Source of the DNA: Luteimonas kalidii
Lineage (GTDB): Bacteria > Pseudomonadota > Gammaproteobacteria > Xanthomonadales > Xanthomonadaceae
Assembly: GCF_029887935.1 (NCBI RefSeq)
Contig: NZ_JARXRO010000014.1
Location: 509,020 to 573,019 of the forward strand
Reading direction: 5' to 3'
Length of the DNA stretch: 64,000 nt
The notes beneath the pieces are model-generated. The model searched no databases. It worked only from the letters and a program-made list of their open reading frames with translations, and was not told the DNA's origin. This document shows positions 1-64,000 of the stretch, piece by piece. How positions within the stretch are numbered: the stretch's first letter is position 1; the number at the start of each line of letters is the position of its first letter. The position numbers were made by a program, and so were the translations under genes.

Positions 1-6
1 GGCCGC

Positions 7-36
7 TGCCTCCTCCTTGATTCGCCGCAAAGGCCT
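7..36 (-). repeat. Inverted partial copy of the 133-bp repeat
   Basis: The window begins with GCCTCCTCCTTGATTCGCCG and continues CAAAGGC. This matches the reverse complement of the repeat segment TGCCTTCGCAGCGAACTCAA plus GGAGGAGGC at 383-412 with a few differences. The element therefore occurs in both orientations about 350 bp apart, as expected for a dispersed palindromic repeat rather than a simple local duplication. Confidence 0.55.
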
Positions 37-378
37 GCCGACCACGGCGGGACTCGGCTGTCGGATCGATCGAGGGAATCAGCCGATCATCACCCGGATA
101 CCCGGATCAGTGTTCGTCCCGAAACTGATCGGAATCAGCCCTGTAACTCCAAGCCGGGGCCTCGAGTCTGCAAGCCGACGAAGACAGCAGGCTGAGCGCG
201 TCGCATCACGCTCGCCCAGGTGCCACTGGCGCTGTCGCGGGCCGGACGCGACACCCGGATCTAGTAAGGACGACATCACAGGTGCTGGCCCGCCTCACGT
301 GCATGGGAAGCCACACCCGATCTGACCGCGTCCATCTCCAGGCCTCGGGATCGGTCCGCAAGCCGAGCCGCGTCGGAA

Positions 379-761
379 CCGGTGTGCCTTCGCAGCGAAC
401 TCAAGGAGGAGGCCTTCGCCGCCAGGCGGAGGCCGGGGGACATTCGCGGAGAAGGCGCGCCGGTTCCGGCGCGGCCCGTCAGGTCGCAACCCGCTGCCGA
501 CCAATACCTAGCCGGTGTGCCTTCGCAGCGATCTCAAAGGAGGAGGCTTCCGCCGCCAGGCGGAGGCCGGGGGGCATTCGCGGAGGAGGCACGCCGGTTG
601 CGGCGGGCCCCCTCAGGTCGCGACCCGCTGCCGACCAATACCTAGCCGGTGTGCCTTCGCAGCGAACTCAAAGGAGGAGGCCTCCGCCGCCGGGCGCAGG
701 CTGGGGGACATTCGCGGAGGAGGCACGCCGGTTGCGGCGCGACCCGTCAAGGTGGCGACCC
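379..761. repeat. ~133-bp tandem repeat, three copies
   Basis: Copies begin at 379, 512 and 646 (units of 133 and 134 bases); the third decays after about 761. Each starts CCGGTGTGCCTTCGCAGCGA, continues with GGAGGAGGC and holds a near-perfect hairpin of the form GGCCTCCGCC-GCCA-GGCGGAGGCC. The unit's two ends are also imperfect inverted repeats (TGCCTTCGCAGCGAA against TTCGCGGAGGAGGCA). The unit shifts frame from copy to copy, so it is not a coding repeat. It resembles a clustered REP-type palindromic element. Confidence 0.85.
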
Positions 762-831
762 ATTCTGCTCGGACGCACGCTGCGGTGCAGACCCGGTAGC
801 GGACTCCGCCACACCCGACCTGTTGGCGGTG

Positions 832-1578
832 TTACCAGCGCGGACTGCGCGTGACCGGCGGAACCTCGTGCTCGCGATCCCAGGCGCGCATCTCGTCGCG
901 CAGGCCGGCGATGCGCTGGCGGCCGAGTGCGTTGCGCTGCTCGTCGAGCACCACGCCGTCGAGCAGTTCGGACATGCGCTGCGCGGCGGGCAGCATGGCG
1001 TCCCACGCATCCAGCGCGCTCACCGGTGCCGGCAGGGTCAGGAAGAAGGCGATGGCCGGCGTTTCCAGCGACTGGATCTCCGACATCTCGAAGCTGCCCG
1101 GCTTGCGGATGTTGGCGACGCTGAAGATCGGCCCGCGCTCGGGATGGCTCTCCACCAGCCGGTGGAACACGTTCATGTGGCCGTAGGTCAGCCCGGCCTT
1201 CTCGGCCGCGACCACGATGTCCGGGCCGCGCAGGACCTGGCCGGCGCGCGCGGCGATGTACAGGGTGACGATCTTGTCGAAGTCCTCGCTCACCCGCTTG
1301 CCCAGCTCGCTGTTGGGCGAGGCTGCGCCGACGGCGCCGTCGAGCAGCTCCATCTCCGTCTGCACCGAGTCCGCGCCATCCGGCGCGGGCGCGTCGGCCA
1401 GCTCCCGTTCGATCTGCGCACCAAGGGTGGGTTCCATTCGGTCGCCACCCTCGCCTTCGCCGCGTTCCGCGCGCGGCACGCGGCGCCCCTGGCCCTGGCG
1501 CGGGCGGGTGCCGAAGTACCAGATCGCGGCCAGCAGGATCAGGCCGGCCACCAGGATGCCTATGCGCAGTTCGGTCAT
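832..1578 (-). CDS. zipA: Cell division protein ZipA
   Basis: ZipA anchors the FtsZ ring to the inner membrane by binding the FtsZ C-terminal tail. The 248-residue protein has one N-terminal membrane helix (residues about 5-21, IGILVAGLILLAAIWYF), a short charged linker (about 25-95) and a C-terminal ZipA FtsZ-binding domain (about 100-235) with the family's alternating hydrophobic strands. The linker is shorter than the Pro/Gln-rich linker of E. coli ZipA, as is usual in xanthomonads. ATG at 1578 has a good Shine-Dalgarno GGAGGA. The gene lies 28 bp downstream of smc on the same strand, a known smc-zipA arrangement. The call rests on domain pattern and position. Confidence 0.9.
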   Translation of the reverse strand: MTELRIGILVAGLILLAAIWYFGTRPRQGQGRRVPRAERGEGEGGDRMEPTLGAQIERELADAPAPDGADSVQTEMELLDGAVGAASPNSELGKRVSEDFDKIVTLYIAARAGQVLRGPDIVVAAEKAGLTYGHMNVFHRLVESHPERGPIFSVANIRKPGSFEMSEIQSLETPAIAFFLTLPAPVSALDAWDAMLPAAQRMSELLDGVVLDEQRNALGRQRIAGLRDEMRAWDREHEVPPVTRSPRW

Positions 1579-1606
1579 GCGGGTCCTCCGGGGGTCGTGC
1601 GGGGCC

Positions 1607-4600
1607 TCACGCGGCGCCGGCCAGGCGCGCGGCCTCGGCCAGGTCGACGGACACCAGGCGGCTCACGCCCGGCTCGCGCATGGTAACGCCGCTGAGCTGC
1701 TGCGCGGCTTCCATCGTCGCCTTGTTGTGGGTGACGAACAGGAACTGCACGTGCTCGCTCATCTCGCTGACCATGGCGGTGAAGCGGCCGACGTTGGCCT
1801 CGTCCAGCGGCGCGTCCACCTCGTCGAGCAGGCAGAACGGCGCGGGATTGAGCTGGAAGATCGCGAACACCAGCGCCACCGCGGTCATCGCCTTCTCGCC
1901 GCCCGACAGCAGCGAGATGTTGGACACGCGCTTGCCCGGGGGCCGCGCCATGATCGCCACGCCGGTGTCGAGCAGGTCCTCGCCGGTGAGTTCGAGGTAG
2001 GCGTGGCCGCCGCCGAACAGGCGTGGATACAGCTCCTGCACGCCGGAATTCACGCGATCGAAGGTGTCCTTGAAGCGGCCGCGGGTCTCGCGGTCGATCT
2101 TGCGGATCGCATCCTCCAGCGTTTCCAGCGCGCTGGTGAGGTCGGCGTCCTGCGCGTCGAGGTAGTCCTTGCGCTGCGCCGCTTCGGCGTGCTCCTGGAT
2201 CGCGGCCAGGTTCACCGGCTCCAGTCGGCGCAGTTTGGCGTCGAAGTCGGTGACCATCTTCTCCCAGGCCGCGGCGTCGGCATCGGACGCCAGGCCTTCG
2301 ACGACCTGGGCCATCTCGAACCCGGCCTGGGTGACCTCGGCCGCCAGCTGTTCGGCGCGGATCGCCAGCGCCTGCTGGTCCAGCCGCCGCTGCGCGATCG
2401 CTTCGCGCTGCACCAGCGCCTGCTCCTCGCGTTCGTGGCGCACGCGCTCGAAGCCGCGCAGTTCGTTGTCGATGTCGTCCAGCGCGGAACGCGCCGCGGC
2501 GAGGTTGCGCTCGGCGACCACGCGCTGCTCGAGCGCGGCCTGGCGCTGCTGCTCCAGCGCCACCACCGGCGCGTCGCCGTCCGACAGCTGCGCCGCCAGT
2601 TCGCCCAGGCGCGCGTCGAGCTGGCCGCGCTGGCCGCCCATGCGCTGCAGCGCCTGCGCCAGCGCCACGACCTGGGCACGCTGGGATTCGAGCGTGAGCG
2701 CCAGCGCGTGCGCGGTGTCGCGCGATTCGCGCGCCGCGGCGCGGGCGGCGTCGCGGGCTTCGGCCAGGCGCCGGCGTTCGGCCTCCAGCGCGCCGCGCAC
2801 GGATTCGAGCTCGGCCATGCGGCCGACCGCATCCTCCAGCGTCGATCGCGCTTCGCGCGCCTGGCGAGCGCTGTCGTCGAGGGTCTCGATCAGTTGCGAC
2901 AGCTCGACCTCGATCTTCTCGATCCGCGCGCGCGCGGTCTCGAGCCGGCCCTGCTGGCCCTGCAGCTGCCCGGCAAGCTCCGACACACCGCGGTGCGCCA
3001 GGTACAGCTGGCGCTGGGCCTCCTCACGCTGCTGCTCGGCCTGCAGCAGGCGCTCGCGCCCCGTGGCCAGCGCGGCCTCCAGTTCGTGCTCGCGCACCTG
3101 CAACTGTTCGATCGTCGCGCGCAGCGACTTGATCTCGCGCTCGCGCAGCAGTGCGCCCTGCTTGGCGGCACCGGTGCGCAGCACCCGTACCCAGCCTTCG
3201 CCCAGGCGCTCACCGCTGCGGGTGATGACCGATTCGCCTGCGTCCAGCGAGGCCTGCAGCGCGCGGGCTTCCGGCAGCGACTCGGCCACGTGCAGGCGCG
3301 CGAGCAGGCGGCGGATCGCGCGCGGGCCCTGCACCCGGGCCGCGAGCGATGTGGGCGCGTAGGCCTCGTCGCCGTCGGCGGCATCGACCAGGGCGATGCG
3401 CCCCTCGCCGAGATCGGCCAGCGCATCGACCAGCGCCTCCGGGGCGTCGACCAGCACGCCCTCGATCAGTTGCCCGAGCGCGCCTTCGACCGCGTTCTCC
3501 CAGCCCGGCTCGACTACCAGTCGCTCGCCCACGCGGGCAGCGGAATCCAGGCCGCGCTGGCGCAGCCATTCCACCGCCGCGCCCTGCTCCTGGCCCAGCG
3601 CGGCGTGCTGCAGCGTCTCCAGCGACGACAGCCTGCCCCGGGCTTCCTGCGCCTGCTTGCGCACGTCCGACAGTTCGCCCTGGCTGGCGCGCTGCTGGTC
3701 CTGCAGCTCGACCGCGGCCTGCTTGCGCATTTCCACCGCCTCGCCCAGGCCGTCGAGCGCGGCCTTCTGTTCCTCGTGGCGCAGGGCCAGCGACTCGTAG
3801 GCCTCCGCCAGCGCGTCGAGGTCGAGCGCGCCACGTTCGGCGACCAGCTGCTCGCGGCGGCGGTCGGCGTCCAGCGAGCGGCGGTCGAGGTAGTCGACCC
3901 GCGTGCGCTCGACGTCGCCGGCGCGCGAGGCCTCGTTCTGGTCGCGGGTGTGGGCTTCCCAGCGCTGCTGCCAGTCGGCCAGGGCCTCCTCCGCGTCCCG
4001 CAGCGACTCCTGGCGCACCTCGTCGTCTTCGCGCAGCGAGGCCAGCTGCGGCTCGGCGTCGGCGATCGCCGCCTGCAGTTCCTCCAGCCGTGTCTCGTCG
4101 CCGCTGATGTGGGCGCCGATCTCGTCCAGCGCGTGCCGGGTCTCCTCGCGCGCCCGGTGCAGGCGCTCGGACAGTTCGCGCTGGTGCGCGATCTGCTGTT
4201 CGACCCGCGCCAGGGTGCCCCCCACCTCGTAGCTCTCGGCCTGGGCGCGGTTGAGCGCGGTGCCGGCCTCCTCGCGCCGCACGCGGCCGGTCTCCAGTTC
4301 GCGCTCGGCCTCGCGCTGCTCGGCGATCAGCTGCTGCAGCCGCGTCTCCTCCTGCGACAGCCCCTCGCGCAGCGCCTGCAGCTGCGCATCGAGCGCGCGG
4401 AATTCCAGCGCCTTCCACTCCGCGTCGCGCACCTTGCGTTCGGCCTGGATCGCCGTGTACTGCTCGGCCTGCCGGGCCTGGCGCGCGAGATGCTGCAGCT
4501 GCTTGCCGACTTCCTCGCGCAGGTCGTTGAGGCGGTCGAGGTTCTCGCGGGTATGGCGGATGCGGGTCTCGGTTTCCTTGCGCCGCTCCTTGTACTTGGA

Positions 4601-5110
4601 GATGCCGGCGGCTTCCTCGAGATAGACGCGCAGCTCCTCGGGCTTGGCGTCGATCACCTGGCTGATCATGCCCTGCTCGATGATCGAGTAGCTGCGCGGT
4701 CCCAGGCCGGTGCCGAGGAACAGGTCGGTGATGTCGCGGCGGCGGCACTTGGCGCCGTTGAGGTAGTAGCCGCTCTGGCCGTCGCGGCCCACCGTGCGCT
4801 TGACCGAGATCTCGTTGAACGCGGCGTACTCGCCCTGGATCGTGTGGTCGGAGTTGTCGAACACCAGCTCCACCATCGCCTGCGACACCGGCTTGCGCGC
4901 GGTCGAACCGGCGAAGATCACGTCGGTCAGCGAGTCGCCGCGCAGGCGGCTGGCCGAGCTCTCGCCCATCACCCAGCGCACCGCGTCGATGATGTTGGAC
5001 TTGCCGCAGCCGTTCGGACCCACCACGCCGGTCATGTTGGTCGGCAGGTGCAACGTGGTGGGATCGACGAAGGATTTGAAACCGGCGAGCTTGATGGTGG
5101 ACAGGCGCAT
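1607..5110 (-). CDS. smc: Chromosome partition protein Smc
   Basis: SMC ATPase that works with ScpA and ScpB to organise and segregate the chromosome. At 1167 residues it is full length. The N-terminal ABC half has Walker A GPNGCGKSN (31-39). Two long Glu/Arg/Gln-rich coiled coils flank a hinge at about 515-640. The C-terminal half has the signature LSGGEK (1068-1073), Walker B LLDEVD (1094-1099) and the D-loop. ATG at 5110 gives the canonical MRLSTIKLAGFKSF start. No strong Shine-Dalgarno is seen; a 170-bp leader with a palindrome lies upstream. zipA follows 28 bp downstream. The ScpAB partners are encoded about 30 kb away at 34913-36993. Confidence 0.97.
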   Translation of the reverse strand: MRLSTIKLAGFKSFVDPTTLHLPTNMTGVVGPNGCGKSNIIDAVRWVMGESSASRLRGDSLTDVIFAGSTARKPVSQAMVELVFDNSDHTIQGEYAAFNEISVKRTVGRDGQSGYYLNGAKCRRRDITDLFLGTGLGPRSYSIIEQGMISQVIDAKPEELRVYLEEAAGISKYKERRKETETRIRHTRENLDRLNDLREEVGKQLQHLARQARQAEQYTAIQAERKVRDAEWKALEFRALDAQLQALREGLSQEETRLQQLIAEQREAERELETGRVRREEAGTALNRAQAESYEVGGTLARVEQQIAHQRELSERLHRAREETRHALDEIGAHISGDETRLEELQAAIADAEPQLASLREDDEVRQESLRDAEEALADWQQRWEAHTRDQNEASRAGDVERTRVDYLDRRSLDADRRREQLVAERGALDLDALAEAYESLALRHEEQKAALDGLGEAVEMRKQAAVELQDQQRASQGELSDVRKQAQEARGRLSSLETLQHAALGQEQGAAVEWLRQRGLDSAARVGERLVVEPGWENAVEGALGQLIEGVLVDAPEALVDALADLGEGRIALVDAADGDEAYAPTSLAARVQGPRAIRRLLARLHVAESLPEARALQASLDAGESVITRSGERLGEGWVRVLRTGAAKQGALLREREIKSLRATIEQLQVREHELEAALATGRERLLQAEQQREEAQRQLYLAHRGVSELAGQLQGQQGRLETARARIEKIEVELSQLIETLDDSARQAREARSTLEDAVGRMAELESVRGALEAERRRLAEARDAARAAARESRDTAHALALTLESQRAQVVALAQALQRMGGQRGQLDARLGELAAQLSDGDAPVVALEQQRQAALEQRVVAERNLAAARSALDDIDNELRGFERVRHEREEQALVQREAIAQRRLDQQALAIRAEQLAAEVTQAGFEMAQVVEGLASDADAAAWEKMVTDFDAKLRRLEPVNLAAIQEHAEAAQRKDYLDAQDADLTSALETLEDAIRKIDRETRGRFKDTFDRVNSGVQELYPRLFGGGHAYLELTGEDLLDTGVAIMARPPGKRVSNISLLSGGEKAMTAVALVFAIFQLNPAPFCLLDEVDAPLDEANVGRFTAMVSEMSEHVQFLFVTHNKATMEAAQQLSGVTMREPGVSRLVSVDLAEAARLAGAA

Positions 5111-5173
5111 GCGGCGTTGGTGGCCCCGGCCGCGCCTGCCGGCGCGGCGTCATTGTTCGTGGGAATCGACAGG

Positions 5174-5191
5174 AATGACTTTCAAGTCATT
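5174..5191. promoter_or_regulatory. Perfect 18-bp palindrome in the smc leader
   Basis: AATGACTT-TC-AAGTCATT has 8-bp perfect arms around a 2-bp centre, 64-81 bp upstream of the smc ATG and downstream of a possible -10 element. It is AT-rich in a very GC-rich setting. It could be an operator for a dimeric regulator. A 2-base loop makes an RNA hairpin less likely. The function is not known. Confidence 0.4.
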
Positions 5192-5236
5192 GAACGGCTT
5201 GGGATCAGGCCGATCCCGGTGCCATCCGAATCCGCG

Positions 5237-5242
5237 AGTATA
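5237..5242 (-). promoter_or_regulatory. Possible -10 element for smc
   Basis: On the minus strand this reads TATACT within CGTTATACT, close to the sigma70 -10 consensus, about 130 bp upstream of the smc start. No convincing -35 hexamer is seen 17 bp further up, so this is a weak call. Confidence 0.3.
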
Positions 5243-5280
5243 ACGACCGCCCCACCCCTCGTCGCGGGCACGGCTGGCGG

Positions 5281-6654
5281 TCAGACGGACACTTCGCCGA
5301 GGCGTTCGAGGAAGCGCTGGCACCAGACGTGGATGTCGTAGCCGCGGATCGGCCGCATCATCGACTCCCAGCGGTCCCGGCGCTCGGCCAGCGGCATCGC
5401 CGAGGCCCGGGCGATGGCGTCGGCCACGCCGTCCAGGTCGTAGGGATTGACCAGCAGGGCCGCATCCAGCTCGGCGGCGGCGCCCGCGAGCATCGACAGC
5501 ACCAGGGCGCCGGGGTCTTCCGGATCCTGCGCGGCCACATATTCCTTGGCCACCAGGTTCATGCCGTCGCGCAGCGGCGTGACCAGCCCCACGGACGCCA
5601 TGCGGTAGAAGCCGGTGAGCGTGGCGTGGGCGAAGTTGCGGTTGACGTAGCGCAGCGGGGTCCAGTCGGGTTCGGCATGGGTGCCGTTGATGTGGCCGGC
5701 GATGCCCTCGAGCTGGTCGCGAAGGTGCTGGTATTCGGCTACGTCCCCGCGCGAGACCGGTGCGATCTGCAGGAAGGTCATGCGCCCGCGCTCGGCGGGA
5801 TGGCGCTCGATGTAGCGGCCGAAGGCGCGGAAGCGCTCGGGCAGGCCCTTGGAGTAGTCGAGGCGGTCGACGCCGATCGCCAGCTGGCGCCCGCTCAGGC
5901 TCTCGCGCAGGGCACGGACCGCCGGCTTGCCGACCGCGGCGGCGGACTGCTCGGCGATACGGTTGGTGTCGATGCCGATCGGGAATGCGCCCACCGCCAC
6001 CCGTCCGCCGCCGGGTAGCGCCACCGTGCCGTCCGCTTCGATGGACGCGCCGCCGAAGATGCGCGCATAGGTGCGGAAGCGGTCGGCGTCGCGCACGGTC
6101 TGGAAGCCGACCAGATCGTAGGCGTACAGGGTGCCGAACAGCCGGCCATGTTCGGGCAGGGCCGAGACCAGGTCCGCCGAGGGCATGGGCACGTGCAGGA
6201 AGAACCCGATCCTGCAGCCCACCCCGCGCTCGCGCAGCAGCGCGGCCAGCGGGATCAGGTGGTAGTCGTGGATCCAGAGCACGTCGCTGTCGCGCAGCAG
6301 CGGCGCCAGCTTGTCGGCGAACAGCGCGTTGACCCGGCGGTAGCCGGCGCGGGTCTCGCGCGCGTAGTCGACAAGGTCCAGCCGCGAATGCAGCAGCGGC
6401 CACAGCGTGCGGTTCGCGAATCCGTTGTAGTAGGCGTCGTGGTCGGGGCGGTCGAGGTCCATGGTGACGTAGCGCACGTCGCCCTCGACCTGTTCGTGCA
6501 GGCGGCCACTGTCCTCGCGCACCACCTTGCCCGACCAGCCGAACCACAGCCCGCCGTGGGTGCGCAGCGCGGCCTCCAGGCCTACGGCCAGGCCGCCGGC
6601 CCGGCTCTCGCCCGGCACCGCGACCCGGTTGGAGACCACGACGAGTCGACTCAT
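5281..6654 (-). CDS. otsA: Alpha,alpha-trehalose-phosphate synthase OtsA (GT20)
   Basis: Transfers glucose from a nucleotide-sugar, usually UDP-glucose, to glucose-6-phosphate to make trehalose-6-phosphate in the cytoplasm. The 457-residue protein fits the OtsA length. Visible GT20 motifs are the N-terminal loop RAGGLAVGL, WFGWSGK, DYHLIPL followed by FFLHVPMPS, the donor-site segment GVDRLDYSKGLPERF, and GMNLVAKEY. ATG at 6654 overlaps the upstream GH15 stop as ATGA, so otsB, the GH15 gene and otsA are probably translationally coupled. The product would be dephosphorylated by OtsB encoded two genes upstream. The frame stays open further upstream, but that segment is the shadow of the GH15 gene. 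Confidence 0.95.
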   Translation of the reverse strand: MSRLVVVSNRVAVPGESRAGGLAVGLEAALRTHGGLWFGWSGKVVREDSGRLHEQVEGDVRYVTMDLDRPDHDAYYNGFANRTLWPLLHSRLDLVDYARETRAGYRRVNALFADKLAPLLRDSDVLWIHDYHLIPLAALLRERGVGCRIGFFLHVPMPSADLVSALPEHGRLFGTLYAYDLVGFQTVRDADRFRTYARIFGGASIEADGTVALPGGGRVAVGAFPIGIDTNRIAEQSAAAVGKPAVRALRESLSGRQLAIGVDRLDYSKGLPERFRAFGRYIERHPAERGRMTFLQIAPVSRGDVAEYQHLRDQLEGIAGHINGTHAEPDWTPLRYVNRNFAHATLTGFYRMASVGLVTPLRDGMNLVAKEYVAAQDPEDPGALVLSMLAGAAAELDAALLVNPYDLDGVADAIARASAMPLAERRDRWESMMRPIRGYDIHVWCQRFLERLGEVSV

Positions 6655-8447
6655 GACGCCTCCTGCCAGCTGCGCGACAGCCGCATCGCGGCGATGATCA
6701 GGCCCACGTGCGAATAGGTCTGCGGGAAGTTGCCCCAGGCCTCGCCATCGTCGAACGCGAGATCCTCCGACAGCAGGCCGAGGTGGTTGCGGCGCGCGAG
6801 CAGCCGCTCGAACATCGCCCGCGCCTCGTCCACGCGGCCGGTGGCCGCGAGCGCATCGATGTACCAGAACGTGCAGATGGTGAAGCTGGTCTCCGGCTCG
6901 CCGAAGTCGTCGGGTGCGACGTAGCGGAACAGCGCATCGCCACGGCGCAGGTCGCGACCGATGGCGTCGACGGTGGCGACGTAGCGCGGGTCGTCCGGCG
7001 CCAGGAAGCCGATGTCGGCGAGCAGCAGCAGCGAGGCGTCGAGGTAGTCGCTGTCGAACGAGGCGCTGAAATGGTTGGCCTCTTCCCGCCACGCGCGTTC
7101 GATCACGCGCGCGTGGATCCGGTCGGCGCGTTCACGCCAGTGCGCGGCGCGCGCGTCCAGGCCCAGCAGCGCGGCGATCTTGGCCAGGCGGTCGCAGGCG
7201 GCCCAGCACATGGCCGCGGTGTAGGTATGCACCTCGGCGCGGCCGCGGAATTCCCACAGGCCGGCGTCGGGCTGGTCGTGCAGTTCGAACGCGCGCTCGC
7301 CCAGCGGCTCCAGCCGCTCGAAGGCAGCCGCGTCGCCGGGCTGCGCCAGGCGCAGGTCGAAGAACAGCTGGGTCGAAGCCAGCACCACGCTGCCGTAGAC
7401 ATCGTGCTGCTTCTGCACCCAGGCCAGGTTGCCGCGCCGCACCGGACCCATGCCTCGGTAGCCGGCGAGCGAATCGACTTCATGCTCCTCGAGCTTTTCC
7501 TCGAAACCGATGCCGTACAGCGGCTGCAGGCTGCCGTCGTGGGTGGCGATGTTGAAGATGTAGCGCAGGAACTCCTCCATGCTGCGGGTCGCGCCCAGGC
7601 GGTTGAGCGCGCGCACCACGAAGGCCGCGTCGCGCAGCCAGCAGTAGCGGTAGTCCCAGTTGCGCGGCGTGTGCGGCGCCTCGGGGATCGAGGTGGTCAT
7701 GGCCGCGATGATCGCGCCGCTGTCTTCGTACTGGCACAGCTTGAGCGTGATCGCGCTGCGGATCACCGCCTCCTGCCAGTCCAGCGGGATCGACAGGTAG
7801 CGCACCCACTCGCGCCAGTAATGCTCGGTGCGCCCCAGCGCCTCCTCGACGTAGCCCGACAGCGAACGCAACAGCGATTCGTCAGGCCCGAAGACGAGGT
7901 GCACCGGCTCGCCGAGCACGAACGGGGTCTGTTCGCGCACGAAGCGGATCGGCACGTCGGTGGTCAGGCGCAGGGTGTAGCCCGGCAGCATCCAGCGCAT
8001 GTGGTTGCTGCCCCAGGTCGACTCGGGCACCCGCGCGCCCCAGTCGGCCAGGGGACGCGCGAGCACGCGGACCCGCGGCGTGCCCGAGAGCGGCGTGATC
8101 CGCCGGATGATCGACACCGGCCTGTAGATGCGGCTGTTCTGCTTCCAGCGCGGCGCGAAATCGAGCACTTCCACCGCGCCGCCGTGGCGGTCCCGCAGCA
8201 CGGTACGCAGGATCGCGGTATTGGTCAGGTAGTGCTGCTCGCTGCCGACCTGGTCCTCGAGTTCCACCGACAGGTCGCCGCCCGCGTGCTCGCGTGGCGA
8301 CAGCAGTGCGCAGAAGGCCGGATCGCCGTCGAAGGCCGGCAGGCAGCTCCAGACCACGCGGGCCTGGCGGTCCACGAGCGCGCCGAAGCTGCCGTTGCCG
8401 ATGACGCCGAGATCGAGCGAGGCAGGCGCCCCGGGGGTTGCCGTCAT
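6651..8447 (-). CDS. GH15 glucoamylase/trehalase-like hydrolase
   Basis: 598-residue (alpha/alpha)6-barrel enzyme of glycoside hydrolase family 15, the family of glucoamylases and of bacterial trehalases. An N-terminal beta-rich domain (about 10-200) precedes the catalytic domain (about 210-590). Visible motifs are RNWDYRYCWLRDAAF, which carries the substrate-binding residues, and a C-terminal segment EAWGNFPQTYSHVGLI with the usual catalytic-base region. There is no signal peptide, so it is probably cytoplasmic. ATG at 8447 gives a 4-bp ATGA overlap with otsB; an in-frame start at 8465 is possible but would overlap more. Its place between otsB and otsA suggests trehalose as substrate, though sequence alone cannot separate trehalase from glucoamylase or dextranase activity. 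Confidence 0.88.
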   Translation of the reverse strand: MTATPGAPASLDLGVIGNGSFGALVDRQARVVWSCLPAFDGDPAFCALLSPREHAGGDLSVELEDQVGSEQHYLTNTAILRTVLRDRHGGAVEVLDFAPRWKQNSRIYRPVSIIRRITPLSGTPRVRVLARPLADWGARVPESTWGSNHMRWMLPGYTLRLTTDVPIRFVREQTPFVLGEPVHLVFGPDESLLRSLSGYVEEALGRTEHYWREWVRYLSIPLDWQEAVIRSAITLKLCQYEDSGAIIAAMTTSIPEAPHTPRNWDYRYCWLRDAAFVVRALNRLGATRSMEEFLRYIFNIATHDGSLQPLYGIGFEEKLEEHEVDSLAGYRGMGPVRRGNLAWVQKQHDVYGSVVLASTQLFFDLRLAQPGDAAAFERLEPLGERAFELHDQPDAGLWEFRGRAEVHTYTAAMCWAACDRLAKIAALLGLDARAAHWRERADRIHARVIERAWREEANHFSASFDSDYLDASLLLLADIGFLAPDDPRYVATVDAIGRDLRRGDALFRYVAPDDFGEPETSFTICTFWYIDALAATGRVDEARAMFERLLARRNHLGLLSEDLAFDDGEAWGNFPQTYSHVGLIIAAMRLSRSWQEAS

Positions 8448-9193
8448 GGAGTCGCTCCCAGCCACGCGTAGACCGCGCCGATATCCGCCAGCCGGTGTTC
8501 GGCCAGCGAGCCCTCGCGGTCGCCCACCAGCACGCTGACGCCGCCGTGCGCGTTGACGATCTCGAATCCGTGCTCGTCGGTGAGGTCGTCGCCGATGAAT
8601 ACCGGGCGCCGGCCCTGGAATGGCGCTTCCTCGAGGAACGCGGCGATCGCCGCGCCCTTGTCGCCATGACTGGGGCGCAGCTCGACCACATGGTCGCCGG
8701 GCTGCAGGTGGTAGCCGGGCAGCCGGGTGAGCGCCTGCATCGCGAAGGCCTGCAGGTCGGCCGCGGCTTCGGGCATCGCCCGCCAGTGCAGCGCCATCGC
8801 CTCGCCCTTGTCCTCGAGCAGCGCGTCGGGATAGCGGTTGATCAGGGTCTTGGCCTGCATCTTCACCGCCTGCAGGGCCACGGGAGGCGTCGAGGGAGGT
8901 GCCAGCGCTTCACCGCTGCGGCGCCGCTGCAGCCCGTGCAGGCCCGCCGCGGCGAAGCGATGCGGCGCGAACAGCGCATCGAGGGTTTCGATCCTGCGCC
9001 CGCTGATCAGCGCCAGCGCCCCGCCGAGCGCACGTTCGAGCGCTCCGAGCCGGTCGAGCACGGCCTCGTCGACCCGGACCCGGCCGGGATGGTCTGCAAA
9101 TGCCACCAGCGTGCCGTCGACGTCGAGGAACAACGCCCAGCGATCGGACAACGGTGGAGGCGGCGGCAAGGTGGGGGCGCCGTCGGAAGTCAT
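8444..9193 (-). CDS. otsB: Trehalose-6-phosphate phosphatase OtsB
   Basis: HAD-superfamily phosphatase that converts trehalose-6-phosphate to trehalose. Motif I FLDVDGTL, with the two aspartates of DxDGT, lies near residue 23. Motif IV FIGDDLTDEHGF is near residue 205. The 249-residue length is normal. I chose ATG at 9193 (MTSDGAP); an alternative in-frame ATG at 9229 adds 12 residues and lies 11 bp after the ATPase stop. Neither has a strong Shine-Dalgarno. The stop overlaps the GH15 start as ATGA. The gene is first in the otsB-GH15-otsA group and directly follows the MalK/UgpC-type gene. Confidence 0.92.
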   Translation of the reverse strand: MTSDGAPTLPPPPPLSDRWALFLDVDGTLVAFADHPGRVRVDEAVLDRLGALERALGGALALISGRRIETLDALFAPHRFAAAGLHGLQRRRSGEALAPPSTPPVALQAVKMQAKTLINRYPDALLEDKGEAMALHWRAMPEAAADLQAFAMQALTRLPGYHLQPGDHVVELRPSHGDKGAAIAAFLEEAPFQGRRPVFIGDDLTDEHGFEIVNAHGGVSVLVGDREGSLAEHRLADIGAVYAWLGATP

Positions 9194-9239
9194 GCGGCCA
9201 TGATGGCCCGGATCGCGGCTAGACGCCATGAAGGCGCCG

Positions 9240-10331
9240 TCAACCGCGCGTCAACGCGAGCCCGCTCGCGGGATCGAACAGATGCAATGCGCCCGGTGCG
9301 ATGCACATCCGCAGCGCGTGCCCGGGCTGTGGCAGTTCACCGGGCGCCAGGCGTGCGACCAGCGCATCATCACCGAAACGGAGATTGACGTAGACCTCGC
9401 TGCCGACCGGTTCCACCACGTCCACCATCGCCTCGAACCCCGCGTGCGTCGCGGCGGCTGGGAGCAGGTGCTCGGGCCGCACGCCGCAGTCCAGCGTGCG
9501 TCCGTGCCAGGCGGGATCGAGCGGGGCGTCGTGCGGCAGCGGCACCCGGCGCCCATCGGCCAGCGCGAGCGACCAGCCATCGGCGTGCTGCACCTGCCCG
9601 CGCAGCACGTTCATCGCCGGGCTGCCGAGGAAAGTCGCGACGAAGCGGTTCGCCGGATGCTGGTACAGGGCCATGGGCGTGTCGATCTGCTGCACCTCGC
9701 CCTCATGCATCACCACGATCCGCTGGCCCAGCGTCATCGCCTCGACCTGGTCGTGGGTGACGTAGACCATGGTGGTACCGAGCCGCTGGTGCAGGCGCGC
9801 GATCTCCACCCGCATCCCCGCGCGCAGCTTGGCGTCGAGGTTGGACAGCGGCTCGTCGAGCAGGAACACCTGCGGCTGCCGCACCAGCGCGCGCCCGAGC
9901 GCCACGCGCTGGCGCTGGCCGCCCGAGAGCTGTGCCGGGCGCCGCGCGAGCAGCGCATCGAGCCCGAGCATGCGGGCTGCCGTGCCCACCCGTTCCGCCA
10001 CCTCGGGCGCCGGCATGCCGCGCAGGCGCAGCGCGAACGAGAGGTTTTCGGCCACCGTCATGTGCGGGTACAGCGCGTAGCTCTGGAACACCATCGCGAT
10101 GTCGCGATCCTTCGGTGCGACGTCGTTGACCACGCGCTCGCCGATGTGCAGCGTGCCCGAAGTGATCGCCTCCAGGCCGGCGATCATCCGCAGCAGCGTG
10201 GTCTTGCCGCAGCCCGACGGACCCACGAGTACGAGGCGTTCGCCGTCGCCAACCTCGAAGCTCGCGCCGGCCACGCCGACATGGCCGTTGTCGTAGACCT
10301 TGCGCAGGTTGTCGAGCTGCACACGCGCCAT
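9240..10331 (-). CDS. ugpC: MalK/UgpC-type sugar ABC transporter ATP-binding protein
   Basis: ATPase subunit of a CUT1-type carbohydrate importer, 363 residues. The ABC domain (1-235) has Walker A GPSGCGKTT, signature LSGGQRQR, Walker B VFLLDEP and the H-loop VYVTHDQ. A C-terminal MOI/TOBE regulatory domain follows (240-363). ATG at 10331 has a clear AAGGAG Shine-Dalgarno 6 bases upstream. No permease or binding protein is adjacent. The matching MalF/MalG-type permeases and lipoprotein lie about 12 kb away (22399-25374), so this is probably their detached ATPase. It is divergent from the beta-glucosidase/Entner-Doudoroff operon and shares its promoter region. UgpC, MalK and SugC cannot be told apart from sequence. 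Confidence 0.92.
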   Translation of the reverse strand: MARVQLDNLRKVYDNGHVGVAGASFEVGDGERLVLVGPSGCGKTTLLRMIAGLEAITSGTLHIGERVVNDVAPKDRDIAMVFQSYALYPHMTVAENLSFALRLRGMPAPEVAERVGTAARMLGLDALLARRPAQLSGGQRQRVALGRALVRQPQVFLLDEPLSNLDAKLRAGMRVEIARLHQRLGTTMVYVTHDQVEAMTLGQRIVVMHEGEVQQIDTPMALYQHPANRFVATFLGSPAMNVLRGQVQHADGWSLALADGRRVPLPHDAPLDPAWHGRTLDCGVRPEHLLPAAATHAGFEAMVDVVEPVGSEVYVNLRFGDDALVARLAPGELPQPGHALRMCIAPGALHLFDPASGLALTRG

Positions 10332-10450
10332 CGTGTCTCCTTGCGATGTCCGGCGCGCGACCGCGCATGCGTCGCCTTCGCGCGGCGATCGCGGCCCGCG
10401 CCACGGTGCGCAGCGCATACACTGCGCCGGACGATTGCGTTATTCTCGCA

Positions 10451-10464
10451 TGTAATCGTTTTCA
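10451..10464. promoter_or_regulatory. LacI-type operator, regulon 1 (GH1/zwf promoter)
   Basis: TGTAATCGTTTTCA, one of four near-identical sites in the window. It lies 38 bp before the beta-glucosidase ATG and about 120 bp before the divergent ATPase start. It is identical to the site in front of bglX (33812-33825), and its shape is typical of LacI/GalR-family operators. The likely regulator is the LacI protein encoded at 30304-31341. Confidence 0.75.
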
Positions 10465-10502
10465 GCAATGCCGCCCCCACGCGGCCCAGGACTTTGCCGC
10501 CC

Positions 10503-11876
10503 ATGACCCGATCGCCCGATACGGATTTCACCTTTCCCGAAGGCTTCCTCTGGGGGGCCGCCACCGCCGCCCACCAGATCGAGGGCGCTCCGCTCGCCGA
10601 CGGCGCGGGCCCCAGCATCTGGACCCGCTTCGCCCACACTCCGGGCATGACCCTCAACGGCGACACCGGCGACGTGGCCTGCGACCACTACCACCGCTGG
10701 AAGGAAGACGTGGCGCTGATGCGCGAACTGGGCCTGCAGGCGTACCGGTTCAGTGTGTCGTGGTCGCGGATCCTGCCCGAGGGCACCGGGCGGGTGAACC
10801 AGAAGGGCCTGGACTTCTACTCGCGCCTGGTCGACGAACTGCTGGCCAACGGCATCGAGCCGCTGCTGACCCTCTACCACTGGGACCTGCCGGCGGCGCT
10901 GGACGACCGCGGCGGCTGGCTCAACCGCGACTGCGCCGACTGGTTCGCCGAGTACGGCCGCGTGCTCTACCGCGCGCTCGACGGCCGGGTGAAGAAGTGG
11001 GTCACGCTCAACGAGCCGTGGGTGATCACCGACGGCGGCTATCTGCACGGCGCCCTCGCCCCGGGCCACCGCAGCCGCTACGAGGCACCGATCGCCTCGC
11101 ACAACCTGATGCGCGCCCACGGCGCGGCGGTGCAGGCCTATCGCGCCGAGGGCGCGCACGAGATCGGCCTGGTGGTGAACATCGAGCCCAAGTATCCCGC
11201 AAGCCAGTCGGCCGCGGACGCGGACGCCACGCGCCGTGCCCATGCCTACATGAACGAGCAGTACCTGCACCCGGCGCTGCTCGGGCGCTACCCGCCGGAG
11301 CTGAAGCAGATCTTCGGCGACGCCTGGCCGGAGTTCCCCGAGGACGATTTCAAGCAGATCGTGCAGCCGCTGGATTTCGTCGGCATCAACTACTACACGC
11401 GCAGCGTCACCGCCGCCAGCGACAGCTATCCGCTCGAGGCCGGCGCGGTGCGCCAGCCGCTGGGCACCTACACCGAGACCGGCTGGGAAGTCTTCCCGCA
11501 GGGCCTGACCGACACCCTGGTCTGGTTCAAGGACACCTATGGCGATCTGCCGGTGTACGTGACCGAGAACGGCGCGGCGTTCTTCGACCCGGCCGTCGCC
11601 GAGGACGGGCGCGTGCGCGACCCGCTGCGGATTGATTACCTTCGAAAGCATCTGTCCGCGATCCACGACGCGATCGCCGCCGGCGTGGACGTGCGCGGCT
11701 ACATGGCCTGGTCGCTGCTGGACAACCTGGAGTGGTCGCTGGGCTATTCGAAGCGCTTCGGTATCATCCACGTCAATTACGGGACGCTCGAGCGGACCCC
11801 GAAGGACAGCGCCCGCTGGTACTCTGGCATCATTGAGAGCCATGGTCGCGCCCTGTCCGACCCCCTTCCCTACTGA
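10503..11876 (+). CDS. GH1 family beta-glucosidase
   Basis: Retaining beta-glucosidase that would release glucose from imported beta-glucosides or short glucan oligomers; no signal peptide, so cytoplasmic. The 457-residue length is standard for GH1. The N-terminal family pattern FPEGFLWGAATAAHQIEG is present, with acid/base E171 in TLNEPW and nucleophile E355 in YVTENGAAF. ATG at 10503 follows a weak ribosome site and is preceded by the regulon-1 operator. It is the first gene of an apparent GH1-zwf-glk-pgl-edd-eda operon; zwf begins 21 bp after the stop. The exact linkage preference (beta-1,4, 1,3 or 1,2) cannot be read from sequence. Confidence 0.95.
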   Translation: MTRSPDTDFTFPEGFLWGAATAAHQIEGAPLADGAGPSIWTRFAHTPGMTLNGDTGDVACDHYHRWKEDVALMRELGLQAYRFSVSWSRILPEGTGRVNQKGLDFYSRLVDELLANGIEPLLTLYHWDLPAALDDRGGWLNRDCADWFAEYGRVLYRALDGRVKKWVTLNEPWVITDGGYLHGALAPGHRSRYEAPIASHNLMRAHGAAVQAYRAEGAHEIGLVVNIEPKYPASQSAADADATRRAHAYMNEQYLHPALLGRYPPELKQIFGDAWPEFPEDDFKQIVQPLDFVGINYYTRSVTAASDSYPLEAGAVRQPLGTYTETGWEVFPQGLTDTLVWFKDTYGDLPVYVTENGAAFFDPAVAEDGRVRDPLRIDYLRKHLSAIHDAIAAGVDVRGYMAWSLLDNLEWSLGYSKRFGIIHVNYGTLERTPKDSARWYSGIIESHGRALSDPLPY

Positions 11877-11897
11877 CGAGAGCCGCAAGCGGCGTCC

Positions 11898-13316
11898 ATG
11901 CACGATTCACTCCTGCTGTTCGGCGCCACTGGCGACCTCGCACAACGCTACCTGTTCCCCTCGCTGCTGCACCTGCTGCGCGACCGGCTGCTGCCGGAGA
12001 GTTTCCGCGTGGTCGCCATCGGCCGCACCGAGCACGACGACGACGGCTTCCGCGCCTGGCTGCGCGAGCGCATCGGCGACGACGACACCCGCAACACCGC
12101 GCTCGACGACCTGCTGCGCCGCACCCACTACCACCCGCTCAACCTCAACGACATCGACGGCATGGCCGCGACGCTGTCGCGCTACGCCGACCGTCCGGCG
12201 GTCAGCTACCTGTCGACGCCCCCGAACCTGTTCGAGTCCGCCTGCCTGGGCCTCAAGGCCGCCGGCCTGCTGGAACCGCCCTCGCGCCTGGTGCTGGAGA
12301 AGCCGATCGGCCACGACCTGCCCTCGGCACGCGAGATCGACGCCACGCTCAAGTCGGCGCTGGACGAATCGCGGATCTTCCGCATCGACCACTACCTGGG
12401 CAAGGCGCCGGTGCAGAACCTGCTCGCGCTGCGCTTCGGCAACACCCTGCTCGAGGCGGTGTGGGACAACCGCTGCATCGAGTCGGTCGACATCCTGGTC
12501 GCCGAGACCGCGGGCGTCGACGGTCGCGAAGGCTACTACGCCGACTACGGCGCCCTGCGCGACATGGTCCAGAACCACATGCTGCAGTTGCTGGCGCTGA
12601 TCGCGATGGAGCCGCCTGCGGCGCTCGATGCCGACAGCGTCCGCGACGAGAAGCGCAAGGTCCTGCGCGCGCTGCGGCCGATGACGGCCGCCGACGCCGC
12701 GGCCGACAGCGTGCGCGGCCGCTACGGCCCGGGCGTGGTCGAGGGCTCGCCGGCGAAGGGGTTTACGGCTGACAGCGCTGTCGAAACGTTCGTCGGCCTG
12801 CGCGCCTGGATCGACAACTGGCGCTGGGCCGGGGTGCCGTTCCGGCTCGCGACCGGCAAGCGCCTGCCGTCGCGCACCACCGAGGTGCTGGTGAACTTCA
12901 AGCCGGTCACGCACTGGGTGTTCGATCGCCCCGACAGCAAGCACGCCACGCCCAACCGCCTGCGCATGCGCCTGCAGCCCGAGGAGACGATCGAGCTCGG
13001 ACTGATGGGCAGCCTGGCGGCGCCCGAATGGGGCGCGACCGAACTGATGCCGATGTCGCTGGACATGGCGATGCTGCCGCCCAAGCGCCGCATCGCCTAC
13101 GAACGGCTGATGATCGACGCGCTCAAGGGCGACCAGACCTTGTTCGTGCGCGACGACGAGGTCGAGGCGCAGTGGCGCTGGATCGACAGCATCAGCGCCG
13201 CCTGGCAACAGGCCGGCACGCCGGTGCAGGAATATCCCGCCGGCTCCTGGGGCCCGGGCGCCGCGGCGGAGTTCCTGCCGCGCACCGTGTCCGCCAAGGC
13301 GGGCAGGCGCGGATGA
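11898..13316 (+). CDS. zwf: Glucose-6-phosphate 1-dehydrogenase
   Basis: Oxidises glucose-6-phosphate to 6-phosphogluconolactone with NAD(P)+, the entry step of the Entner-Doudoroff and pentose phosphate pathways. The 472-residue protein has the Rossmann nucleotide motif GATGDLAQR (9-17), the active-site segment RIDHYLGK (162-169) and the lysine-containing EKPIGHDL segment. Length is normal. It begins 21 bp after the GH1 stop, and its TGA overlaps the glk ATG (ATGA at 13313-13316). Both signs point to one transcript and coupling of glucoside hydrolysis to hexose catabolism. Confidence 0.96.
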   Translation: MHDSLLLFGATGDLAQRYLFPSLLHLLRDRLLPESFRVVAIGRTEHDDDGFRAWLRERIGDDDTRNTALDDLLRRTHYHPLNLNDIDGMAATLSRYADRPAVSYLSTPPNLFESACLGLKAAGLLEPPSRLVLEKPIGHDLPSAREIDATLKSALDESRIFRIDHYLGKAPVQNLLALRFGNTLLEAVWDNRCIESVDILVAETAGVDGREGYYADYGALRDMVQNHMLQLLALIAMEPPAALDADSVRDEKRKVLRALRPMTAADAAADSVRGRYGPGVVEGSPAKGFTADSAVETFVGLRAWIDNWRWAGVPFRLATGKRLPSRTTEVLVNFKPVTHWVFDRPDSKHATPNRLRMRLQPEETIELGLMGSLAAPEWGATELMPMSLDMAMLPPKRRIAYERLMIDALKGDQTLFVRDDEVEAQWRWIDSISAAWQQAGTPVQEYPAGSWGPGAAAEFLPRTVSAKAGRRG

Positions 13317-14320
13317 GTGCGCCCGCGCGGGTCCTGCTGGCGGACATCGGCGGCACCAACGCCCGCTTCGCGCTGGCCGATCCCCACGCCGCCGCGCCGC
13401 TGATGGTCGACAGCGTCCAGCGCTTCGCGGTCTCCGACTTCCCCTCGCTGGCCGAGACCGCGCGCCACTACCTGCATGAAACCGGCCAGGACGAAGCCGG
13501 CATCGTGCACGGCGTGTTCGCCGTGGCCGGGCGGGTCGACGGCGACGAGGCGCGCATCACCAACCATCCCTGGGTGATCTCGCGTCCGCGCACGATGGCC
13601 CAGCTCGGCTTCGAACGCGTCACCCTGGTCAACGATTTCGCCGCCCAGGCCATGGCGATCCCGCTGCTGCAGGCCGGCGACGTGGTCCAGCTCGGCGGCG
13701 TGTCGTGGTCCCCCGAAGCCGCGCCCGTGCACCGCACCTACGCCATCCTCGGCCCGGGCACCGGCCTGGGCGTCGGCGCGCTGGTGATCCGGGAGGGCCG
13801 TCACTACCCGCTCGAAACCGAGGGCGGTCACGTCAGCTTTCCTCCCGGCACGCCGGAGGAACTGGCGATCCTGGACCGGCTGTCGGCGCAGTTCGGACGG
13901 GTCTCGAACGAGCGCCTGGTCTGCGGCCCGGGCCTGGTCAACATCCATCGCGCGCTGAGCGAGCTCGCCGGCGAAGACCCGGGTCCGATGCAGCCTGCCG
14001 ACGTCACCGCCCGGGCGCAGGCGGGCGACCCGCGCTGCATGCGCGCGGTCGACGTGTTCTGCGCCGTGTTCGGCGCGATCTCCGGCGACCTGGTCCTGAC
14101 CCTCGGCGCCTGGGACGGGGTGTTCCTGACCGGCGGCGTGGTGCCGAAGATGCTCGACGCCCTGCAGCACTCCGGGTTCCGCCAGCGGTTCGAGCACAAG
14201 GGGCGGTTCTCGCCGACCATGGCCCGGGTGCCCTCGCTTGCGGTGATGCATCCGCACGCCGGCCTGCTCGGCACGGCCGCGATCGCGCGCCGCGAGGCGA
14301 CGGAGGCAGCGGGATCGTGA
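13313..14320 (+). CDS. glk: Glucokinase (Glk, PF02685 type)
   Basis: Phosphorylates glucose with ATP to glucose-6-phosphate. The 335-residue protein shows the ATP-phosphate loop LLADIGGTNARF (about 8-19), the GPGTGLGVGAL motif and ETEGGHVSF with the sugar-contacting glutamate and histidine of the bacterial glucokinase family. It overlaps zwf by ATGA and pgl by GTGA, so translation is probably coupled. A second PF02685-type kinase lies at 44578-45540 in the mannoside locus. In this operon it would feed glucose released by the GH1 enzyme into Zwf. Confidence 0.93.
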   Translation: MSAPARVLLADIGGTNARFALADPHAAAPLMVDSVQRFAVSDFPSLAETARHYLHETGQDEAGIVHGVFAVAGRVDGDEARITNHPWVISRPRTMAQLGFERVTLVNDFAAQAMAIPLLQAGDVVQLGGVSWSPEAAPVHRTYAILGPGTGLGVGALVIREGRHYPLETEGGHVSFPPGTPEELAILDRLSAQFGRVSNERLVCGPGLVNIHRALSELAGEDPGPMQPADVTARAQAGDPRCMRAVDVFCAVFGAISGDLVLTLGAWDGVFLTGGVVPKMLDALQHSGFRQRFEHKGRFSPTMARVPSLAVMHPHAGLLGTAAIARREATEAAGS

Positions 14321-15057
14321 GCGACCACGACGCCCGCCCGGAAGATGGTGCGCCGCGCACACGCGTGCACATGCACAGCTACGAGTCGCAGACCCAGTGG
14401 ACATGGGGCGCGGCGGTGGCGATTTCCTCGGCGCTCGCGCGCGACCTGCAGCAGCAGCCACGTGCGCGCCTGCTGCTCTCCGGCGGCAGCACGCCCGCCC
14501 CGGTGTACGAGGCACTGTCGAAGGCGCCGCTGGAGTGGGACCGGGTCGACGTCGCGCTGGTCGACGAACGCTGGCTGCTGCCGGACGATCCCGACAGCAA
14601 TTCGCGCCTGATCCGCGAATCGCTGCTGCGCAACAATGCGGCAAACGCACGGTTCGAGAGCATCACCCGACCCGGGCGCAGCATCGAGGAAGCGGTGAAC
14701 GCCGCCAACCTGCACGCCCAGGCGCCCCCGGGCGTGATCGTGCTGGGCATGGGCGAGGACGGCCACACCGCGTCGCTGTTCCCGCGCATGCAGAACCTGG
14801 ACGCCGCGCTCGCCGCGCGCAGCGCCTACGTCCCGGCCGATGCCACCGGCTGTCCGGGCGCGGGCAAATTCCTGCGCCGGATCACCCTCACCCCCGCCGG
14901 ACTCGCGCCGGCGCATACGCGACTGCTGCTGATCCGCGGCGAGACCAAGCGCAAGCTGCTCGACCGCGTGCTGGACGGCAGCGATCCGCACGAGTATCCC
15001 GCGCGGGTGGCCTTCCTCACGCCCGGCGCGCCGCTGCACATCCACTGGTGTCCGTGA
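14317..15057 (+). CDS. pgl: 6-phosphogluconolactonase (DevB/Pgl type)
   Basis: Hydrolyses 6-phosphogluconolactone to 6-phosphogluconate. The 246-residue protein has the family segments [27 protein letters not shown] followed by [11 protein letters not shown], and [13 protein letters not shown], which form the phosphosugar site of the glucosamine-6-phosphate isomerase/6PGL fold. A GTG start at 14317 is chosen because it gives the 4-bp GTGA overlap seen repeatedly in this operon; an internal ATG near 14371 would remove the N-terminus. Position between glk and edd matches its pathway step. Confidence 0.92.
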
Positions 15058-15103
15058 CCACGCGGTCGCGGCACCGTCGACACGCCTCATCGCCAGAACG
15101 CCA

Positions 15104-17020
<1,917 letters not shown>

Positions 17021-17198
17021 GCGCGACCGACACCATGCCGATGGCTGAGCGGTCGACGCGCCTTCACGTGTGCGATCGCCGCTCCGGCCAGGTGCACCCG
17101 CGGCAGGTCTCCCGGCCGCCAGACGGAGGCGCATCGACACCGGGTCGCCGGCACATGGCTCGCATCATCTCCCGATCCCCACCCGTGAATCCCTCCCC

Positions 17199-17861
17199 AT
17201 GACCCTCGAAGTCCTCCAGAGCCGCGCCGAACAACTGCTGCGCGATGCCGGCATCCTGCCGGTGATCACCGTCGACAGCGTCGACCAGGGCCGCCGCATC
17301 GCGGGCGCGCTGCTCGATGGCGGCCTGACCGCGCTCGAGCTGACCCTGCGCACGCCGGCGGCGCTCGACACGCTCGCCGCGCTGAAGAAGGACCTGCCCG
17401 AGATCGTCATCGGCGCCGGCACCGTGCTCGACGAGACCCACATCCGGCAATCGATCGACGCGGGCGCGGACTTCCTGGTCACGCCCGGCACCCCGCCGGC
17501 GCTGGCGCAGGCCCTGGCGCGCGCGCCGATCCCGGTGGTCCCGGGTGGCGCGACGCCGACCGAATTCATGGCGCTGCTGGCCCAGGGCTTCCGCTGCTGC
17601 AAGCTGTTCCCGGCCAGCGCCGTCGGCGGACTGTCGATGCTCAAGGGCCTGGCGGGACCGCTGGGTGGGCTGAAACTGTGCCCCACCGGCGGCATCACCG
17701 AAGCCAATGCCGGCGAGTTCCTGGCCCAGCCCAACGTGCTGTGCATCGGCGGTTCGTGGATGGTGCCGAAGGACTGGCTGGCCGCCGGCGAATGGGACAA
17801 GGTGCGCGACAGCGCGGCCAGGGCGGCGGCCATCGTGGCGGACGCGCGCGGCACCGGCTGA
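17199..17861 (+). CDS. eda: KDPG aldolase Eda
   Basis: Cleaves KDPG to pyruvate and glyceraldehyde-3-phosphate. The 220-residue class I aldolase has E47 in ALELTLRT and the Schiff-base lysine K135 in CCKLFPAS, plus the phosphate-binding segment CPTGGIT. ATG at 17199 fits the family start (MTLEVLQSR...); the frame is open upstream but that part has no family similarity. It is last in the GH1-zwf-glk-pgl-edd-eda operon. The 178-bp gap after edd shows no obvious gene, though it might hold an internal promoter. Confidence 0.95.
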   Translation: MTLEVLQSRAEQLLRDAGILPVITVDSVDQGRRIAGALLDGGLTALELTLRTPAALDTLAALKKDLPEIVIGAGTVLDETHIRQSIDAGADFLVTPGTPPALAQALARAPIPVVPGGATPTEFMALLAQGFRCCKLFPASAVGGLSMLKGLAGPLGGLKLCPTGGITEANAGEFLAQPNVLCIGGSWMVPKDWLAAGEWDKVRDSAARAAAIVADARGTG

Positions 17862-17953
17862 ACCTTCCGGACGGACGGGGTCCGGCGGCGCCGGCGTGTC
17901 CATCGGCAGCCGCACTGAGCACACGCGGCCGAGGTCATACCGTGGGGCGCTCC

Positions 17954-18622
17954 TCAGGCCAGCAGCAGCCGCGCCCGCACCCGGGCCCACAGCGCCGCAT
18001 GCAGCAGGTACCACGCGGCCAGCAGCCAGCCCAGGTGCCATTCCAGCGCGTTCTCGATCCGGTCCTTCAATCCATCGTCCGCGACCAGCGCACCGCTCGC
18101 GACATTGCCCAGCCCGAGGCCGAGCATCAGCGCGCTGACCAGCAGCATCGCCGCGGCCGGCTTCGAGCCGGCATCCGCACGGCGACGCAGGCCACGCAGG
18201 AAGCGCAGCTGCGCCAGGTAACCGAAGCCGAAGAAGCACACCACCCCGTAGCGCCGCAGGAACCGGTAGGCCTCGCCGTCGGTACCCAGGAAGGTGGCAT
18301 AGACCGCGAGCGCGACCGCCGCTACCGCGCCCAGCCACGCCACGTCCCGATATCCGTTGCCGAGCCAGCGCGCGGCCAGCCACCAGTGCAGCCCCACCAG
18401 CAACGCGCACGGCAGCACCAGCAGGCGGAAGACGTGGTTGCCCAGGCCGTGGCGCGCGGCCCGGCTGATCGAGGTGCAACCCTCCAGGTAGGGCACGCAG
18501 CCTTCGATCCAGCCGTCGCGGATCGACAGCCACAGCGCGACGTGCGCGGCCACGGTGAACAGCGCCGCGATCGCGAATGGCAATGGCCACAGCGGAATGG
18601 GCGGCGCCGGTGGACGGGTCAT
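17954..18622 (-). CDS. Predicted multi-pass membrane protein, unknown function
   Basis: 222 residues with about six hydrophobic helices (near 12-30, 60-78, 88-106, 120-140, 155-175, 195-215). The soluble part after the first helix contains GCVPYLEGCTSISRAARHG, a Cys/Ser-rich loop that resembles Frag1/DRAM/Sfk1-like bacterial membrane proteins; this is memory of a pattern, not a search. ATG at 18622 (MTRPPAPPIPL) is preferred over an upstream in-frame start with a compositionally odd leader. It lies 183 bp downstream of the discoidin enzyme on the same strand and converges on eda. No function can be assigned. Confidence 0.6.
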   Translation of the reverse strand: MTRPPAPPIPLWPLPFAIAALFTVAAHVALWLSIRDGWIEGCVPYLEGCTSISRAARHGLGNHVFRLLVLPCALLVGLHWWLAARWLGNGYRDVAWLGAVAAVALAVYATFLGTDGEAYRFLRRYGVVCFFGFGYLAQLRFLRGLRRRADAGSKPAAAMLLVSALMLGLGLGNVASGALVADDGLKDRIENALEWHLGWLLAAWYLLHAALWARVRARLLLA

Positions 18623-18805
18623 GCGTCGGGTGCGATTCCGGGCGGGCCCACAGGCTATCGCGCCGCTGTCAACACGGCATGCGGGCATAGCGTCGCCCGG
18701 GCAACCACCGGCGCGCGTCCCGACGCCGACGCCGCGCGTGACTCCCGGGTCTCCCGTTCGCACCGGAGCCCGCGCGGTCCGGGCGGGGTGCCACGCCCCG
18801 ACGCC

Positions 18806-21800
18806 TCAGTCGTCGCGCGCCGCCTCCGGCACCGCGACCCGCACCCGCGCCGGCAGGGCGGTCACGCGCAGCTCCCGTCCGTCCCACGCTGCCGTGCCCG
18901 CCTCGACGTTGGTCGCACCGGGCTCGCCTGCCAGCGGCCAGGGCAGCACCAGGCCGCCCTCCGGCAACTGCAGGCCGGTGTCGTCGATCTCCAGTACCAG
19001 CGCCGCGCCGTCGCGCCGCAGGGTGTAGGCCAGCGCACCGGACGCCGTGCGCAGGCCGTCGATGCCCACGCCCGGCCCGTCCAGCCAGTCCGCGGGGATC
19101 CCGGCGGCAAGCACCAGGCTGCCGTCGCGCTCGCGCGGATAGGCGAACATGTCCAGCGCCGAGCGCACGAAGTCCGAACCCACCCAGGCATGCGGCAGGT
19201 CGCCGAGGAAGAAGGGTTGGCGCGGCGTGCGCGAGACCACCTCGCCCCACTGGTTCCAGGCCTGCGGCGCGCGATCGGCGAAGAAGAAGTCGACCGCCTC
19301 CTGCGCCCGTTCGCGCCAGCCCAGGCGCACGAATGCAGCCACGTTGCGCCATTCGTAGGGCGTGTAGTCCTTCCATTCCAGGCGACCGTCGCGGCGGTCG
19401 AGGAAACGCGTCCAGTACCGCTCGAACGTGTTGTGCAGCAGGTCCTGCGGCAGCCGCTCCTGCTCGCCGCCGGGCGCCAGCGCGATGGTGGTGGAGGTCG
19501 GGTCGAAATCGCCCAGTTCGGCCGCGCCGGGCAGGAAGTCGATCTCGTGCAGGTCCGCGGCGGCACGCAGCGAGTCCATCAGGTCGGCGTGGAACTGGTC
19601 GCGCGAGGCGGTCATCCCGCGCTGCGCATCGACCTTGCCCAGCGCCTGCGCCACCTGCACCGCATCCTTATAGCCGCGCAGCGTCCAGAAGTTGTCCCAG
19701 TACGAGTGCATCGGCTTGGCCGAATAGCCCTCGTGGCTGATCGAGGCCGGCATCATGCCGTAGAACGCGCGGTTGACCCGCCGGTTCGCGGGCGTGCGTT
19801 CGGACAGACGCAGCTGCTCCATGTAGCGGTACGCGCCCTCGACGTGCGGCCACATCCGCTCCAGGAACGCGAGGTCGCCGGTATGGCGCCAGTACTCGGC
19901 GATACTGAAGATCAGCTCGCCGTGGCTGTCGTTCTCCGGCACCGGGTCGCTGCCGCGGTCGTCGACGCAGCACGGCACCTTGCCGTTGTCGAACTGGAAG
20001 GGCGCGTACCACTCCACGTATTCGCGCACCACGTCGGGCCGGCCCATGCGCAGCAGGCCCTCGGAGATCATCGCGCCATCGCGGATCCAGCTGCGCGCGT
20101 ACGAGCGCGTGCCCGGCTGCAGCCGCGGGCCGATGCGCGAGATCAGCATGTGCGCCAGCGAGGTACGCAACGTGTCCGCCAACGCCTGTCCCTGCGGCGG
20201 CACGGTGAGCGTCACCCGGTCGAGCTTCCCGCGCCACATCGCGGCGGTCTCGGCCTGCAGCGCGTCCGCGTCCCACCAGCGTCGCGCGAGTGCGGCGGTG
20301 CCCGTTATGGGCATCATCACCTCGATGGTGCGCGACTCGTACGGCGCCAGGCGCATGCGGTACAGCAGCGCGCCGGAGGCGAGTTCGACCGGGTCCACCA
20401 CCGCGGTGGTCGTCGGCCGCGACCCCGCGGCCAGGTGCGCGACCGCCATGCCGCCATCGAACGGCGTGGCGAACGCGGCCGAGGGCAGCTGCTTGGCGAA
20501 CACCCGCGCCCGTCCGTCCACCGAGACCGTACCGCCGTCGATCGACAGTGCCCCGATCGGGCTCACGCCCCCGCGCGTGTTGAGGAACTGGCTCGGCGGA
20601 TTGACCTGGAACGGCCGGACCGCGAGCGCCAAAGTGTAGTCGCGCGCCGTGCCACCCGGGTTCGACAGCCGGTAGCGGGCGACCAGGCGCGAATCGCGCG
20701 GCTCGCCATGGGCGAACGCGGTGATGTCGAGCGCCAGGTCGTCGCGCGTCCAGCGCACCGAGGGGATCGGCAGGTAGCCGTCCTGCAGCGATTGCGCGGT
20801 GGTCACGTCGGCCCAGGTCGCCAGTGCATCGTCGACCAGCACGAACGGCTCCAGGCTGAAGCCCCCGCGCGCGACCTCGATCGCGCCGTCCTCGCCGATC
20901 AGCCCCTGCTGCTGGCCGCCGTCGAGCCCGAGGATCGTCCAGTAGGGCTGCTCGCCATGGAACCCGCGTGGAAACCGGCCGCGTGGCGATTGCGCGGCGA
21001 TCGCGCCGACGAAATCATTCGGCGTCGCACCGAACGCCAGCGGTTGGACCACCGCTTCGGCCAGACCATAGCGAGCCGTCGGACCGTCCTCGACGTCGAG
21101 TGCGATGTAGCGCGCCTCGGATTCCGGCAGCGCGATCCAGTCGTCGCCCCCGTTGCCGCCGCGCACCCGGCGCGCCTCGCGCCACCCGGTGCCGTCGCCC
21201 GACAGGCTGATCCGGTAGCGCGACGCATGATCCTCCCCGTCCCAGCGCAGGCGCAGCCCGCCGAATTCGCGCAGTCGGCCCAGGTCGAGCACCAGCCGCT
21301 GCGGCAGCGGCGCGCGCTCGGCGCGCCAGGACGTGCCCATACGGCCATCCACCGCCAGCGCGGCATCGCCCGCGGTCGCCATCGCGATGGCCGTGAGCGG
21401 GCCGTCGTCGTCGGCGGGCAGCACCTCCAGCGACAGGCTGTCGAAACAGACGCTGCCGCGGCCGCCGACCTGGTTGTAGATCGTGAACTCGAGCTTCGCG
21501 CTGCTGCGCAGCACCGGATCCGGATCCGGCCCCCAGGCCTTGTCGATGTGCCGGCGCTTGTAGTGCACCGGCGTCCACGCACGCGGATAGTCGTACTTCG
21601 GCCGGTTCACCCACCACACGTTGTCGCCGCTGGCGTCGACCAGCTTGAACTGCAGGTCGTTGTCGGGCGAGTCGCCGCGCAGCTGGAACGAGAAGCGGAA
21701 ATTGCCGGGATAGTCGAGCGGCAGGTCGCGCTGGATGCCCGCGTAGCCGGAGACCCCGTTGAAATCGTAGTCCAGGCACAGCGCCCTGCCCTGCGCGCCC

Positions 21801-22042
21801 TCGACCGTGCGCAGGCTGCCGCTGACCTGGTCGGAGGTGACCACCCGCCAGGGCGAGGGATCCTCGAAGCCGTCGAGCAGCCGCGGTGGCTCGGGGGTAA
21901 AGCTGACGACGTCGTGCGCGGCCACCTGCTGCGTATCGGGTTCGGCCGCGAAGGAGCCTGCGCACACGGCGAGCGACAGGAACATCGCGGCGGCGACATG
22001 CAAGGTGCCGGGGCTGTGCGGGGCTGGGCAGCGAGTGGTCAT
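18806..22042 (-). CDS. Secreted discoidin-domain (alpha/alpha)6 glycosidase-like protein
   Basis: 1078-residue exported protein that I cannot place in a named glycosidase family. Rough order: signal peptide (1-33, ending SFAA), a carbohydrate-binding-like beta domain (about 57-195), an F5/8-type discoidin domain (about 200-325), a beta domain, then a large alpha-helical region (about 600-980) that looks like an (alpha/alpha)6 barrel. Its landmarks are SYARSWIRDGAMISEGLLR, ENDSHGELIFSIAEYW and PMHSYWDNFWTLRG. These resemble clan GH-G/GH63-like hydrolases, often labelled 'coagulation factor 5/8 type domain protein'. I chose ATG at 22042. The gene follows the ABC permeases on the same strand after a 356-bp repeat-containing gap, so it may process the transported glycan in the periplasm. 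Confidence 0.75.
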   Translation of the reverse strand: MTTRCPAPHSPGTLHVAAAMFLSLAVCAGSFAAEPDTQQVAAHDVVSFTPEPPRLLDGFEDPSPWRVVTSDQVSGSLRTVEGAQGRALCLDYDFNGVSGYAGIQRDLPLDYPGNFRFSFQLRGDSPDNDLQFKLVDASGDNVWWVNRPKYDYPRAWTPVHYKRRHIDKAWGPDPDPVLRSSAKLEFTIYNQVGGRGSVCFDSLSLEVLPADDDGPLTAIAMATAGDAALAVDGRMGTSWRAERAPLPQRLVLDLGRLREFGGLRLRWDGEDHASRYRISLSGDGTGWREARRVRGGNGGDDWIALPESEARYIALDVEDGPTARYGLAEAVVQPLAFGATPNDFVGAIAAQSPRGRFPRGFHGEQPYWTILGLDGGQQQGLIGEDGAIEVARGGFSLEPFVLVDDALATWADVTTAQSLQDGYLPIPSVRWTRDDLALDITAFAHGEPRDSRLVARYRLSNPGGTARDYTLALAVRPFQVNPPSQFLNTRGGVSPIGALSIDGGTVSVDGRARVFAKQLPSAAFATPFDGGMAVAHLAAGSRPTTTAVVDPVELASGALLYRMRLAPYESRTIEVMMPITGTAALARRWWDADALQAETAAMWRGKLDRVTLTVPPQGQALADTLRTSLAHMLISRIGPRLQPGTRSYARSWIRDGAMISEGLLRMGRPDVVREYVEWYAPFQFDNGKVPCCVDDRGSDPVPENDSHGELIFSIAEYWRHTGDLAFLERMWPHVEGAYRYMEQLRLSERTPANRRVNRAFYGMMPASISHEGYSAKPMHSYWDNFWTLRGYKDAVQVAQALGKVDAQRGMTASRDQFHADLMDSLRAAADLHEIDFLPGAAELGDFDPTSTTIALAPGGEQERLPQDLLHNTFERYWTRFLDRRDGRLEWKDYTPYEWRNVAAFVRLGWRERAQEAVDFFFADRAPQAWNQWGEVVSRTPRQPFFLGDLPHAWVGSDFVRSALDMFAYPRERDGSLVLAAGIPADWLDGPGVGIDGLRTASGALAYTLRRDGAALVLEIDDTGLQLPEGGLVLPWPLAGEPGATNVEAGTAAWDGRELRVTALPARVRVAVPEAARDD

Positions 22043-22120
22043 CGGCTGGGTGCGGGTGGCGTGCAGGCGGTGGGGGTCAGGGATTGTGGCGAGGTGTGGA
22101 ATGCGTGGGAACGGGTGCGG

Positions 22121-22402
22121 GAGCCGGTGACTCGCAAGTGCGTTGCGCAATCACTGCCAGGCAGCCGTCCATGGCGGAACTGCACGGGCTCCGGATACGC
22201 CGGCCCGCCAGCCCGGCCCCGCGCAGCGCGCGGGGCGTTCCGCCATGGCGCGAGCCGGTGCCTCGCAAGCGCGCGTTGCGCAACCACTTTCAGGACGCCA
22301 TCCATGGCGTGACAGCAAGGGCTCCGGATCCACCGGCCCGGCCATCCATGGCCGGGCGTTCGCGGGCGCGCGAGCCAGTGGCTCGCAAGCGCGCCCGCTC
22401 AC
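22121..22402. repeat. Degenerate tandem repeat between ABC permease and discoidin gene
   Basis: Units begin at 22121, 22252 and 22372 (131 and 120 bases, third truncated). Each starts GAGCCrGTGnCTCGCAAG (r = A or G); the first two continue with CGTTGCGCAA, a copy of CCATGGCG, and GGGCTCCGGAT. Several short palindromes are inside (TTGCGCAA, GGCCATCCATGGCC). The third copy runs into the stop codon of the permease at 22399. No gene is seen from 22043 to 22398. Confidence 0.75.
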
Positions 22403-23232
22403 CCTTTCACGCTCCCGAGCAGGAGGCCCTGGATGTAGTAGCGCTGCAGCAGCAGGAACAGCAGCAGCACCGGCAGCACCGTGACCACGGCGCCGGCCAT
22501 CATCAGTTCCACGTCCATGATGTGCTCGCGCGAGAGCGCGGCGAGCGCCACAGGCAGGGTGTACCGCTCCTGGTCGGTAAGCACGATCAGCGGCCACATG
22601 AAATCGTTCCATGCCGCCATAAAGGTGAACACCGCGAGCGTGGCGAGCACCGGCTTGAGCATCGGCAGCACCACCTGCACGAAGATCCGCAGCTCGCCGG
22701 CGCCGTCGATGCGCGCGGCCTCGATCAGGTCGTCGGGGATGCCGCGCGCGTACTGCCGCACCAGGAAGATGCCGAACACACCCGCCATGCCGGGGATGAT
22801 CACGCCCCAGTAGCTGTTCACCAGGCCCAGCTGCTTCATCAGCAGGAACAGCGGCAGCATGGCCACCTGCGCCGGCACCACCAGCGCCGCCAGCAGCAGC
22901 TGGAACACGCGCTCGCGTCCGCGGAAGCGCAGCTTGGCGAAGGCATAGCCCGCCATCGTGTTGACCAGCAGCGACAGCAGCGTGATCGCCAGCGACACCA
23001 GCAGGCTGTTGCCGAAATTGCGCGCCATGCCGGTGCGGGCGAACAGGTCGCGATAGTTCTCGAGCGTGGCGGACGAAGGCAGGAACGGCGGCGGGAAATG
23101 GCTCGCCTCGCCGCGCGGCATGAACGAGACCGACACCATCCACAGCAGCGGCGCCAGGCTCAGGATGGCGAGCACCAGCAGCGCACCGTTCACGCGCACC
23201 GCCTGCCAGCGTCCTTCGCCGACCGGGTTCAT
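22399..23232 (-). CDS. Carbohydrate ABC transporter permease, MalG type
   Basis: Inner-membrane permease subunit of a CUT1 sugar importer, 277 residues with six predicted helices. The EAA coupling motif reads EAARIDGAGELRIFVQVVLPMLKP and contacts the ATPase. The protein ends with a short hydrophilic tail, as MalG-type subunits do. ATG at 23232 overlaps the upstream permease stop (ATGA). Order of transcription is binding lipoprotein, MalF type, MalG type; no ATPase gene follows. The likely ATPase is at 9240-10331. Confidence 0.92.
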   Translation of the reverse strand: MNPVGEGRWQAVRVNGALLVLAILSLAPLLWMVSVSFMPRGEASHFPPPFLPSSATLENYRDLFARTGMARNFGNSLLVSLAITLLSLLVNTMAGYAFAKLRFRGRERVFQLLLAALVVPAQVAMLPLFLLMKQLGLVNSYWGVIIPGMAGVFGIFLVRQYARGIPDDLIEAARIDGAGELRIFVQVVLPMLKPVLATLAVFTFMAAWNDFMWPLIVLTDQERYTLPVALAALSREHIMDVELMMAGAVVTVLPVLLLFLLLQRYYIQGLLLGSVKG

Positions 23233-24107
23233 ACCGCCCCCCGCCTGCGGCCGAGCCGCAGCATCAACGTGGTCGCGGCGAGAATCACCAGGAACAGCAC
23301 GAACGCGACCGCTGACGCCCGCCCGAGGTTCCACCACTTGAAGCCTTCCTCGAACATGTAATAGAGCACGCTCACCGTGCTCTGCAGCGGATCGCCGCGG
23401 GTCATCACGTACGGCTCGGCGAACAGCTGGAAATAGCCCGAGACCGTGATCACCCCGACCACCACCAGCACCGGCCCCAGCTGCGGCAGGGTGATGTGCA
23501 CGAACTGCTGCCAGCGCGAGGCGCCGTCGATGCGCGCGGCCTCGTACAGGTCCTGCGGGATCGCCTGCAGGCCGGCGAGGAAGATCACCATGTTGTAGCC
23601 GAAGTTCTTCCACACCGCGAACAGCATGATCGTGGGCATTGCCCAGCGCGGGTCGCCGAGCCAGTCGACCGGCCCCAGCCCGAGGTGCGACAGCCCCCAG
23701 TTCACCAGTCCGTAGCTGGTGTGGAACAGGTAACGCCAGATCACCGCCACCGCGACCAGGGTGGTCACCACCGGCGCGAACAGCGCGGTGCGGAACACCG
23801 AACGCAACCGCACCAGCGGCGAATGCAGCAGCAGCGCCGCGCCCAGCGAGACCGCAATCGACAGCGGCACGCCGACGGCGACGAAGTAGAACGTGTTGCC
23901 CAGCGACTTCCAGAACAGCGGCGTGCGCAGCAGTTCCAGGTAGTTGCCCAGGGCGACGAAGCGCAGGTGCGAGGGATCCGCGAGCGCGTACAGGTCGAAG
24001 TCGGTCAGGCTCAGCAGCAGCGCCGCGCACACCGGCAGCCCGAAGAACACGCCGAGCACCACCAGGGCCGGCGCGGCGAACATCCACCCGGCGAGGCTAG
24101 CGCGCAT
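23229..24107 (-). CDS. Sugar ABC transporter permease, MalF type
   Basis: Partner permease of the MalG-type protein, 292 residues with six predicted helices. The first is WMFAAPALVVLGVFFGLP. The EAA motif is EAARIDGASRWQQFVHITLPQLGP. ATG at 24107 gives an 11-bp overlap with the stop of the binding-protein gene; an in-frame start at 24155 would overlap further and is less likely. The short first cytoplasmic region matches UgpA/AraP-type rather than E. coli MalF-type permeases. Confidence 0.92.
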   Translation of the reverse strand: MRASLAGWMFAAPALVVLGVFFGLPVCAALLLSLTDFDLYALADPSHLRFVALGNYLELLRTPLFWKSLGNTFYFVAVGVPLSIAVSLGAALLLHSPLVRLRSVFRTALFAPVVTTLVAVAVIWRYLFHTSYGLVNWGLSHLGLGPVDWLGDPRWAMPTIMLFAVWKNFGYNMVIFLAGLQAIPQDLYEAARIDGASRWQQFVHITLPQLGPVLVVVGVITVSGYFQLFAEPYVMTRGDPLQSTVSVLYYMFEEGFKWWNLGRASAVAFVLFLVILAATTLMLRLGRRRGAV

Positions 24108-25374
24108 CGGCGGCCTCCTGCGCGCGCACCCAGCGCCGCTTCTCCAGGATCGCATCGACGCGCGCGTCGAGTTGCTCTACCGCCTCGTCCTGCGATTGTC
24201 CGCCGCGCACCACGCGCTCCGTTGCCAGCCGCATCTCCTGCCCGATGCGCTCCCACTCCAGCACCTGCGGCGTCGGCCGCACCCGCTCGAGCTGGTCGCG
24301 GAATGCGCGCGCGAGCCCGTCCTCCGCGAGCGCGGGATGCTCCCAGGTGCTGCGCCGCGGCGGCAGGTTGCCGCTCATGGCGTGGAAGCGCTGCTGGATG
24401 TCGGGGCGCGACAGGAACTCGACCAGCGCCCACGCCGCGTCCTTGTTCGGCGACGAACGGAACAGCACCAGGCTGGTCCCGCCGGCGATGCCCGCACCGG
24501 GGCCGTCAGGGCCGGGCAGCGGCATCGTGCCCCACTGCCCCTCCAGCTCCGGCGGCGCGCGCCGCTGGAACTCGCGGATGTTCCAGGGGCCTGACAGGTA
24601 GAACGCGAACCTCCCCCGGAAGAACTCGTCCCAGACGTTCGAGATCTGCGTATCCGACACCGCCGGTGCCCATCCCTGCGCGAACACGTTGGCGTAGAAC
24701 GCCAGCGCCTTGCGGAAGCCCGGGCTACGGAAATTGCCGCGGCCGTTGTCCTCGCGCAGCAGCGGATCACCGGTCTGCAGCGCGAACGAGAGCGGCGGCT
24801 CGAATTCGTTCACCGGCATCAGCAGCGCGTGCCGGCCGGGGCCTGCGTCGCGGACCACGGCCGCCATCGCCTGCTCCCACTCCGCCCAGGTCCGCGGCGG
24901 CACTTCCACGCCGGCGCGTGCGAGCAGGTCCTTGCGATAGAACAACAATCGCGTGTCGACATACCACGGCACGCCCACCAGGGCGCCGTCGACCACGTTG
25001 GTGGCCCAGATGCCGGGAAAGTAGTCGGCCTGGTCGACCACACGCGAGGCGTCGACGCGCGCCTGCACCGGCTCGAGCGTGTCGAGCGCCGCGAACTCGG
25101 CGATCCAGGTGTTCCCGAGCTGGCACACGTCCGGCAATCCGTCGGCGGCGAAGGCGGTGAGCAGCTTCTCGTGCGCCGCCGTCCAGGGCACCTGCTGCAG
25201 GTCCACCCGGATACGGGGATGTTCGCGTTCGAACTCCTCCAGCAGTTCGGCCACCACCTCCGCTTCGCGGCCCATCGCCCAGAAGCGGATCGTCGTGATG
25301 TCGTCGTGCCGGGCGCACGCCGACAGCGCGACGCACAGCCATACGCACAACAGCAGGAGACGCGCCGATCGCAT
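24097..25374 (-). CDS. Lipoprotein sugar-binding protein of ABC transporter
   Basis: Extracellular/periplasmic solute-binding protein family 1, 425 residues. It begins with a lipoprotein signal (lipobox LSAC, lipidated C20), so it is membrane-tethered, which is unusual for a Gram-negative CUT1 binding protein. The mature part has the family features TIRFWAMG, the hinge region and NKDAAWALVEFLSRPDIQ. Trp- and Tyr-rich stretches (ATNVVDGALVGVPWYVDTR, FYLSGPWN) would stack on sugar rings. It starts 97 bp after the GH144-type gene on the same strand, which suggests that it binds oligosaccharides produced by that enzyme. Maltose or trehalose remain alternative ligands. Confidence 0.88.
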   Translation of the reverse strand: MRSARLLLLCVWLCVALSACARHDDITTIRFWAMGREAEVVAELLEEFEREHPRIRVDLQQVPWTAAHEKLLTAFAADGLPDVCQLGNTWIAEFAALDTLEPVQARVDASRVVDQADYFPGIWATNVVDGALVGVPWYVDTRLLFYRKDLLARAGVEVPPRTWAEWEQAMAAVVRDAGPGRHALLMPVNEFEPPLSFALQTGDPLLREDNGRGNFRSPGFRKALAFYANVFAQGWAPAVSDTQISNVWDEFFRGRFAFYLSGPWNIREFQRRAPPELEGQWGTMPLPGPDGPGAGIAGGTSLVLFRSSPNKDAAWALVEFLSRPDIQQRFHAMSGNLPPRRSTWEHPALAEDGLARAFRDQLERVRPTPQVLEWERIGQEMRLATERVVRGGQSQDEAVEQLDARVDAILEKRRWVRAQEAADAR

Positions 25375-25471
25375 CAGCCAATCCTAGACCCTTCGCGATC
25401 CTGCCGCGGCCGCGCCCGTGCGCGCGACGCCGATGGCGGATACGCACACGCGAACAGTCCGGGCCGCCATC

Positions 25472-27127
25472 CTAGGCCGGGGGGTCCGACGCACGCGGCT
25501 CGGCCGGAGGATCGTCGTCCTCGTCGCTCTCGCGCGACTGGGCCCGACGCATGTCCTCCGCATTCGCGGCCTCGGGGTCGGGCTCGCCGGACGTCTGCGG
25601 GCCGTCCGGCGGCGCCAGCCAGCCCCCCGTGAACCCCGCACGCTCCAGCCCGTTGCGGATGTACGGGTTGTCGCGCATCACTTTCCACACGAAGTCGTTG
25701 CGGTAGTTCGCGATCATCGTGAGGATCGGACCCTGGTCGATGCCGATGTAGTCGCTGGCCACCCAGCCGCGCCCGGGGATCAGGCGCCCGGTCTTGAGCG
25801 GCACGTCGTACTTGAAGCTCGGGTTGACCGCGTCGAGGAAGCCGTAGCTCGAATACAGGTACTCGCCATAGCGTTCGTACAGTTCTTCGGTGGCCGGGAT
25901 CACGATCTCCGGCGCGAACGCGATCGAGGCGATCGCCGCGGTCGGCGCGATCGTGCCGTCGTCGAACTCGTCCGACAGGCCCGCACCGCGCGCGCTGTAG
26001 TGGCGGAACTCGCGCTGCTGGCCCTTGAACTCCTGGGTGGTGCGCTGCGGTCCGTCGCTGGCGGTCAGGCCCCAGACGTTCTCGCCGTAGTCGTCCCAGC
26101 CCATCGGGTTGTCTATCGCGTACGCGCGCTGGGCGTAGGTCGCGCGACGGCTGTTCTCGAAGTAGTCGATGCCGCGGTTCTTCATGTACTCGTCGCGGAT
26201 GCCGCGGAAATCGATCCACACGTGCGAATACTGGTGGCCGAAGTGCGGGCCGAAGCTCAGGTACTCCTGGCCCTGGAACACGCCCCAGTCGCGCTCGTAG
26301 GTCTGCGTCCACACCTCCCATGCCTCGGGTTCGACCGGATGGGTCGGCGAGCCGAGCGCGAGGATGTAGACCAGCATCGCCTCGTTGTAGCCCTTCCAGT
26401 CGTGGCTGATGAAGCCGCGCTCGGGATACCAGCCCATCGAGATCAGCGGCGGCCGCTGCTGCAGGTAGGGCCATTCGACGCGGCGGTAGATCTGGTCGGC
26501 CAGCTCGCGGATGCGCACCTCGCGCTCGTCGTCGCCGGTGTAGTAGGACTGCGCGAACAGCACGCCCATCAGCAGGATGCCGGTGTCCACGCTCGACAGC
26601 TCCACCCACTTGTCGTAGCGCGCGCCGCTCTGCATGTCGAGGAAGTGGTAGAAGAAGCCCTTGTGGCCGCTGCGCCCTTCGGCCTGCGGCCCCATGCGCG
26701 CCTCGCGCAGGAATTCCAGCGTGACCAGGGTACGGTCCACCGCCTGGGTGCGGCTGACCCAGCCGTTCTCGATCCCGATCGGATACGCGGTCAGCGAGAA
26801 GCCGACCGAGGCGATGCTCGCGAACGGGCGCGAGGGAAAGCGGTCGGGGGTGAGCCCGTTGACCTCGTTGGTGGTATCCCAGAAGAACTGGAAGGTGCGG
26901 CGTTCGATGTCACGGAACAGCGGGGGCAGGTCGGGCGGACCTTCCGGCTCCTGTTCCTTGGGCGCGGGTTCCGCGTCCGGGTCCGGCAGCACGAGCTGCG
27001 GGATTGGGCCGGGCTTGGGGGGCGCGACCGCGGGTTCCTGGGGCGGGGGCGGCTCCGGCGCGCACGCCGCCAGCGTCAGTGCAAGGACTGCGGCCTGCAG
27101 GAATCGTAGAAGGAACGACTTCGACAT
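25472..27127 (-). CDS. Glucoamylase-domain (PF10091/GH144-type) lipoprotein glucanase
   Basis: 551-residue lipoprotein (lipobox LAAC, C22) with a proline-rich linker (23-70), a catalytic domain (about 75-505) and an acidic C-terminal tail. The domain matches the 'glucoamylase' PF10091 family, whose characterised members founded GH144 (endo-beta-1,2-glucanases). Landmarks are RRTFQFFWDTTN, PSRPFASIASVGFSLTAYPI, the SSVDTGILLMG helix, ISHDWKGYNEAMLVYILALGSP, DFRGIRDEYM and WVASDYIGIDQGPILTMIAN. Tethering suggests cleavage of glucan at the periplasmic face or cell surface before ABC uptake. It has its own regulon-1 operator 17 bp upstream of the start and heads the transcript leading to the ABC genes. 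Substrate is inferred from family, not proven. Confidence 0.82.
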   Translation of the reverse strand: MSKSFLLRFLQAAVLALTLAACAPEPPPPQEPAVAPPKPGPIPQLVLPDPDAEPAPKEQEPEGPPDLPPLFRDIERRTFQFFWDTTNEVNGLTPDRFPSRPFASIASVGFSLTAYPIGIENGWVSRTQAVDRTLVTLEFLREARMGPQAEGRSGHKGFFYHFLDMQSGARYDKWVELSSVDTGILLMGVLFAQSYYTGDDEREVRIRELADQIYRRVEWPYLQQRPPLISMGWYPERGFISHDWKGYNEAMLVYILALGSPTHPVEPEAWEVWTQTYERDWGVFQGQEYLSFGPHFGHQYSHVWIDFRGIRDEYMKNRGIDYFENSRRATYAQRAYAIDNPMGWDDYGENVWGLTASDGPQRTTQEFKGQQREFRHYSARGAGLSDEFDDGTIAPTAAIASIAFAPEIVIPATEELYERYGEYLYSSYGFLDAVNPSFKYDVPLKTGRLIPGRGWVASDYIGIDQGPILTMIANYRNDFVWKVMRDNPYIRNGLERAGFTGGWLAPPDGPQTSGEPDPEAANAEDMRRAQSRESDEDDDPPAEPRASDPPA

Positions 27128-27144
27128 CGTGGATCAGGGGTCCG

Positions 27145-27158
27145 TGTAAACGATTTCT
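27145..27158. promoter_or_regulatory. LacI-type operator, regulon 1 (GH144/ABC promoter)
   Basis: TGTAAACGATTTCT, a 13/14 match to the window consensus TGTAAWCGNTTTCA. It sits between the terminator of the TonB receptor gene and the GH144-type start codon, so it would control the glucanase-ABC operon separately from lacI-TonB. Confidence 0.7.
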
Positions 27159-27169
27159 CGGAAAACTCG

Positions 27170-27199
27170 AAAAAAGCCGGCCGCCGGTGGGCGGCCGGC
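27170..27199 (-). terminator. Rho-independent terminator of the TonB receptor gene
   Basis: Minus-strand RNA would form a perfect 10-bp GC stem (GCCGGCCGCC paired with GGCGGCCGGC, 4-base loop) followed by six U residues. It starts 11 bases after the receptor stop codon. This is the clearest intrinsic terminator in the window. Confidence 0.88.
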
Positions 27200-27209
27200 C
27201 GTTGGGCGA

Positions 27210-30200
27210 CTACCAGCTGAACCCCATCGTCACCTTGAACGTGCGGGTGGGACCGGTGATGCCCAGGCCCGTGCGCTGGCCGAAGTTCGCGTCGACCGTC
27301 GACGCGGTGCCGATGAAATCACCGAAGTCGGTGTAGTTGATCTCGTTGGTCACGTTGAGGATATCGCCGCGCACCCGGAAAAGAATGCCGCCGCCCGTAT
27401 CCCACTCCTTCTGCGCCGCCAGGTCGAGCTGGAAGAAATCCTGCTCGTCGAAGTAGTAGGTTTCGAAGCGGCCCACCACATTGCACGCACCCGGATCGAC
27501 GCCTTCGAAGCAGTTCAGGCCGGTATTGCCCACCGGGCTGCTCCAGGTCAGCTTGCTGGAGAAGGTGACTCCCCAGTAGTCGGCGATGCCGGTGGCGACG
27601 ATCTTGTGCTTGGGGATGCCGTTCGAGCGGATGAACGCCACCTCGTCGAGGTTCGGGTAGTCAAACGTGAACTGGTCGGAACTCTCCCGGTTTTCCTTCG
27701 CATCGCTGAAGGTGTACGCCAGGCTCGTGCCCCATCCCGACTCCGCCGTGTAGGGCTTGTCGAGCGACCACAGCAGCGAGTTCAGCCGCGTCTCGACCGC
27801 ATTGTTGCCTAGGAAGAATCGGTTGTAGCCCGGCAGATCCGCATCCGGTGCATTACCGAACTGCACGCCCGGCGGATAGAAGCCGCCGTCTGCGCGGCGA
27901 TTGCCGACGGTGAACAGGATGCCGTCGTGACTCAGGATGTGAACCAGCGTCACCGACGAATTCCAGTCGTACCCGAACATCGGGATGGTGTTGCGGATCC
28001 CCAGGCTGAACTGGTCGGAATACGGGGTCTTCAGATCGTTGTTCATCAGGAACACTTCCGCGCCGAAGTTGCTCCCCGGAACGATGAGCGACTCGAGCGC
28101 CCCCGGCTGCAGGTAGGCCGGATCCCACGCGAGGCAGGGGCTCTGGGGCCGATCGGGATCGTTGCAGTCGTGTCCCGGCGTATCGAAGTAGAAGCTGTAG
28201 CGCTGGAACGCGAGCCGGTACTGCTCGTAGGACAGATAGTCGAACTGGTTGCGGTTGTACGAACGCCCGGCACCGCCGAACAGCACATGTCGCTGGTCGC
28301 CGGTCAGGTCGTACGAGAAGCCGAGCCTCGGTGCGATGTTGTCCTTGTCTGCATCGCGGTTGCTGCCGCTACTGATGTAGTTCTCGATATCGTAGTCCAT
28401 GCCCGGCCGCGCCGCCGCGTAATCGCGCAGCCGCGTGACCAGGGTGTCGGGGGTCACGTGCTCCTCGAAGCTCGGATTTTCCTCATAGTCCCAGCGCACG
28501 CCCAGGTTGAGTGTCAGCCGGTCGTTGACCTCCCAGTCGTCCTGGATGTAGATGCCGAACTGGGTGGCATCGGACTCGACCGTCGTCGGGAATCCGTTAC
28601 CGGGCGCGGAGAACTCCACGAAGTACGGCTGGCTGAGGTCCTGCAGCATGTCGTAGCGGAACTGCGGCGTGTACGGCGACTGCTCGAACGCCGACAGGTC
28701 GATCTTCTTGTACTTCACGCCCGCCTTGAGGGTGTGGCCTTCCCAGCCGAAGAAGGTCAGGTCGTTCTGGAACGACACGCCCTTCTGCCCCTTGTCCTGG
28801 AAGTCGCCGCCGCCGCCCAGGTTGAGGATTTCCTCCATGTCCGGATTCTGGATGTCCTCTTGCCCTTGTCGCGGCGAGTAGAGGCGGTATCCGTTGGCAA
28901 GCGACGCGGCGCGGGGCGAGAAGAAGGAATCCTCGAAGGTGAGGTGCGCGTCGTTGAGCCAGTCCATCGAGCTGAACTGGTATCTCAGGTCGATACGCGT
29001 CTCTTCGCCGGCCTTGAGGGTCGCGCGTTCGGGCGTGTTCGGACCGTTTCCGACGTTGGTGACCTCGTCTTCCTCGCGTCGTTTGACGGTCAGCTCCAGC
29101 AGATGGCCCTCAGCGACGGTCCAGTCGATCTTGCCGAAGTACAGGTCCTCCTTGAACGGAACCGCCGCCGGGGCGCTGGCGATCGGCTGGAACTGCGGTG
29201 GCAGATCCTCGATCGTCAGGTTCCCACCTGGCGTGATCGTGCGCGGCGAGTTGTACTCCTTCGCCTCGTAGGTCACGAAGAAGTGCATCGCGTCCTGGAT
29301 GATGGGACCGCCGAACGAGGCGCCATATTGCTCCTCCTTGGACCTCACCTTCTCGCCTTCGCGATCCTCCACCGGCGTGGCTTCCCGCCAGTCGGAAGCC
29401 GTGTGGTCCCAGAAGAACTCGCCCGAGAACTCGTTGGTTCCCGACTTGGTCACCGCCGTGATGCCCGCACTGCTCAGCTGGTCGTATTCCGCCTTGTAGT
29501 TGGAGGTGATGACCTTGTACTCGGAGATGCCCAGCTGCGGGAACGGATTGCCGCGGCTCGAATCCTGTCCGGTGATGCCGCCCTTGAGCACGTAGTCCTT
29601 CTGGCCGACGCCGTCGATGAACACGTTGATGCCGTTGGACAGCTGCGGTCCGCTGCGCAGCGACGTCGACCCGTCACCGCCGGTGTTGAACGTCACGCCG
29701 GGCACGATGTCCGCGAACGCGAGGAAGTTGCGCGATGCCTGCGGTAGCGCCTGGATCTGCTTGGGCGACACGTATGTCGCGATCTCCGACGTCTTCGTCT
29801 CCACCAGCGCCTGCGCCGTCACCACCACCGCGTCGAGGTCGGTCGCCTCGCCGGTGGGCGCCGCTTCCGCGACGCCGCCGACGCCCAGGTTGAGGGTGGC
29901 GGTCTGGCCCACCGCCAGGGTGACGTTCTGGGAATTGGTCTGGCCGGCCGCAGTCACATCGATGCGGTACGTACCGGGCGGCAGGCCGGCGAGGTTGTAG
30001 TTGCCGCTGGCCGTGGTCTGCACGCTGCGCGTGAGCCCCGTGGCCAGGTTGGTGGCGGTGACGCGGGCATCGGTGGCCGGCGCGGAGTCGGCCATCACCT
30101 GGCCCCGGATGGCGCCGGCGGTGGACTGCGCGAACACGGGGGCGGACAGCAGCATGCAGCCGGCCAGGGCGCAACTGAGCACGCTGCGGTCGAATCTGCG

Positions 30201-30227
30201 CGACGCGGAACGGATCTTGCGATTCAT
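27210..30227 (-). CDS. Oar-like TonB-dependent receptor
   Basis: 1005-residue outer-membrane transporter. Signal peptide 1-33 (ending VFAQ), then a carboxypeptidase-regulatory-like beta-sandwich (about 38-115, from STAGAIRGQV to ATLNLGV), a TonB-box/plug region (about 130-260, with LDAVVVTAQAL and INVFIDGVGQ) and a beta-barrel ending in the aromatic KVTMGFSW. The N-terminal domain places it in the OmpA-related Oar class. ATG at 30227 has an upstream GGGAGGGG. It lies 77 bp after lacI on the same strand with no terminator between, so it could share the lacI promoter. A strong terminator follows. It probably brings glucan fragments across the outer membrane. Confidence 0.9.
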   Translation of the reverse strand: MNRKIRSASRRFDRSVLSCALAGCMLLSAPVFAQSTAGAIRGQVMADSAPATDARVTATNLATGLTRSVQTTASGNYNLAGLPPGTYRIDVTAAGQTNSQNVTLAVGQTATLNLGVGGVAEAAPTGEATDLDAVVVTAQALVETKTSEIATYVSPKQIQALPQASRNFLAFADIVPGVTFNTGGDGSTSLRSGPQLSNGINVFIDGVGQKDYVLKGGITGQDSSRGNPFPQLGISEYKVITSNYKAEYDQLSSAGITAVTKSGTNEFSGEFFWDHTASDWREATPVEDREGEKVRSKEEQYGASFGGPIIQDAMHFFVTYEAKEYNSPRTITPGGNLTIEDLPPQFQPIASAPAAVPFKEDLYFGKIDWTVAEGHLLELTVKRREEDEVTNVGNGPNTPERATLKAGEETRIDLRYQFSSMDWLNDAHLTFEDSFFSPRAASLANGYRLYSPRQGQEDIQNPDMEEILNLGGGGDFQDKGQKGVSFQNDLTFFGWEGHTLKAGVKYKKIDLSAFEQSPYTPQFRYDMLQDLSQPYFVEFSAPGNGFPTTVESDATQFGIYIQDDWEVNDRLTLNLGVRWDYEENPSFEEHVTPDTLVTRLRDYAAARPGMDYDIENYISSGSNRDADKDNIAPRLGFSYDLTGDQRHVLFGGAGRSYNRNQFDYLSYEQYRLAFQRYSFYFDTPGHDCNDPDRPQSPCLAWDPAYLQPGALESLIVPGSNFGAEVFLMNNDLKTPYSDQFSLGIRNTIPMFGYDWNSSVTLVHILSHDGILFTVGNRRADGGFYPPGVQFGNAPDADLPGYNRFFLGNNAVETRLNSLLWSLDKPYTAESGWGTSLAYTFSDAKENRESSDQFTFDYPNLDEVAFIRSNGIPKHKIVATGIADYWGVTFSSKLTWSSPVGNTGLNCFEGVDPGACNVVGRFETYYFDEQDFFQLDLAAQKEWDTGGGILFRVRGDILNVTNEINYTDFGDFIGTASTVDANFGQRTGLGITGPTRTFKVTMGFSW

Positions 30228-30303
30228 GGTGAGCCCCTCCCAGGGCGATCTCCGAATGTTGAAACCGGGGGAATGACGCGCCTCGCGTGGGCGCGGTTGT
30301 CTT

Positions 30304-31341
30304 TCAACTGCCTGCGGATGACGCCTGTGACTGGTCTGGTGAAGGGGGCGGACGCCGGCTGGACCCGCGCACGACCAGCCGCGGCGCGAGCAGGTCCGGC
30401 GGGGCCTGCTCCACCTGCTCGCCAGGTTCGAGCAGCCGACGGATGGCGCGCGCCCCCAGTTCGGCGATCTCGACGCGCATCGTCGTGAGCGCGGGGTGTA
30501 CGTAGCGCGAAAGCGGGATGTCGTCGAAGCCGGCGAGCGCGATGTCGTCGGGGACGCGCACGCCGCTCTGGTTGAGCGCGAACAGGCATCCCAGCGCCAT
30601 CATGTCGTTGGCGGCGAACACCGCGTCGGGACGCTCATCGGCCGCCAGCAGCGCCTGGCCCGCCCGGTGGCCGGAGGCCTCGTCGAAATCGCCGGGCAGC
30701 ACCCACGGTTCGTGGCCCGGCAGCGCCTGCGACAACGCCTCGCGATAGCCGCGCAGGCGTTCGCGGGCGTCGAAGTTGTCGTCCGGCCCGGCGATGAAGG
30801 CGATGCGCCTGTGCCCCGCCTCGAGCAGGTGCCGCATCATGGTGACCGCGCCGCCGTGGTTGTCGATTCCGACCGACGCGCGCGCCCCGGCCACCCGCGT
30901 GGAATTCATCAGCACCGCGGGCATGGTCGGCGAGAGTTCGCCGGCCAGCGCCTCGGCGCCGTCGACGAAGGGCGACATGAGCAGCAGGCCGTCCACCCGT
31001 CCGCGCATCGTGCGCAATGCCGCGCCCTGTTCCTGCAGGTGGCCGTGGTAGCTGGACACAAGCAGGTGCAGTCCGCGCTCGCGTGCCACCTGGTCGATGC
31101 CGCGCATGAGCTCGGAAAAGAATTCGCCGTACAGGTCCGGCAGCACCACGCCGATGGTGCCGGTGCGCCGGCTGCTCAGGCTGCGGGCGGCGTGGTGCGG
31201 GCTGTAGCGCAGCTCGTCGGCGACCCGGAGCACCCGGCTGCGCACCGCCTCGGCCACGTTCTGGTGGCCGTTGAGCGCGCGCGACACCGTCGCCACCGAG
31301 ACGTTGGCGCGCCTGGCCACGTCCTTGATCGTGACGCTCAC
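30304..31341 (-). CDS. LacI family transcriptional regulator, regulon 1
   Basis: 345-residue repressor. The N-terminal helix-turn-helix is TIKDVARRANVSVATVSRAL, followed by the LacI hinge helix (HHAARSLSS). The periplasmic-binding-like effector domain (about 60-330) includes GFDDIPLSRYVHPALTTMR. The start is GTG at 31341 with Shine-Dalgarno GGAGGAGAGG. An operator lies 31 bp upstream, so autoregulation is likely. The same motif occurs in front of the GH1/Entner-Doudoroff operon, the GH144/ABC operon and bglX, so the probable role is repression of the glucan regulon until a sugar inducer binds. Confidence 0.92.
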   Translation of the reverse strand: MSVTIKDVARRANVSVATVSRALNGHQNVAEAVRSRVLRVADELRYSPHHAARSLSSRRTGTIGVVLPDLYGEFFSELMRGIDQVARERGLHLLVSSYHGHLQEQGAALRTMRGRVDGLLLMSPFVDGAEALAGELSPTMPAVLMNSTRVAGARASVGIDNHGGAVTMMRHLLEAGHRRIAFIAGPDDNFDARERLRGYREALSQALPGHEPWVLPGDFDEASGHRAGQALLAADERPDAVFAANDMMALGCLFALNQSGVRVPDDIALAGFDDIPLSRYVHPALTTMRVEIAELGARAIRRLLEPGEQVEQAPPDLLAPRLVVRGSSRRPPPSPDQSQASSAGS

Positions 31342-31372
31342 CGGCCTCTCCTCCAGTGCGGACGGGGCGGAA

Positions 31373-31386
31373 TGTAAACGCTTTCA
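31373..31386. promoter_or_regulatory. LacI-type operator, regulon 1 (lacI promoter)
   Basis: TGTAAACGCTTTCA, reading TGAAAGCGTTTACA on the coding strand, is the classic LacI/GalR operator shape. It lies 31 bp upstream of the lacI GTG and 113 bp beyond the end of the bglX stop codon. Probably autoregulatory. Confidence 0.78.
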
Positions 31387-31501
31387 ACCAATCCTGCAAA
31401 GCCGCGCGGGGACATGGGTGACACCGCGGCGGAGGCATCCACCGGTCCTGCCGGGCGGGAGGCCCGCCCTGCGTCGCGACCGGCTGGTGCCGAAGATCCG
31501 C

Positions 31502-33781
31502 TCACTTCGCCACGACCTCGAACGTGGCCGACTGCGAGGCAAGCGAATCGCCGCCGGTGAAAACGGTGAAGCTGCCCGGCTCGACCACGCGCCGCATCCG
31601 CGCGTCGTACAGGGCAAGGTCGTCCTCGCCGAGCGTGAAGCGCACTTCCTTCGACTCGCCCGGCTGCAGGTCCACGCGCTGGAACCCGCGCAGTTCGCGC
31701 ACCGGCCGGGTGACGCTGGCCACGTCGTCGCGCAGGTACAGCTGCACCACCTCGGTCCCGGCGCGCGCACCGGTGTTGGTCACGCGCACGCTCACTTCCT
31801 GCGCCAGGTCACCGACTGCGAGCGTGGCGCGCGCCACGCGCGGCGCGTCGTGGCGGAAGGTGGTGTAGCTCAGGCCGTGGCCGAAGGGATACAGCGGCGT
31901 CCAGGGCACGTCGATGTACTTGCTGGTGTACTTGTTGTCCTTCGCCGGCGGGCGACCGGTGTTGCGGTGCGCGTGATAGATCGGCACCTGGCCGACGTTG
32001 CGCGGCACGGTGACCGGCAACTTGCCCGAGGGGTTCACGTCGCCGAACAGCACGTCGACGATCGCGTTGCCACCCTCCACGCCAGGGAACCAGGCCTCGA
32101 GCACGGCCGGCACCTTGCCCTGCAGCGCACCCGTCGACAGCGGCCGGCCGTTGAGCAGCACGACCACCACCGGCTTGCCGGTCGCCGCCACCGCGAGCGC
32201 CAGCTGTTCCTGCACGCCGGGCAGGTCGAGCGAAGTGCGGTTGTTGGCCTCGGCGCTCATTTCCGGGTGTTCGCCGAGGAACATCACCACCGCATCGGCG
32301 CGCCGCGCCGCGCGCACGGCCGCGTCGAAACCGGAGGTGTCGTCGTCGTCGATGGCGGCGCCCTTCGCGACCACCAGCTTCGTGCGATCGCCGACGCTCG
32401 CGCGCAGCGCGTCCAGCGGCGTCACCGCGTCTTCCGGCCGGCCGATGCCGACCCAGTTGCCGAGCATGGCCCAGGGCTCGTCGGCCAGCGGGCCAATCAC
32501 CGCCAGCGTCCCCAGCGACTTCGACAGCGGCAGCACCTCGCCTTCGTTCTCCAGCAGCACCATCGACTTCTGCGCCATGCGCCGCGCCGCGGCCCTGTGT
32601 TCGGGCGTGAGCGTCATCGCGGCCTGGCGTCCGGGATCCTTGCAGTAGCGGTACGGATCCTCGAACAGGCCGAGCCGGTACTTGGCGTTGAGCACGCGGC
32701 GCACCGAGGCATCGACCTCGGCCAGCGGCACGCGCCCGGCGTCCACCGCCGCGGGCATGTCCTTCAGGTAGATGGCGCTGACCATGTCGACGTCGACGCC
32801 GGCGGCCAGGCCGAGGCGCCCCGCGGCCTCGCGGTCGGCCGCCACGCCGTGCTCCACCAGTTCCAGCACGCCGGTGTAGTCGCTCACCAGCACCCCGTCC
32901 CAGCCCCACTGGTCGCGCAGCAGGTCCTGGATCAGTGGCTTGTGCGCATGCATGGGCACGCCCGCCACCTCGTTGAACGCTGCCATGATCGACTGCGCGC
33001 CGGCATCGACCGCGGCCTTGAACGGCGGCAGGTAGACCTCGTGCAGGGTGCGCTCCGGGATCTCGGCGATGTTGTAGTCGCGGCCGCCCTCGGCCGCGCC
33101 GTAACCGACGAAATGCTTGGCGGTGGCCAGCAGGGTGTCGGGCGCGGCCAGATCCTCGCCCTGGAAGCCCTGCACGCGCGCCGCCGCGAACGCGGACCCC
33201 AGGAACGGATCCTCGCCCGCGCCCTCGACCACCCGGCCCCAGCGCGGGTCGCGCGAGATGTCGACCATCGGCGCGTAGGTCCAGTGCACGCCGTGCGCGG
33301 TGGCCTCGACCGCCGCCACCCGCGCGGCGTTGCGCGCCTCGTCCGGATCGAAGCTCGCCGCTTCGCCCAGCGGCACCGGGAACACGGTGCGCATGCCGTG
33401 GATCACATCGTAGGCGTACAGCAGCGGGATCCCGAGGCGCGATTCCTCCACCGCGATGCGCTGAAGGCGGCAGGTCAGCTCGGCCCCGTTCGTGCCCAGC
33501 CAGGAGCCGATCCCGCCGCGCCGCACCTGGTCCTCGCTGCCGGTCATGGCGGCGGGGCCGGTGTTGTTGCCCACCGCAGGCGGCTGGTTGAGCTGGCCCA
33601 GCTTCTCGGCCAGGGTCATCTTCGCCATCAGCGCATCGACGAACGCGCGCTCGGCGGTCGCGTCGCCGGCCGAGCTGCGCGCCGGGCCGGGCGCAGCCCA
33701 AGCCGCGGGGGCGGCCAGCAGGGTGGCGAGCGCCACCGACAGGCAGGGCAGCAGGGAAAAGCGGGGCGCGTGACGCGTCAT
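31502..33781 (-). CDS. bglX: Periplasmic GH3 beta-glucosidase BglX
   Basis: Retaining exo-beta-glucosidase, 759 residues. Signal peptide 1-29 (ending AWAA). The GH3 N-terminal barrel (about 45-370) has KHFVGYGAAEGGRDYN for substrate binding and nucleophile D301 in LVSDYTGV. The C-terminal sandwich (about 400-620) and the fibronectin-III-like domain (about 665-750, ending in SFTVFTGG) follow. Length and layout match BglX. ATG at 33781 fits the signal peptide; the frame is open far upstream but is not protein-like. A regulon-1 operator lies 30 bp upstream. It would trim gluco-oligosaccharides in the periplasm; some GH3 enzymes of this type prefer sophorose. Confidence 0.94.
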   Translation of the reverse strand: MTRHAPRFSLLPCLSVALATLLAAPAAWAAPGPARSSAGDATAERAFVDALMAKMTLAEKLGQLNQPPAVGNNTGPAAMTGSEDQVRRGGIGSWLGTNGAELTCRLQRIAVEESRLGIPLLYAYDVIHGMRTVFPVPLGEAASFDPDEARNAARVAAVEATAHGVHWTYAPMVDISRDPRWGRVVEGAGEDPFLGSAFAAARVQGFQGEDLAAPDTLLATAKHFVGYGAAEGGRDYNIAEIPERTLHEVYLPPFKAAVDAGAQSIMAAFNEVAGVPMHAHKPLIQDLLRDQWGWDGVLVSDYTGVLELVEHGVAADREAAGRLGLAAGVDVDMVSAIYLKDMPAAVDAGRVPLAEVDASVRRVLNAKYRLGLFEDPYRYCKDPGRQAAMTLTPEHRAAARRMAQKSMVLLENEGEVLPLSKSLGTLAVIGPLADEPWAMLGNWVGIGRPEDAVTPLDALRASVGDRTKLVVAKGAAIDDDDTSGFDAAVRAARRADAVVMFLGEHPEMSAEANNRTSLDLPGVQEQLALAVAATGKPVVVVLLNGRPLSTGALQGKVPAVLEAWFPGVEGGNAIVDVLFGDVNPSGKLPVTVPRNVGQVPIYHAHRNTGRPPAKDNKYTSKYIDVPWTPLYPFGHGLSYTTFRHDAPRVARATLAVGDLAQEVSVRVTNTGARAGTEVVQLYLRDDVASVTRPVRELRGFQRVDLQPGESKEVRFTLGEDDLALYDARMRRVVEPGSFTVFTGGDSLASQSATFEVVAK

Positions 33782-33811
33782 GGATCCTGTCCGAAGGGCG
33801 GGCCCGCGGAA

Positions 33812-33825
33812 TGTAATCGTTTTCA
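33812..33825. promoter_or_regulatory. LacI-type operator, regulon 1 (bglX promoter)
   Basis: TGTAATCGTTTTCA, identical in all 14 bases to the site at 10451-10464 and located 30 bp upstream of the bglX ATG. Confidence 0.78.
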
Positions 33826-34115
33826 GCGACGGATGCATGGCACGACGCAGCATGCGCCGCGGTGGCCCCGGCGACCTTGCGACGCGGGGCCGGTTGCTGC
33901 CCGGAGGCCGTGGCTTTGCGCCCGCGTGCGAATCATCGGACGGTAGGCCGGCTGGCGTCTGCCTCCACCCTGCCCCTCCAGTGTGGGCTCGGGGTCGTCT
34001 GTCCAGGCGGCACGGGCCCGTGGGTGCGATGTGCGGGGAGCGCGGGATGCGTGGAGGCGCGCGTCGGGAGATCGGACGGGAACCCGGGTGCGCTGCGCTT
34101 ACCCGGGCGACGGTC
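33826..34115. other. Intergenic region, no gene seen
   Basis: Between the bglX operator and the YciI-like gene I see no coding potential. At 34083-34107 there is an inverted repeat (CCCGGGT, 11-base loop TGCGCT-rich, ACCCGGG), of a type dispersed in proteobacterial genomes, 8 bases after the YciI stop. It may act as a transcription terminator. Confidence 0.55.
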
Positions 34116-34415
34116 CTACGGGAGGACCGGGCGGAACGGGCGCACCTCGACCCGCGCGTAGACGCCGGCCTTGACATACGGATCGGCGTCCGCCCAGGCG
34201 CGAGCCTCCTCCAGCGACGGGAATTGCGCCACCACCAGGCTGCCGCTGAAGCCGGCCGGGCCCGGATCGTCGGCGTCGATCGCCGGGCACGGTCCGGCCA
34301 GCAGCAGGCGGCCGGCGTCGCGCAGCGCGACCAGCCGCTGCAGGTGGCGCTCGCGCGCGGCCAGGCGGCGGTCGAGCACCTGGTCGCCGTCGTATCCCTC
34401 GATCGCATACCACAT
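34116..34415 (-). CDS. YciI family protein
   Basis: 99-residue ferredoxin-like-fold protein of the YciI/YCII-related family. It begins MWYAIEGYDGD and contains RERHLQRLVALRDAGRLLLAGPCPA and the family's closing strand pattern DPYVKAGVYARVEVRPF. The conserved His/Asp pair proposed as active-site residues appears as the H in RERHL and the D in ADADPY. ATG at 34415 gives the family's usual length; the frame is open upstream without similarity. Cellular role is unknown in most bacteria. It is divergent from scpA. Confidence 0.85.
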   Translation of the reverse strand: MWYAIEGYDGDQVLDRRLAARERHLQRLVALRDAGRLLLAGPCPAIDADDPGPAGFSGSLVVAQFPSLEEARAWADADPYVKAGVYARVEVRPFRPVLP

Positions 34416-34912
34416 GCCGCCGCTCCGTCCTGCACCGGCCCCGATTCTAGAAGACGCCAGTGCGACCCGTCCGTCAGGCACGCCGCGCAGAAGCGAGATG
34501 CAGCGGCCCGACCCCGGTTCGGCGGAATTGGCGAGCCGGGCCTTCGACGGCGGACGACCTCCCGGCCGTACCCCTGCGCACGAAGCGCGGCGGACCCTGC
34601 CTGCCGGCCGCTGGACAGCCCGGGGGCCAGCGCTTACCCTAGGATCCAAGCTCCGCAGCCGATCGCCGCTCACGTCGCAGCAGGACGCTAGAGTCGCGGC
34701 CCCTCGGCCAGACCCGACGATTCCCCCAGCAGTCTTCTGCCCGCATGCGGCATGGTCTGCACCGTGGGCGTCCGGTCGCAAGACGCTTTGCCAGTGCGAT
34801 GTTCCGGACCCGTGCCAGCCGCACGAGTCCGTCGCGACGCGCAGCCCGTGGCCGGTTCCGGCCCGGTGCAGAACTCGATCAGCCAGCCGGCCCGGAGGGG
34901 GCCGCACCGCGA
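34416..34912. other. Intergenic region, no gene seen
   Basis: About 500 bases between the YciI-like gene and scpA. Short open frames on both strands have no recognisable similarity. It should contain the promoters for both divergent genes, but I see no convincing -35/-10 pair. Confidence 0.5.
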
Positions 34913-35812
34913 ATGAGCCAATCCGCCCAGGACACCGCCGCGCAGGCGCCATCCCACCCGCAGCAGCAGGAAATGCCGCTGGCGGTGGTGCACGGCCAGC
35001 CGGTGCTGCAGATTCCTCAGGACCTGTACATCCCGCCCGATGCGCTGGAGGTGATCCTCGAGGCGTTCGAAGGCCCGCTCGACCTGCTGCTGTACCTGAT
35101 CCGCCGCCAGAACCTCGACATCCTCGACATCCCGGTCGCCGAGATCACCCGCCAGTACGTCGAATACATCGGCGTGATGCAGGACCTGCGCTTCGAACTG
35201 GCGGCAGAATACCTGGTGATGGCCGCGATCCTGGCCGAGATCAAGTCGCGGATGCTGCTGCCGCGTCCGCCCGCGACGGAAGGCGAGGAGGACGATCCGC
35301 GCGCCGACCTGGTACGCCGGCTGCAGGAGTACGAACGCTTCAAGCAGGCCGCCGAGGATCTCGACACCCTGCCGCGGATGGAGCGCGACACCGCGCCCGC
35401 ATCGGCCTTCATGCCCGACCGCGCGGCGGTCCGGGTGCCGCCGCCGGTGGAACTGCGCGAGATGCTGTCGGCACTGCACGACGTACTCAAGCGCGCCGAG
35501 CTGCTCACCAGCCACGCCATCCGGCGCGACGCGCTGAGCGTGCGCCAGCGGATGGGCGAACTGCTCACGAAACTCGAGGACGGCGCCTTCCACCGTTTCG
35601 AGGCCCTGTTCGACCCGGGCGAAGGCAAGCTCGGCGTGGTGGTGACCTTCCTGTCGATCCTGGAGCTGGCCAAGGAACGCCTGCTCGACATCGTCCAGGA
35701 AGCGCCGCTGGCGCCGATCTACCTCAAGTCGCTCGCCAGCGGGCGTGCGGCCGACGAACCGATGGAGTTCTCCAGCGAGTTCGACACCACCACGCCCGAA
35801 GACGACCGCTGA
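34913..35812 (+). CDS. scpA: Segregation and condensation protein A
   Basis: Kleisin subunit of the Smc-ScpAB complex, 299 residues. The N-terminal region from residue about 40 has the diagnostic FEGPLDLLLYLIRRQNLDILDIPV and ITRQYVEYI segments that bind the Smc neck; a C-terminal winged helix (about 210-280) binds the Smc head. The first ~35 residues are a variable Gln/Pro-rich extension. ATG at 34913 is chosen; the upstream in-frame ATG at 34745 would add a low-quality Arg-rich leader. scpB follows after 50 bp. Confidence 0.93.
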   Translation: MSQSAQDTAAQAPSHPQQQEMPLAVVHGQPVLQIPQDLYIPPDALEVILEAFEGPLDLLLYLIRRQNLDILDIPVAEITRQYVEYIGVMQDLRFELAAEYLVMAAILAEIKSRMLLPRPPATEGEEDDPRADLVRRLQEYERFKQAAEDLDTLPRMERDTAPASAFMPDRAAVRVPPPVELREMLSALHDVLKRAELLTSHAIRRDALSVRQRMGELLTKLEDGAFHRFEALFDPGEGKLGVVVTFLSILELAKERLLDIVQEAPLAPIYLKSLASGRAADEPMEFSSEFDTTTPEDDR

Positions 35813-35862
35813 CGCCAGCCTCGCGCCTGTCGCGCGCCATCCATCCCGCCAGATACCGACGC

Positions 35863-36993
35863 ATGGATCAACAACTCATCAACCGCATCGTCGAGGCCGC
35901 GCTGCTGGCCTCGAGCCAGCCGCTGACCGTGGTCCAGCTCGCCGCGCTGTTCCCGCTCGACGAGCCGGCGCCGGAGGGCAGCCTGCAGGCCGCGCTCCAG
36001 ACGCTGCAGGCCGACGCGGCAGCGCGTGGCGTGGAGCTGGTCGAGGTCGCCTCGGGCTGGCGCTACCAGGTGCAGGCCGACGTCCACCCCTGGGTGGCGC
36101 GCCTGTGGACCGAGCGCCAGGTCAAGTACACCCGGGCCACGCTCGAGACCCTGGCGCTGATCGCCTACCGCCAGCCGATCACCCGCGGCGAGATCGAACA
36201 GGTGCGCGGCGTGGCCACCAACAGCAACATCATCAAGGCGCTCGAGGAGCGCGAGTGGATCCGCGTCGTCGGCCACCGCGACATGCCCGGCCGCCCCGAA
36301 CTGCTCGGCACCACCAAGGGCTTCCTGGACTATTTCGGGCTCAAGCGCCTGGACGAGCTGCCGCCGCTGTCGGAACTGAAGGATTTCGGCGAGCTTGAGC
36401 CGCAGTTCGAGTTCGACGGCGAGCGCGCGGTGGGGGGAATCGCGACCGGAGACGGCGATGCCGATGCCGATGCCGACGCTGGGACCGACGGCACGCGCGC
36501 CGCCAACGATCCGACCGCATCGGGTGCGGACGAGTCCGACGGCGGATCCGGCGAGCGCGGCGAGGAGGTCGACCGCCGCGCAGACGCTGCGGTCGATCCC
36601 GCCGCCGGTGTGGACGTCGAGCCGCAAGCCGATGCCGACGCCGACGCCGACAGGGATCCGGATACCGACGCGCAGGGCGATGCAGCCAGCGGGTCCGATG
36701 ACGGCAGCGGCGGACGCGCTGCGCTGCAGGACGTCGCCGATGCGGACACCGCAACGCCCGCCTCGGAGCAGGACGCGGGCGCCGCCGAGCCGGTCTCCGC
36801 GATCCCCGGCGACGACGTTCCCGCCGACCAGGACCCTGCCGGCGATGCCTCCGACGACGCCAGTACCGCGGACGACGACCAATCGCCCCGCCCTGCCCCG
36901 CCCTCTTCCCACACTGCCGACCGCACCGACGCGGCGGCCGAACCAGACGCCCTCGCCGAAGACGGCGACAGCACCGGAGTACGACATGAGTGA
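35863..36993 (+). CDS. scpB: Segregation and condensation protein B with acidic tail
   Basis: ScpB bridges the kleisin in the Smc complex. The core, residues 1 to about 185, has two winged-helix domains, with IVEAALLASSQPLT, ETLALIAYRQPITRGEIE and RPELLGTTKGFLDYFGL. A 190-residue tail of almost pure Asp/Ala/Gly/Ser with some Glu and Pro follows (186-376), including DADADADA and DADADADRD runs, so the protein is nearly twice the length of E. coli-group ScpB cores. The tail is probably disordered. The stop overlaps rluB by 8 bp. Confidence 0.93.
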   Translation: MDQQLINRIVEAALLASSQPLTVVQLAALFPLDEPAPEGSLQAALQTLQADAAARGVELVEVASGWRYQVQADVHPWVARLWTERQVKYTRATLETLALIAYRQPITRGEIEQVRGVATNSNIIKALEEREWIRVVGHRDMPGRPELLGTTKGFLDYFGLKRLDELPPLSELKDFGELEPQFEFDGERAVGGIATGDGDADADADAGTDGTRAANDPTASGADESDGGSGERGEEVDRRADAAVDPAAGVDVEPQADADADADRDPDTDAQGDAASGSDDGSGGRAALQDVADADTATPASEQDAGAAEPVSAIPGDDVPADQDPAGDASDDASTADDDQSPRPAPPSSHTADRTDAAAEPDALAEDGDSTGVRHE

Positions 36994-38482
36994 GCAACAC
37001 CCCACCGCCAGCCGCAAGCTGTCGCTCAAGCGCGGTGACGACAAGGCCGCCGACGCCCCGCGCCTCGAAGAGCGCCTGCACAAGGTCCTGGCCCAGGCCG
37101 GCCTCGGCTCGCGCCGCGCGCTGGAGCAGCGCATCGCCGACGGCCTGGTCAAGGTCAACGGCGAGATCGCCCAGACCGGCATGTCGGTCGGCGGCGGCGA
37201 CCGGATCGAGATCGACGGCCGCCAGTTCGTCGCCAGCGCGCTGACCGAGCCGGCGCGCGTGCTGATGTACAACAAGCCCGAGGGCGAGGTGACCACGCGC
37301 GAGGATCCCGAAGGCCGGCCGACCATCTTCGAGTCCCTGCCCGCGCTCAAGGGCGCGCGCTGGATCGCGATCGGCCGCCTGGACATCAACACCACCGGCC
37401 TGCTGCTGCTCACCACCGACGGCGAGCTGGCCAACGCGATGATGCATCCCTCCTACGAAGTCGAGCGCGAGTACGTCTGCCGCGTGCGCGCGCCCGAAGG
37501 CGAGGAGACCGTGTCGGAGAAGATCGTCGACCGGCTCGCGCGCGGCGTCGCGCTCGAGGACGGGCCGGCGAAGTTCGACGAGATCAAGCGCATCGGCGGC
37601 ACCGATTCCAATGAATGGTTCCAGGTGCTGCTCAAGGAAGGCCGCAACCGCGAGGTGCGCCGGCTGTGGGAGTCGCAGGGCTGCCAGGTGAGCCGCCTCA
37701 AGCGCATCCGCTACGGCCGGGTGTCGCTGCCGCAGACGCTGCTGCGCGGCCAGTCGCAGGAACTCGCCGACGCGCAGGTCGAGGAATTGCGCAAGGAACT
37801 CAGGCTCGAGGAAGGCCCGCCGCCGGCGCTGACCCTGCTGCCGGTGATCGGCCAGCGCAAGGCCTCCAAGTCCACCGTGCACCTGACCGGCGACCGCCGT
37901 CCGCAGGGCTACGTCAATGGCCACAACACCGCCGACGAGGGCCGCGAGCTGCGCCGCTTCGACCATGTGCGCGAGGATCGTCGTGGCCGCGGCGGCAAGA
38001 AACCGCATGGCGGCCTGACCGTCAGTGGCGAGCAGGCGGCGAACCAGTCGCAGAAGCCGTTCAAGCAGCGCAAGGCCAAGGGCCCCAAGCCGCTGCCCGA
38101 CGGCAACCCGGCCGCGTTCCGCACCTGGTACGTACCCGAAGGCGTGGACACCGGCCCGTCCGGCCACCGCAATGCCGATGGCCGCGGCCCGAAGAAGCCG
38201 TTCAACAAAGCCAAAAAGCGCGGCCCCGGGCAAAGTGCCGGTGGCCAGGGCCAGGGTCCGGGCCAGGGACAGGGGCGCAGCCGCAGCGCGCATCCGTACG
38301 GGCATCCGGGCGGCGCGCCGACATTCCCGTCCGACCACGCGTCGCCCGGCGCCTACAAGCCTGCCGGCGCGCGACCGCGCGGCCCACGCCCCGCCGGCAA
38401 CCCGCAGCGGCCCAAGGGCCCGCGCCCCGGCGGCGGCAACCGCGGCCCGCGTGGTGGCGGCGGTGGCGGGGGCGGTCGCTGA
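36986..38482 (+). CDS. rluB: 23S rRNA pseudouridine synthase RluB with basic Gly-rich tail
   Basis: Makes pseudouridine 2605 in 23S rRNA. The 498-residue protein has an S4 RNA-binding domain (about 27-85, LEERLHKVLAQAGLGSRRAL), a catalytic domain (about 90-290) with D133 in GRLDINTTGLLLLT, and NREVRRLWESQG. The last ~200 residues are Lys/Arg/Gly/Pro-rich and low-complexity, ending in RGGGGGGGGR, which probably adds non-specific RNA binding. ATG at 36986 overlaps the scpB stop by 8 bp; scpA-scpB-rluB is a common order. Confidence 0.93.
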   Translation: MSEQHPTASRKLSLKRGDDKAADAPRLEERLHKVLAQAGLGSRRALEQRIADGLVKVNGEIAQTGMSVGGGDRIEIDGRQFVASALTEPARVLMYNKPEGEVTTREDPEGRPTIFESLPALKGARWIAIGRLDINTTGLLLLTTDGELANAMMHPSYEVEREYVCRVRAPEGEETVSEKIVDRLARGVALEDGPAKFDEIKRIGGTDSNEWFQVLLKEGRNREVRRLWESQGCQVSRLKRIRYGRVSLPQTLLRGQSQELADAQVEELRKELRLEEGPPPALTLLPVIGQRKASKSTVHLTGDRRPQGYVNGHNTADEGRELRRFDHVREDRRGRGGKKPHGGLTVSGEQAANQSQKPFKQRKAKGPKPLPDGNPAAFRTWYVPEGVDTGPSGHRNADGRGPKKPFNKAKKRGPGQSAGGQGQGPGQGQGRSRSAHPYGHPGGAPTFPSDHASPGAYKPAGARPRGPRPAGNPQRPKGPRPGGGNRGPRGGGGGGGGR

Positions 38483-38525
38483 GTTCATCGCGCGCAGCCG
38501 CGCTTCCGACCAAGGCCACCGCCCC

Positions 38526-39536
38526 ATGCCCCTTCGCCGTGATGTCCTGCGCCTGCTCGGCCTGACCGCCGCCCTCCCCGCCCTGCCCGCGGCGGCCGCG
38601 GCGCAGCCCGCGCCTGGCGACAGGCCGATCGTGATCTCCACCTGGGACTTCGGAGATGCGGCGAATGCCGCGGCCTGGAACGTGCTCGCCGCCGAGGGCA
38701 GCGCGCTCGACGCGGTCGAAGCCGGGGCCAGGGTGCCCGAGGCCGATCCCGACAACCACACCGTCGGCCTGGGCGGGTATCCCGATCGCGACGGACACGT
38801 GACCCTCGACGCCTGCATCATGGCGCACGACGGTCGCCTCGGCGCGGTCGCGTGCCTGGAGGACATCGTGCACGCGGTGTCGGTCGCGCGCCGGGTGATG
38901 GAGCACACGCCGCATGTGCTACTGGTCGGCGACGGCGCGCTGCAATTCGCGCTGGCGCAGGGATTCCCGCGCCAGGACCTGCTGACGCCGGCGGCCGAAC
39001 AGGCCTGGCGCGAATGGCTGAAGACCGCGGAGTACCGCCCGCAACCCAACATCGAACGCAGCAACCGGTACCGCATGCCTGGCGATCTGCCCGGCGGTGC
39101 CACGAACCACGACACCATCGGCATCCTCGCGCTGGACGGCAGCGGACATCTCGCCGGCGCCTGCACCACCAGCGGCATGGCATTCAAGATGCGCGGCCGC
39201 GTCGGCGACTCGCCGATCAGCGGCGCGGGCCTGTTCGTGGATGGCGAAGTCGGCGCCGCCACCGCGACCGGCGTTGGCGAGGAATGCCTGCGGATCTGCG
39301 GCTCGCACACCGTGGTGGAACTGATGCGCCACGGGCGCACGCCGGAAGAAGCCTGCCGCGAGGCCGTGGAACGCATCGCGCGCCGCCATCGCGTGCCGCG
39401 CGACGACCTGCAGATGGCCTTTGTCGCCTTGCGCAACGACGGGGCGGTGGGCGGCTATGCGCTGCAGCCCGGGTTCAACTACGCGGTCCGCACGGCTGCC
39501 GGTTCGCGCGTAGTGGAAGCACCCAGCCTGCGCTGA
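38526..39536 (+). CDS. N4-(beta-N-acetylglucosaminyl)-L-asparaginase
   Basis: Ntn-hydrolase of the glycosylasparaginase family, which splits GlcNAc-Asn, the last bond of N-glycan breakdown. The 336-residue precursor would self-cleave before T197 (sequence NHDTIGILAL), making it the N-terminal nucleophile. Family segments DACIMAHDGRLGAVACLEDI, GGATNHDT and ACTTSGMAFKMRGRVGDSPISGAG, which includes the Gly-Asp substrate loop, are present. The N-terminus LRRDVLRLLGLTAALPALPAAAAA looks like a twin-arginine signal, so it is probably periplasmic. It lies 43 bp after rluB on the same strand and converges on a GH92 mannosidase gene, which supports an N-glycan-processing role. Confidence 0.9.
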   Translation: MPLRRDVLRLLGLTAALPALPAAAAAQPAPGDRPIVISTWDFGDAANAAAWNVLAAEGSALDAVEAGARVPEADPDNHTVGLGGYPDRDGHVTLDACIMAHDGRLGAVACLEDIVHAVSVARRVMEHTPHVLLVGDGALQFALAQGFPRQDLLTPAAEQAWREWLKTAEYRPQPNIERSNRYRMPGDLPGGATNHDTIGILALDGSGHLAGACTTSGMAFKMRGRVGDSPISGAGLFVDGEVGAATATGVGEECLRICGSHTVVELMRHGRTPEEACREAVERIARRHRVPRDDLQMAFVALRNDGAVGGYALQPGFNYAVRTAAGSRVVEAPSLR

Positions 39537-39677
39537 GGCGACATCCTGTCGGGCCGCGAAGGCTCCGGTCGCCAACACCGCGCGTGGATCACCGCGTGGC
39601 GCCGGGGCAGTCCGATGCCCGCCGCAGTTCCTGCGGACGGTCGCACAGGCTGCCAGTGGCGTATCCCCCGCGTGCTC

Positions 39678-42230
39678 TCACCAGCGCAGTATGTCCGGGC
39701 TGGTGGCGCAGGCCGCGGGCGGTAGATCTTCCGACCGCGCGCCCCAGGCCGCCGCGGAAGCATCGCCGGTGAGCGAGAATGCGAGTTCGCCGCCCTCGCG
39801 CAGCTGCTCCCAGTCCAGCCACACCCGCGACTGCGGCTGTCCGTCGAAACTCGCGGACGCGATGAAGCGCAGCGTTCCGTCTCCGGCGCCAGGGGCCTGG
39901 ATGCGCAAGGTTCGCCCTTCGCCGAGGTCCAGCTCGACGCGCTCGAAACGCGGCGCGTGGAGCACGAACTGCCCGGTGCCCGGGGTCACCGGGTACAGGC
40001 CGAGCGCGCTGAACAGGTACCAGGCCGACATCGTGCCGAGGTCGTCGTTGCCGGTCACGCCATTGGGAGCGTTGGTGAACAGCGTCTGCGCCGCGTGCAG
40101 CACGGTCGAGGTCTTCGCCGGCTCGCCGAGCAGGGTGTAGATCCACGGTGCGTGCAGGTCGGGTTCGTTGTTGGGGTTGTAGCGGAACTGGTTGTAGTAG
40201 CTGTACGGGCCGACCACCCAGTCCTTGCGCGCGGCGGCGGCCGGATCGGCGCGCAGCGCGTCGATCGCGAAGAAGGCGTCGAGCCGGCGCAGCGCCTGTT
40301 CGCGGCCGTGCATCGCCTGCGCCAGACCCGGCACGTCCTGCTGCACCAGCCACTGGTACTGCCAGGCCGTGCCCTCATGGAAGCCATGGTGCGAACGCGG
40401 GCTGTAGTGGTCGTCGGCCGGCTGGTACCAGCTGCCGTCGTCGATGCGCGGGCGCGGAAAACCGATGAAGCCGGTGTCCGCGTCGCGCACCTGCGGGTCC
40501 CACACCTTGCGCCAGTTGCCGCCGCGCTGCAGCAGCACCCGCGCATCGTCCGGTTTGCCCAGCGCCTGCGCCATCTGCGCCAGCGAGCAGTCGGCGAGCG
40601 CGTACTCGAGCGTGGCCGAACCACCGTGGTGCGGGTCGACGTCCATGCCCTTCGACGGCACCGTGCGGTCGTACTGCACGAAGCCGTCGGCGAGGTAGCG
40701 TGCGTTGCCCGAGCGGCCCGCGTGCCGCGAGTTCAGCGGCGGCTCGCCGAACGCATTTTCGCGCAGGGCCGCGTACGCCTGCGCCTCGCGCCCCTCCAGC
40801 GCGCCCAGGCGCCACAGGTCGACCAGGAACGGCGTGACCGGGTCGCCGGTCATGATGTTGGTCTCGAAGTTCGCATAGCCCCAGCGCGGCAGCCAGCCGC
40901 CCTGCTCGTGGACGGCGAGCACCGAGCGCGCGATGTCGCGCGCCTGCCGCGGGCGCAGCAGGGCGAGCAGCTGGTTCTGGCTGCGGTAGGTGTCCCACAG
41001 CGACAGGTACTCGTGGTAGGTCCAGCCCTCGGCGCGATGGATGCGATTGTCGTAGCCTCGGTATCGGCCGTCGGCATCGCTGCCGGTCATCGGCTGCAGC
41101 AGCGCGTGGTAGAGCGCGGTGTAGAACACCGTGGCGTCGTCCTCACCGGCTCCGGTGACGCGCACGCTGCGCAGTTCCTCGTTCCATGTCCGCGTCGCGC
41201 GCTCGCGCATCGCGTCGAATCCGAGCAGGCGGCCCTCGGCCATGCCTTCGCTGCGCAGGTTGTGGCGCGCGCCCTCGGCATCGACGTGCGAGATCGCCGA
41301 CACCAGCGTGACCGCGCGCCCGGCGCCGGTGTCGAAGCTGAGCCAGGCGCCATTCGGCTTGGCCTCGCCCTCCATGTTGTGGCGCGCGCCCGGCAGCCCG
41401 CCGGCCTCGCCCCAGACACCGTGCGCCTGGAACGGGCGGTCGAACTCCAGCCGGAACCAGGTCGTGTACTGGTGTCCGCCGCAGAAGCTCCTGGTGGTGA
41501 CCCGGCCTTCCACGACCCGGTCGCCGACGATCTCGACCGCGCTCCCGGTCACCGAATGGCGTTCGTTCGCCTGGCCGACGTTGACCAGCACGTGGCCCTG
41601 GCGCACGCCGGCGGGGAAGGTGTAGCGCTCCGCCGCCGCGCGCATGCCCGCAGTGGCTTCGGCATCGATGCCGCCGTAGTCGGTCAGGCGCACGCGGTAG
41701 TAGCCGGCCTGCCCGACCTCGCCCTCGTGCGTATAGCGCGCGCCGTACTCGCGGTGGTCGAATGCCTTGGGATTGCCGGTGTCGAAATCGCCGCCGGGAC
41801 CGATCCGCCCGGTCACCGGCAGCACCGACACCTGCCCGCCCTGCTCCCAGCAGCCGGCGCCGGAAATGAAGGAATGGCCGAACCCGCGGATCTGCGGATC
41901 GTCGTATCGCCAGCCCGAATAGTGCGAGCCGATCGGGCTCACCTGGATCTTGCCGAACGGCGCGGAGGCCCCGGGGAAGGTGTTGCCGTCGTCCTTGGTG
42001 CCGATGAAGGTGTTCACCAGGGAGGCGCGATCGACCTCGTCGGCCAGGGCGCCGGCCATCGGCAGCGCGCAGGCGAGGACGCCGATCGCCAGCCGCCGTG
42101 CCACGGACCGCAGGAAGAAAGAAGGCCCGGCGGGGACCGGGCCATAAACGCCGCGAGCTGTCGCGGCGGCCGCCCCGGGAGAGTCTGGACTGGGCGGAGG
42201 GGGAAGGACAGGCAGCTGGGCAGCGAGCAT
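39678..42230 (-). CDS. GH92 family alpha-mannosidase (first copy)
   Basis: Exo-acting, calcium-dependent alpha-mannosidase family. Landmarks are LVNTFIGTKDDGNTFPGASAPFG, FGHSFISGAG, EYLSLWDTYRSQ, NNEPDLHAPWIY and GNDDLGTMSAWYLFSALGLYP. The start is uncertain. The frame is open to 42308, but that part encodes two operator palindromes, so the start must lie downstream of them. ATG at 42230 (850 residues) puts the signal-peptide-like segment ARRLAIGVLACALPMAGALA at about residue 44. A GTG at 42104 would place that signal at the very N-terminus. Export to the periplasm is likely. It is divergent from its LacI regulator. Confidence 0.88.
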   Translation of the reverse strand: MLAAQLPVLPPPPSPDSPGAAAATARGVYGPVPAGPSFFLRSVARRLAIGVLACALPMAGALADEVDRASLVNTFIGTKDDGNTFPGASAPFGKIQVSPIGSHYSGWRYDDPQIRGFGHSFISGAGCWEQGGQVSVLPVTGRIGPGGDFDTGNPKAFDHREYGARYTHEGEVGQAGYYRVRLTDYGGIDAEATAGMRAAAERYTFPAGVRQGHVLVNVGQANERHSVTGSAVEIVGDRVVEGRVTTRSFCGGHQYTTWFRLEFDRPFQAHGVWGEAGGLPGARHNMEGEAKPNGAWLSFDTGAGRAVTLVSAISHVDAEGARHNLRSEGMAEGRLLGFDAMRERATRTWNEELRSVRVTGAGEDDATVFYTALYHALLQPMTGSDADGRYRGYDNRIHRAEGWTYHEYLSLWDTYRSQNQLLALLRPRQARDIARSVLAVHEQGGWLPRWGYANFETNIMTGDPVTPFLVDLWRLGALEGREAQAYAALRENAFGEPPLNSRHAGRSGNARYLADGFVQYDRTVPSKGMDVDPHHGGSATLEYALADCSLAQMAQALGKPDDARVLLQRGGNWRKVWDPQVRDADTGFIGFPRPRIDDGSWYQPADDHYSPRSHHGFHEGTAWQYQWLVQQDVPGLAQAMHGREQALRRLDAFFAIDALRADPAAAARKDWVVGPYSYYNQFRYNPNNEPDLHAPWIYTLLGEPAKTSTVLHAAQTLFTNAPNGVTGNDDLGTMSAWYLFSALGLYPVTPGTGQFVLHAPRFERVELDLGEGRTLRIQAPGAGDGTLRFIASASFDGQPQSRVWLDWEQLREGGELAFSLTGDASAAAWGARSEDLPPAACATSPDILRW

Positions 42231-42252
42231 CGCGAAATCCCCGGAATCTCGA

Positions 42253-42268
42253 TTTGGATCGATTGAAT
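42253..42268. promoter_or_regulatory. Regulon-2 operator half-match (GH92 promoter)
   Basis: TTTGGATCGATTGAAT: the left 11 bases match the palindrome TTTGGATCGATCCAAA; the right arm is degenerate. It lies 22 bp upstream of the GH92 ATG and 32 bp (three helical turns) from the next site. Confidence 0.55.
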
Positions 42269-42284
42269 ACGCTGCATTCGTGGA

Positions 42285-42300
42285 TTTGGAACGATCTAAA
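42285..42300. promoter_or_regulatory. Regulon-2 operator (GH92 promoter)
   Basis: TTTGGAACGATCTAAA, 14 of 16 matches to the TTTGGATCGATCCAAA palindrome. It is 103 bp from the site in front of the lacI gene, close to ten helical turns. Confidence 0.7.
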
Positions 42301-42387
42301 TTGAACATACTCCAGCGCCGATTTCATGCTGCCATGCAGCATCGGCTGCCCCTTGCAGGGGTCGGGAGGATCGCGCAGGATGCGGTC

Positions 42388-42403
42388 CTTGGATCGATCT
42401 AAA
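42388..42403. promoter_or_regulatory. Regulon-2 operator (lacI-2 promoter)
   Basis: CTTGGATCGATCTAAA, 14 of 16 matches, 16 bp upstream of the preferred TTG start of the regulator gene. Probably autoregulatory. Confidence 0.72.
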
Positions 42404-42419
42404 CGCAGTGGGGAGCGGT

Positions 42420-43457
42420 TTGGACAAGCGCCGTCGGATCACCCTGAACGACATCGCCCGGGCGTGCGGCGTGTCGCGCGCCACGGTGTCGCTGGTGCTG
42501 CGCGGGAGTCCGCTGGTCCATCCGGAAACACGGCGCCTGGTCGAAGCGGAGATGCAGCGGCAGGGCTATGTCTACAATCGCGCCGCCGCCAACCTGCGCC
42601 AGCGGGTGTCGAGCGCGGTGGCGCTGGTGGTCAACGACCTGTCCAACCCGTTCTTCGCCGAGTTCGCCACCGGGGTGGACGAAGCGCTCGGCGCCAAGGG
42701 CTACGTGACCCTGCTCGGCAGCAGCAACGAGTCCCCCGCCCGCCAGCGGCAGGTGCTTGGTTCGCTGATGGAGCACCACCCGGCCGGCATCATCCTCTCG
42801 CCCGCCGAATCGAGCATGGCGAGCGACGTGGCGCTGGCGATCGGCCGGCACACGCCGCTGCTGGTGTTCAACCGGCAGCTGACGGGCGATGCCGAGCCCG
42901 GCTTCGAATACGATTTCCTCGGCCTGGATAATCGTGCCGGCGCGCGCGCCGCCGCCGCGCGCCTGATCGCGCTCGGACATCGGCGGATCGCGTTCTACGG
43001 CGGCCATGCCGGGTCGAGTTCCTGCCGCGAGCGTCGGATCGGCTATCAGGAAGCGCTGCGCGAGGCCGGCATCGCACCCGACGAGCGCTGGCTGATCGAA
43101 ACCGCACCGACCCGGCTGGAAGCGAACGCGCACGCCGACGTGCTGCTCGCGCTCGAACCCGCGCCGACTGCGGCGGTCTGCTACAACGACGCCGTCGCCC
43201 TGGGACTGATGCTGGGCCTGGTGCGCCTGGGCCGCCGGCCCGGAGAGGATTTCGCCGTCACCGGCTTCGACGATATTCCCGAGGCGGGTGTCGGCATCCC
43301 GCCGCTGACCACCGTGAGCGCGGCGCCACGCGAGCGCGGACGCCAGGCCGCCGAACTGGTGCTGCAGCGCGCCGCGTCGCCCACCCTCCCGGGTCGGTCG
43401 GTGATCGCGCCGGTTCACCTCACCGAACGCGACAGCACGCCAGCGCTTGCGTCCTGA
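42420..43457 (+). CDS. LacI family transcriptional regulator, regulon 2
   Basis: About 345 residues. The helix-turn-helix segment is TLNDIARACGVSRATVSLVL, followed by a hinge (YNRAAANLRQRVSSAVALVV) and a sugar-binding effector domain with FDFLGLDNRAG-like and VTGFDDIPEAGVGIPPLTTV segments. I prefer TTG at 42420 (product DKRRRITLND...) because GGGGAG lies 5 bases upstream; an in-frame GTG at 42408 has no Shine-Dalgarno. An operator palindrome sits just upstream, and four more occur at the GH92 and TonB promoters, so this protein is the probable repressor of the mannoside locus. The PfkB kinase gene follows after 12 bp. Confidence 0.9.
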   Translation: MDKRRRITLNDIARACGVSRATVSLVLRGSPLVHPETRRLVEAEMQRQGYVYNRAAANLRQRVSSAVALVVNDLSNPFFAEFATGVDEALGAKGYVTLLGSSNESPARQRQVLGSLMEHHPAGIILSPAESSMASDVALAIGRHTPLLVFNRQLTGDAEPGFEYDFLGLDNRAGARAAAARLIALGHRRIAFYGGHAGSSSCRERRIGYQEALREAGIAPDERWLIETAPTRLEANAHADVLLALEPAPTAAVCYNDAVALGLMLGLVRLGRRPGEDFAVTGFDDIPEAGVGIPPLTTVSAAPRERGRQAAELVLQRAASPTLPGRSVIAPVHLTERDSTPALAS

Positions 43458-43469
43458 CCTGCCACGGCC

Positions 43470-44522
43470 ATGTCCGATCTCTCCACGTCCGAACGGAATC
43501 TCCCCTTGAGCCAAGGACACACCGTCGTCTGCTTCGGCGAAGCGCTGATCGATTTCCTCGCCGGGGTCGAAGTCGAAGGCGAGGCGCGCGCGTTCCGCCA
43601 GTTCGCGGGCGGCGCGCCGGCCAATGCCGCGGTTGCGGTGGCCAGGCTCGGCGGGCGCAGCGAATTCGTCGGCATGCTGGGCGAGGACATGTTCGGCGAC
43701 TTCCTGCTCGACAGCCTGCGTGCGGGCGGTGCCGGCGTCCGCTACGTGCGCCGTACGCAGCAGGCGAAGACCGCACTGGCATTCGTCTCGCTGGACGCCG
43801 ATGGCGAGCGCAGTTTTAGCTTCTACCGCCCGCCCGCCGCGGACCTGCTGTTCCGCAGCAGCGACTTCGACCCGGTCTGCCTGTCCGAGTGCAGCATCTT
43901 CCACGCCTGCAGCAACAGCCTGACCGATCCGGACATCGCTGCCGCCACGCTGTCCGGCATGGCGCTGGCGCGCGATGCGGGCGCGCTGGTGAGCCTGGAC
44001 CTCAACCTGCGCCCGGCCCTGTGGCCCCGCGCCACGCCAGCGCTGCCGCTGCTGTGGCAGGCGCTCGAGGCGGCCGACCTGGTGAAGCTCGCCCGCGAGG
44101 AACTCGAGTACCTGGAACAGGGGCGGGACAACGACGGGAGCGTCGTCGACAGGCTGCTGCGCGCCTCGCGTCTGGTCGTGGTGACCGATGGCGCCGGGCC
44201 GATCCGCTGGTGGACGCGCGACGGTAGCGGCGAACTCCCGTCGATCGCGGTGCGGGCGGTCGATACCACCGCCGCCGGTGATGCGTTCATCGGCGGGCTG
44301 TTGTCGCGCCTGCAGCACGCGGGCGTCGATGCGCGGCGCTTCGACGGGTTCCTCGCCGACCGCGCCGCCCTCGCCCGCTGCCTGCGTTACGCGTCGGCCT
44401 GCGGCGCGCTGGCGGTCACCCGGCACGGCGCGTTCGCCGCGCTGCCCACGCATGCCGAAGCGTGCGCGCTGATCGATGCGGCACAGCTATCCGCATCCGC
44501 GGGACCGGAGGCGCTCGCCTGA
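43470..44522 (+). CDS. PfkB family carbohydrate kinase, probable fructokinase
   Basis: 350-residue ribokinase-fold sugar kinase. The PfkB signatures are present: GGAPANAAVAVARLGG (about 47-62) and DTTAAGDAFIGGLL, with G270-D271 as anion hole and catalytic base. It lacks a signal peptide. It begins 12 bp after lacI-2, so it is probably in the same transcript. With the AGE-family isomerase of this locus it would convert mannose, via fructose, to fructose-6-phosphate. Other PfkB substrates such as 2-keto-3-deoxygluconate cannot be excluded, but the context favours fructose. Confidence 0.85.
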   Translation: MSDLSTSERNLPLSQGHTVVCFGEALIDFLAGVEVEGEARAFRQFAGGAPANAAVAVARLGGRSEFVGMLGEDMFGDFLLDSLRAGGAGVRYVRRTQQAKTALAFVSLDADGERSFSFYRPPAADLLFRSSDFDPVCLSECSIFHACSNSLTDPDIAAATLSGMALARDAGALVSLDLNLRPALWPRATPALPLLWQALEAADLVKLAREELEYLEQGRDNDGSVVDRLLRASRLVVVTDGAGPIRWWTRDGSGELPSIAVRAVDTTAAGDAFIGGLLSRLQHAGVDARRFDGFLADRAALARCLRYASACGALAVTRHGAFAALPTHAEACALIDAAQLSASAGPEALA

Positions 44523-44577
44523 CCCGCGTTTCGACACGGCGGCGCGCCTCTCCCATGCCGGTCGCTTGACCGCAGCG

Positions 44578-45540
44578 CTAGTTGCGGTGCGTGAACCAGC
44601 TTGCGGCGCCGATCACGCCCAGCGCAGGATCCTCGATCAACCGCACCGGAATGCGCTGGAGCACCGGTCGCATGACGTCCTTGTCCACCATGCGCTGCGC
44701 GAACGTACCGCCCAGCAGCCAGCCGCGAATCTTCGACGGCACGCCGCCCGCTACGAACACGCATGTGGCCGAGGTCACCATCGCCAGGTCACCGACCACG
44801 CTTGCGAGCAGTCCGCAGAACATCCCGATCGCCTCGATCGCATGCGCATCCGAACCGGCGTCGGCGGCCGCGACGATCTCGTCGGACGAGCGCCAGCGCG
44901 GCGGCGCCCCATCGATCTCGCACAGCGCCAGGTAGAGGTTCGCCAGTCCTGGTCCTGACACCGCGTGCCCGACGCCGACGTGGGTGGCGCCTGCACGCAT
45001 CCAGTGCGCCAGCACGGCCAGCTCGCGCAGGGTGCCCGGCGCCAGCGCCACCTGCTGGGGTTCGCAGGGCAGCACCAGCGTGCGGCCATTGCGGGTGACG
45101 CGCAGCGCGCCGCCCAGCCCGGTCCCGGGCCCGAGCAGCAGGCTGGTGCCCGGCTCGCGCGGCGTGGCCACGCCGGGGGTGAGCAGCACGGTGTCGGCCT
45201 CGTTCATGCATTGCCAGGCGTGCGCGACAGCGACGAAGTCGTTGACGGCCGCCACCTGGGCGAAGCCGGCCGCACGCAGGTCCGGGAGGTCGATCGGCCA
45301 GGGAATGTTCCGGCTGATGATGCGGTCGCCGTCCACGATGCCGGCGACCGCCAGCGCCAGCGCCGGCGCGCCGGCGGCATCGCCCATGAAGTCGGCCAGG
45401 ATCGCGCGCAGCGAGGGATGCTGCGCGCAGAGGTAGTGCCGCTGCTCGAGGACTTCGATGCGGCCGTCGCCGCCGGCGCGCACCCAGGCCAGGCGCGCGT
45501 TGGTGCCGCCGATGTCGGCCGAGACGAACGGCACGCTCAC
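44578..45540 (-). CDS. Glucokinase family protein (second copy)
   Basis: 320-residue PF02685-type kinase with SADIGGTNARLAWV at the N-terminus and LLGPGTGLGGAL. Instead of the ETEGGH of the zwf-operon glucokinase it reads LPCEPQQVALAPG, so the sugar-contacting segment differs and the substrate may not be glucose. The start is GTG at 45540, overlapping the cutC stop by GTGA, which indicates coupling to cutC. It converges on the fructokinase gene with 55 bp between. Mannose, N-acetyl sugars or glucose are possible substrates. Confidence 0.8.
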   Translation of the reverse strand: MSVPFVSADIGGTNARLAWVRAGGDGRIEVLEQRHYLCAQHPSLRAILADFMGDAAGAPALALAVAGIVDGDRIISRNIPWPIDLPDLRAAGFAQVAAVNDFVAVAHAWQCMNEADTVLLTPGVATPREPGTSLLLGPGTGLGGALRVTRNGRTLVLPCEPQQVALAPGTLRELAVLAHWMRAGATHVGVGHAVSGPGLANLYLALCEIDGAPPRWRSSDEIVAAADAGSDAHAIEAIGMFCGLLASVVGDLAMVTSATCVFVAGGVPSKIRGWLLGGTFAQRMVDKDVMRPVLQRIPVRLIEDPALGVIGAASWFTHRN

Positions 45541-46274
45541 CTCGCTTCGGCCGTGTCCAGGGCGGCGAGCAGCGCGCGGATGCGCTCGCCATCCGCGCGC
45601 TGTTCGCCGCCGTCCATGCCCAGTCCCGGATCGACCGGCACGCGCATGCGCGACGGATACGTGTGTCTGGCCGACGCGTGGAATTCGCGCGCACGGGTGT
45701 GGGCTGCGAGCCTGGCGATGTTGTCCGGCGTGATGCCGGCGCCGGGCATCACGACGATGCGTCCGCCGGCCTGTCCGACCAGGCGGCGCAGCATGTCGGC
45801 GCCCGACATGGCGTTCGCGGCGCCGCCTGAACTGAGCACGCGCCCGAACCCCAGCGCGATGATCGCCTCCAGTGCGGCCGGCATGTCCGGGCACAGGTCG
45901 ATGGCGCGATGGAAGGTGGTGTCGAGCGCGCCGGCGGCATCGACCAGCTCCCGGCACCGGGCCACGTCGACCTCGCCGTCGGCAGTCAGCGCGCCGACGA
46001 CCACGCCATCGCAAGCGCTGGCGGCGCAGTGCGCGATGTCGGCCAGCATGGACTCGTGTTCCGCGTCGCTGTAGCAGAAGTCACCCGCGCGCGGCCGGAC
46101 GAGCACGTGGACCGGCAGCGTGAGCCGCTCGCGCACCCTGGCGATCATGCCGGCCGATGGCGTCAGCCCGCCCGCCTCCAGCGCCGCGCACAGCTCCACC
46201 CGGGTCGCGCCGGCAGCTTGGGCGACCTGCGCCGACGCCAGCGAGTTCGCGGCGATTTCCAGCGTCGGGGTCAT
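45537..46274 (-). CDS. cutC: CutC family protein
   Basis: 245-residue TIM-barrel protein of the CutC family, historically linked to copper homeostasis though that role is disputed. Family segments are RVELCAALEAGGLTPSAGMI, VHVLVRPRAGDFCYSDAE, GVVVGALTADGEVD, TFHRAIDLCPDM, VLSSGGAANAM and IVVMPGAGI. ATG at 46274 fits the start MTPTLEIAANS. It overlaps the kinase gene downstream and lies across the operator-bearing region from the TonB receptor gene. Its position in a sugar locus suggests a carbohydrate-related role rather than copper. Confidence 0.88.
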   Translation of the reverse strand: MTPTLEIAANSLASAQVAQAAGATRVELCAALEAGGLTPSAGMIARVRERLTLPVHVLVRPRAGDFCYSDAEHESMLADIAHCAASACDGVVVGALTADGEVDVARCRELVDAAGALDTTFHRAIDLCPDMPAALEAIIALGFGRVLSSGGAANAMSGADMLRRLVGQAGGRIVVMPGAGITPDNIARLAAHTRAREFHASARHTYPSRMRVPVDPGLGMDGGEQRADGERIRALLAALDTAEAR

Positions 46275-46617
46275 GGCGGTGCCGCGGTCGCGACCGACGG
46301 ACGACCCCGGTGGAGGGGATGCCTCACGCGCAGCGAAACACCCTCCACGGTTCTGGATCGGAGCGTCATGCAGGTCCCGGACACGGCGCAAGGCGCCACG
46401 CCGCCAAGATCCGCAGACGCGCGCGCGGGGTCAAGGCACGTCGACCCGCGGCGCGCTGGCGGGGAGGCGGATCCGCAGCCGGGTCTGGCGCCATCTTCCC
46501 TTTTCCTTCAATCGGTTGCATCGGATGGCGCCACCCCGTCGCGATCGCGCCACACGGTCCCTGCTGCAGGGCAGCATGCGTCGTTCGAGCCGGCATGTTA
46601 CATCTTTGCACGCCGAA

Positions 46618-46633
46618 TTTAGATCGATCCAAA
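46618..46633. promoter_or_regulatory. Regulon-2 operator (distal site, cutC/TonB region)
   Basis: TTTAGATCGATCCAAA, one mismatch from the perfect palindrome. It is 100 bp from the proximal site, a spacing near a whole number of helical turns. Confidence 0.75.
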
Positions 46634-46717
46634 CCGGACACGGCGTATCCCGCGCGGCTCACCCAAGCCGCCCGGACACCGCCGTCGCAGCTTCCAACCC
46701 GTCGGCCGGGCCTGTTT

Positions 46718-46733
46718 TTGGATCGATCCAAAC
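46718..46733. promoter_or_regulatory. Regulon-2 operator (proximal site, TonB promoter)
   Basis: TTTGGATCGATCCAAA, a perfect 16-bp palindrome 47 bp upstream of the receptor ATG. It is the best copy of the five and defines the motif. Confidence 0.82.
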
Positions 46734-46780
46734 AACACAGACGCGCATCGTCCATCCGTGCTTTGGAGAGGGAGACAGTG

Positions 46781-49700
46781 ATGAAGTTGATGCCATACAC
46801 ACCGGGACGGACGTCGTTGTCCGCCGCCATCGCATTCGCCCTGACCGCGATGGCCGCCCTGCCTGCCACGTCGTTCGCGCAGGAGGCCGCCGGCACCCCG
46901 GCCGACGCGGAGGAGGCGACGCCGGCGACCACCGACGCCGCCACCCTCGACGCGGTCCAGGTCACCGGCTACCGCTACGCGATCGAGCAGAGCCTCGAGC
47001 AGAAGCGCAATGCCAACGCGATCGTCGAGGTGATCACGGCCGAGGACGTGGGCAAATTCCCGGACAAGAACGTGGCCGACGCGCTGCAGCGCGTGCCGGG
47101 CGTGATCGTTACCCGCAGCGGCGGCGAAGGAAAGAACGTCAGCGTCCGTGGCCTGTCCTCGGAGCTGACCCTGACCCAGTTGAACGGCAACTACATCGCC
47201 ACCGCCGAATCCAACGGCGACCCCACGCGCTCGTTCAACTACATGCTGCTGCCGTCTAACATGCTCTCGAGCGCCGAGCTGTTCAAGACGTCCGAAGCAC
47301 GCATCGACGAAGGTGGCGTCGGCGGTACGGTGATTCTGCACACCCGGCGCCCGCTGGAGATGGAATCCAACACCGGCTTCGTCTCGATCGAAGGCACGCG
47401 TGCCGACACCACCGGCAAGAATGACGGCCAGTTCTCGGGATCGTATTCCTGGCACGACGACGAGGGCCGCTTCGGCGTCTTCGTCGGCTATTCGGACCAG
47501 ACACGCACCACGCGCACGATGGGCGCCAGCACCGAGGGCTGGCAGTGGTATGGCCGCGACGAAGGCGGAACCGCCGTTGATGTCAACGGCCAGCCGTCCG
47601 ATTTCGATTCGAACTGGTGGGGCGGCACCGGCTTCTGGGACCAGGACGGCAACTACTACACCGGCTTCATGATGCCGACCTCGGTCAACTTCAACGTGCG
47701 CGAGGAAGAGCGCGAGCGCCGGGGTGGCCAGGTCACGCTGCAGTTCAAGCCGACCGACAACCTGACGCTGACGGCCAACTACTTCCGGTTCGAACTGTCG
47801 CAGGATTCGCAGACCAGCACCCTGAAGGTGCCGGAGTGGAACATCGCCCGCTACTTCGGCGACGGCAACTGGCGCGGCGGACGCCTGCTCGACAGGCTGC
47901 ACTTCGATCCGAGCGGCACGATCGTCACCGGCGCGGACTATAGTCGGCGCCCGGGAAAGACCTACTACTGCACGGAGCCGACACCAGAGGAGATCGCCGC
48001 TGGCCGCCTACCGGGCGGCTGGGGCTCGGACGACTGCACCGTGCCGACGCCGCAGATCACCGGCAGCTACAACATCGAGGAATCGCTGTCGCAGACCGCC
48101 GATTTCGCGGCCGAGTGGCGTGGCGAGACGATGGACCTCTCTTTCAAGGCAGGCCGCACATGGGCCGAGGGCGGTCCCGACCTGCAGTTTTCGGTGCCGA
48201 TCAAGCCGCGGCGCCAGAATGCGGACGGCAGCTGGAGCCTGGGCAACTACGCCAGCGCATGGGACCTGACCGGCACGCCGTCGATGACGTTCTCGCCGGA
48301 ACTGCTGCAGAACCTCGCCGCCGGCATCCTGCAGGTCGACCTCGGCTCGACCGGCTCGTCCTGGACGCGTAACAGCACAGAGCAGAACTACGCCCAGTTC
48401 GACGGCACCTGGTACACGGACGGCAACTTCATCGAGTCGTTCCAATTCGGCTTCAAGGCCCGCGACGGCGGCATCAGCCGCAGCACCGGCAACAGCTACT
48501 GGGTCTGCCCGGGCACCGATCCGGGCGACTACGACAACCGCTTCTGGAACGGTCGCTGCAACGACATCGCCACCCAGTTCTCGCCCGGCTTCCTGTATTC
48601 GCTGGGTAACCTGGCGGGCGGGATCGAGGCCAGCGCGTATCCGGCGATCGATTACCCGGCCTACATCGCCTATCTCAACAGCACCTACGGTCCGGTGCAG
48701 CGACGCGACGAGGACAACTTCGTCTACAACGTCGACGAACGGATCTACTCACAGTACCTGCAGGCCAACTTCCGCACCGACCGCCTGCGCGGCAACGTTG
48801 GCGTGCGCATCGCGCAGACCCGCCAGCATGCGGACTCGACCGACAAGGTCACCAACTACAACGATTACTTCTTCGACGGAAGCGACGGCAATCCACTGGC
48901 CTGCCAGCAGCTGGATCCCACCCCGACCGGTGCGCCCGCGGACACCTATTGCGGAACCGAAGGCTTCTGGCGTCTCTCCGACACCGTGGCGCGCCCCGAA
49001 ACCTACGAGGTGAGTGCACTGGATCGTACGTACACCGACGTACTGCCAAGTTTCAATCTTGCCTACGACCTGACCGATTCCCTTGTGCTGCGCGGCGCGG
49101 CGTCGAAAGTGGTCGCCCGGCCGAGCTACGACGCGATAGCGGCGCCGGGCAGTTTGGAGTACTACGGGCCCGAGTACGTCGCTGATCGACGCCTGACCGG
49201 CGGTGCCGGGCAGCAGGGCTGGTATGGATCAGGAAGCAACAAGGAACTCGACGCTTACAAGGCGACACAGTATGACATTGGCCTCGAATGGTACTTCCAG
49301 CCTGGCTCCGTGCTGGGCATGGGCCTGTTCCGCAAGGACGTGAGCAACTTCGCGGTCCCGGTGATCTCGGACGTCGATGTGCTCGTCAATGGCGAGACGG
49401 TGACGGTGCAGAACTATTCGACCGACGCTGGCGGGCGCGACGCGGTGTCGCAAGGGGCTGAGCTCTACGCCCAACACACGTTCGATTCCGGGCTCGGCCT
49501 CCAGTTCAACTACACCTACAACGACACCAACGAGGCGGCGATCACCCTCGACGATGGAACCGAACTCGGAGAATCGCCCCTGGTCGGCAGTGCGGCGAAC
49601 CAGACCAACTTGACCGTGTTCTACGAAGCGAACGATCTGCTGCTTCGCGCGTCCTACAACCGTCGCGGCGAAGTCGTGCAGGCGCTCGTCAATGGATTGA

Positions 49701-49900
49701 ACCTCTACGACGAGCCCTACCAGCAGATCGACATCAACGCCGCATACAACATTACGCCGGCCTTGAGCGTCAGCGCCTCGGTCCTGAACGTGACCGAGGA
49801 AGAGACCCGCACGCACCTGGGCAACGACACCAAGGACCGCTTCTATTCCAACGGCTATGCGGGCCGCGTGACGTACCTCGGCCTGACCTACAAGTTCTAG
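46781..49900 (+). CDS. TonB-dependent receptor (Caulobacter/Xanthomonas carbohydrate type)
   Basis: 1039-residue outer-membrane transporter. Signal peptide 1-34 (ending TSFAQ), TonB box and plug (about 52-190) with the hallmark start of the TIGR01782-type group, VTGYRYAIEQSLEQKRNANA and GKFPDKNVADALQRVPGV, then a long beta-barrel ending LGLTYKF. This class commonly imports oligosaccharides in xanthomonads. ATG at 46781 has GGAGAGGGAGA just upstream. A perfect operator lies in the promoter. Two hairpins follow the stop. It probably imports mannose-containing glycans cleaved by the GH92 enzymes. Confidence 0.93.
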   Translation: MKLMPYTPGRTSLSAAIAFALTAMAALPATSFAQEAAGTPADAEEATPATTDAATLDAVQVTGYRYAIEQSLEQKRNANAIVEVITAEDVGKFPDKNVADALQRVPGVIVTRSGGEGKNVSVRGLSSELTLTQLNGNYIATAESNGDPTRSFNYMLLPSNMLSSAELFKTSEARIDEGGVGGTVILHTRRPLEMESNTGFVSIEGTRADTTGKNDGQFSGSYSWHDDEGRFGVFVGYSDQTRTTRTMGASTEGWQWYGRDEGGTAVDVNGQPSDFDSNWWGGTGFWDQDGNYYTGFMMPTSVNFNVREEERERRGGQVTLQFKPTDNLTLTANYFRFELSQDSQTSTLKVPEWNIARYFGDGNWRGGRLLDRLHFDPSGTIVTGADYSRRPGKTYYCTEPTPEEIAAGRLPGGWGSDDCTVPTPQITGSYNIEESLSQTADFAAEWRGETMDLSFKAGRTWAEGGPDLQFSVPIKPRRQNADGSWSLGNYASAWDLTGTPSMTFSPELLQNLAAGILQVDLGSTGSSWTRNSTEQNYAQFDGTWYTDGNFIESFQFGFKARDGGISRSTGNSYWVCPGTDPGDYDNRFWNGRCNDIATQFSPGFLYSLGNLAGGIEASAYPAIDYPAYIAYLNSTYGPVQRRDEDNFVYNVDERIYSQYLQANFRTDRLRGNVGVRIAQTRQHADSTDKVTNYNDYFFDGSDGNPLACQQLDPTPTGAPADTYCGTEGFWRLSDTVARPETYEVSALDRTYTDVLPSFNLAYDLTDSLVLRGAASKVVARPSYDAIAAPGSLEYYGPEYVADRRLTGGAGQQGWYGSGSNKELDAYKATQYDIGLEWYFQPGSVLGMGLFRKDVSNFAVPVISDVDVLVNGETVTVQNYSTDAGGRDAVSQGAELYAQHTFDSGLGLQFNYTYNDTNEAAITLDDGTELGESPLVGSAANQTNLTVFYEANDLLLRASYNRRGEVVQALVNGLNLYDEPYQQIDINAAYNITPALSVSASVLNVTEEETRTHLGNDTKDRFYSNGYAGRVTYLGLTYKF

Positions 49901-49908
49901 CCTCGACG

Positions 49909-49975
49909 CCCCGCGCTTCGGCGCGGGGGCTTCCATCCGCGCCGCCGGCGGTCGTGTGCCGGGCCGGCGGCGCGG
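49909..49975 (+). terminator. Two hairpins after the TonB receptor gene
   Basis: Hairpin 1 (49909-49928) is CCCCGCGC-TTCG-GCGCGGGG, an 8-bp stem with a stable UUCG tetraloop. Hairpin 2 (49937-49975) has a perfect 13-bp stem (CCGCGCCGCCGGC and its complement) with a 13-base loop. No U-tract follows either, so they may stabilise the receptor mRNA or attenuate read-through into the halogenase gene rather than terminate fully. Confidence 0.55.
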
Positions 49976-50053
49976 GCTTCCACCGGCTGCGTGCCGCGTG
50001 GGCGCATCTCTGCCAGACGGTCCCCGAATGAACCAACCCTGCCCTGCCCGCCC

Positions 50054-51601
50054 ATGCCTGTTGCGCCGCACGGCGAAGTGATCGGGGACGACGCCCGCAT
50101 CCGCCGCATCGTCGTGGTCGGCGGCGGCAGCGCCGGCTGGATGGCGGCGGCAACGATGGCAACCTACCTGGGGCGCGGCTCGTCGGTGCGGCTGGTGGAA
50201 TCGGAGGAGATCGGCATCGTCGGCGTGGGCGAGGCCAGCGTGCCCCACCTGAAGACTTTCAACGGCGAGGTCCTCGGCATCGACGAGGCCGAGTTCCTCA
50301 CCGCCACCCAGGGCACGTTCAAGCTGGGCATCGAGTTCCGCGACTGGGGCCGCGTGGGCGACACCTACATGCACGGCTTCGGCAGGATCGGCCGCTCGAT
50401 GGGGCCACTGCCCTTCCACCAGTTCTGGCTGAAGCGATTCCTTGCCGGGCACGCACACGACATCGGCGCCTATACGCTGCAGACGGTCGCCGCGCCGCAG
50501 GGCCGGTTCGTGGCCGGTGCGCCGGATGCTCCCGCCGGTTCGCCGCTGGCCGACTTCGCTTACGCCTACCATTTCGATGCAGGACGATACGCGCGATTCC
50601 TGCGGGACCTGGCGGAGCGGCGCGGCGCGACCCGGACCGAAGGCCGCATCGTCGATGTGGTGAGGCGAGCCGGAGACGGCTTCGTCGAAGCCGTGGTGCT
50701 GGAAAGCGGCGAACGGGTCGAGGGCGACCTGTTCATCGACTGCTCGGGCTTCCGGGCGCTGCTGATCGGACAGGCGCTGGAGGTCGACTACATCGACTGG
50801 CGCCAGTGGCTGCCCTGCGATCGCGCGATGGCGGTACCAAGCGCGAACGCCGGGCCGCCCACGCCATATACGCGCGCGACGGCCCGCGCCGCAGGCTGGC
50901 AGTGGCGCATCCCGCTGCAGCACCGCACCGGTAACGGCTACGTCTACGCCAGCGAGCACCTGAGCGACGACGAAGCTGCCGCCACCCTGCTCGCCCAGCT
51001 CGATGGCGAAGCGCTTGGTGAGCCCCGCGCATTGCGCTTCACTACCGGCATGCGGCGCGAGTTCTGGCGCGCCAACGTGGTGGCGCTCGGCCTGGCGAGC
51101 GGATTCATGGAGCCGCTGGAATCGACCAGCATCTACCTGGTGCAGTCCGGCCTGCAGCGCCTGCTCGGGCTGTTCCCCGACCTCGGCTTCGAGCCGCAGC
51201 TGGTCCGGCGCTACAACGCCGAGACCACGTTCGAATACGAGCGCATCCGCGACTTCCTCGTGCTGCACTACCACGCCACCGCGCGCGACGACAGCCCGTT
51301 CTGGACCCACTGCCGCACGATGCCGGTCCCCGACGCACTGCGGGAGACGATCGCGATGTTCCGGCGCGACGGCCGCTATTTCCGGCAAGGCGAGGACTTC
51401 TTCGCCCTGCCCAGCTGGGTGCAGGTCATGCTTGGGCAAGGAATCGTGCCGGCCGGCTACCATCCTGTCGTGGACGAGATGCCGGAGCCGCACCTGGATG
51501 CGTTCCTGGCCCGCGTGCGCGAGGACATCGCCCGCGCGGCCGCGACCATGCCGACGCACCAGCAGTTCATCGACCGCTACTGCAAGGCGCCACCGGCCTG
51601 A
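50054..51601 (+). CDS. Flavin-dependent tryptophan-halogenase-like protein
   Basis: 515-residue FAD protein of the tryptophan halogenase family. FAD motif GGGSAGWM (23-30); a lysine at K90 (QGTFKLGIEF) at the position of the catalytic lysine of PrnA-type halogenases; WxWxIP motif WQWRIP (282-287); and the conserved FMEPLESTS loop (351-359) with the active-site glutamate. Key residues are therefore intact. No flavin reductase or biosynthetic gene is nearby. Genes of this family recur next to TonB receptors in sugar loci of Xanthomonas and Caulobacter relatives, with unknown role. ATG at 50054 is chosen; the gene lies between the receptor and the epimerase on the same strand. Confidence 0.88.
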   Translation: MPVAPHGEVIGDDARIRRIVVVGGGSAGWMAAATMATYLGRGSSVRLVESEEIGIVGVGEASVPHLKTFNGEVLGIDEAEFLTATQGTFKLGIEFRDWGRVGDTYMHGFGRIGRSMGPLPFHQFWLKRFLAGHAHDIGAYTLQTVAAPQGRFVAGAPDAPAGSPLADFAYAYHFDAGRYARFLRDLAERRGATRTEGRIVDVVRRAGDGFVEAVVLESGERVEGDLFIDCSGFRALLIGQALEVDYIDWRQWLPCDRAMAVPSANAGPPTPYTRATARAAGWQWRIPLQHRTGNGYVYASEHLSDDEAAATLLAQLDGEALGEPRALRFTTGMRREFWRANVVALGLASGFMEPLESTSIYLVQSGLQRLLGLFPDLGFEPQLVRRYNAETTFEYERIRDFLVLHYHATARDDSPFWTHCRTMPVPDALRETIAMFRRDGRYFRQGEDFFALPSWVQVMLGQGIVPAGYHPVVDEMPEPHLDAFLARVREDIARAAATMPTHQQFIDRYCKAPPA

Positions 51602-51641
51602 GTGCAGCGCCCACCCTATCCGATACAAGCCCCCCGACCCC

Positions 51642-52940
51642 ATGACTTTCCAGACCTCGCCGACGCCCGACGCCCCCGCGCACGCCGACTTCCGCAGCGA
51701 AGCCTTCCTGCGCGACCACATCCGCCACACGATGGCCTTCTACCATCCGCGCTGCATCGATCCGGCCGGCGGCTTCTTCCACTATTTCAAGGACGATGGC
51801 CGGGTCTACGATGTCTCGCACCGGCACCTGGTCAGCAGCACGCGCTTCGTCTTCAACTACGCCACCGCCGCGCTCGAGTTCGGCGACGAAGATCCGGCGC
51901 TGCGCGAAACCTACATGGCCACGGTGCGCCATGGCCTGGCGTTCCTGCGCGAGCGCCATCTCGACCCCGACAGCGGCGGCTATGCCTGGACCCTGCGCGA
52001 CGGAGTTCCCGAGGACACCACCCAGCACTGCTACGGCGCGGCCTTCGTGCTGCTGGCGTACTCGATCGCGCTCAAGGCCGGCGTCGAGGAGTGCCGCGAC
52101 TGGATGGATACGCACTGGGAACTGCTGGACACGCGCTACTGGGAGCCGCAGCACGGCCTGTACCGCGACGAGGCCACCCGCGACTGGCAGTTCAGCGACT
52201 ACCGCGGCCAGAACGCCAACATGCACATGTGCGAGGCGATGCTGGCGGCGTTCGAGGCCAGCCGCGAGCCGCGCTACCTGCAGCGTGCGCTGACCCTGGC
52301 CGACCACATGACCCGCCGACAGGCCGCCCAGTGCGACGGGCTGGTGTGGGAACACTACGATGCCGACTGGCAGGTGGACACCGACTACCACCGCGACGAT
52401 CCAAAGCACCTGTTCCGCCCCTGGGGCTTCCAGCCCGGCCACCAGACCGAATGGTCCAAGCTGCTTCTGATCCTCGATCGCCACCTGGGCGACGCAGGCA
52501 TGCCGCAGCCCTGGCTGGTGCCGCGTGCGCGAGAACTGTTCGACCGCGCGGTGGATGCGGCATGGGATCCGGAGTCCGGCGGCCTGATGTACGGCTTCGC
52601 CCCCGAAGCCCTGCGCAAGGACGTGCCCGGCCCGTCGCTGCCCGATGGCCACCACTTCATCTGCGACGACGACAAGTACTTCTGGGTGCAGGCCGAATCG
52701 CTCGCGTGCGCGGCGCGGTTGGCGGCGGCGACTGGCGAAGCCCGCTACTGGGACTGGTACGACCGCCTGTGGGACTACGCGTGGCGGCACATGGTGGACC
52801 ACCGCTACGGCGCCTGGTTCCGCATCCTCGATCGTGAGAACCGCAAATATGACGACGACAAGAGCCCGGCCGGCAAGACCGACTATCACACGATGGGCGC
52901 CTGCCACGATGTGCTCGCGGTGCTGCGCGACCGTGGCTGA
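51642..52940 (+). CDS. AGE family epimerase/isomerase, probable mannose isomerase
   Basis: 432-residue (alpha/alpha)6-barrel enzyme of the N-acylglucosamine 2-epimerase superfamily. Histidines typical of the catalytic set lie in GQNANMHMCEAMLAAFE, WGFQPGHQTEWSKLL and KTDYHTMGACHD; RHLVSSTRFVFNYA is the N-terminal substrate-binding helix. No signal peptide, so cytoplasmic. Family members include GlcNAc 2-epimerase, cellobiose 2-epimerase and mannose (aldose-ketose) isomerase. The GH92 mannosidases and PfkB kinase around it favour mannose to fructose isomerisation. ATG at 51642 lies 40 bp after the halogenase stop. Confidence 0.85.
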   Translation: MTFQTSPTPDAPAHADFRSEAFLRDHIRHTMAFYHPRCIDPAGGFFHYFKDDGRVYDVSHRHLVSSTRFVFNYATAALEFGDEDPALRETYMATVRHGLAFLRERHLDPDSGGYAWTLRDGVPEDTTQHCYGAAFVLLAYSIALKAGVEECRDWMDTHWELLDTRYWEPQHGLYRDEATRDWQFSDYRGQNANMHMCEAMLAAFEASREPRYLQRALTLADHMTRRQAAQCDGLVWEHYDADWQVDTDYHRDDPKHLFRPWGFQPGHQTEWSKLLLILDRHLGDAGMPQPWLVPRARELFDRAVDAAWDPESGGLMYGFAPEALRKDVPGPSLPDGHHFICDDDKYFWVQAESLACAARLAAATGEARYWDWYDRLWDYAWRHMVDHRYGAWFRILDRENRKYDDDKSPAGKTDYHTMGACHDVLAVLRDRG

Positions 52941-52944
52941 GCGC

Positions 52945-55900
52945 ATGCGCCGCCTGCCGGTCAGCCTGGCGCTGTCGCTGCTGGTGCTGGCGGCCGGTGC
53001 GGCGACCGCGGGCGAGCCGGCCTTCTCGACGTCGTTCGAACGTGACGAACCCACGCCGACCCGGAATAGCGATGCCGGAGCGCGGGTACGGGTCGGCGCC
53101 GGCCCCGAGGCGCCCTACGCCGCCAAGGCCGGCGTGGGCTACAGCGGTCTGGCCGCGCTGCGCTACGAGGGCACCGGCGGCCGCACGCGACTGTTCGAGG
53201 TCGATATCCCGATACAGGCCGATACCCGCCTGTCGTGGATGGTGCTGCCGGAGATCGTCGACGGCAACACGGTCGCTTCCACCGGCGTCTCGCTCGATCT
53301 GGTGTTCGACGACGGCCGCCGCCTGTCCGAACTCGACGCGCACGACCAGCACGGCGCCGCCATCGGGGCGCAGGCGCAGGCCGACTCGAAAACGCTCTAC
53401 CCGCAGCAGTGGGCGCGCAAGGTGGTGCGGCTGGGCGAGGTGGCGGGCGTGCCAGGACGCCGCATCCGCGCGATCGAACTGGAGCTGGCGCCTGGCGACG
53501 GCGCCGCGGCTCGCGGCTGGATCGACGACATCGCGATCGAGACGGCGGCCCGCCCCGCCGCCGGACTCCGGCCCAGCGATCGCGTGCTCACCACCCGCGG
53601 CACCCAGTCCAACGGTACCTTCTCGCGCGGCAACAACATCCCGGCCACGGCGATGCCGCACGGCTTCAACTTCTGGGTCCCGGTCACCGATGCCGGTACG
53701 TTGTCCTGGCTGTACCGCTGGAACGAACACAACGGGCCCGACAACCGCCCGCGCCTGCAGGCCTTGTCGATCAGCCACCAGCCCAGCCCCTGGATGGGCG
53801 ACCGGCAGACCTTCCAGGTGATGCCGTCCGCGGCCACCGGCGTGCCCGACGCCGATCGCGAGCGGCGTGCGCTGTCGTTCTCGCACGATCGCGAACTCGC
53901 CCGCCCCCACACCTACCGCGTCGACTTCGACAACGGCATCCGCGCCGAACTCGCGCCCAGCGAACGCGCGGCGATCTTCCGTTTCCGATTCCCGCAGGGC
54001 GCGGACGCCAACCTGCTGTTCGACAACGTCGACGACCGCGGCGGGCTGACGCTCGACGCGCAGGCGCAGGCGCTGCATGGCTACACCGACACCCGCAGCG
54101 GCCTGTCCAACGGCGCCACCCGCATGTTCGTCTACGCGCGCTTCGACCAGCCCTGGCGCGACAGCGGCATGCTCGAGACCGGCCGGCCCACCGGCTACGT
54201 GAAGTTCGCGCCCGGCGCGGACGGCGAAGTGCGCATGCGTATCGCCACTTCGCTGGTCTCGGTTGAACAGGCGCGACGCAACCTGGACCTGGAGATCGGC
54301 GACGACGGCTTCGATGCGGTGCGCGCGCGGGCGCAGGACGCCTGGGATGCGCTGCTCGGCCGGGTGCGCGTGGAGGGCGCCAGCGACGACCAGCTCACGA
54401 CCGTCTATGCCAACCTGTATCGCCTGTTCCTGTATCCCAACGTCGCGCACGAAAACCTCGGCACGAACGAGCAACCGGACTGGCGGCACGCCGACCAGAA
54501 CAGCTGGTCGGAGGATGCACCCGGCGGCGATGCCACGCGCTCTTCTGCGCGCATCCTGCCCGGCAAGGTCTACGTCAACAACGGATTCTGGGACACGTTC
54601 CGCACCAGCTGGCCGGCGTACGCGCTGTTCGCGCCCACCCGCGCGGGCGAGATGGTCGACGGCTTCCTGCAGCAGTACCGCGACGGCGGCTGGGTGGCGC
54701 GCTGGTCTTCGCCCGGCTATGCCGACCTGATGGTGGGCACCAGTTCCGATGTCGCCTTCGCCGACGCCTGGCACAAGGGCGTGCGCGGATTCGATCCGCA
54801 CGAGGCCTACGAGGCCGCGCTGCGCAACGCCACCGTCGTGCCGCCGGTATCCAATGTGGGTCGCAAGGGGCTCGCGCAGTCGATGTACCGCGGCTACGCC
54901 GACGCTTCGGTGCACGAGGGGATGTCGTGGACGCTGGAAGGCGCGCTCAACGACTACGGCCTCGCCACGCTGGCCGAATCGCTGGCCGAGGACGACGAGG
55001 ATCCCGCGCGCGCGCGCCGCTACCGCGAGGAAGCGGCCTACTTCCGGGCGCGCGCGACGGACTACGTGCACGTGTACGACGCCGGCACCGGCTTCTTTCG
55101 CGGCCGCGACGCCGGTGGCGTCTGGCGCGAACCGGCGGCGCGGTTCGATCCGCGCGTCTGGGGCCACGACTACACCGAGTCCAACGCCTGGACCTTCGCG
55201 TTCACCGTGCCGCACGATGCCGAAGGCCTGGCATCGCTGATGGGCGGACGCGCGGCATTGGCGCGGCGACTGGATGAATTCTTCGCCACCCCGGAAACCG
55301 CGGAGGAGCGCTTCGCCGGCAGCTACGGCCGCGTGATCCACGAAATGACCGAGGCGCGCGACGTGCGCATGGGCATGTACGCGCACAGCAACCAGCCATC
55401 GCACCACATTCCGTGGATGTACGTGGCCGCCGGGCAGCCGTGGAAGGCCCAGCAGATCTCGCGCGAGGTGATGCAGCGGCTGTACCTGGGCAGCGAGATC
55501 GGCCAGGGCTATCCGGGCGACGAGGACAACGGCGAGATGTCGGCCTGGTACCTGTTCTCGATGCTGGGCCTGTACCCGCTGCGCATGGGCGCGCCGGAAT
55601 ACGTGATCGGCTCGCCCGCGTTCGATCGCGTCGACGTGCGGCTCGACAACGGTCGCACGCTCAGCGTGCTCGCGCGCAACAATGGGCCCGGGAACGTCTA
55701 CGTGCAGTCGCTCACGCTGAACGGCCGGCCGTGGGACAAGGCAAGGCTGCGGCACGCGGAGATCGCCGACGGCGGCACCCTCGAATTCACCATGGGGCCC
55801 ACACCCTCCGCCTGGGGCAGCGGCGATGATGCGCTGCCGCCGTCGCTGACGCAGGCGGGTCACAAGCCGGAGCAACGCGTCGATCGCAGCGGCAGCGGAC

Positions 55901-56298
55901 GCGTACGCATCGAGGGCGCGGACACGCGCGCCGACGCGCTGGTCGACGACGATGCCGCGACCTCGTTGTCGCTGCCGGCCGGTGCCGTGGTGGTCGCGCG
56001 CTTCGATGCGCCCACCCCCATCGCCCACTACACGCTCACCAGCGGGGCCGAGCCCCTGCCGGCCATCGGCTGGGTGCTCGAAGGCCGCACCGGGTCCGGC
56101 GCGTGGACGACACTGGACGAGCGCGGCCACGAGGCGTTCCGCTGGGCACGCCAGTTGCGGCCGTTCCGGGTCGCGTCGCCGGGCGCCTACAGCGAGTACC
56201 GGCTGCGCTTCACCTCGGACACCATGGTGGATCTGGCGGAGCTCGAACTGCAGCAGTCGCGGCCGGCGGAGGTGCGAGCATCCGCGTCCGCGCGCTGA
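52945..56298 (+). CDS. GH92 family alpha-mannosidase (second copy), multidomain
   Basis: 1117-residue exported enzyme. Signal peptide 1-23 (LSLLVLAAGAATAG), an N-terminal beta-sandwich CBM-like domain (about 27-200), the GH92 domain (about 210-960) and a C-terminal discoidin-like beta domain (about 985-1110). Landmarks are GTQSNGTFSRGNNIPATAMP, NGFWDTFRTSWPAYALF, HSNQPSHHIPWMY and GDEDNGEMSAWYLFSMLGLYP. The SHH motif differs from the NEPD motif of the first copy, so substrate linkage probably differs. ATG at 52945 begins 4 bp after the epimerase stop; a GTG at 52933 is possible. It is the last gene of the receptor-halogenase-epimerase-GH92 series. Confidence 0.92.
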   Translation: MRRLPVSLALSLLVLAAGAATAGEPAFSTSFERDEPTPTRNSDAGARVRVGAGPEAPYAAKAGVGYSGLAALRYEGTGGRTRLFEVDIPIQADTRLSWMVLPEIVDGNTVASTGVSLDLVFDDGRRLSELDAHDQHGAAIGAQAQADSKTLYPQQWARKVVRLGEVAGVPGRRIRAIELELAPGDGAAARGWIDDIAIETAARPAAGLRPSDRVLTTRGTQSNGTFSRGNNIPATAMPHGFNFWVPVTDAGTLSWLYRWNEHNGPDNRPRLQALSISHQPSPWMGDRQTFQVMPSAATGVPDADRERRALSFSHDRELARPHTYRVDFDNGIRAELAPSERAAIFRFRFPQGADANLLFDNVDDRGGLTLDAQAQALHGYTDTRSGLSNGATRMFVYARFDQPWRDSGMLETGRPTGYVKFAPGADGEVRMRIATSLVSVEQARRNLDLEIGDDGFDAVRARAQDAWDALLGRVRVEGASDDQLTTVYANLYRLFLYPNVAHENLGTNEQPDWRHADQNSWSEDAPGGDATRSSARILPGKVYVNNGFWDTFRTSWPAYALFAPTRAGEMVDGFLQQYRDGGWVARWSSPGYADLMVGTSSDVAFADAWHKGVRGFDPHEAYEAALRNATVVPPVSNVGRKGLAQSMYRGYADASVHEGMSWTLEGALNDYGLATLAESLAEDDEDPARARRYREEAAYFRARATDYVHVYDAGTGFFRGRDAGGVWREPAARFDPRVWGHDYTESNAWTFAFTVPHDAEGLASLMGGRAALARRLDEFFATPETAEERFAGSYGRVIHEMTEARDVRMGMYAHSNQPSHHIPWMYVAAGQPWKAQQISREVMQRLYLGSEIGQGYPGDEDNGEMSAWYLFSMLGLYPLRMGAPEYVIGSPAFDRVDVRLDNGRTLSVLARNNGPGNVYVQSLTLNGRPWDKARLRHAEIADGGTLEFTMGPTPSAWGSGDDALPPSLTQAGHKPEQRVDRSGSGRVRIEGADTRADALVDDDAATSLSLPAGAVVVARFDAPTPIAHYTLTSGAEPLPAIGWVLEGRTGSGAWTTLDERGHEAFRWARQLRPFRVASPGAYSEYRLRFTSDTMVDLAELELQQSRPAEVRASASAR

Positions 56299-56397
56299 TC
56301 CGCATGCGGCCCGGTCGCTTCGCTCGTGCGCGCGGACCGGGAGCCGGGGGGCGTGGGCGCCGTGCGGACGACGGGCGTGGCCCGGTGGCGCGCTCGC

Positions 56398-56441
56398 GAT
56401 GCGGGGATCAGCCCTCTAAGATGCGGGGATCAGCCCTCTAA
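56398..56441. repeat. Perfect 22-bp tandem duplication
   Basis: GATGCGGGGATCAGCCCTCTAA occurs twice in direct succession (56398-56419, 56420-56441) in the gap between the GH92 stop and the lolD stop. The copies are identical, so the duplication is recent. It marks the edge between the sugar locus and the conserved lol-sdh block. Confidence 0.9.
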
Positions 56442-56475
56442 AGAGCGTCCGCTTCGTCCTGCACGCAGGAACGGA

Positions 56476-57213
56476 TCAGACCGCGTCGCGCGCCACTTCG
56501 CGCAGCCTGCCTTCGTGCAGTTCCACCACCCGGTCCAGCCGTCGCGCCAGGCGACGGTCGTGCGTCACCAGGACCAGGCTGGTGCGCTGGGCGCGGTTGA
56601 GATCAAGCATCAGCGCGAACACGGTCTCGGCGGTCTTCTCGTCGAGGTTGCCGGTCGGCTCGTCGCCCAGTACGCAGGCCGGGCGGTTGACCAGCGCGCG
56701 CGCCACCGCCGCGCGCTGCCGTTCGCCGCCCGACAGTTCGCCCGGCTTGTGCTCGAGCCGGTGGCCGAGGCCGACCGACTCCAGCAGCGTCCGCGCGCGC
56801 GAGGACGCATCGCCCATCGCGCTGCCGGCCAGCAGCACCGGCAGCATCACGTTTTCCAGCGCGGTGAACTCCGGCAGCAGGTGGTGAAACTGGTAGACGA
56901 AGCCGAGCGCGCGGTTGCGCAGCACCCCGCGCGCCGCGTCCGACAGCGCGCTCATCTTCTGCCCGGCGACGTAGACCTCGCCGGCGGTCGGGGTGTCGAG
57001 GCCCCCGAGCAGGTGCAGCAGGGTGCTCTTTCCCGCGCCCGACGCGCCGAGGATCGCCACCGTTTCGCCCGGCGTCACCGCGAAGTCCAGGCCGTCGAAC
57101 ACCGGCGTGCGCATGCTGCCCTCGGCGTAGGTCTTGCCGAGCGCGTCGGCGCGGATGACGTGCTCCGGCATCACGTCGTCGGCCGCCTGGCGCTGGCGCA
57201 TCGCTTCACTCAT
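56476..57213 (-). CDS. lolD: Lipoprotein-releasing system ATPase LolD
   Basis: ATPase that powers release of outer-membrane lipoproteins from the inner membrane to LolA. 245 residues with Walker [10 protein letters not shown], the Q-loop region [21 protein letters not shown] typical of LolD, signature LSGGERQR, Walker B and H-loop VLVTHD. ATG at 57213 overlaps the permease stop by 8 bp. Gene order lolC-lolD in one transcript is conserved. Confidence 0.95.
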
Positions 57214-58459
57214 ACCGCAGTGCCTCCGCCGGCGCGGTGCGCGCCGCGCGCCAGGCCGGATAGATCGTGGCCATGAACGCCAGCAGCAGCGCCACCAGGG
57301 CGATGACCACCACGTCGCCGGGCTGCAGGTCGATCGGCAGGCCGGTCACGTAATACACGTCCTCGGGCATCAGCACCACGTCGAAGGCGCGCTCGATCGC
57401 GCGCAGGATGTGCTCCAGGTTGAAGGTCAGCAGCAGCCCGCCGACCACGCCCAGCACCGTGCCGATGACGCCGATCAGCGTGCCCTGGACCACGAACACA
57501 GCCATCACTCCGCGCGGCGTGAGCCCCAGCGTGCGCAGGATGGCGATGTCGGCGAGCTTGTCGGTCACCAGCATCACCTGCGAATTGAGCAGCGAGAACG
57601 CGCCCATCAGGATGATCAGCGACAGCAGGATCCCGATCATGGTCTTCTCGAGCTTCAGCGCCCGGAACATGTTGGCGTTCTCCATGCTCCAGTCGCTGAC
57701 CAGGTAGTAGCTGCGGTTCTCGCGCGCCAGCGCCTCGGCCAGGTCGCGGGCCACGTCCCAGGCCTGGTCCATGTCGTGCAGTTTCAGGCGCACGCCGGTG
57801 ACGCCCTCGCCCATGCGCATCACGCGCTGCGCGTCGGCCATGTGGACCACGGCCAGGCGGCGGTCGAAATCCTGGTAGCCGGCCTCGAAGATACCGCTGA
57901 CGGTGAAGCGCTTGAGTTGCGGCACCGCCCCCATCGGCGTGACCTGGAAATCGGTGGTGACGATCACCCTGTCGCCCACGCGCGCGCCGAGCCACTGCGC
58001 CAGTTCCTTGCCCAGCACGATGTTGAACTCGCCCGGCACCAGGTCCGACAGCTGGCCCTGGACCATCCATGCCGCGAGCTCCGACACCTGCGACTCGTCC
58101 TCCGGCACCACGCCGCGGATCGCGGCCGGTTCCTGGCGGCTGGCGCGAAGCAGCGCCTGGGTATCGATGTAGGGCGCCGCGCCGGACACGCGCGGATCGC
58201 GCTTGGCGACGTCGATCGCGTGCTGCCAGCCGAGCATCGCCTCGCCCTGCGCGCTGACGGTGGCGTGGGCCACCATGCCCAGCATGCGGTCCTTGATCTC
58301 GCGCTGGAACCCGCTCATCACCGCCAGGGTGGTGATCAGCACCATCACGCCGATCGCGATGCCCAGGATCGAGGCCAGCGAGACGAAGGAGATGAAGCCG
58401 TTGCGGCGCTTGGCGCGCAGGTAGCGCAGGCCGATGGCGACGGGAACCGGTTTGAACAT
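57206..58459 (-). CDS. lolC: Lipoprotein-releasing ABC transporter permease LolC/LolE
   Basis: 417-residue MacB-FtsX-type permease. One N-terminal helix (about 25-47, [21 protein letters not shown]) is followed by a large periplasmic domain (about 50-265) and three C-terminal helices (about 272-300, 320-345, 378-398). The family start [18 protein letters not shown] and end [18 protein letters not shown] are present. Only one such permease is seen next to lolD, so it may act as a homodimer (LolF type), or a second gene lies elsewhere. Downstream of ygfX on the same strand. Confidence 0.93.
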
Positions 58460-58586
58460 GGGCCCGGCAGCTCAGCCGGCGCGCGCGGTGCGGATGGCAT
58501 GCGGCGCGCGCGGAGGCGCGGACATGCATGGCGTTGAACGCAGGGGTGTCGCCATGGGCGGCATCGGACCGGTCGTCGGGAACGCG

Positions 58587-59063
58587 CTATGGTGCCATCG
58601 AAGGCCCCCGGCGCGCAGCCCGCGGGGCCGGCGCGGCCAGTCGCAGTTCACGTCGTCGCGCAGGCGGCAGGGTGTCGGGCCACCAGGCCAGCCGCCGGCG
58701 CCGGCCGCGCACGTCCCGCCACGCCGCGAACGCCAGTGGCCCGCGCCACTGCAGCGCGAAGTCCCCGACCGGTTCGCCGTCCACCTCGACCCGGTCCGCG
58801 TCGCCCGCCAGAACAAGGCTGCACGCCGGGCGCCTCCACTCGCGGCGCGCCAGCCAGAGCGCGTAGCCGACAGCCGACAGCGCGAGCGGCCATGCCACCG
58901 GCGGCGGCATCTCGGATACCAGCACGGCCGCCGCCGCCAGCGGCCCGCAGGCGACCAGCCAGGCACACCACCATCGCGAGGGCCGCCAGTCGATCCGGAC
59001 GACGGTCGCGTCAGCGCGGCGGGAGTGCGCGGATGCGCTGGACGAGTGCGTCGAGTTCGGCAT
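58587..59063 (-). CDS. YgfX/CptA-like inner-membrane protein
   Basis: 158-residue protein with two hydrophobic helices (about 33-50 and 55-72), then a soluble domain with [14 protein letters not shown] and [21 protein letters not shown], the pattern of the YgfX family (also called CptA, a proposed toxin). In enterobacteria YgfX is encoded with SdhE, as here. The only usable start in frame is ATG at 59063, which gives a 53-bp overlap with sdhE; the first ~18 residues therefore repeat sdhE DNA in another frame. Function in this organism is unproven. Confidence 0.75.
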
Positions 59064-59274
59064 CGGTGGCGGCCTCGTGCCCCATGAACCAGTGCCAGAG
59101 CCTATCGTCCTCGCAGTCCAGCAGGCGTAGGAAAACCCCGCGTTCGGCGTCGGAGGCCTGCGGCCATGCGTGGTCCAGCCAGCGTTCGAACAGCTGGTCC
59201 AGCTCGCGCATGCCGCGCCGGCAGCGCCAGCGCAGCCGGCGCAGGTCGGCCTCTTCGCCGGCGTTCATCGCCAT
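59011..59274 (-). CDS. sdhE: Succinate dehydrogenase flavin-assembly factor SdhE
   Basis: 87-residue protein of the SdhE/YgfY/SDHAF2 family that promotes covalent FAD attachment to SdhA. The conserved RGMRE motif (R20, G21, E24 in [12 protein letters not shown]) and [12 protein letters not shown] match the family. ATG at 59274 or 59268 (MNAGEEADL) are both possible. It follows sdhB by 160 bp, a gap that contains a hairpin repeat, and overlaps ygfX. Confidence 0.92.
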
Positions 59275-59352
59275 GGTTCCATTGCCGCGGGTGTGCGCAT
59301 GTGCGCCATCGATCCCTGGATACGCGGGACGTCGCTCGCAAACGTCCATGGG

Positions 59353-59370
59353 TCCCCGCCTTCGCGGGGA
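59353..59370. repeat. Hairpin repeat between sdhB and sdhE
   Basis: TCCCCGC-CTTC-GCGGGGA followed by TGACGG, preceded by CATGGG. This GGTCCCCGCCTTCGCGGGGA-type element is a common dispersed intergenic repeat in many proteobacteria. In the sdh transcript it could stabilise mRNA or partly terminate it. Confidence 0.65.
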
Positions 59371-59434
59371 TGACGGTCGTGAAGGGCCATCCAGACGCTC
59401 GACCGGACGGCCACGCATGCCGAGCGCCGAGCGA

Positions 59435-60220
59435 TCAGCCCCGTCGCGCCAGCATCAGCTGCTTGATCTGGCCGATCGCCTTGGCGGGGTTCAGGCCCTT
59501 CGGGCAGGTCCGCGCGCAGTTCATGATCGTGTGGCAGCGGTAGAGCTTGAACGGGTCCTCGAGGTCGTCGAGGCGCGCGCCGGTGTCCTCGTCGCGGCTG
59601 TCGATGATCCAACGGTAGGCCTGCAGCAGCACCGCCGGTCCGAGGTAGCGCTCGCCGTTCCACCAGTAGCTGGGGCAGCTGGTGGTGCAGCAGGCGCACA
59701 GGATGCATTCGTACAGGCCATCGAGCTTGGCGCGGTCTTCCTTCGACTGCAGGCGCTCGCGATCCGGCGGTGCCGCGCTCTGGGTGCGGATCCAGGGCTG
59801 GATCGAGGCGTATTGCGCGTAGAAATGCGTCAGGTCGGGCACCAGGTCCTTCACCACCGGCATGTGCGGCAGCGGATAGACCGGCACTTCGTCCTTCTGG
59901 CAGTCCTCGATCGCGCGCGTGCAGGCCAGCGTGTTGGTGCCGTCGATGTTCATCGCGCACGAACCGCAGATGCCCTCGCGGCAGGACCGGCGGAAGGTGA
60001 GCGACGGGTCGATCTCGTTCTTGATCTTGATCAGCGCGTCGAGAACCATCGGCCCGCACTTGTCCAGGTCCACCTCGTAGGTGTCGGTGCGCGGATTCTC
60101 GTCATCGTCCGGGCTCCAGCGGTAGACCTTGAAGGTGCGCACGCGCTTGCTGCCCGAGGGCGCGGAGAAATGCCGGCCCTTGTGGACCTGGGAGTTCTTG
60201 GGAAGGGTGAATTCGGCCAT
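59435..60220 (-). CDS. sdhB: Succinate dehydrogenase iron-sulfur subunit SdhB
   Basis: Electron-transfer subunit of respiratory complex II, 261 residues. [2Fe-2S] ligands lie in [10 protein letters not shown] and LACT; [4Fe-4S] and [3Fe-4S] ligands lie in [13 protein letters not shown] and [11 protein letters not shown]. The usual N-terminal strand FKVYRWSPD is present. It follows sdhA after 72 bp, which hold a REP-type palindrome. The gene order on the minus strand is sdhC-sdhD-sdhA-sdhB. Confidence 0.97.
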
Positions 60221-60236
60221 CTCTCGGATTCCTGCA

Positions 60237-60289
60237 TGTAGGAGCGGGCCATGCCCGCGACACCTGTCGCGCCCGGGGGCGCCCCTACA
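60237..60289. repeat. REP-type palindrome between sdhA and sdhB
   Basis: Ends are TGTAGGAGCG and CGCCCCTACA; the inside has GCGGGCCATGCCCGC and the perfect hairpin CGCGACA-CC-TGTCGCG. TGTAGGAGCGG-type REP palindromes are typical of Xanthomonadaceae and Pseudomonas genomes. Its place inside the sdh operon may separate stability or expression of sdhCDA and sdhB. Confidence 0.7.
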
Positions 60290-60292
60290 GGG

Positions 60293-62083
60293 TCAGTAAA
60301 CGCGCGCCTTGGGCGGCACGACCTCGACCTCGTCGTCGAGCGTGTACATATGCACCGGGCGGTAGTCGATGCGGGTGTTGCCGGCCTCGTCCGCCCAGCA
60401 CAGCGTGTGCTTGTGCCAGGTGGCGTCGTCTCGGTCGGGGAAATCCTCGCGCGCATGCGCGCCGCGCGATTCCTTGCGGTTCTCGGCCGACACGATCGTG
60501 GTCAGCGCCTGGCCCAGCAGGTTCTGCAGTTCCAGCGTCTCGATCAGGTCCGAGTTCCACACCAGCGAGCGGTCGCTGATCTTCACGTCGGCGAAGGAGT
60601 CGTGGATCTCGCGCACCTGGCGCACGCCCTCTTCCAGCGTTTCCCGGGTGCGGAACACGGCGGCATGGTCCTGCATCGAGCGCTGCATGCGGTCGCGGAT
60701 CACCGCCGTCGGCGTGCTGCCGTTGGCGTGGCGCAGCCGGTCGAGGTTGGCGACGGCCTTGTCGGTGGCATCACCAGCCAGGCGCTTGTGGCCCTGGCCC
60801 GGCCTGATGGTCTCGGCGCAGCGGTTGGCTACGGCCCGGCCGAATACCACCAGGTCGAGCAGCGAGTTGGAGCCCAGCCGGTTGGCGCCGTGCACCGACA
60901 CGCAGGCGGCCTCGCCGATGGCGTACAGCCCCGGCACCACGGCATCCGGATTGCCGTCCTTCAGCTGCACCACTTCTCCGTGGTAGTTGGTCGGAATGCC
61001 GCCCATGTTGTAGTGCACGGTGGGCAGCACCGGGATCGGCTGCTTCTCCACGTCCACGCCAGCGAAGATCCGCGCGCTCTCGGCGATGCCCGGCAGCTTC
61101 TCGTGGATGTCCTTCGGGTCGAGGTGGGTCAGGTCGAGGTGGATGTGGTCCTTGTGTTCGCCGACGCCGCGGCCTTCGCGGATCTCGATCGTCATCGAGC
61201 GGCTGACCACGTCGCGCGAGGCCAGATCCTTCGCGTTCGGCGCATAGCGCTCCATGAAGCGCTCGCCGTTGCTGTTGCGCAGGATGCCGCCTTCGCCGCG
61301 CACGCCCTCGGTGATCAGGCAGCCGGCGCCGTAGATGCCGGTCGGGTGGAACTGCACGAACTCCATGTCCTGCAGGCCCAGTCCCGCGCGCAGCGCCATG
61401 CCGCCACCATCGCCGGTGCAGGTATGCGCCGAGGTCGCCGAGAAGTAGGCGCGGCCATAGCCGCCCGTCGCCAGCACCACGCCATGCGCGCGGAACAGGT
61501 GCAGCGTGCCCTCGGCCATGTCGATGGCCAGCACGCCCCTGCAGGCGCCATCGGCGTCCATGATCAGGTCGAGCGCGAAGTACTCGATGAAAAAGCGCGC
61601 GTCGTGCTTGAGCGACTGCTGGTAGAGCGTATGCAGGATCGCGTGGCCGGTGCGGTCGGCGGCGGCGCAGGTGCGCTGCGCGATGCCCTTGCCGTAGTGC
61701 GTGGTCATGCCGCCGAACGGGCGCTGGTAGATCTTGCCCTCTTCGGTGCGCGAGAACGGCACGCCCTGGTGCTCGAGCTCGATGATCGCCGGGATCGCCT
61801 CGCGGCACATGTACTGGATGGCGTCCTGGTCGCCCAGCCAGTCCGAACCCTTGATGGTGTCGTAGAAGTGGAAGCGCCAGTCGTCCTCGCCCATGTTGCC
61901 CAGCGCCGCCGAGATGCCGCCCTGCGCGGCGACGGTGTGCGAGCGGGTCGGGAAGACCTTGGTCAGGCACGCGGTCTGCAGGCCCTTGTGCGCCAGGCCG
62001 AAGGTGGCGCGCAGGCCGGCGCCTCCGGCGCCGACGACGATCATGTCGTAATGGTGTTCGGTGATCTTGTAGGCGGTGGTCAT
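60293..62083 (-). CDS. sdhA: Succinate dehydrogenase flavoprotein subunit SdhA
   Basis: Catalytic subunit that oxidises succinate to fumarate, 596 residues. FAD-binding [11 protein letters not shown], covalent-FAD histidine H49 in [11 protein letters not shown], substrate-site [11 protein letters not shown] and [10 protein letters not shown], and the second FAD segment [17 protein letters not shown] are all visible. ATG at 62083 lies 22 bp after the sdhD stop. SdhE, encoded downstream, would help attach its FAD. Confidence 0.98.
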
Positions 62084-62105
62084 GAAAGGCTCGTTGGGAA
62101 GCGGC

Positions 62106-62516
62106 TCAGCCCAGCATCGCGATGCGGGCGATCGCGTACAGCGACGCGAGGGCGCCGACGGCGCAGGCGAAGGTCACGAGCAGCTGCAGCGTGATCTCGA
62201 GGGCGCGCTGGTGAACGTAGTCCTCGATGATCACCTGCAGGCCCAGCTTGGCGTGCCAGAACAGCGCGATGGCGAACACGGCGAACAGGATCGCGGTCCA
62301 CGGCCGCGACAGCGTGGCGTAGACGGTGGCCAGGTCCGCGCCGACCAGCGACAGCAGCGTGCCGATGAACCAGGCCACCAGCGGCACCAGGGCCACGGCG
62401 GTGACGCGCTGCCACCAGAAATGGCCGGTGCCGGTCTTGCCCGAGCCCAGGCCGCGCGCGCGCGCGATCGGTGTGCGGTAGTCCGGCGGCGTGGACGCGT
62501 TCGGATCGCTGCTCAT
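62106..62516 (-). CDS. sdhD: Succinate dehydrogenase membrane anchor SdhD
   Basis: 136 residues with three membrane helices (about 36-58, 70-90, 103-128). [17 protein letters not shown] carries H88, the probable heme b ligand, and D99-Y100, equivalent to the quinone-site Asp/Tyr of E. coli SdhD. ATG at 62516 overlaps the sdhC stop (ATGA). An N-terminal extension of about 25 polar residues is longer than in E. coli. Confidence 0.93.
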
Positions 62517-62908
62517 GCCCCACCCCACAATGCGACGAACCAGATCAGCGCGGTCAGCACCGCGGACAGCGCCAGCACCGCGTAGCCGGAGCGGTAGACG
62601 TCGGGAATCTCGAATCCCATGCCGGCATCCCACGCCAGGTGGCGGAGACCGTTAAGCAGGTGATAGACCACCGACAGCGAGACCAGGAACAGGCCGATCC
62701 TGCCCAGCGGCGAGGCCAGGCATTCGGCGGCACGCAGGTAGGCCTCGCCGCCCCGGGCGACCGCGAGCAGCCACCACGCCAGCACGAAGGCGCCCACCGA
62801 CGCGACGATGCCCGTCACACGATGCAGGAACGACATCACCGAAGTAATCTGGAAACGGTAGGTCTGCCCCAGCATGAACGGCGACAGGGGTCTTTCTCGG
62901 CGTGCCAT
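62513..62908 (-). CDS. sdhC: Succinate dehydrogenase cytochrome b556 subunit SdhC
   Basis: 131-residue anchor with three membrane helices. RPLSPFM at the N-terminus, SFLHRVTG (family SIxHRxTG) and YHLLNGLRHLAWD with H83 as the probable heme ligand match SdhC. ATG at 62908 (MARRERPLSP) is preferred to the upstream in-frame ATG at 62986. It follows the small SDHAF4-type gene by 78 bp. Confidence 0.94.
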   Translation of the reverse strand: MARRERPLSPFMLGQTYRFQITSVMSFLHRVTGIVASVGAFVLAWWLLAVARGGEAYLRAAECLASPLGRIGLFLVSLSVVYHLLNGLRHLAWDAGMGFEIPDVYRSGYAVLALSAVLTALIWFVALWGGA

Positions 62909-62986
62909 CGCTGGTCGGCTCTCCTCGCTGGCGGCCCCGGGCCGCGTGGCTGGAACGCGGCCGGATGCAGCCAGCCGCGCAGTCAT

Positions 62987-63148
62987 TCAAAAGTCGATGC
63001 AGCGACCGTTCTTTTCCCAATCGCCGTAGCGTGTCGGATCGGGACCTTCGCGGCCCCCGACTTCGGCGACAGGCCCGGCATCCGTACTCCCTGCAACAGG
63101 GTTTTCCGCCTGCGGCGGGACCGGATGCGGGGATGTGTCGCCTATCAT
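62987..63148 (-). CDS. Small DUF1674/SDHAF4-type protein
   Basis: 53-residue protein ending GPDPTRYGDWEKNGRCIDF. This C-terminal block is the hallmark of DUF1674, the family of the mitochondrial succinate dehydrogenase assembly factor SDHAF4 (Sdh8), which protects flavinated SdhA before it joins SdhB. The N-terminal part is Pro/Gly-rich and probably disordered. ATG at 63148 has GGAAGA about 8 bases upstream. It lies directly upstream of sdhC on the same strand, which supports a role in complex II assembly. It is too short for most gene finders. Confidence 0.82.
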   Translation of the reverse strand: MIGDTSPHPVPPQAENPVAGSTDAGPVAEVGGREGPDPTRYGDWEKNGRCIDF

Positions 63149-63188
63149 GTCGCGATCTTCCACGACCGAAAGTTTAGTTCCGGGGCCC

Positions 63189-64000
63189 ATGTCCGACAAG
63201 CAGCCAGGGCCGGAAGGCCGCTTTTCCGCCCTTCCCGGCATCGCCTCCGTGACCCTCGAGGGCCGCGATGCGCTCGCGTTCGCGCAGGCCCAGTTCATGA
63301 GCGACGTCGCCGCGCTGGCGCCCGGGCACTGGCACTGGAGCGGTTGGCTGACCCCCAAGGGACGCGTGATCGCACTGTTCGCGCTGCTCCGACCGTCCCC
63401 GGACACCCTGCAACTCCTGCTGCTGGATGCGGACCCGGTGGAATTCGCCGCACGGCTGCAACGCTTCGTGTTCCGCAGCAAGGTCGTGGTGCGGGTGGAC
63501 GCGGGTCTCGCCGTGTCCGGGACGTTCAAGGCCCCGACCGGGGCGGCGGGCGCACGCTTCGCCGCCACCGGTGATGGCGGTCTGGAACTCGACCTCGGCA
63601 CGCCGACGCATCCGCGCACGCTTCGTGTCGGCCCGGCGTGCGCTCACGACGACGACGACGCCCTTGCCCTCGACTGGCGCCTGGCCGACCTGGCCCACGG
63701 CCTGCCGCGCCTGACCTCCGGGCAGGCGGAGACGTGGACGCCGCAGCAGCTCTCGCTCGACCGGCTCAGGGCCTTCAGCGTCCGCAAGGGCTGCTATCCG
63801 GGCCAGGAGATCGTGGCGCGCACGCACTTCCTCGGCCAGGCCAAGCGCGGCCTGGTGCGTCTGGTGGCAAAGATGGAGATGCCCGCCGGCGACGTCGCCG
63901 GCGCCGCGGCGCCGGCACGCGTGCTGGGCCAGGTGGTCAGCCGCGCAGGCTGCGAGGCGCTGGCGGTGATGCCGCTGGATGCCGGCGATGGACCGTTCGA
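63189..64000 (+). CDS. ygfZ: Folate-binding Fe-S cluster repair protein YgfZ (partial, cut by window end)
   Basis: Tetrahydrofolate-dependent protein of the YgfZ/GcvT family that supports some Fe-S enzymes. At least 270 codons are present; the C-terminus lies beyond the window. The signature K-G-C-Y-P-G-Q-E (SVRKGCYPGQEIVARTHFLG) with its conserved cysteine is near residue 203. The N-terminal region has FAQAQFMSDVAAL and WLTPKGRVIALF. ATG at 63189 is preceded by a weak ribosome site. It is divergent from the SDHAF4-type gene with 40 bp between starts, so the two promoters must overlap or face each other. Confidence 0.92.
   Translation, partial: MSDKQPGPEGRFSALPGIASVTLEGRDALAFAQAQFMSDVAALAPGHWHWSGWLTPKGRVIALFALLRPSPDTLQLLLLDADPVEFAARLQRFVFRSKVVVRVDAGLAVSGTFKAPTGAAGARFAATGDGGLELDLGTPTHPRTLRVGPACAHDDDDALALDWRLADLAHGLPRLTSGQAETWTPQQLSLDRLRAFSVRKGCYPGQEIVARTHFLGQAKRGLVRLVAKMEMPAGDVAGAAAPARVLGQVVSRAGCEALAVMPLDAGDGPF

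What the first reader, a model, noticed from the sequence alone, without database searches (positions are those of the whole stretch)
9240..33825. Candidate beta-1,2-glucan (sophoro-oligosaccharide) uptake and catabolism regulon
Seen: a PF10091/GH144-type lipoprotein, a lipoprotein sugar-binding protein, two CUT1 permeases, a discoidin-domain secreted enzyme, an Oar-like TonB receptor, a GH3 BglX, a GH1 beta-glucosidase followed by zwf-glk-pgl-edd-eda, and a LacI regulator, with four copies of one operator. Established: the founding GH144 enzymes are endo-beta-1,2-glucanases, and some GH3 enzymes prefer sophorose. Inference: the locus imports and degrades beta-1,2-glucans, perhaps cyclic or linear glucans of rhizobia or of its own periplasm, and sends the glucose into the Entner-Doudoroff pathway. 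Alternative: the ABC system carries maltose or trehalose.
Basis: partly seen in the sequence, partly recalled or inferred. Interest (0 to 1): 0.75.

Follow-up and report, generated by a model that had tools for sequence, protein, structure and literature searches.

The report
Beta-1,2-glucan breakdown locus, unassigned enzyme
A Luteimonas-like bacterium carries one co-regulated gene set that appears to cut up and import beta-1,2-glucan, a sugar polymer that bacteria make, and the set includes a conserved but unassigned enzyme that may remove the unusual alpha link which closes some of these glucans into rings.

Summary
All named genes are present, and one LacI-type operator occurs four times in the whole genome, all four in this locus. 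The beta-1,2-glucan reading is supported. The PF10091 protein is an orthologue of XcSGL/XCC2207, a GH144 enzyme active on beta-1,2-glucan and not detectably on 12 other polysaccharides. The binding protein's second-best solved relative is the sophoro-oligosaccharide binder Lin1841.

The new part is the "discoidin-domain enzyme". Its roughly 740-residue catalytic part fits no Pfam or NCBIfam family. Its profile resembles GH15 and GH94, and the GH15 WxRD motif, acid and base line up with it. It lies beside GH144 in 77 of 80 fetched loci, the other 3 being short contigs, and beside GH144, GH186 or SOGP genes in other lineages. It co-occurs with GH186 proteins bearing the alpha-1,6-cyclising signature: 6 of 9 genomes against 2 of 33.

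I propose that it clears alpha-1,6 closure links from cyclised beta-1,2-glucan fragments. That step is inferred. Against it, this genome's own GH186 lacks the signature.

The parts
9240..10331 (-). CUT1/UgpC-type ABC ATPase
   Evidence: Pfam ABC_tran, OB_MalK and TOBE; NCBIfam PRK11650 over cut-off
10451..10464 (+). LacI-type operator copy 1, between the ATPase gene and GH1, 38 bases before the GH1 start
10503..11876 (+). GH1 beta-glucosidase, no signal peptide seen
   Evidence: PF00232 E 2e-162; TIGR03356 over cut-off
11898..17861 (+). zwf-glk-pgl-edd-eda (Entner-Doudoroff genes)
   Evidence: zwf and edd equivalogs, glucokinase Pfam; pgl and eda by frame and position only
18806..22042 (-). 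unassigned secreted enzyme: signal peptide by inspection, N-terminal region, F5/8 type C domain, about 740-aa catalytic part resembling GH15 and GH94
22399..23232 (-). CUT1 permease 2
   Evidence: PF00528
23229..24107 (-). CUT1 permease 1
   Evidence: PF00528
24097..25374 (-). lipoprotein solute-binding protein, Xac-MalE / Lin1841 type
25472..27127 (-). GH144 endo-beta-1,2-glucanase, lipoprotein, XcSGL orthologue
27145..27158 (+). operator copy 2, 17 bases before the GH144 start
27210..30227 (-). Oar-like TonB-dependent receptor
   Evidence: PF25183, PF13620, PF00593
30304..31341 (-). LacI-family regulator
31373..31386 (+). operator copy 3, 31 bases before the lacI start
31502..33781 (-). GH3 BglX-type beta-glucosidase with signal peptide by inspection
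   Evidence: PRK15098 over cut-off; PDB hits led by JMB19063 and BglX-type entries, BT_3567 (5xxl) close behind, Lin1840 lower
33812..33825 (+). operator copy 4, 30 bases before the GH3 start chosen here

Best explanation
The locus is a LacI-controlled system for catabolism of beta-1,2-glucan. A TonB receptor brings glucan across the outer membrane. The GH144 lipoprotein cuts it into sophoro-oligosaccharides in the periplasm. The Lin1841-type binding protein and CUT1 transporter import the pieces. GH3 outside and GH1 inside release glucose, which glucokinase and the Entner-Doudoroff enzymes consume. The secreted F5/8-domain enzyme is a member of an unassigned glycosidase family with inverting GH15-type chemistry. 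It most likely releases alpha-linked glucose from GH144 fragments of alpha-1,6-cyclised beta-1,2-glucans, a link that GH144 and beta-glucosidases are not expected to cut. Shown by homology: a GH144 of proven type. Shown by sequence: the shared operator. Inferred: regulation by this LacI, the import ligand, the GH3 and GH1 roles, and the whole activity of the F5/8 enzyme. I put the beta-1,2-glucan layer at about 0.9 and the alpha-1,6 step at about 0.5.
For: XcSGL orthologue with conserved clan residues. SBP relation to Lin1841. Operators confined to the locus and conserved in relatives. F5/8 enzyme with perm2 in 80 of 80, perm1 79, SBP 78 and GH144 77 of 80 loci, the misses being short contigs; estimated perm2-enzyme gap 60 bp or less in 47 of 80. 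GH144 beside the enzyme also in the three genomes outside the class whose upstream flank I could read (L218-L220) and on a Croceibacterium plasmid. Four of six distant gammaproteobacterial homologues lie beside two GH186 genes, SOGP, or GH94 plus GH186. Enzyme against GH15 profile: probability 86-94 %; 20 column-shuffled GH15 profiles 0.3 % or less. In that alignment W599, R601, D602, E718 and E881 pair with W, R, D, E (general acid) and E (base) of GH15; in the GH94 alignment R601, D602, E718 and E881 pair with A, T, C and Q. R601, D602, H717, E718 and E881 are invariant in 74 of 74 sequences, W599 in 73, and D602, E718 and E881 in 12 of 12 further homologues. Enzyme in 9 of 274 class genomes; all 9 have GH186 (42 of 274 overall) and PF10091 (30 of 274 overall). 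Cyclising GH186 signature in 6 of 9 against 2 of 33 (p 4e-4); by family 4 of 6 against 1 of 25 (p 2e-3); in 17 of 21 hand-picked named Lysobacteraceae genomes with the enzyme.
Against: This genome's own GH186 lacks the cyclising signature (Y, A, Y), as do 4 of 21 named Lysobacteraceae, G174 and G196. The two GH186 proteins directly beside the L109 enzyme also lack it. Three genomes with GH144 plus the enzyme have no GH186 at all. The overall profile match to GH94 is as good as to GH15: 78-92 % local, and 96 % against 94 % in global mode; GH94 acts on beta links, and fold likeness alone does not fix the anomer. Two homologues pass Pfam cut-offs for other families, GH78 (L108) and GDE_C (L109), while the window protein passes none of them. 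L108 and L110 show no glucan gene nearby. No structure could be computed.
Confidence: 0.5

Rival explanations
1. Same beta-1,2-glucan locus, but the F5/8 enzyme acts on a beta link: an exo-acting inverting hydrolase for the ends of sophoro-oligosaccharides or for beta-1,6 side glucose, built on a GH94-like scaffold.
For: hhalign to GH94 78-92 % local and 96 % global, including the region before the barrel; partners include SOGP (L112, L113, L216), a phosphorylase of beta-1,2-gluco-oligosaccharides; present where no cyclising GH186 is seen.
Against: The invariant R, D, E and E pair with GH15 catalytic positions and not with their like in the GH94 alignment; a second Glu at the GH15 base position is not needed by a phosphorylase (recalled). 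Weak family hits lean to alpha-acting enzymes: TIGR01577 in 6 of 6 homologues scanned, GDE_C 5 of 6, GH78 5 of 6, archaeal trehalase TreH1 5 of 6, GH15 3 of 6. GH3 and GH1 beta-glucosidases already serve this role in the locus.
Confidence: 0.25
2. The ABC system carries maltose or trehalose, as the X. citri orthologue was first named, and the GH144 gene is a neighbour only.
For: Best PDB hit is Xac-MalE 3UOR, called a putative maltose/trehalose binder; otsA, a GH15 gene and otsB lie just beyond the ATPase.
Against: SBP and GH144 are together in 77 of 80 fetched loci and in three genomes outside the class; Lin1841 scores 218 bits against 146 for GacH; the operator recurs through the locus and nowhere else in the genome; 3UOR specificity is tabulated as unknown in PMC7676653.
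Confidence: 0.05
3. The natural substrate is only the rhizobial-type all-beta cyclic glucan made by the cell's own 2912-aa synthase, and the F5/8 enzyme removes some other alpha-linked or substituent sugar from it.
For: PF10091 plus GH94 in a 2912-aa open frame in this genome; all 9 class genomes with the enzyme have a PF10091 protein, in G136 and G213 only one of CGS size.
Against: No alpha-linked substituent on that glucan is known to me (recalled); of 25 genomes with a PF10091 frame above 2700 aa, 20 lack the enzyme.
Confidence: 0.15

Closest known systems
XcSGL (XCC2207), GH144, Xanthomonas campestris, PDB 8XUL
   Same: Full-length match, same three clan-defining residues
   Different: Its operon partners are not discussed in the passages and sections I read of PMC12102758
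Lin1839-1841 sophoro-oligosaccharide cluster of Listeria innocua
   Same: Sophoro-oligosaccharide SBP and a GH3
   Different: Uses a phosphorylase; no TonB receptor, GH144 or F5/8 enzyme (recalled)
SGR_2423-2427 cluster of Streptomyces griseus (GH1 + GH193 + Lin1841-like SBP)
   Same: GH1 with an endo-beta-1,2-glucanase homologue and ABC importer genes
   Different: GH193 in place of GH144; no F5/8 enzyme named in the passages read; its GH1 structure is not among the 60 hits shown for our GH1
GH15 / TIGR01577 oligosaccharide amylase
   Same: WxRD motif and acid and base Glu positions of the F5/8 enzyme
   Different: No GH15 model reaches its cut-off
GH94 / SOGP phosphorylases
   Same: Profile likeness to the F5/8 enzyme; SOGP is its neighbour in L112, L113 and L216
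   Different: No GH94 model hit on the six F5/8 enzymes scanned; catalytic residues of the enzyme do not pair with like residues
CUT loci of Xanthomonas (PMC1790865)
   Same: TonB receptor with degradative enzymes, inner-membrane transporter and sugar regulator
   Different: In the one passage that names XCC2208, presumably the receptor next to XCC2207 (inferred from its number), it is listed as lacking a canonical plug

Membership tests
GH144 | PF10091 domain over cut-off and full-length match to a characterised member | tested here: met
   302 bits against cut-off 27; XcSGL E 9e-261
GH144 | Clan residues E239, F286 and Y367 (XcSGL numbering) | tested here: met
   E249, F296, Y377
GH144 | Hydrolysis of beta-1,2-glucan | not testable with these tools
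   known only for the orthologue
Lin1841-type sophoro-oligosaccharide SBP | Closer to Lin1841 than to solved maltose or trehalose binders | tested here: met
   218 bits against 146 for GacH, best 60 of 527 hits shown
Lin1841-type sophoro-oligosaccharide SBP | Binding of Sop3-5 | not testable with these tools
   needs calorimetry
GH15 (F5/8 enzyme) | PF00723 or a GH15 NCBIfam model over cut-off | tested here: not met
   best TIGR01577 51.5 bits against cut-off 820.7; PF00723 16.4 against 22
GH15 (F5/8 enzyme) | Acid and base Glu at the GH15 positions | tested here: met
   E718 and E881 pair with the GH15 acid and base Glu (roles recalled) and are invariant
GH94 (F5/8 enzyme) | PF17167 over cut-off | tested here: not met
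   no PF17167 hit on the six F5/8 enzymes scanned; profile likeness only
GH133 / GDE_C (F5/8 enzyme) | PF06202 over cut-off | tested here: inconclusive
   L109 homologue 23.7 and G068 homologue 21.8 (L178) against 21; window protein 13.1; hhalign with 3 GDE_C sequences 0.3-1.5 %
GH78 (F5/8 enzyme) | PF17389 over cut-off | tested here: inconclusive
   L108 homologue 28.1 and G012 homologue 28.0 against 24.5; window protein 13.0; no GH78 profile was compared
Clade-3 GH186 cyclase (own GH186) | W/Y76, D343, R477 of XccOpgD | tested here: not met
   Y, A, Y
CUT locus | TonB receptor beside degradative enzymes, inner-membrane transporter and sugar regulator | tested here: met
   definition

The most novel reading that the evidence does not exclude
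The F5/8-domain enzyme founds a glycoside hydrolase family that releases the alpha-1,6-linked glucose of cyclised beta-1,2-glucans. It would be the catabolic counterpart of XccOpgD, letting Xanthomonads and others dismantle or recycle the ring-shaped glucan that X. campestris uses to avoid plant immunity.
Probability: 0.45. Interest if true: 0.75.

Novelty: new variant of a known kind. Interest (0 to 1): 0.6.

Why it matters
Alpha-1,6-cyclised beta-1,2-glucan is reported as an immune-avoidance and infection factor of X. campestris, and the enzyme that closes the ring was reported in 2024 (PMC11228985). No enzyme that opens or clears the alpha link came up in my searches of an open-licence library. 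If this family does it, a missing half of that glucan's life cycle gets a gene, a regulator and a simple assay. The locus also suggests that the X. citri protein named MalE (3UOR) is a sophoro-oligosaccharide binder, and that some proteins annotated only as "discoidin domain-containing" are partners of beta-1,2-glucan metabolism.

Tried and rejected
Maltose/trehalose transporter reading: weighed and set low (see rivals). F5/8 enzyme as a GH144-clan member: rejected, hhalign about 0.2 % or less. F5/8 enzyme as GDE_C/GH133 or GH78: weak and inconsistent. RNA structure in the perm2-enzyme gap: z -1.44, not exceptional. One search chose wrong reading frames for several GH186 loci and is replaced. 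That the enzyme always goes with a cyclising GH186 fails for this genome, 4 of 21 relatives, G174 and G196. Recycling of self-made alpha-cyclised glucan is not supported in the three GH186-free genomes.

Rows dropped or not examined. In one search, 32 of 274 genomes had a match at E 0.001 or less; only the 9 with E below 1e-180 were counted, the rest being domain-level or fragment hits. That searches drew the same 274 genomes is read from equal handles and numbers. G199 holds a remnant of the enzyme gene (about 190 and 60 residues match, the parts between are missing) and was counted as lacking it; counted as having it the test is 7 of 10 against 1 of 32. Of 71 GH186 matches, 68 were read and 3 fragments were not. 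Position R477 lies in a variable stretch, so its alignment is less sure. Of 80 loci, 69 were tried for alignment A1 and 67 used (L027 and L065 have an in-frame stop in the matched stretch; 11 were not tried). For profiles I used 16 of 30 GH15 loci, 3 of 14 GDE_C, 8 of 17 GH94 and 8 PF10091 loci. For one search, 30 genomes were chosen by hand (21 named, 9 unnamed). Of five genomes outside the class with the full enzyme I fetched four; G632 begins at a contig edge and tells nothing upstream, and G564 was not fetched. Methylocystis (H4) was not looked at further.


Full report
WHAT IS THERE. The window lies in a 3.96 Mb genome whose nearest named relative among the fetched loci is Luteimonas rhizosphaericola (90 % to the F5/8 enzyme). 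Four copies of TGTAAWCGNTTTCW lie 17, 31, 30 and 38 bases before the starts of GH144, lacI, GH3 and GH1. These four are all the copies in the genome, and the reversed control pattern has none. A relaxed form recurs upstream of GH144 (48 of 77), lacI (42 of 66), GH1 (13 of 17) and the divergent ATPase (31 of 47) in relatives, and at none of the SBP, perm1 or F5/8 enzyme starts. This fits a transcription unit that begins at GH144 and runs through SBP, perm1 and perm2 to the F5/8 enzyme.

THE BETA-1,2-GLUCAN LAYER. The PF10091 protein is an orthologue of XcSGL (XCC2207; 8XUL, E 9e-261). In PMC12102758 (outline, passages, section 7 and part 1 of section 12 read) XcSGL gave 3.85 U/mg on beta-1,2-glucan alditol and was below detection on 12 other polysaccharides; xylan was not examined. 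The three residues that define the clan there are present here. The SBP's nearest solved relatives are Xac-MalE 3UOR and Lin1841. PMC7676653 (passages) calls the former a putative maltose/trehalose binder and tabulates its specificity as unknown, and lists SO-BP (5YSB) as a beta-1,2-gluco-oligosaccharide binder. The original papers on 3UOR and Lin1841 were not held. The GH3 protein's PDB hits are led by JMB19063 and BglX-type entries, with BT_3567 close behind and Lin1840 lower; PMC12369401 (passages) names BT_3567 and Lin1840 as beta-1,2-glucan-associated, hydrolysing sophorose and laminaribiose alike. SGR_2426, the GH1 enzyme of that paper, is not among the 60 of 193 hits shown for our GH1. 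The specificity of our GH3 and GH1 is therefore open. The zwf-glk-pgl-edd-eda cluster follows GH1 on the same strand, so its link to the sugar is one of position.

THE F5/8 ENZYME. The protein at 18806-22042(-) has a signal peptide by inspection, an N-terminal region, an F5/8 type C domain (PF00754) and about 740 residues with no family of their own. At E 0.001 Pfam finds only the F5/8 domains and NCBIfam a far-below-cut-off match to the GH15-type oligosaccharide amylase. A 68-sequence profile finds in the PDB sequences only F5/8 domains, weak N-terminal matches and two chance-level ones (E 0.44, 1.6) in the catalytic part. At low thresholds, six family members give weak hits: TIGR01577 oligosaccharide amylase in 6 of 6 (best 6e-14), GDE_C amylo-alpha-1,6-glucosidase 5 of 6, GH78 5 of 6, archaeal trehalase TreH1 5 of 6, GH15 3 of 6. 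Only two of these pass a cut-off, GH78 in L108 and GDE_C in L109. Profile comparison gave GH15 86-94 % and GH94 78-92 % in local mode and 94 % against 96 % in global mode, but GDE_C 1.5 % or less and GH144 about 0.2 % or less; GH15 against GH94 itself gave 0.3 %. Column-shuffled controls gave 0.3 % or less for 20 GH15 profiles and 1.6 % or less for 20 GH94 profiles. What separates the two is the catalytic residues: in the GH15 alignment W599, R601, D602, H717, E718 and E881 pair with W, R, D, W, E and E; in the GH94 alignment R601, D602, E718 and E881 pair with A, T, C and Q. That these GH15 Glu are the general acid and base is recalled. Numbering counts from residue 54 of the full protein. 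R601, D602, H717, E718 and E881 are the same in 74 of 74 sequences and W599 in 73; D602, E718 and E881 are kept in 12 of 12 further homologues down to 25 % identity.

ITS COMPANY. Of 441 places that encode a relative, the best 80 were fetched, nearly all titled as Lysobacteraceae genera. In these, perm2 is present in 80, perm1 in 79, SBP in 78, GH144 in 77, LacI in 67 and the TonB receptor in 62; the GH144 misses (L006, L061, L080) are short contigs. In 47 of 80 the estimated gap from perm2 to the enzyme is 60 bp or less; in the window it is 356 bp and holds three copies of a 27-base repeat. Outside the class, GH144-SBP-perm1-perm2-enzyme recurs in the three genomes whose upstream flank could be read (L218-L220), and a Croceibacterium plasmid has GH3, TonB receptor, GH144 and the enzyme with no ABC genes beside them. 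Of six distant gammaproteobacterial homologues, four have other beta-1,2-glucan genes nearby (two GH186 genes in L109; SOGP in L112 and L113; GH94 protein, GH186 and ABC genes in L111) and two have none among the genes I checked (L108, L110). A Methylosinus plasmid has SOGP beside it. A 25 %-identical homologue in L114 has no such gene among those checked.

CO-OCCURRENCE. In one set of 274 class genomes the enzyme (E below 1e-180) is in 9; all 9 have GH186 (42 of 274 overall) and PF10091 (30 of 274 overall); 13 genomes have both families and 9 of these have the enzyme (Fisher p 2e-8, 7e-10 and 3e-14). Counted by family, 6 of 6 have both, against 9 of an assumed 171 overall. These genomes are related, so the p-values are guides only.

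THE ALPHA-1,6 TEST. PMC11228985 (passages and section 10) names W76 (or Y), D343 and R477 of XccOpgD as indicators of the GH186 enzymes that close beta-1,2-glucan with an alpha-1,6 link. I read these positions in 68 of the 71 GH186 matches of the same 42 genomes, leaving out 3 fragments. The signature is in 6 of 9 genomes with the enzyme and 2 of 33 without (p 4e-4); one of the 2, G199, carries a remnant of the enzyme gene. By family it is 4 of 6 against 1 of 25 (p 2e-3). Of 21 named Lysobacteraceae genomes with the enzyme, chosen by hand from the 80, 17 have a signature GH186. Against the idea, this genome's own GH186 reads Y, A, Y, three genomes with GH144 plus the enzyme have no GH186, and the GH186 pair beside the L109 enzyme lacks the signature. 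There the substrate would have to come from other bacteria, or be different.

VERDICT. A beta-1,2-glucan catabolic locus of a partly known kind: the GH144 enzyme was characterised in Xanthomonas, and Listeria and Streptomyces have comparable ABC clusters. Its new element is a conserved, unassigned glycosidase family. I found no description of that family in print with the searches; the library holds open-licence papers only, so this is weak negative evidence.

Noticed in passing
window 22117-22394: Three copies of a 27-base palindromic-looking repeat (GCGCGAGCCNGTGNCTCGCAAGCGCGC, one copy with 3 mismatches) in the 356-bp gap between perm2 and the F5/8 enzyme; 3 matches against 0 in shuffles. 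Perhaps a REP-type element.
   Followed up: partly
window 5281-9229: otsA (GT20), a GH15 gene and otsB on the minus strand directly beyond the ABC ATPase: a trehalose cluster next to the glucan locus.
   Followed up: partly
window 46157-56298: A second TonB receptor (46157-49900) and a GH92 protein (52645-56298), perhaps another carbohydrate locus.
   Followed up: no
window 10451, 27145, 31373, 33812: The operator is slightly asymmetric and all four copies point the same way on the + strand although the genes lie on both strands.
   Followed up: no
L078: Record titled Bacillus subtilis SK7B5 carries a copy of LacI, GH144, SBP, permeases and the F5/8 enzyme like those of Stenotrophomonas and Xanthomonas; probably a contaminated or mislabelled assembly.
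   Followed up: no
L217: A 508-kb Xanthomonas sacchari 'plasmid' carries this locus with zwf, glk, edd and an ScpA-family gene; perhaps a chromosome piece. The F5/8 gene there is not in the listed annotation and matches in two pieces.
   Followed up: partly
L097 (G199): Remnant of the F5/8 enzyme gene in a genome that has a GH186 with the cyclising signature.
   Followed up: partly
L211-L214: A 35-38 % relative of the F5/8 enzyme in four same-family genomes, three of which also have the main copy, with the same catalytic residues; in L222 no glucan gene from my query set was found nearby.
   Followed up: partly
[quoted passage not shown]
   Followed up: partly
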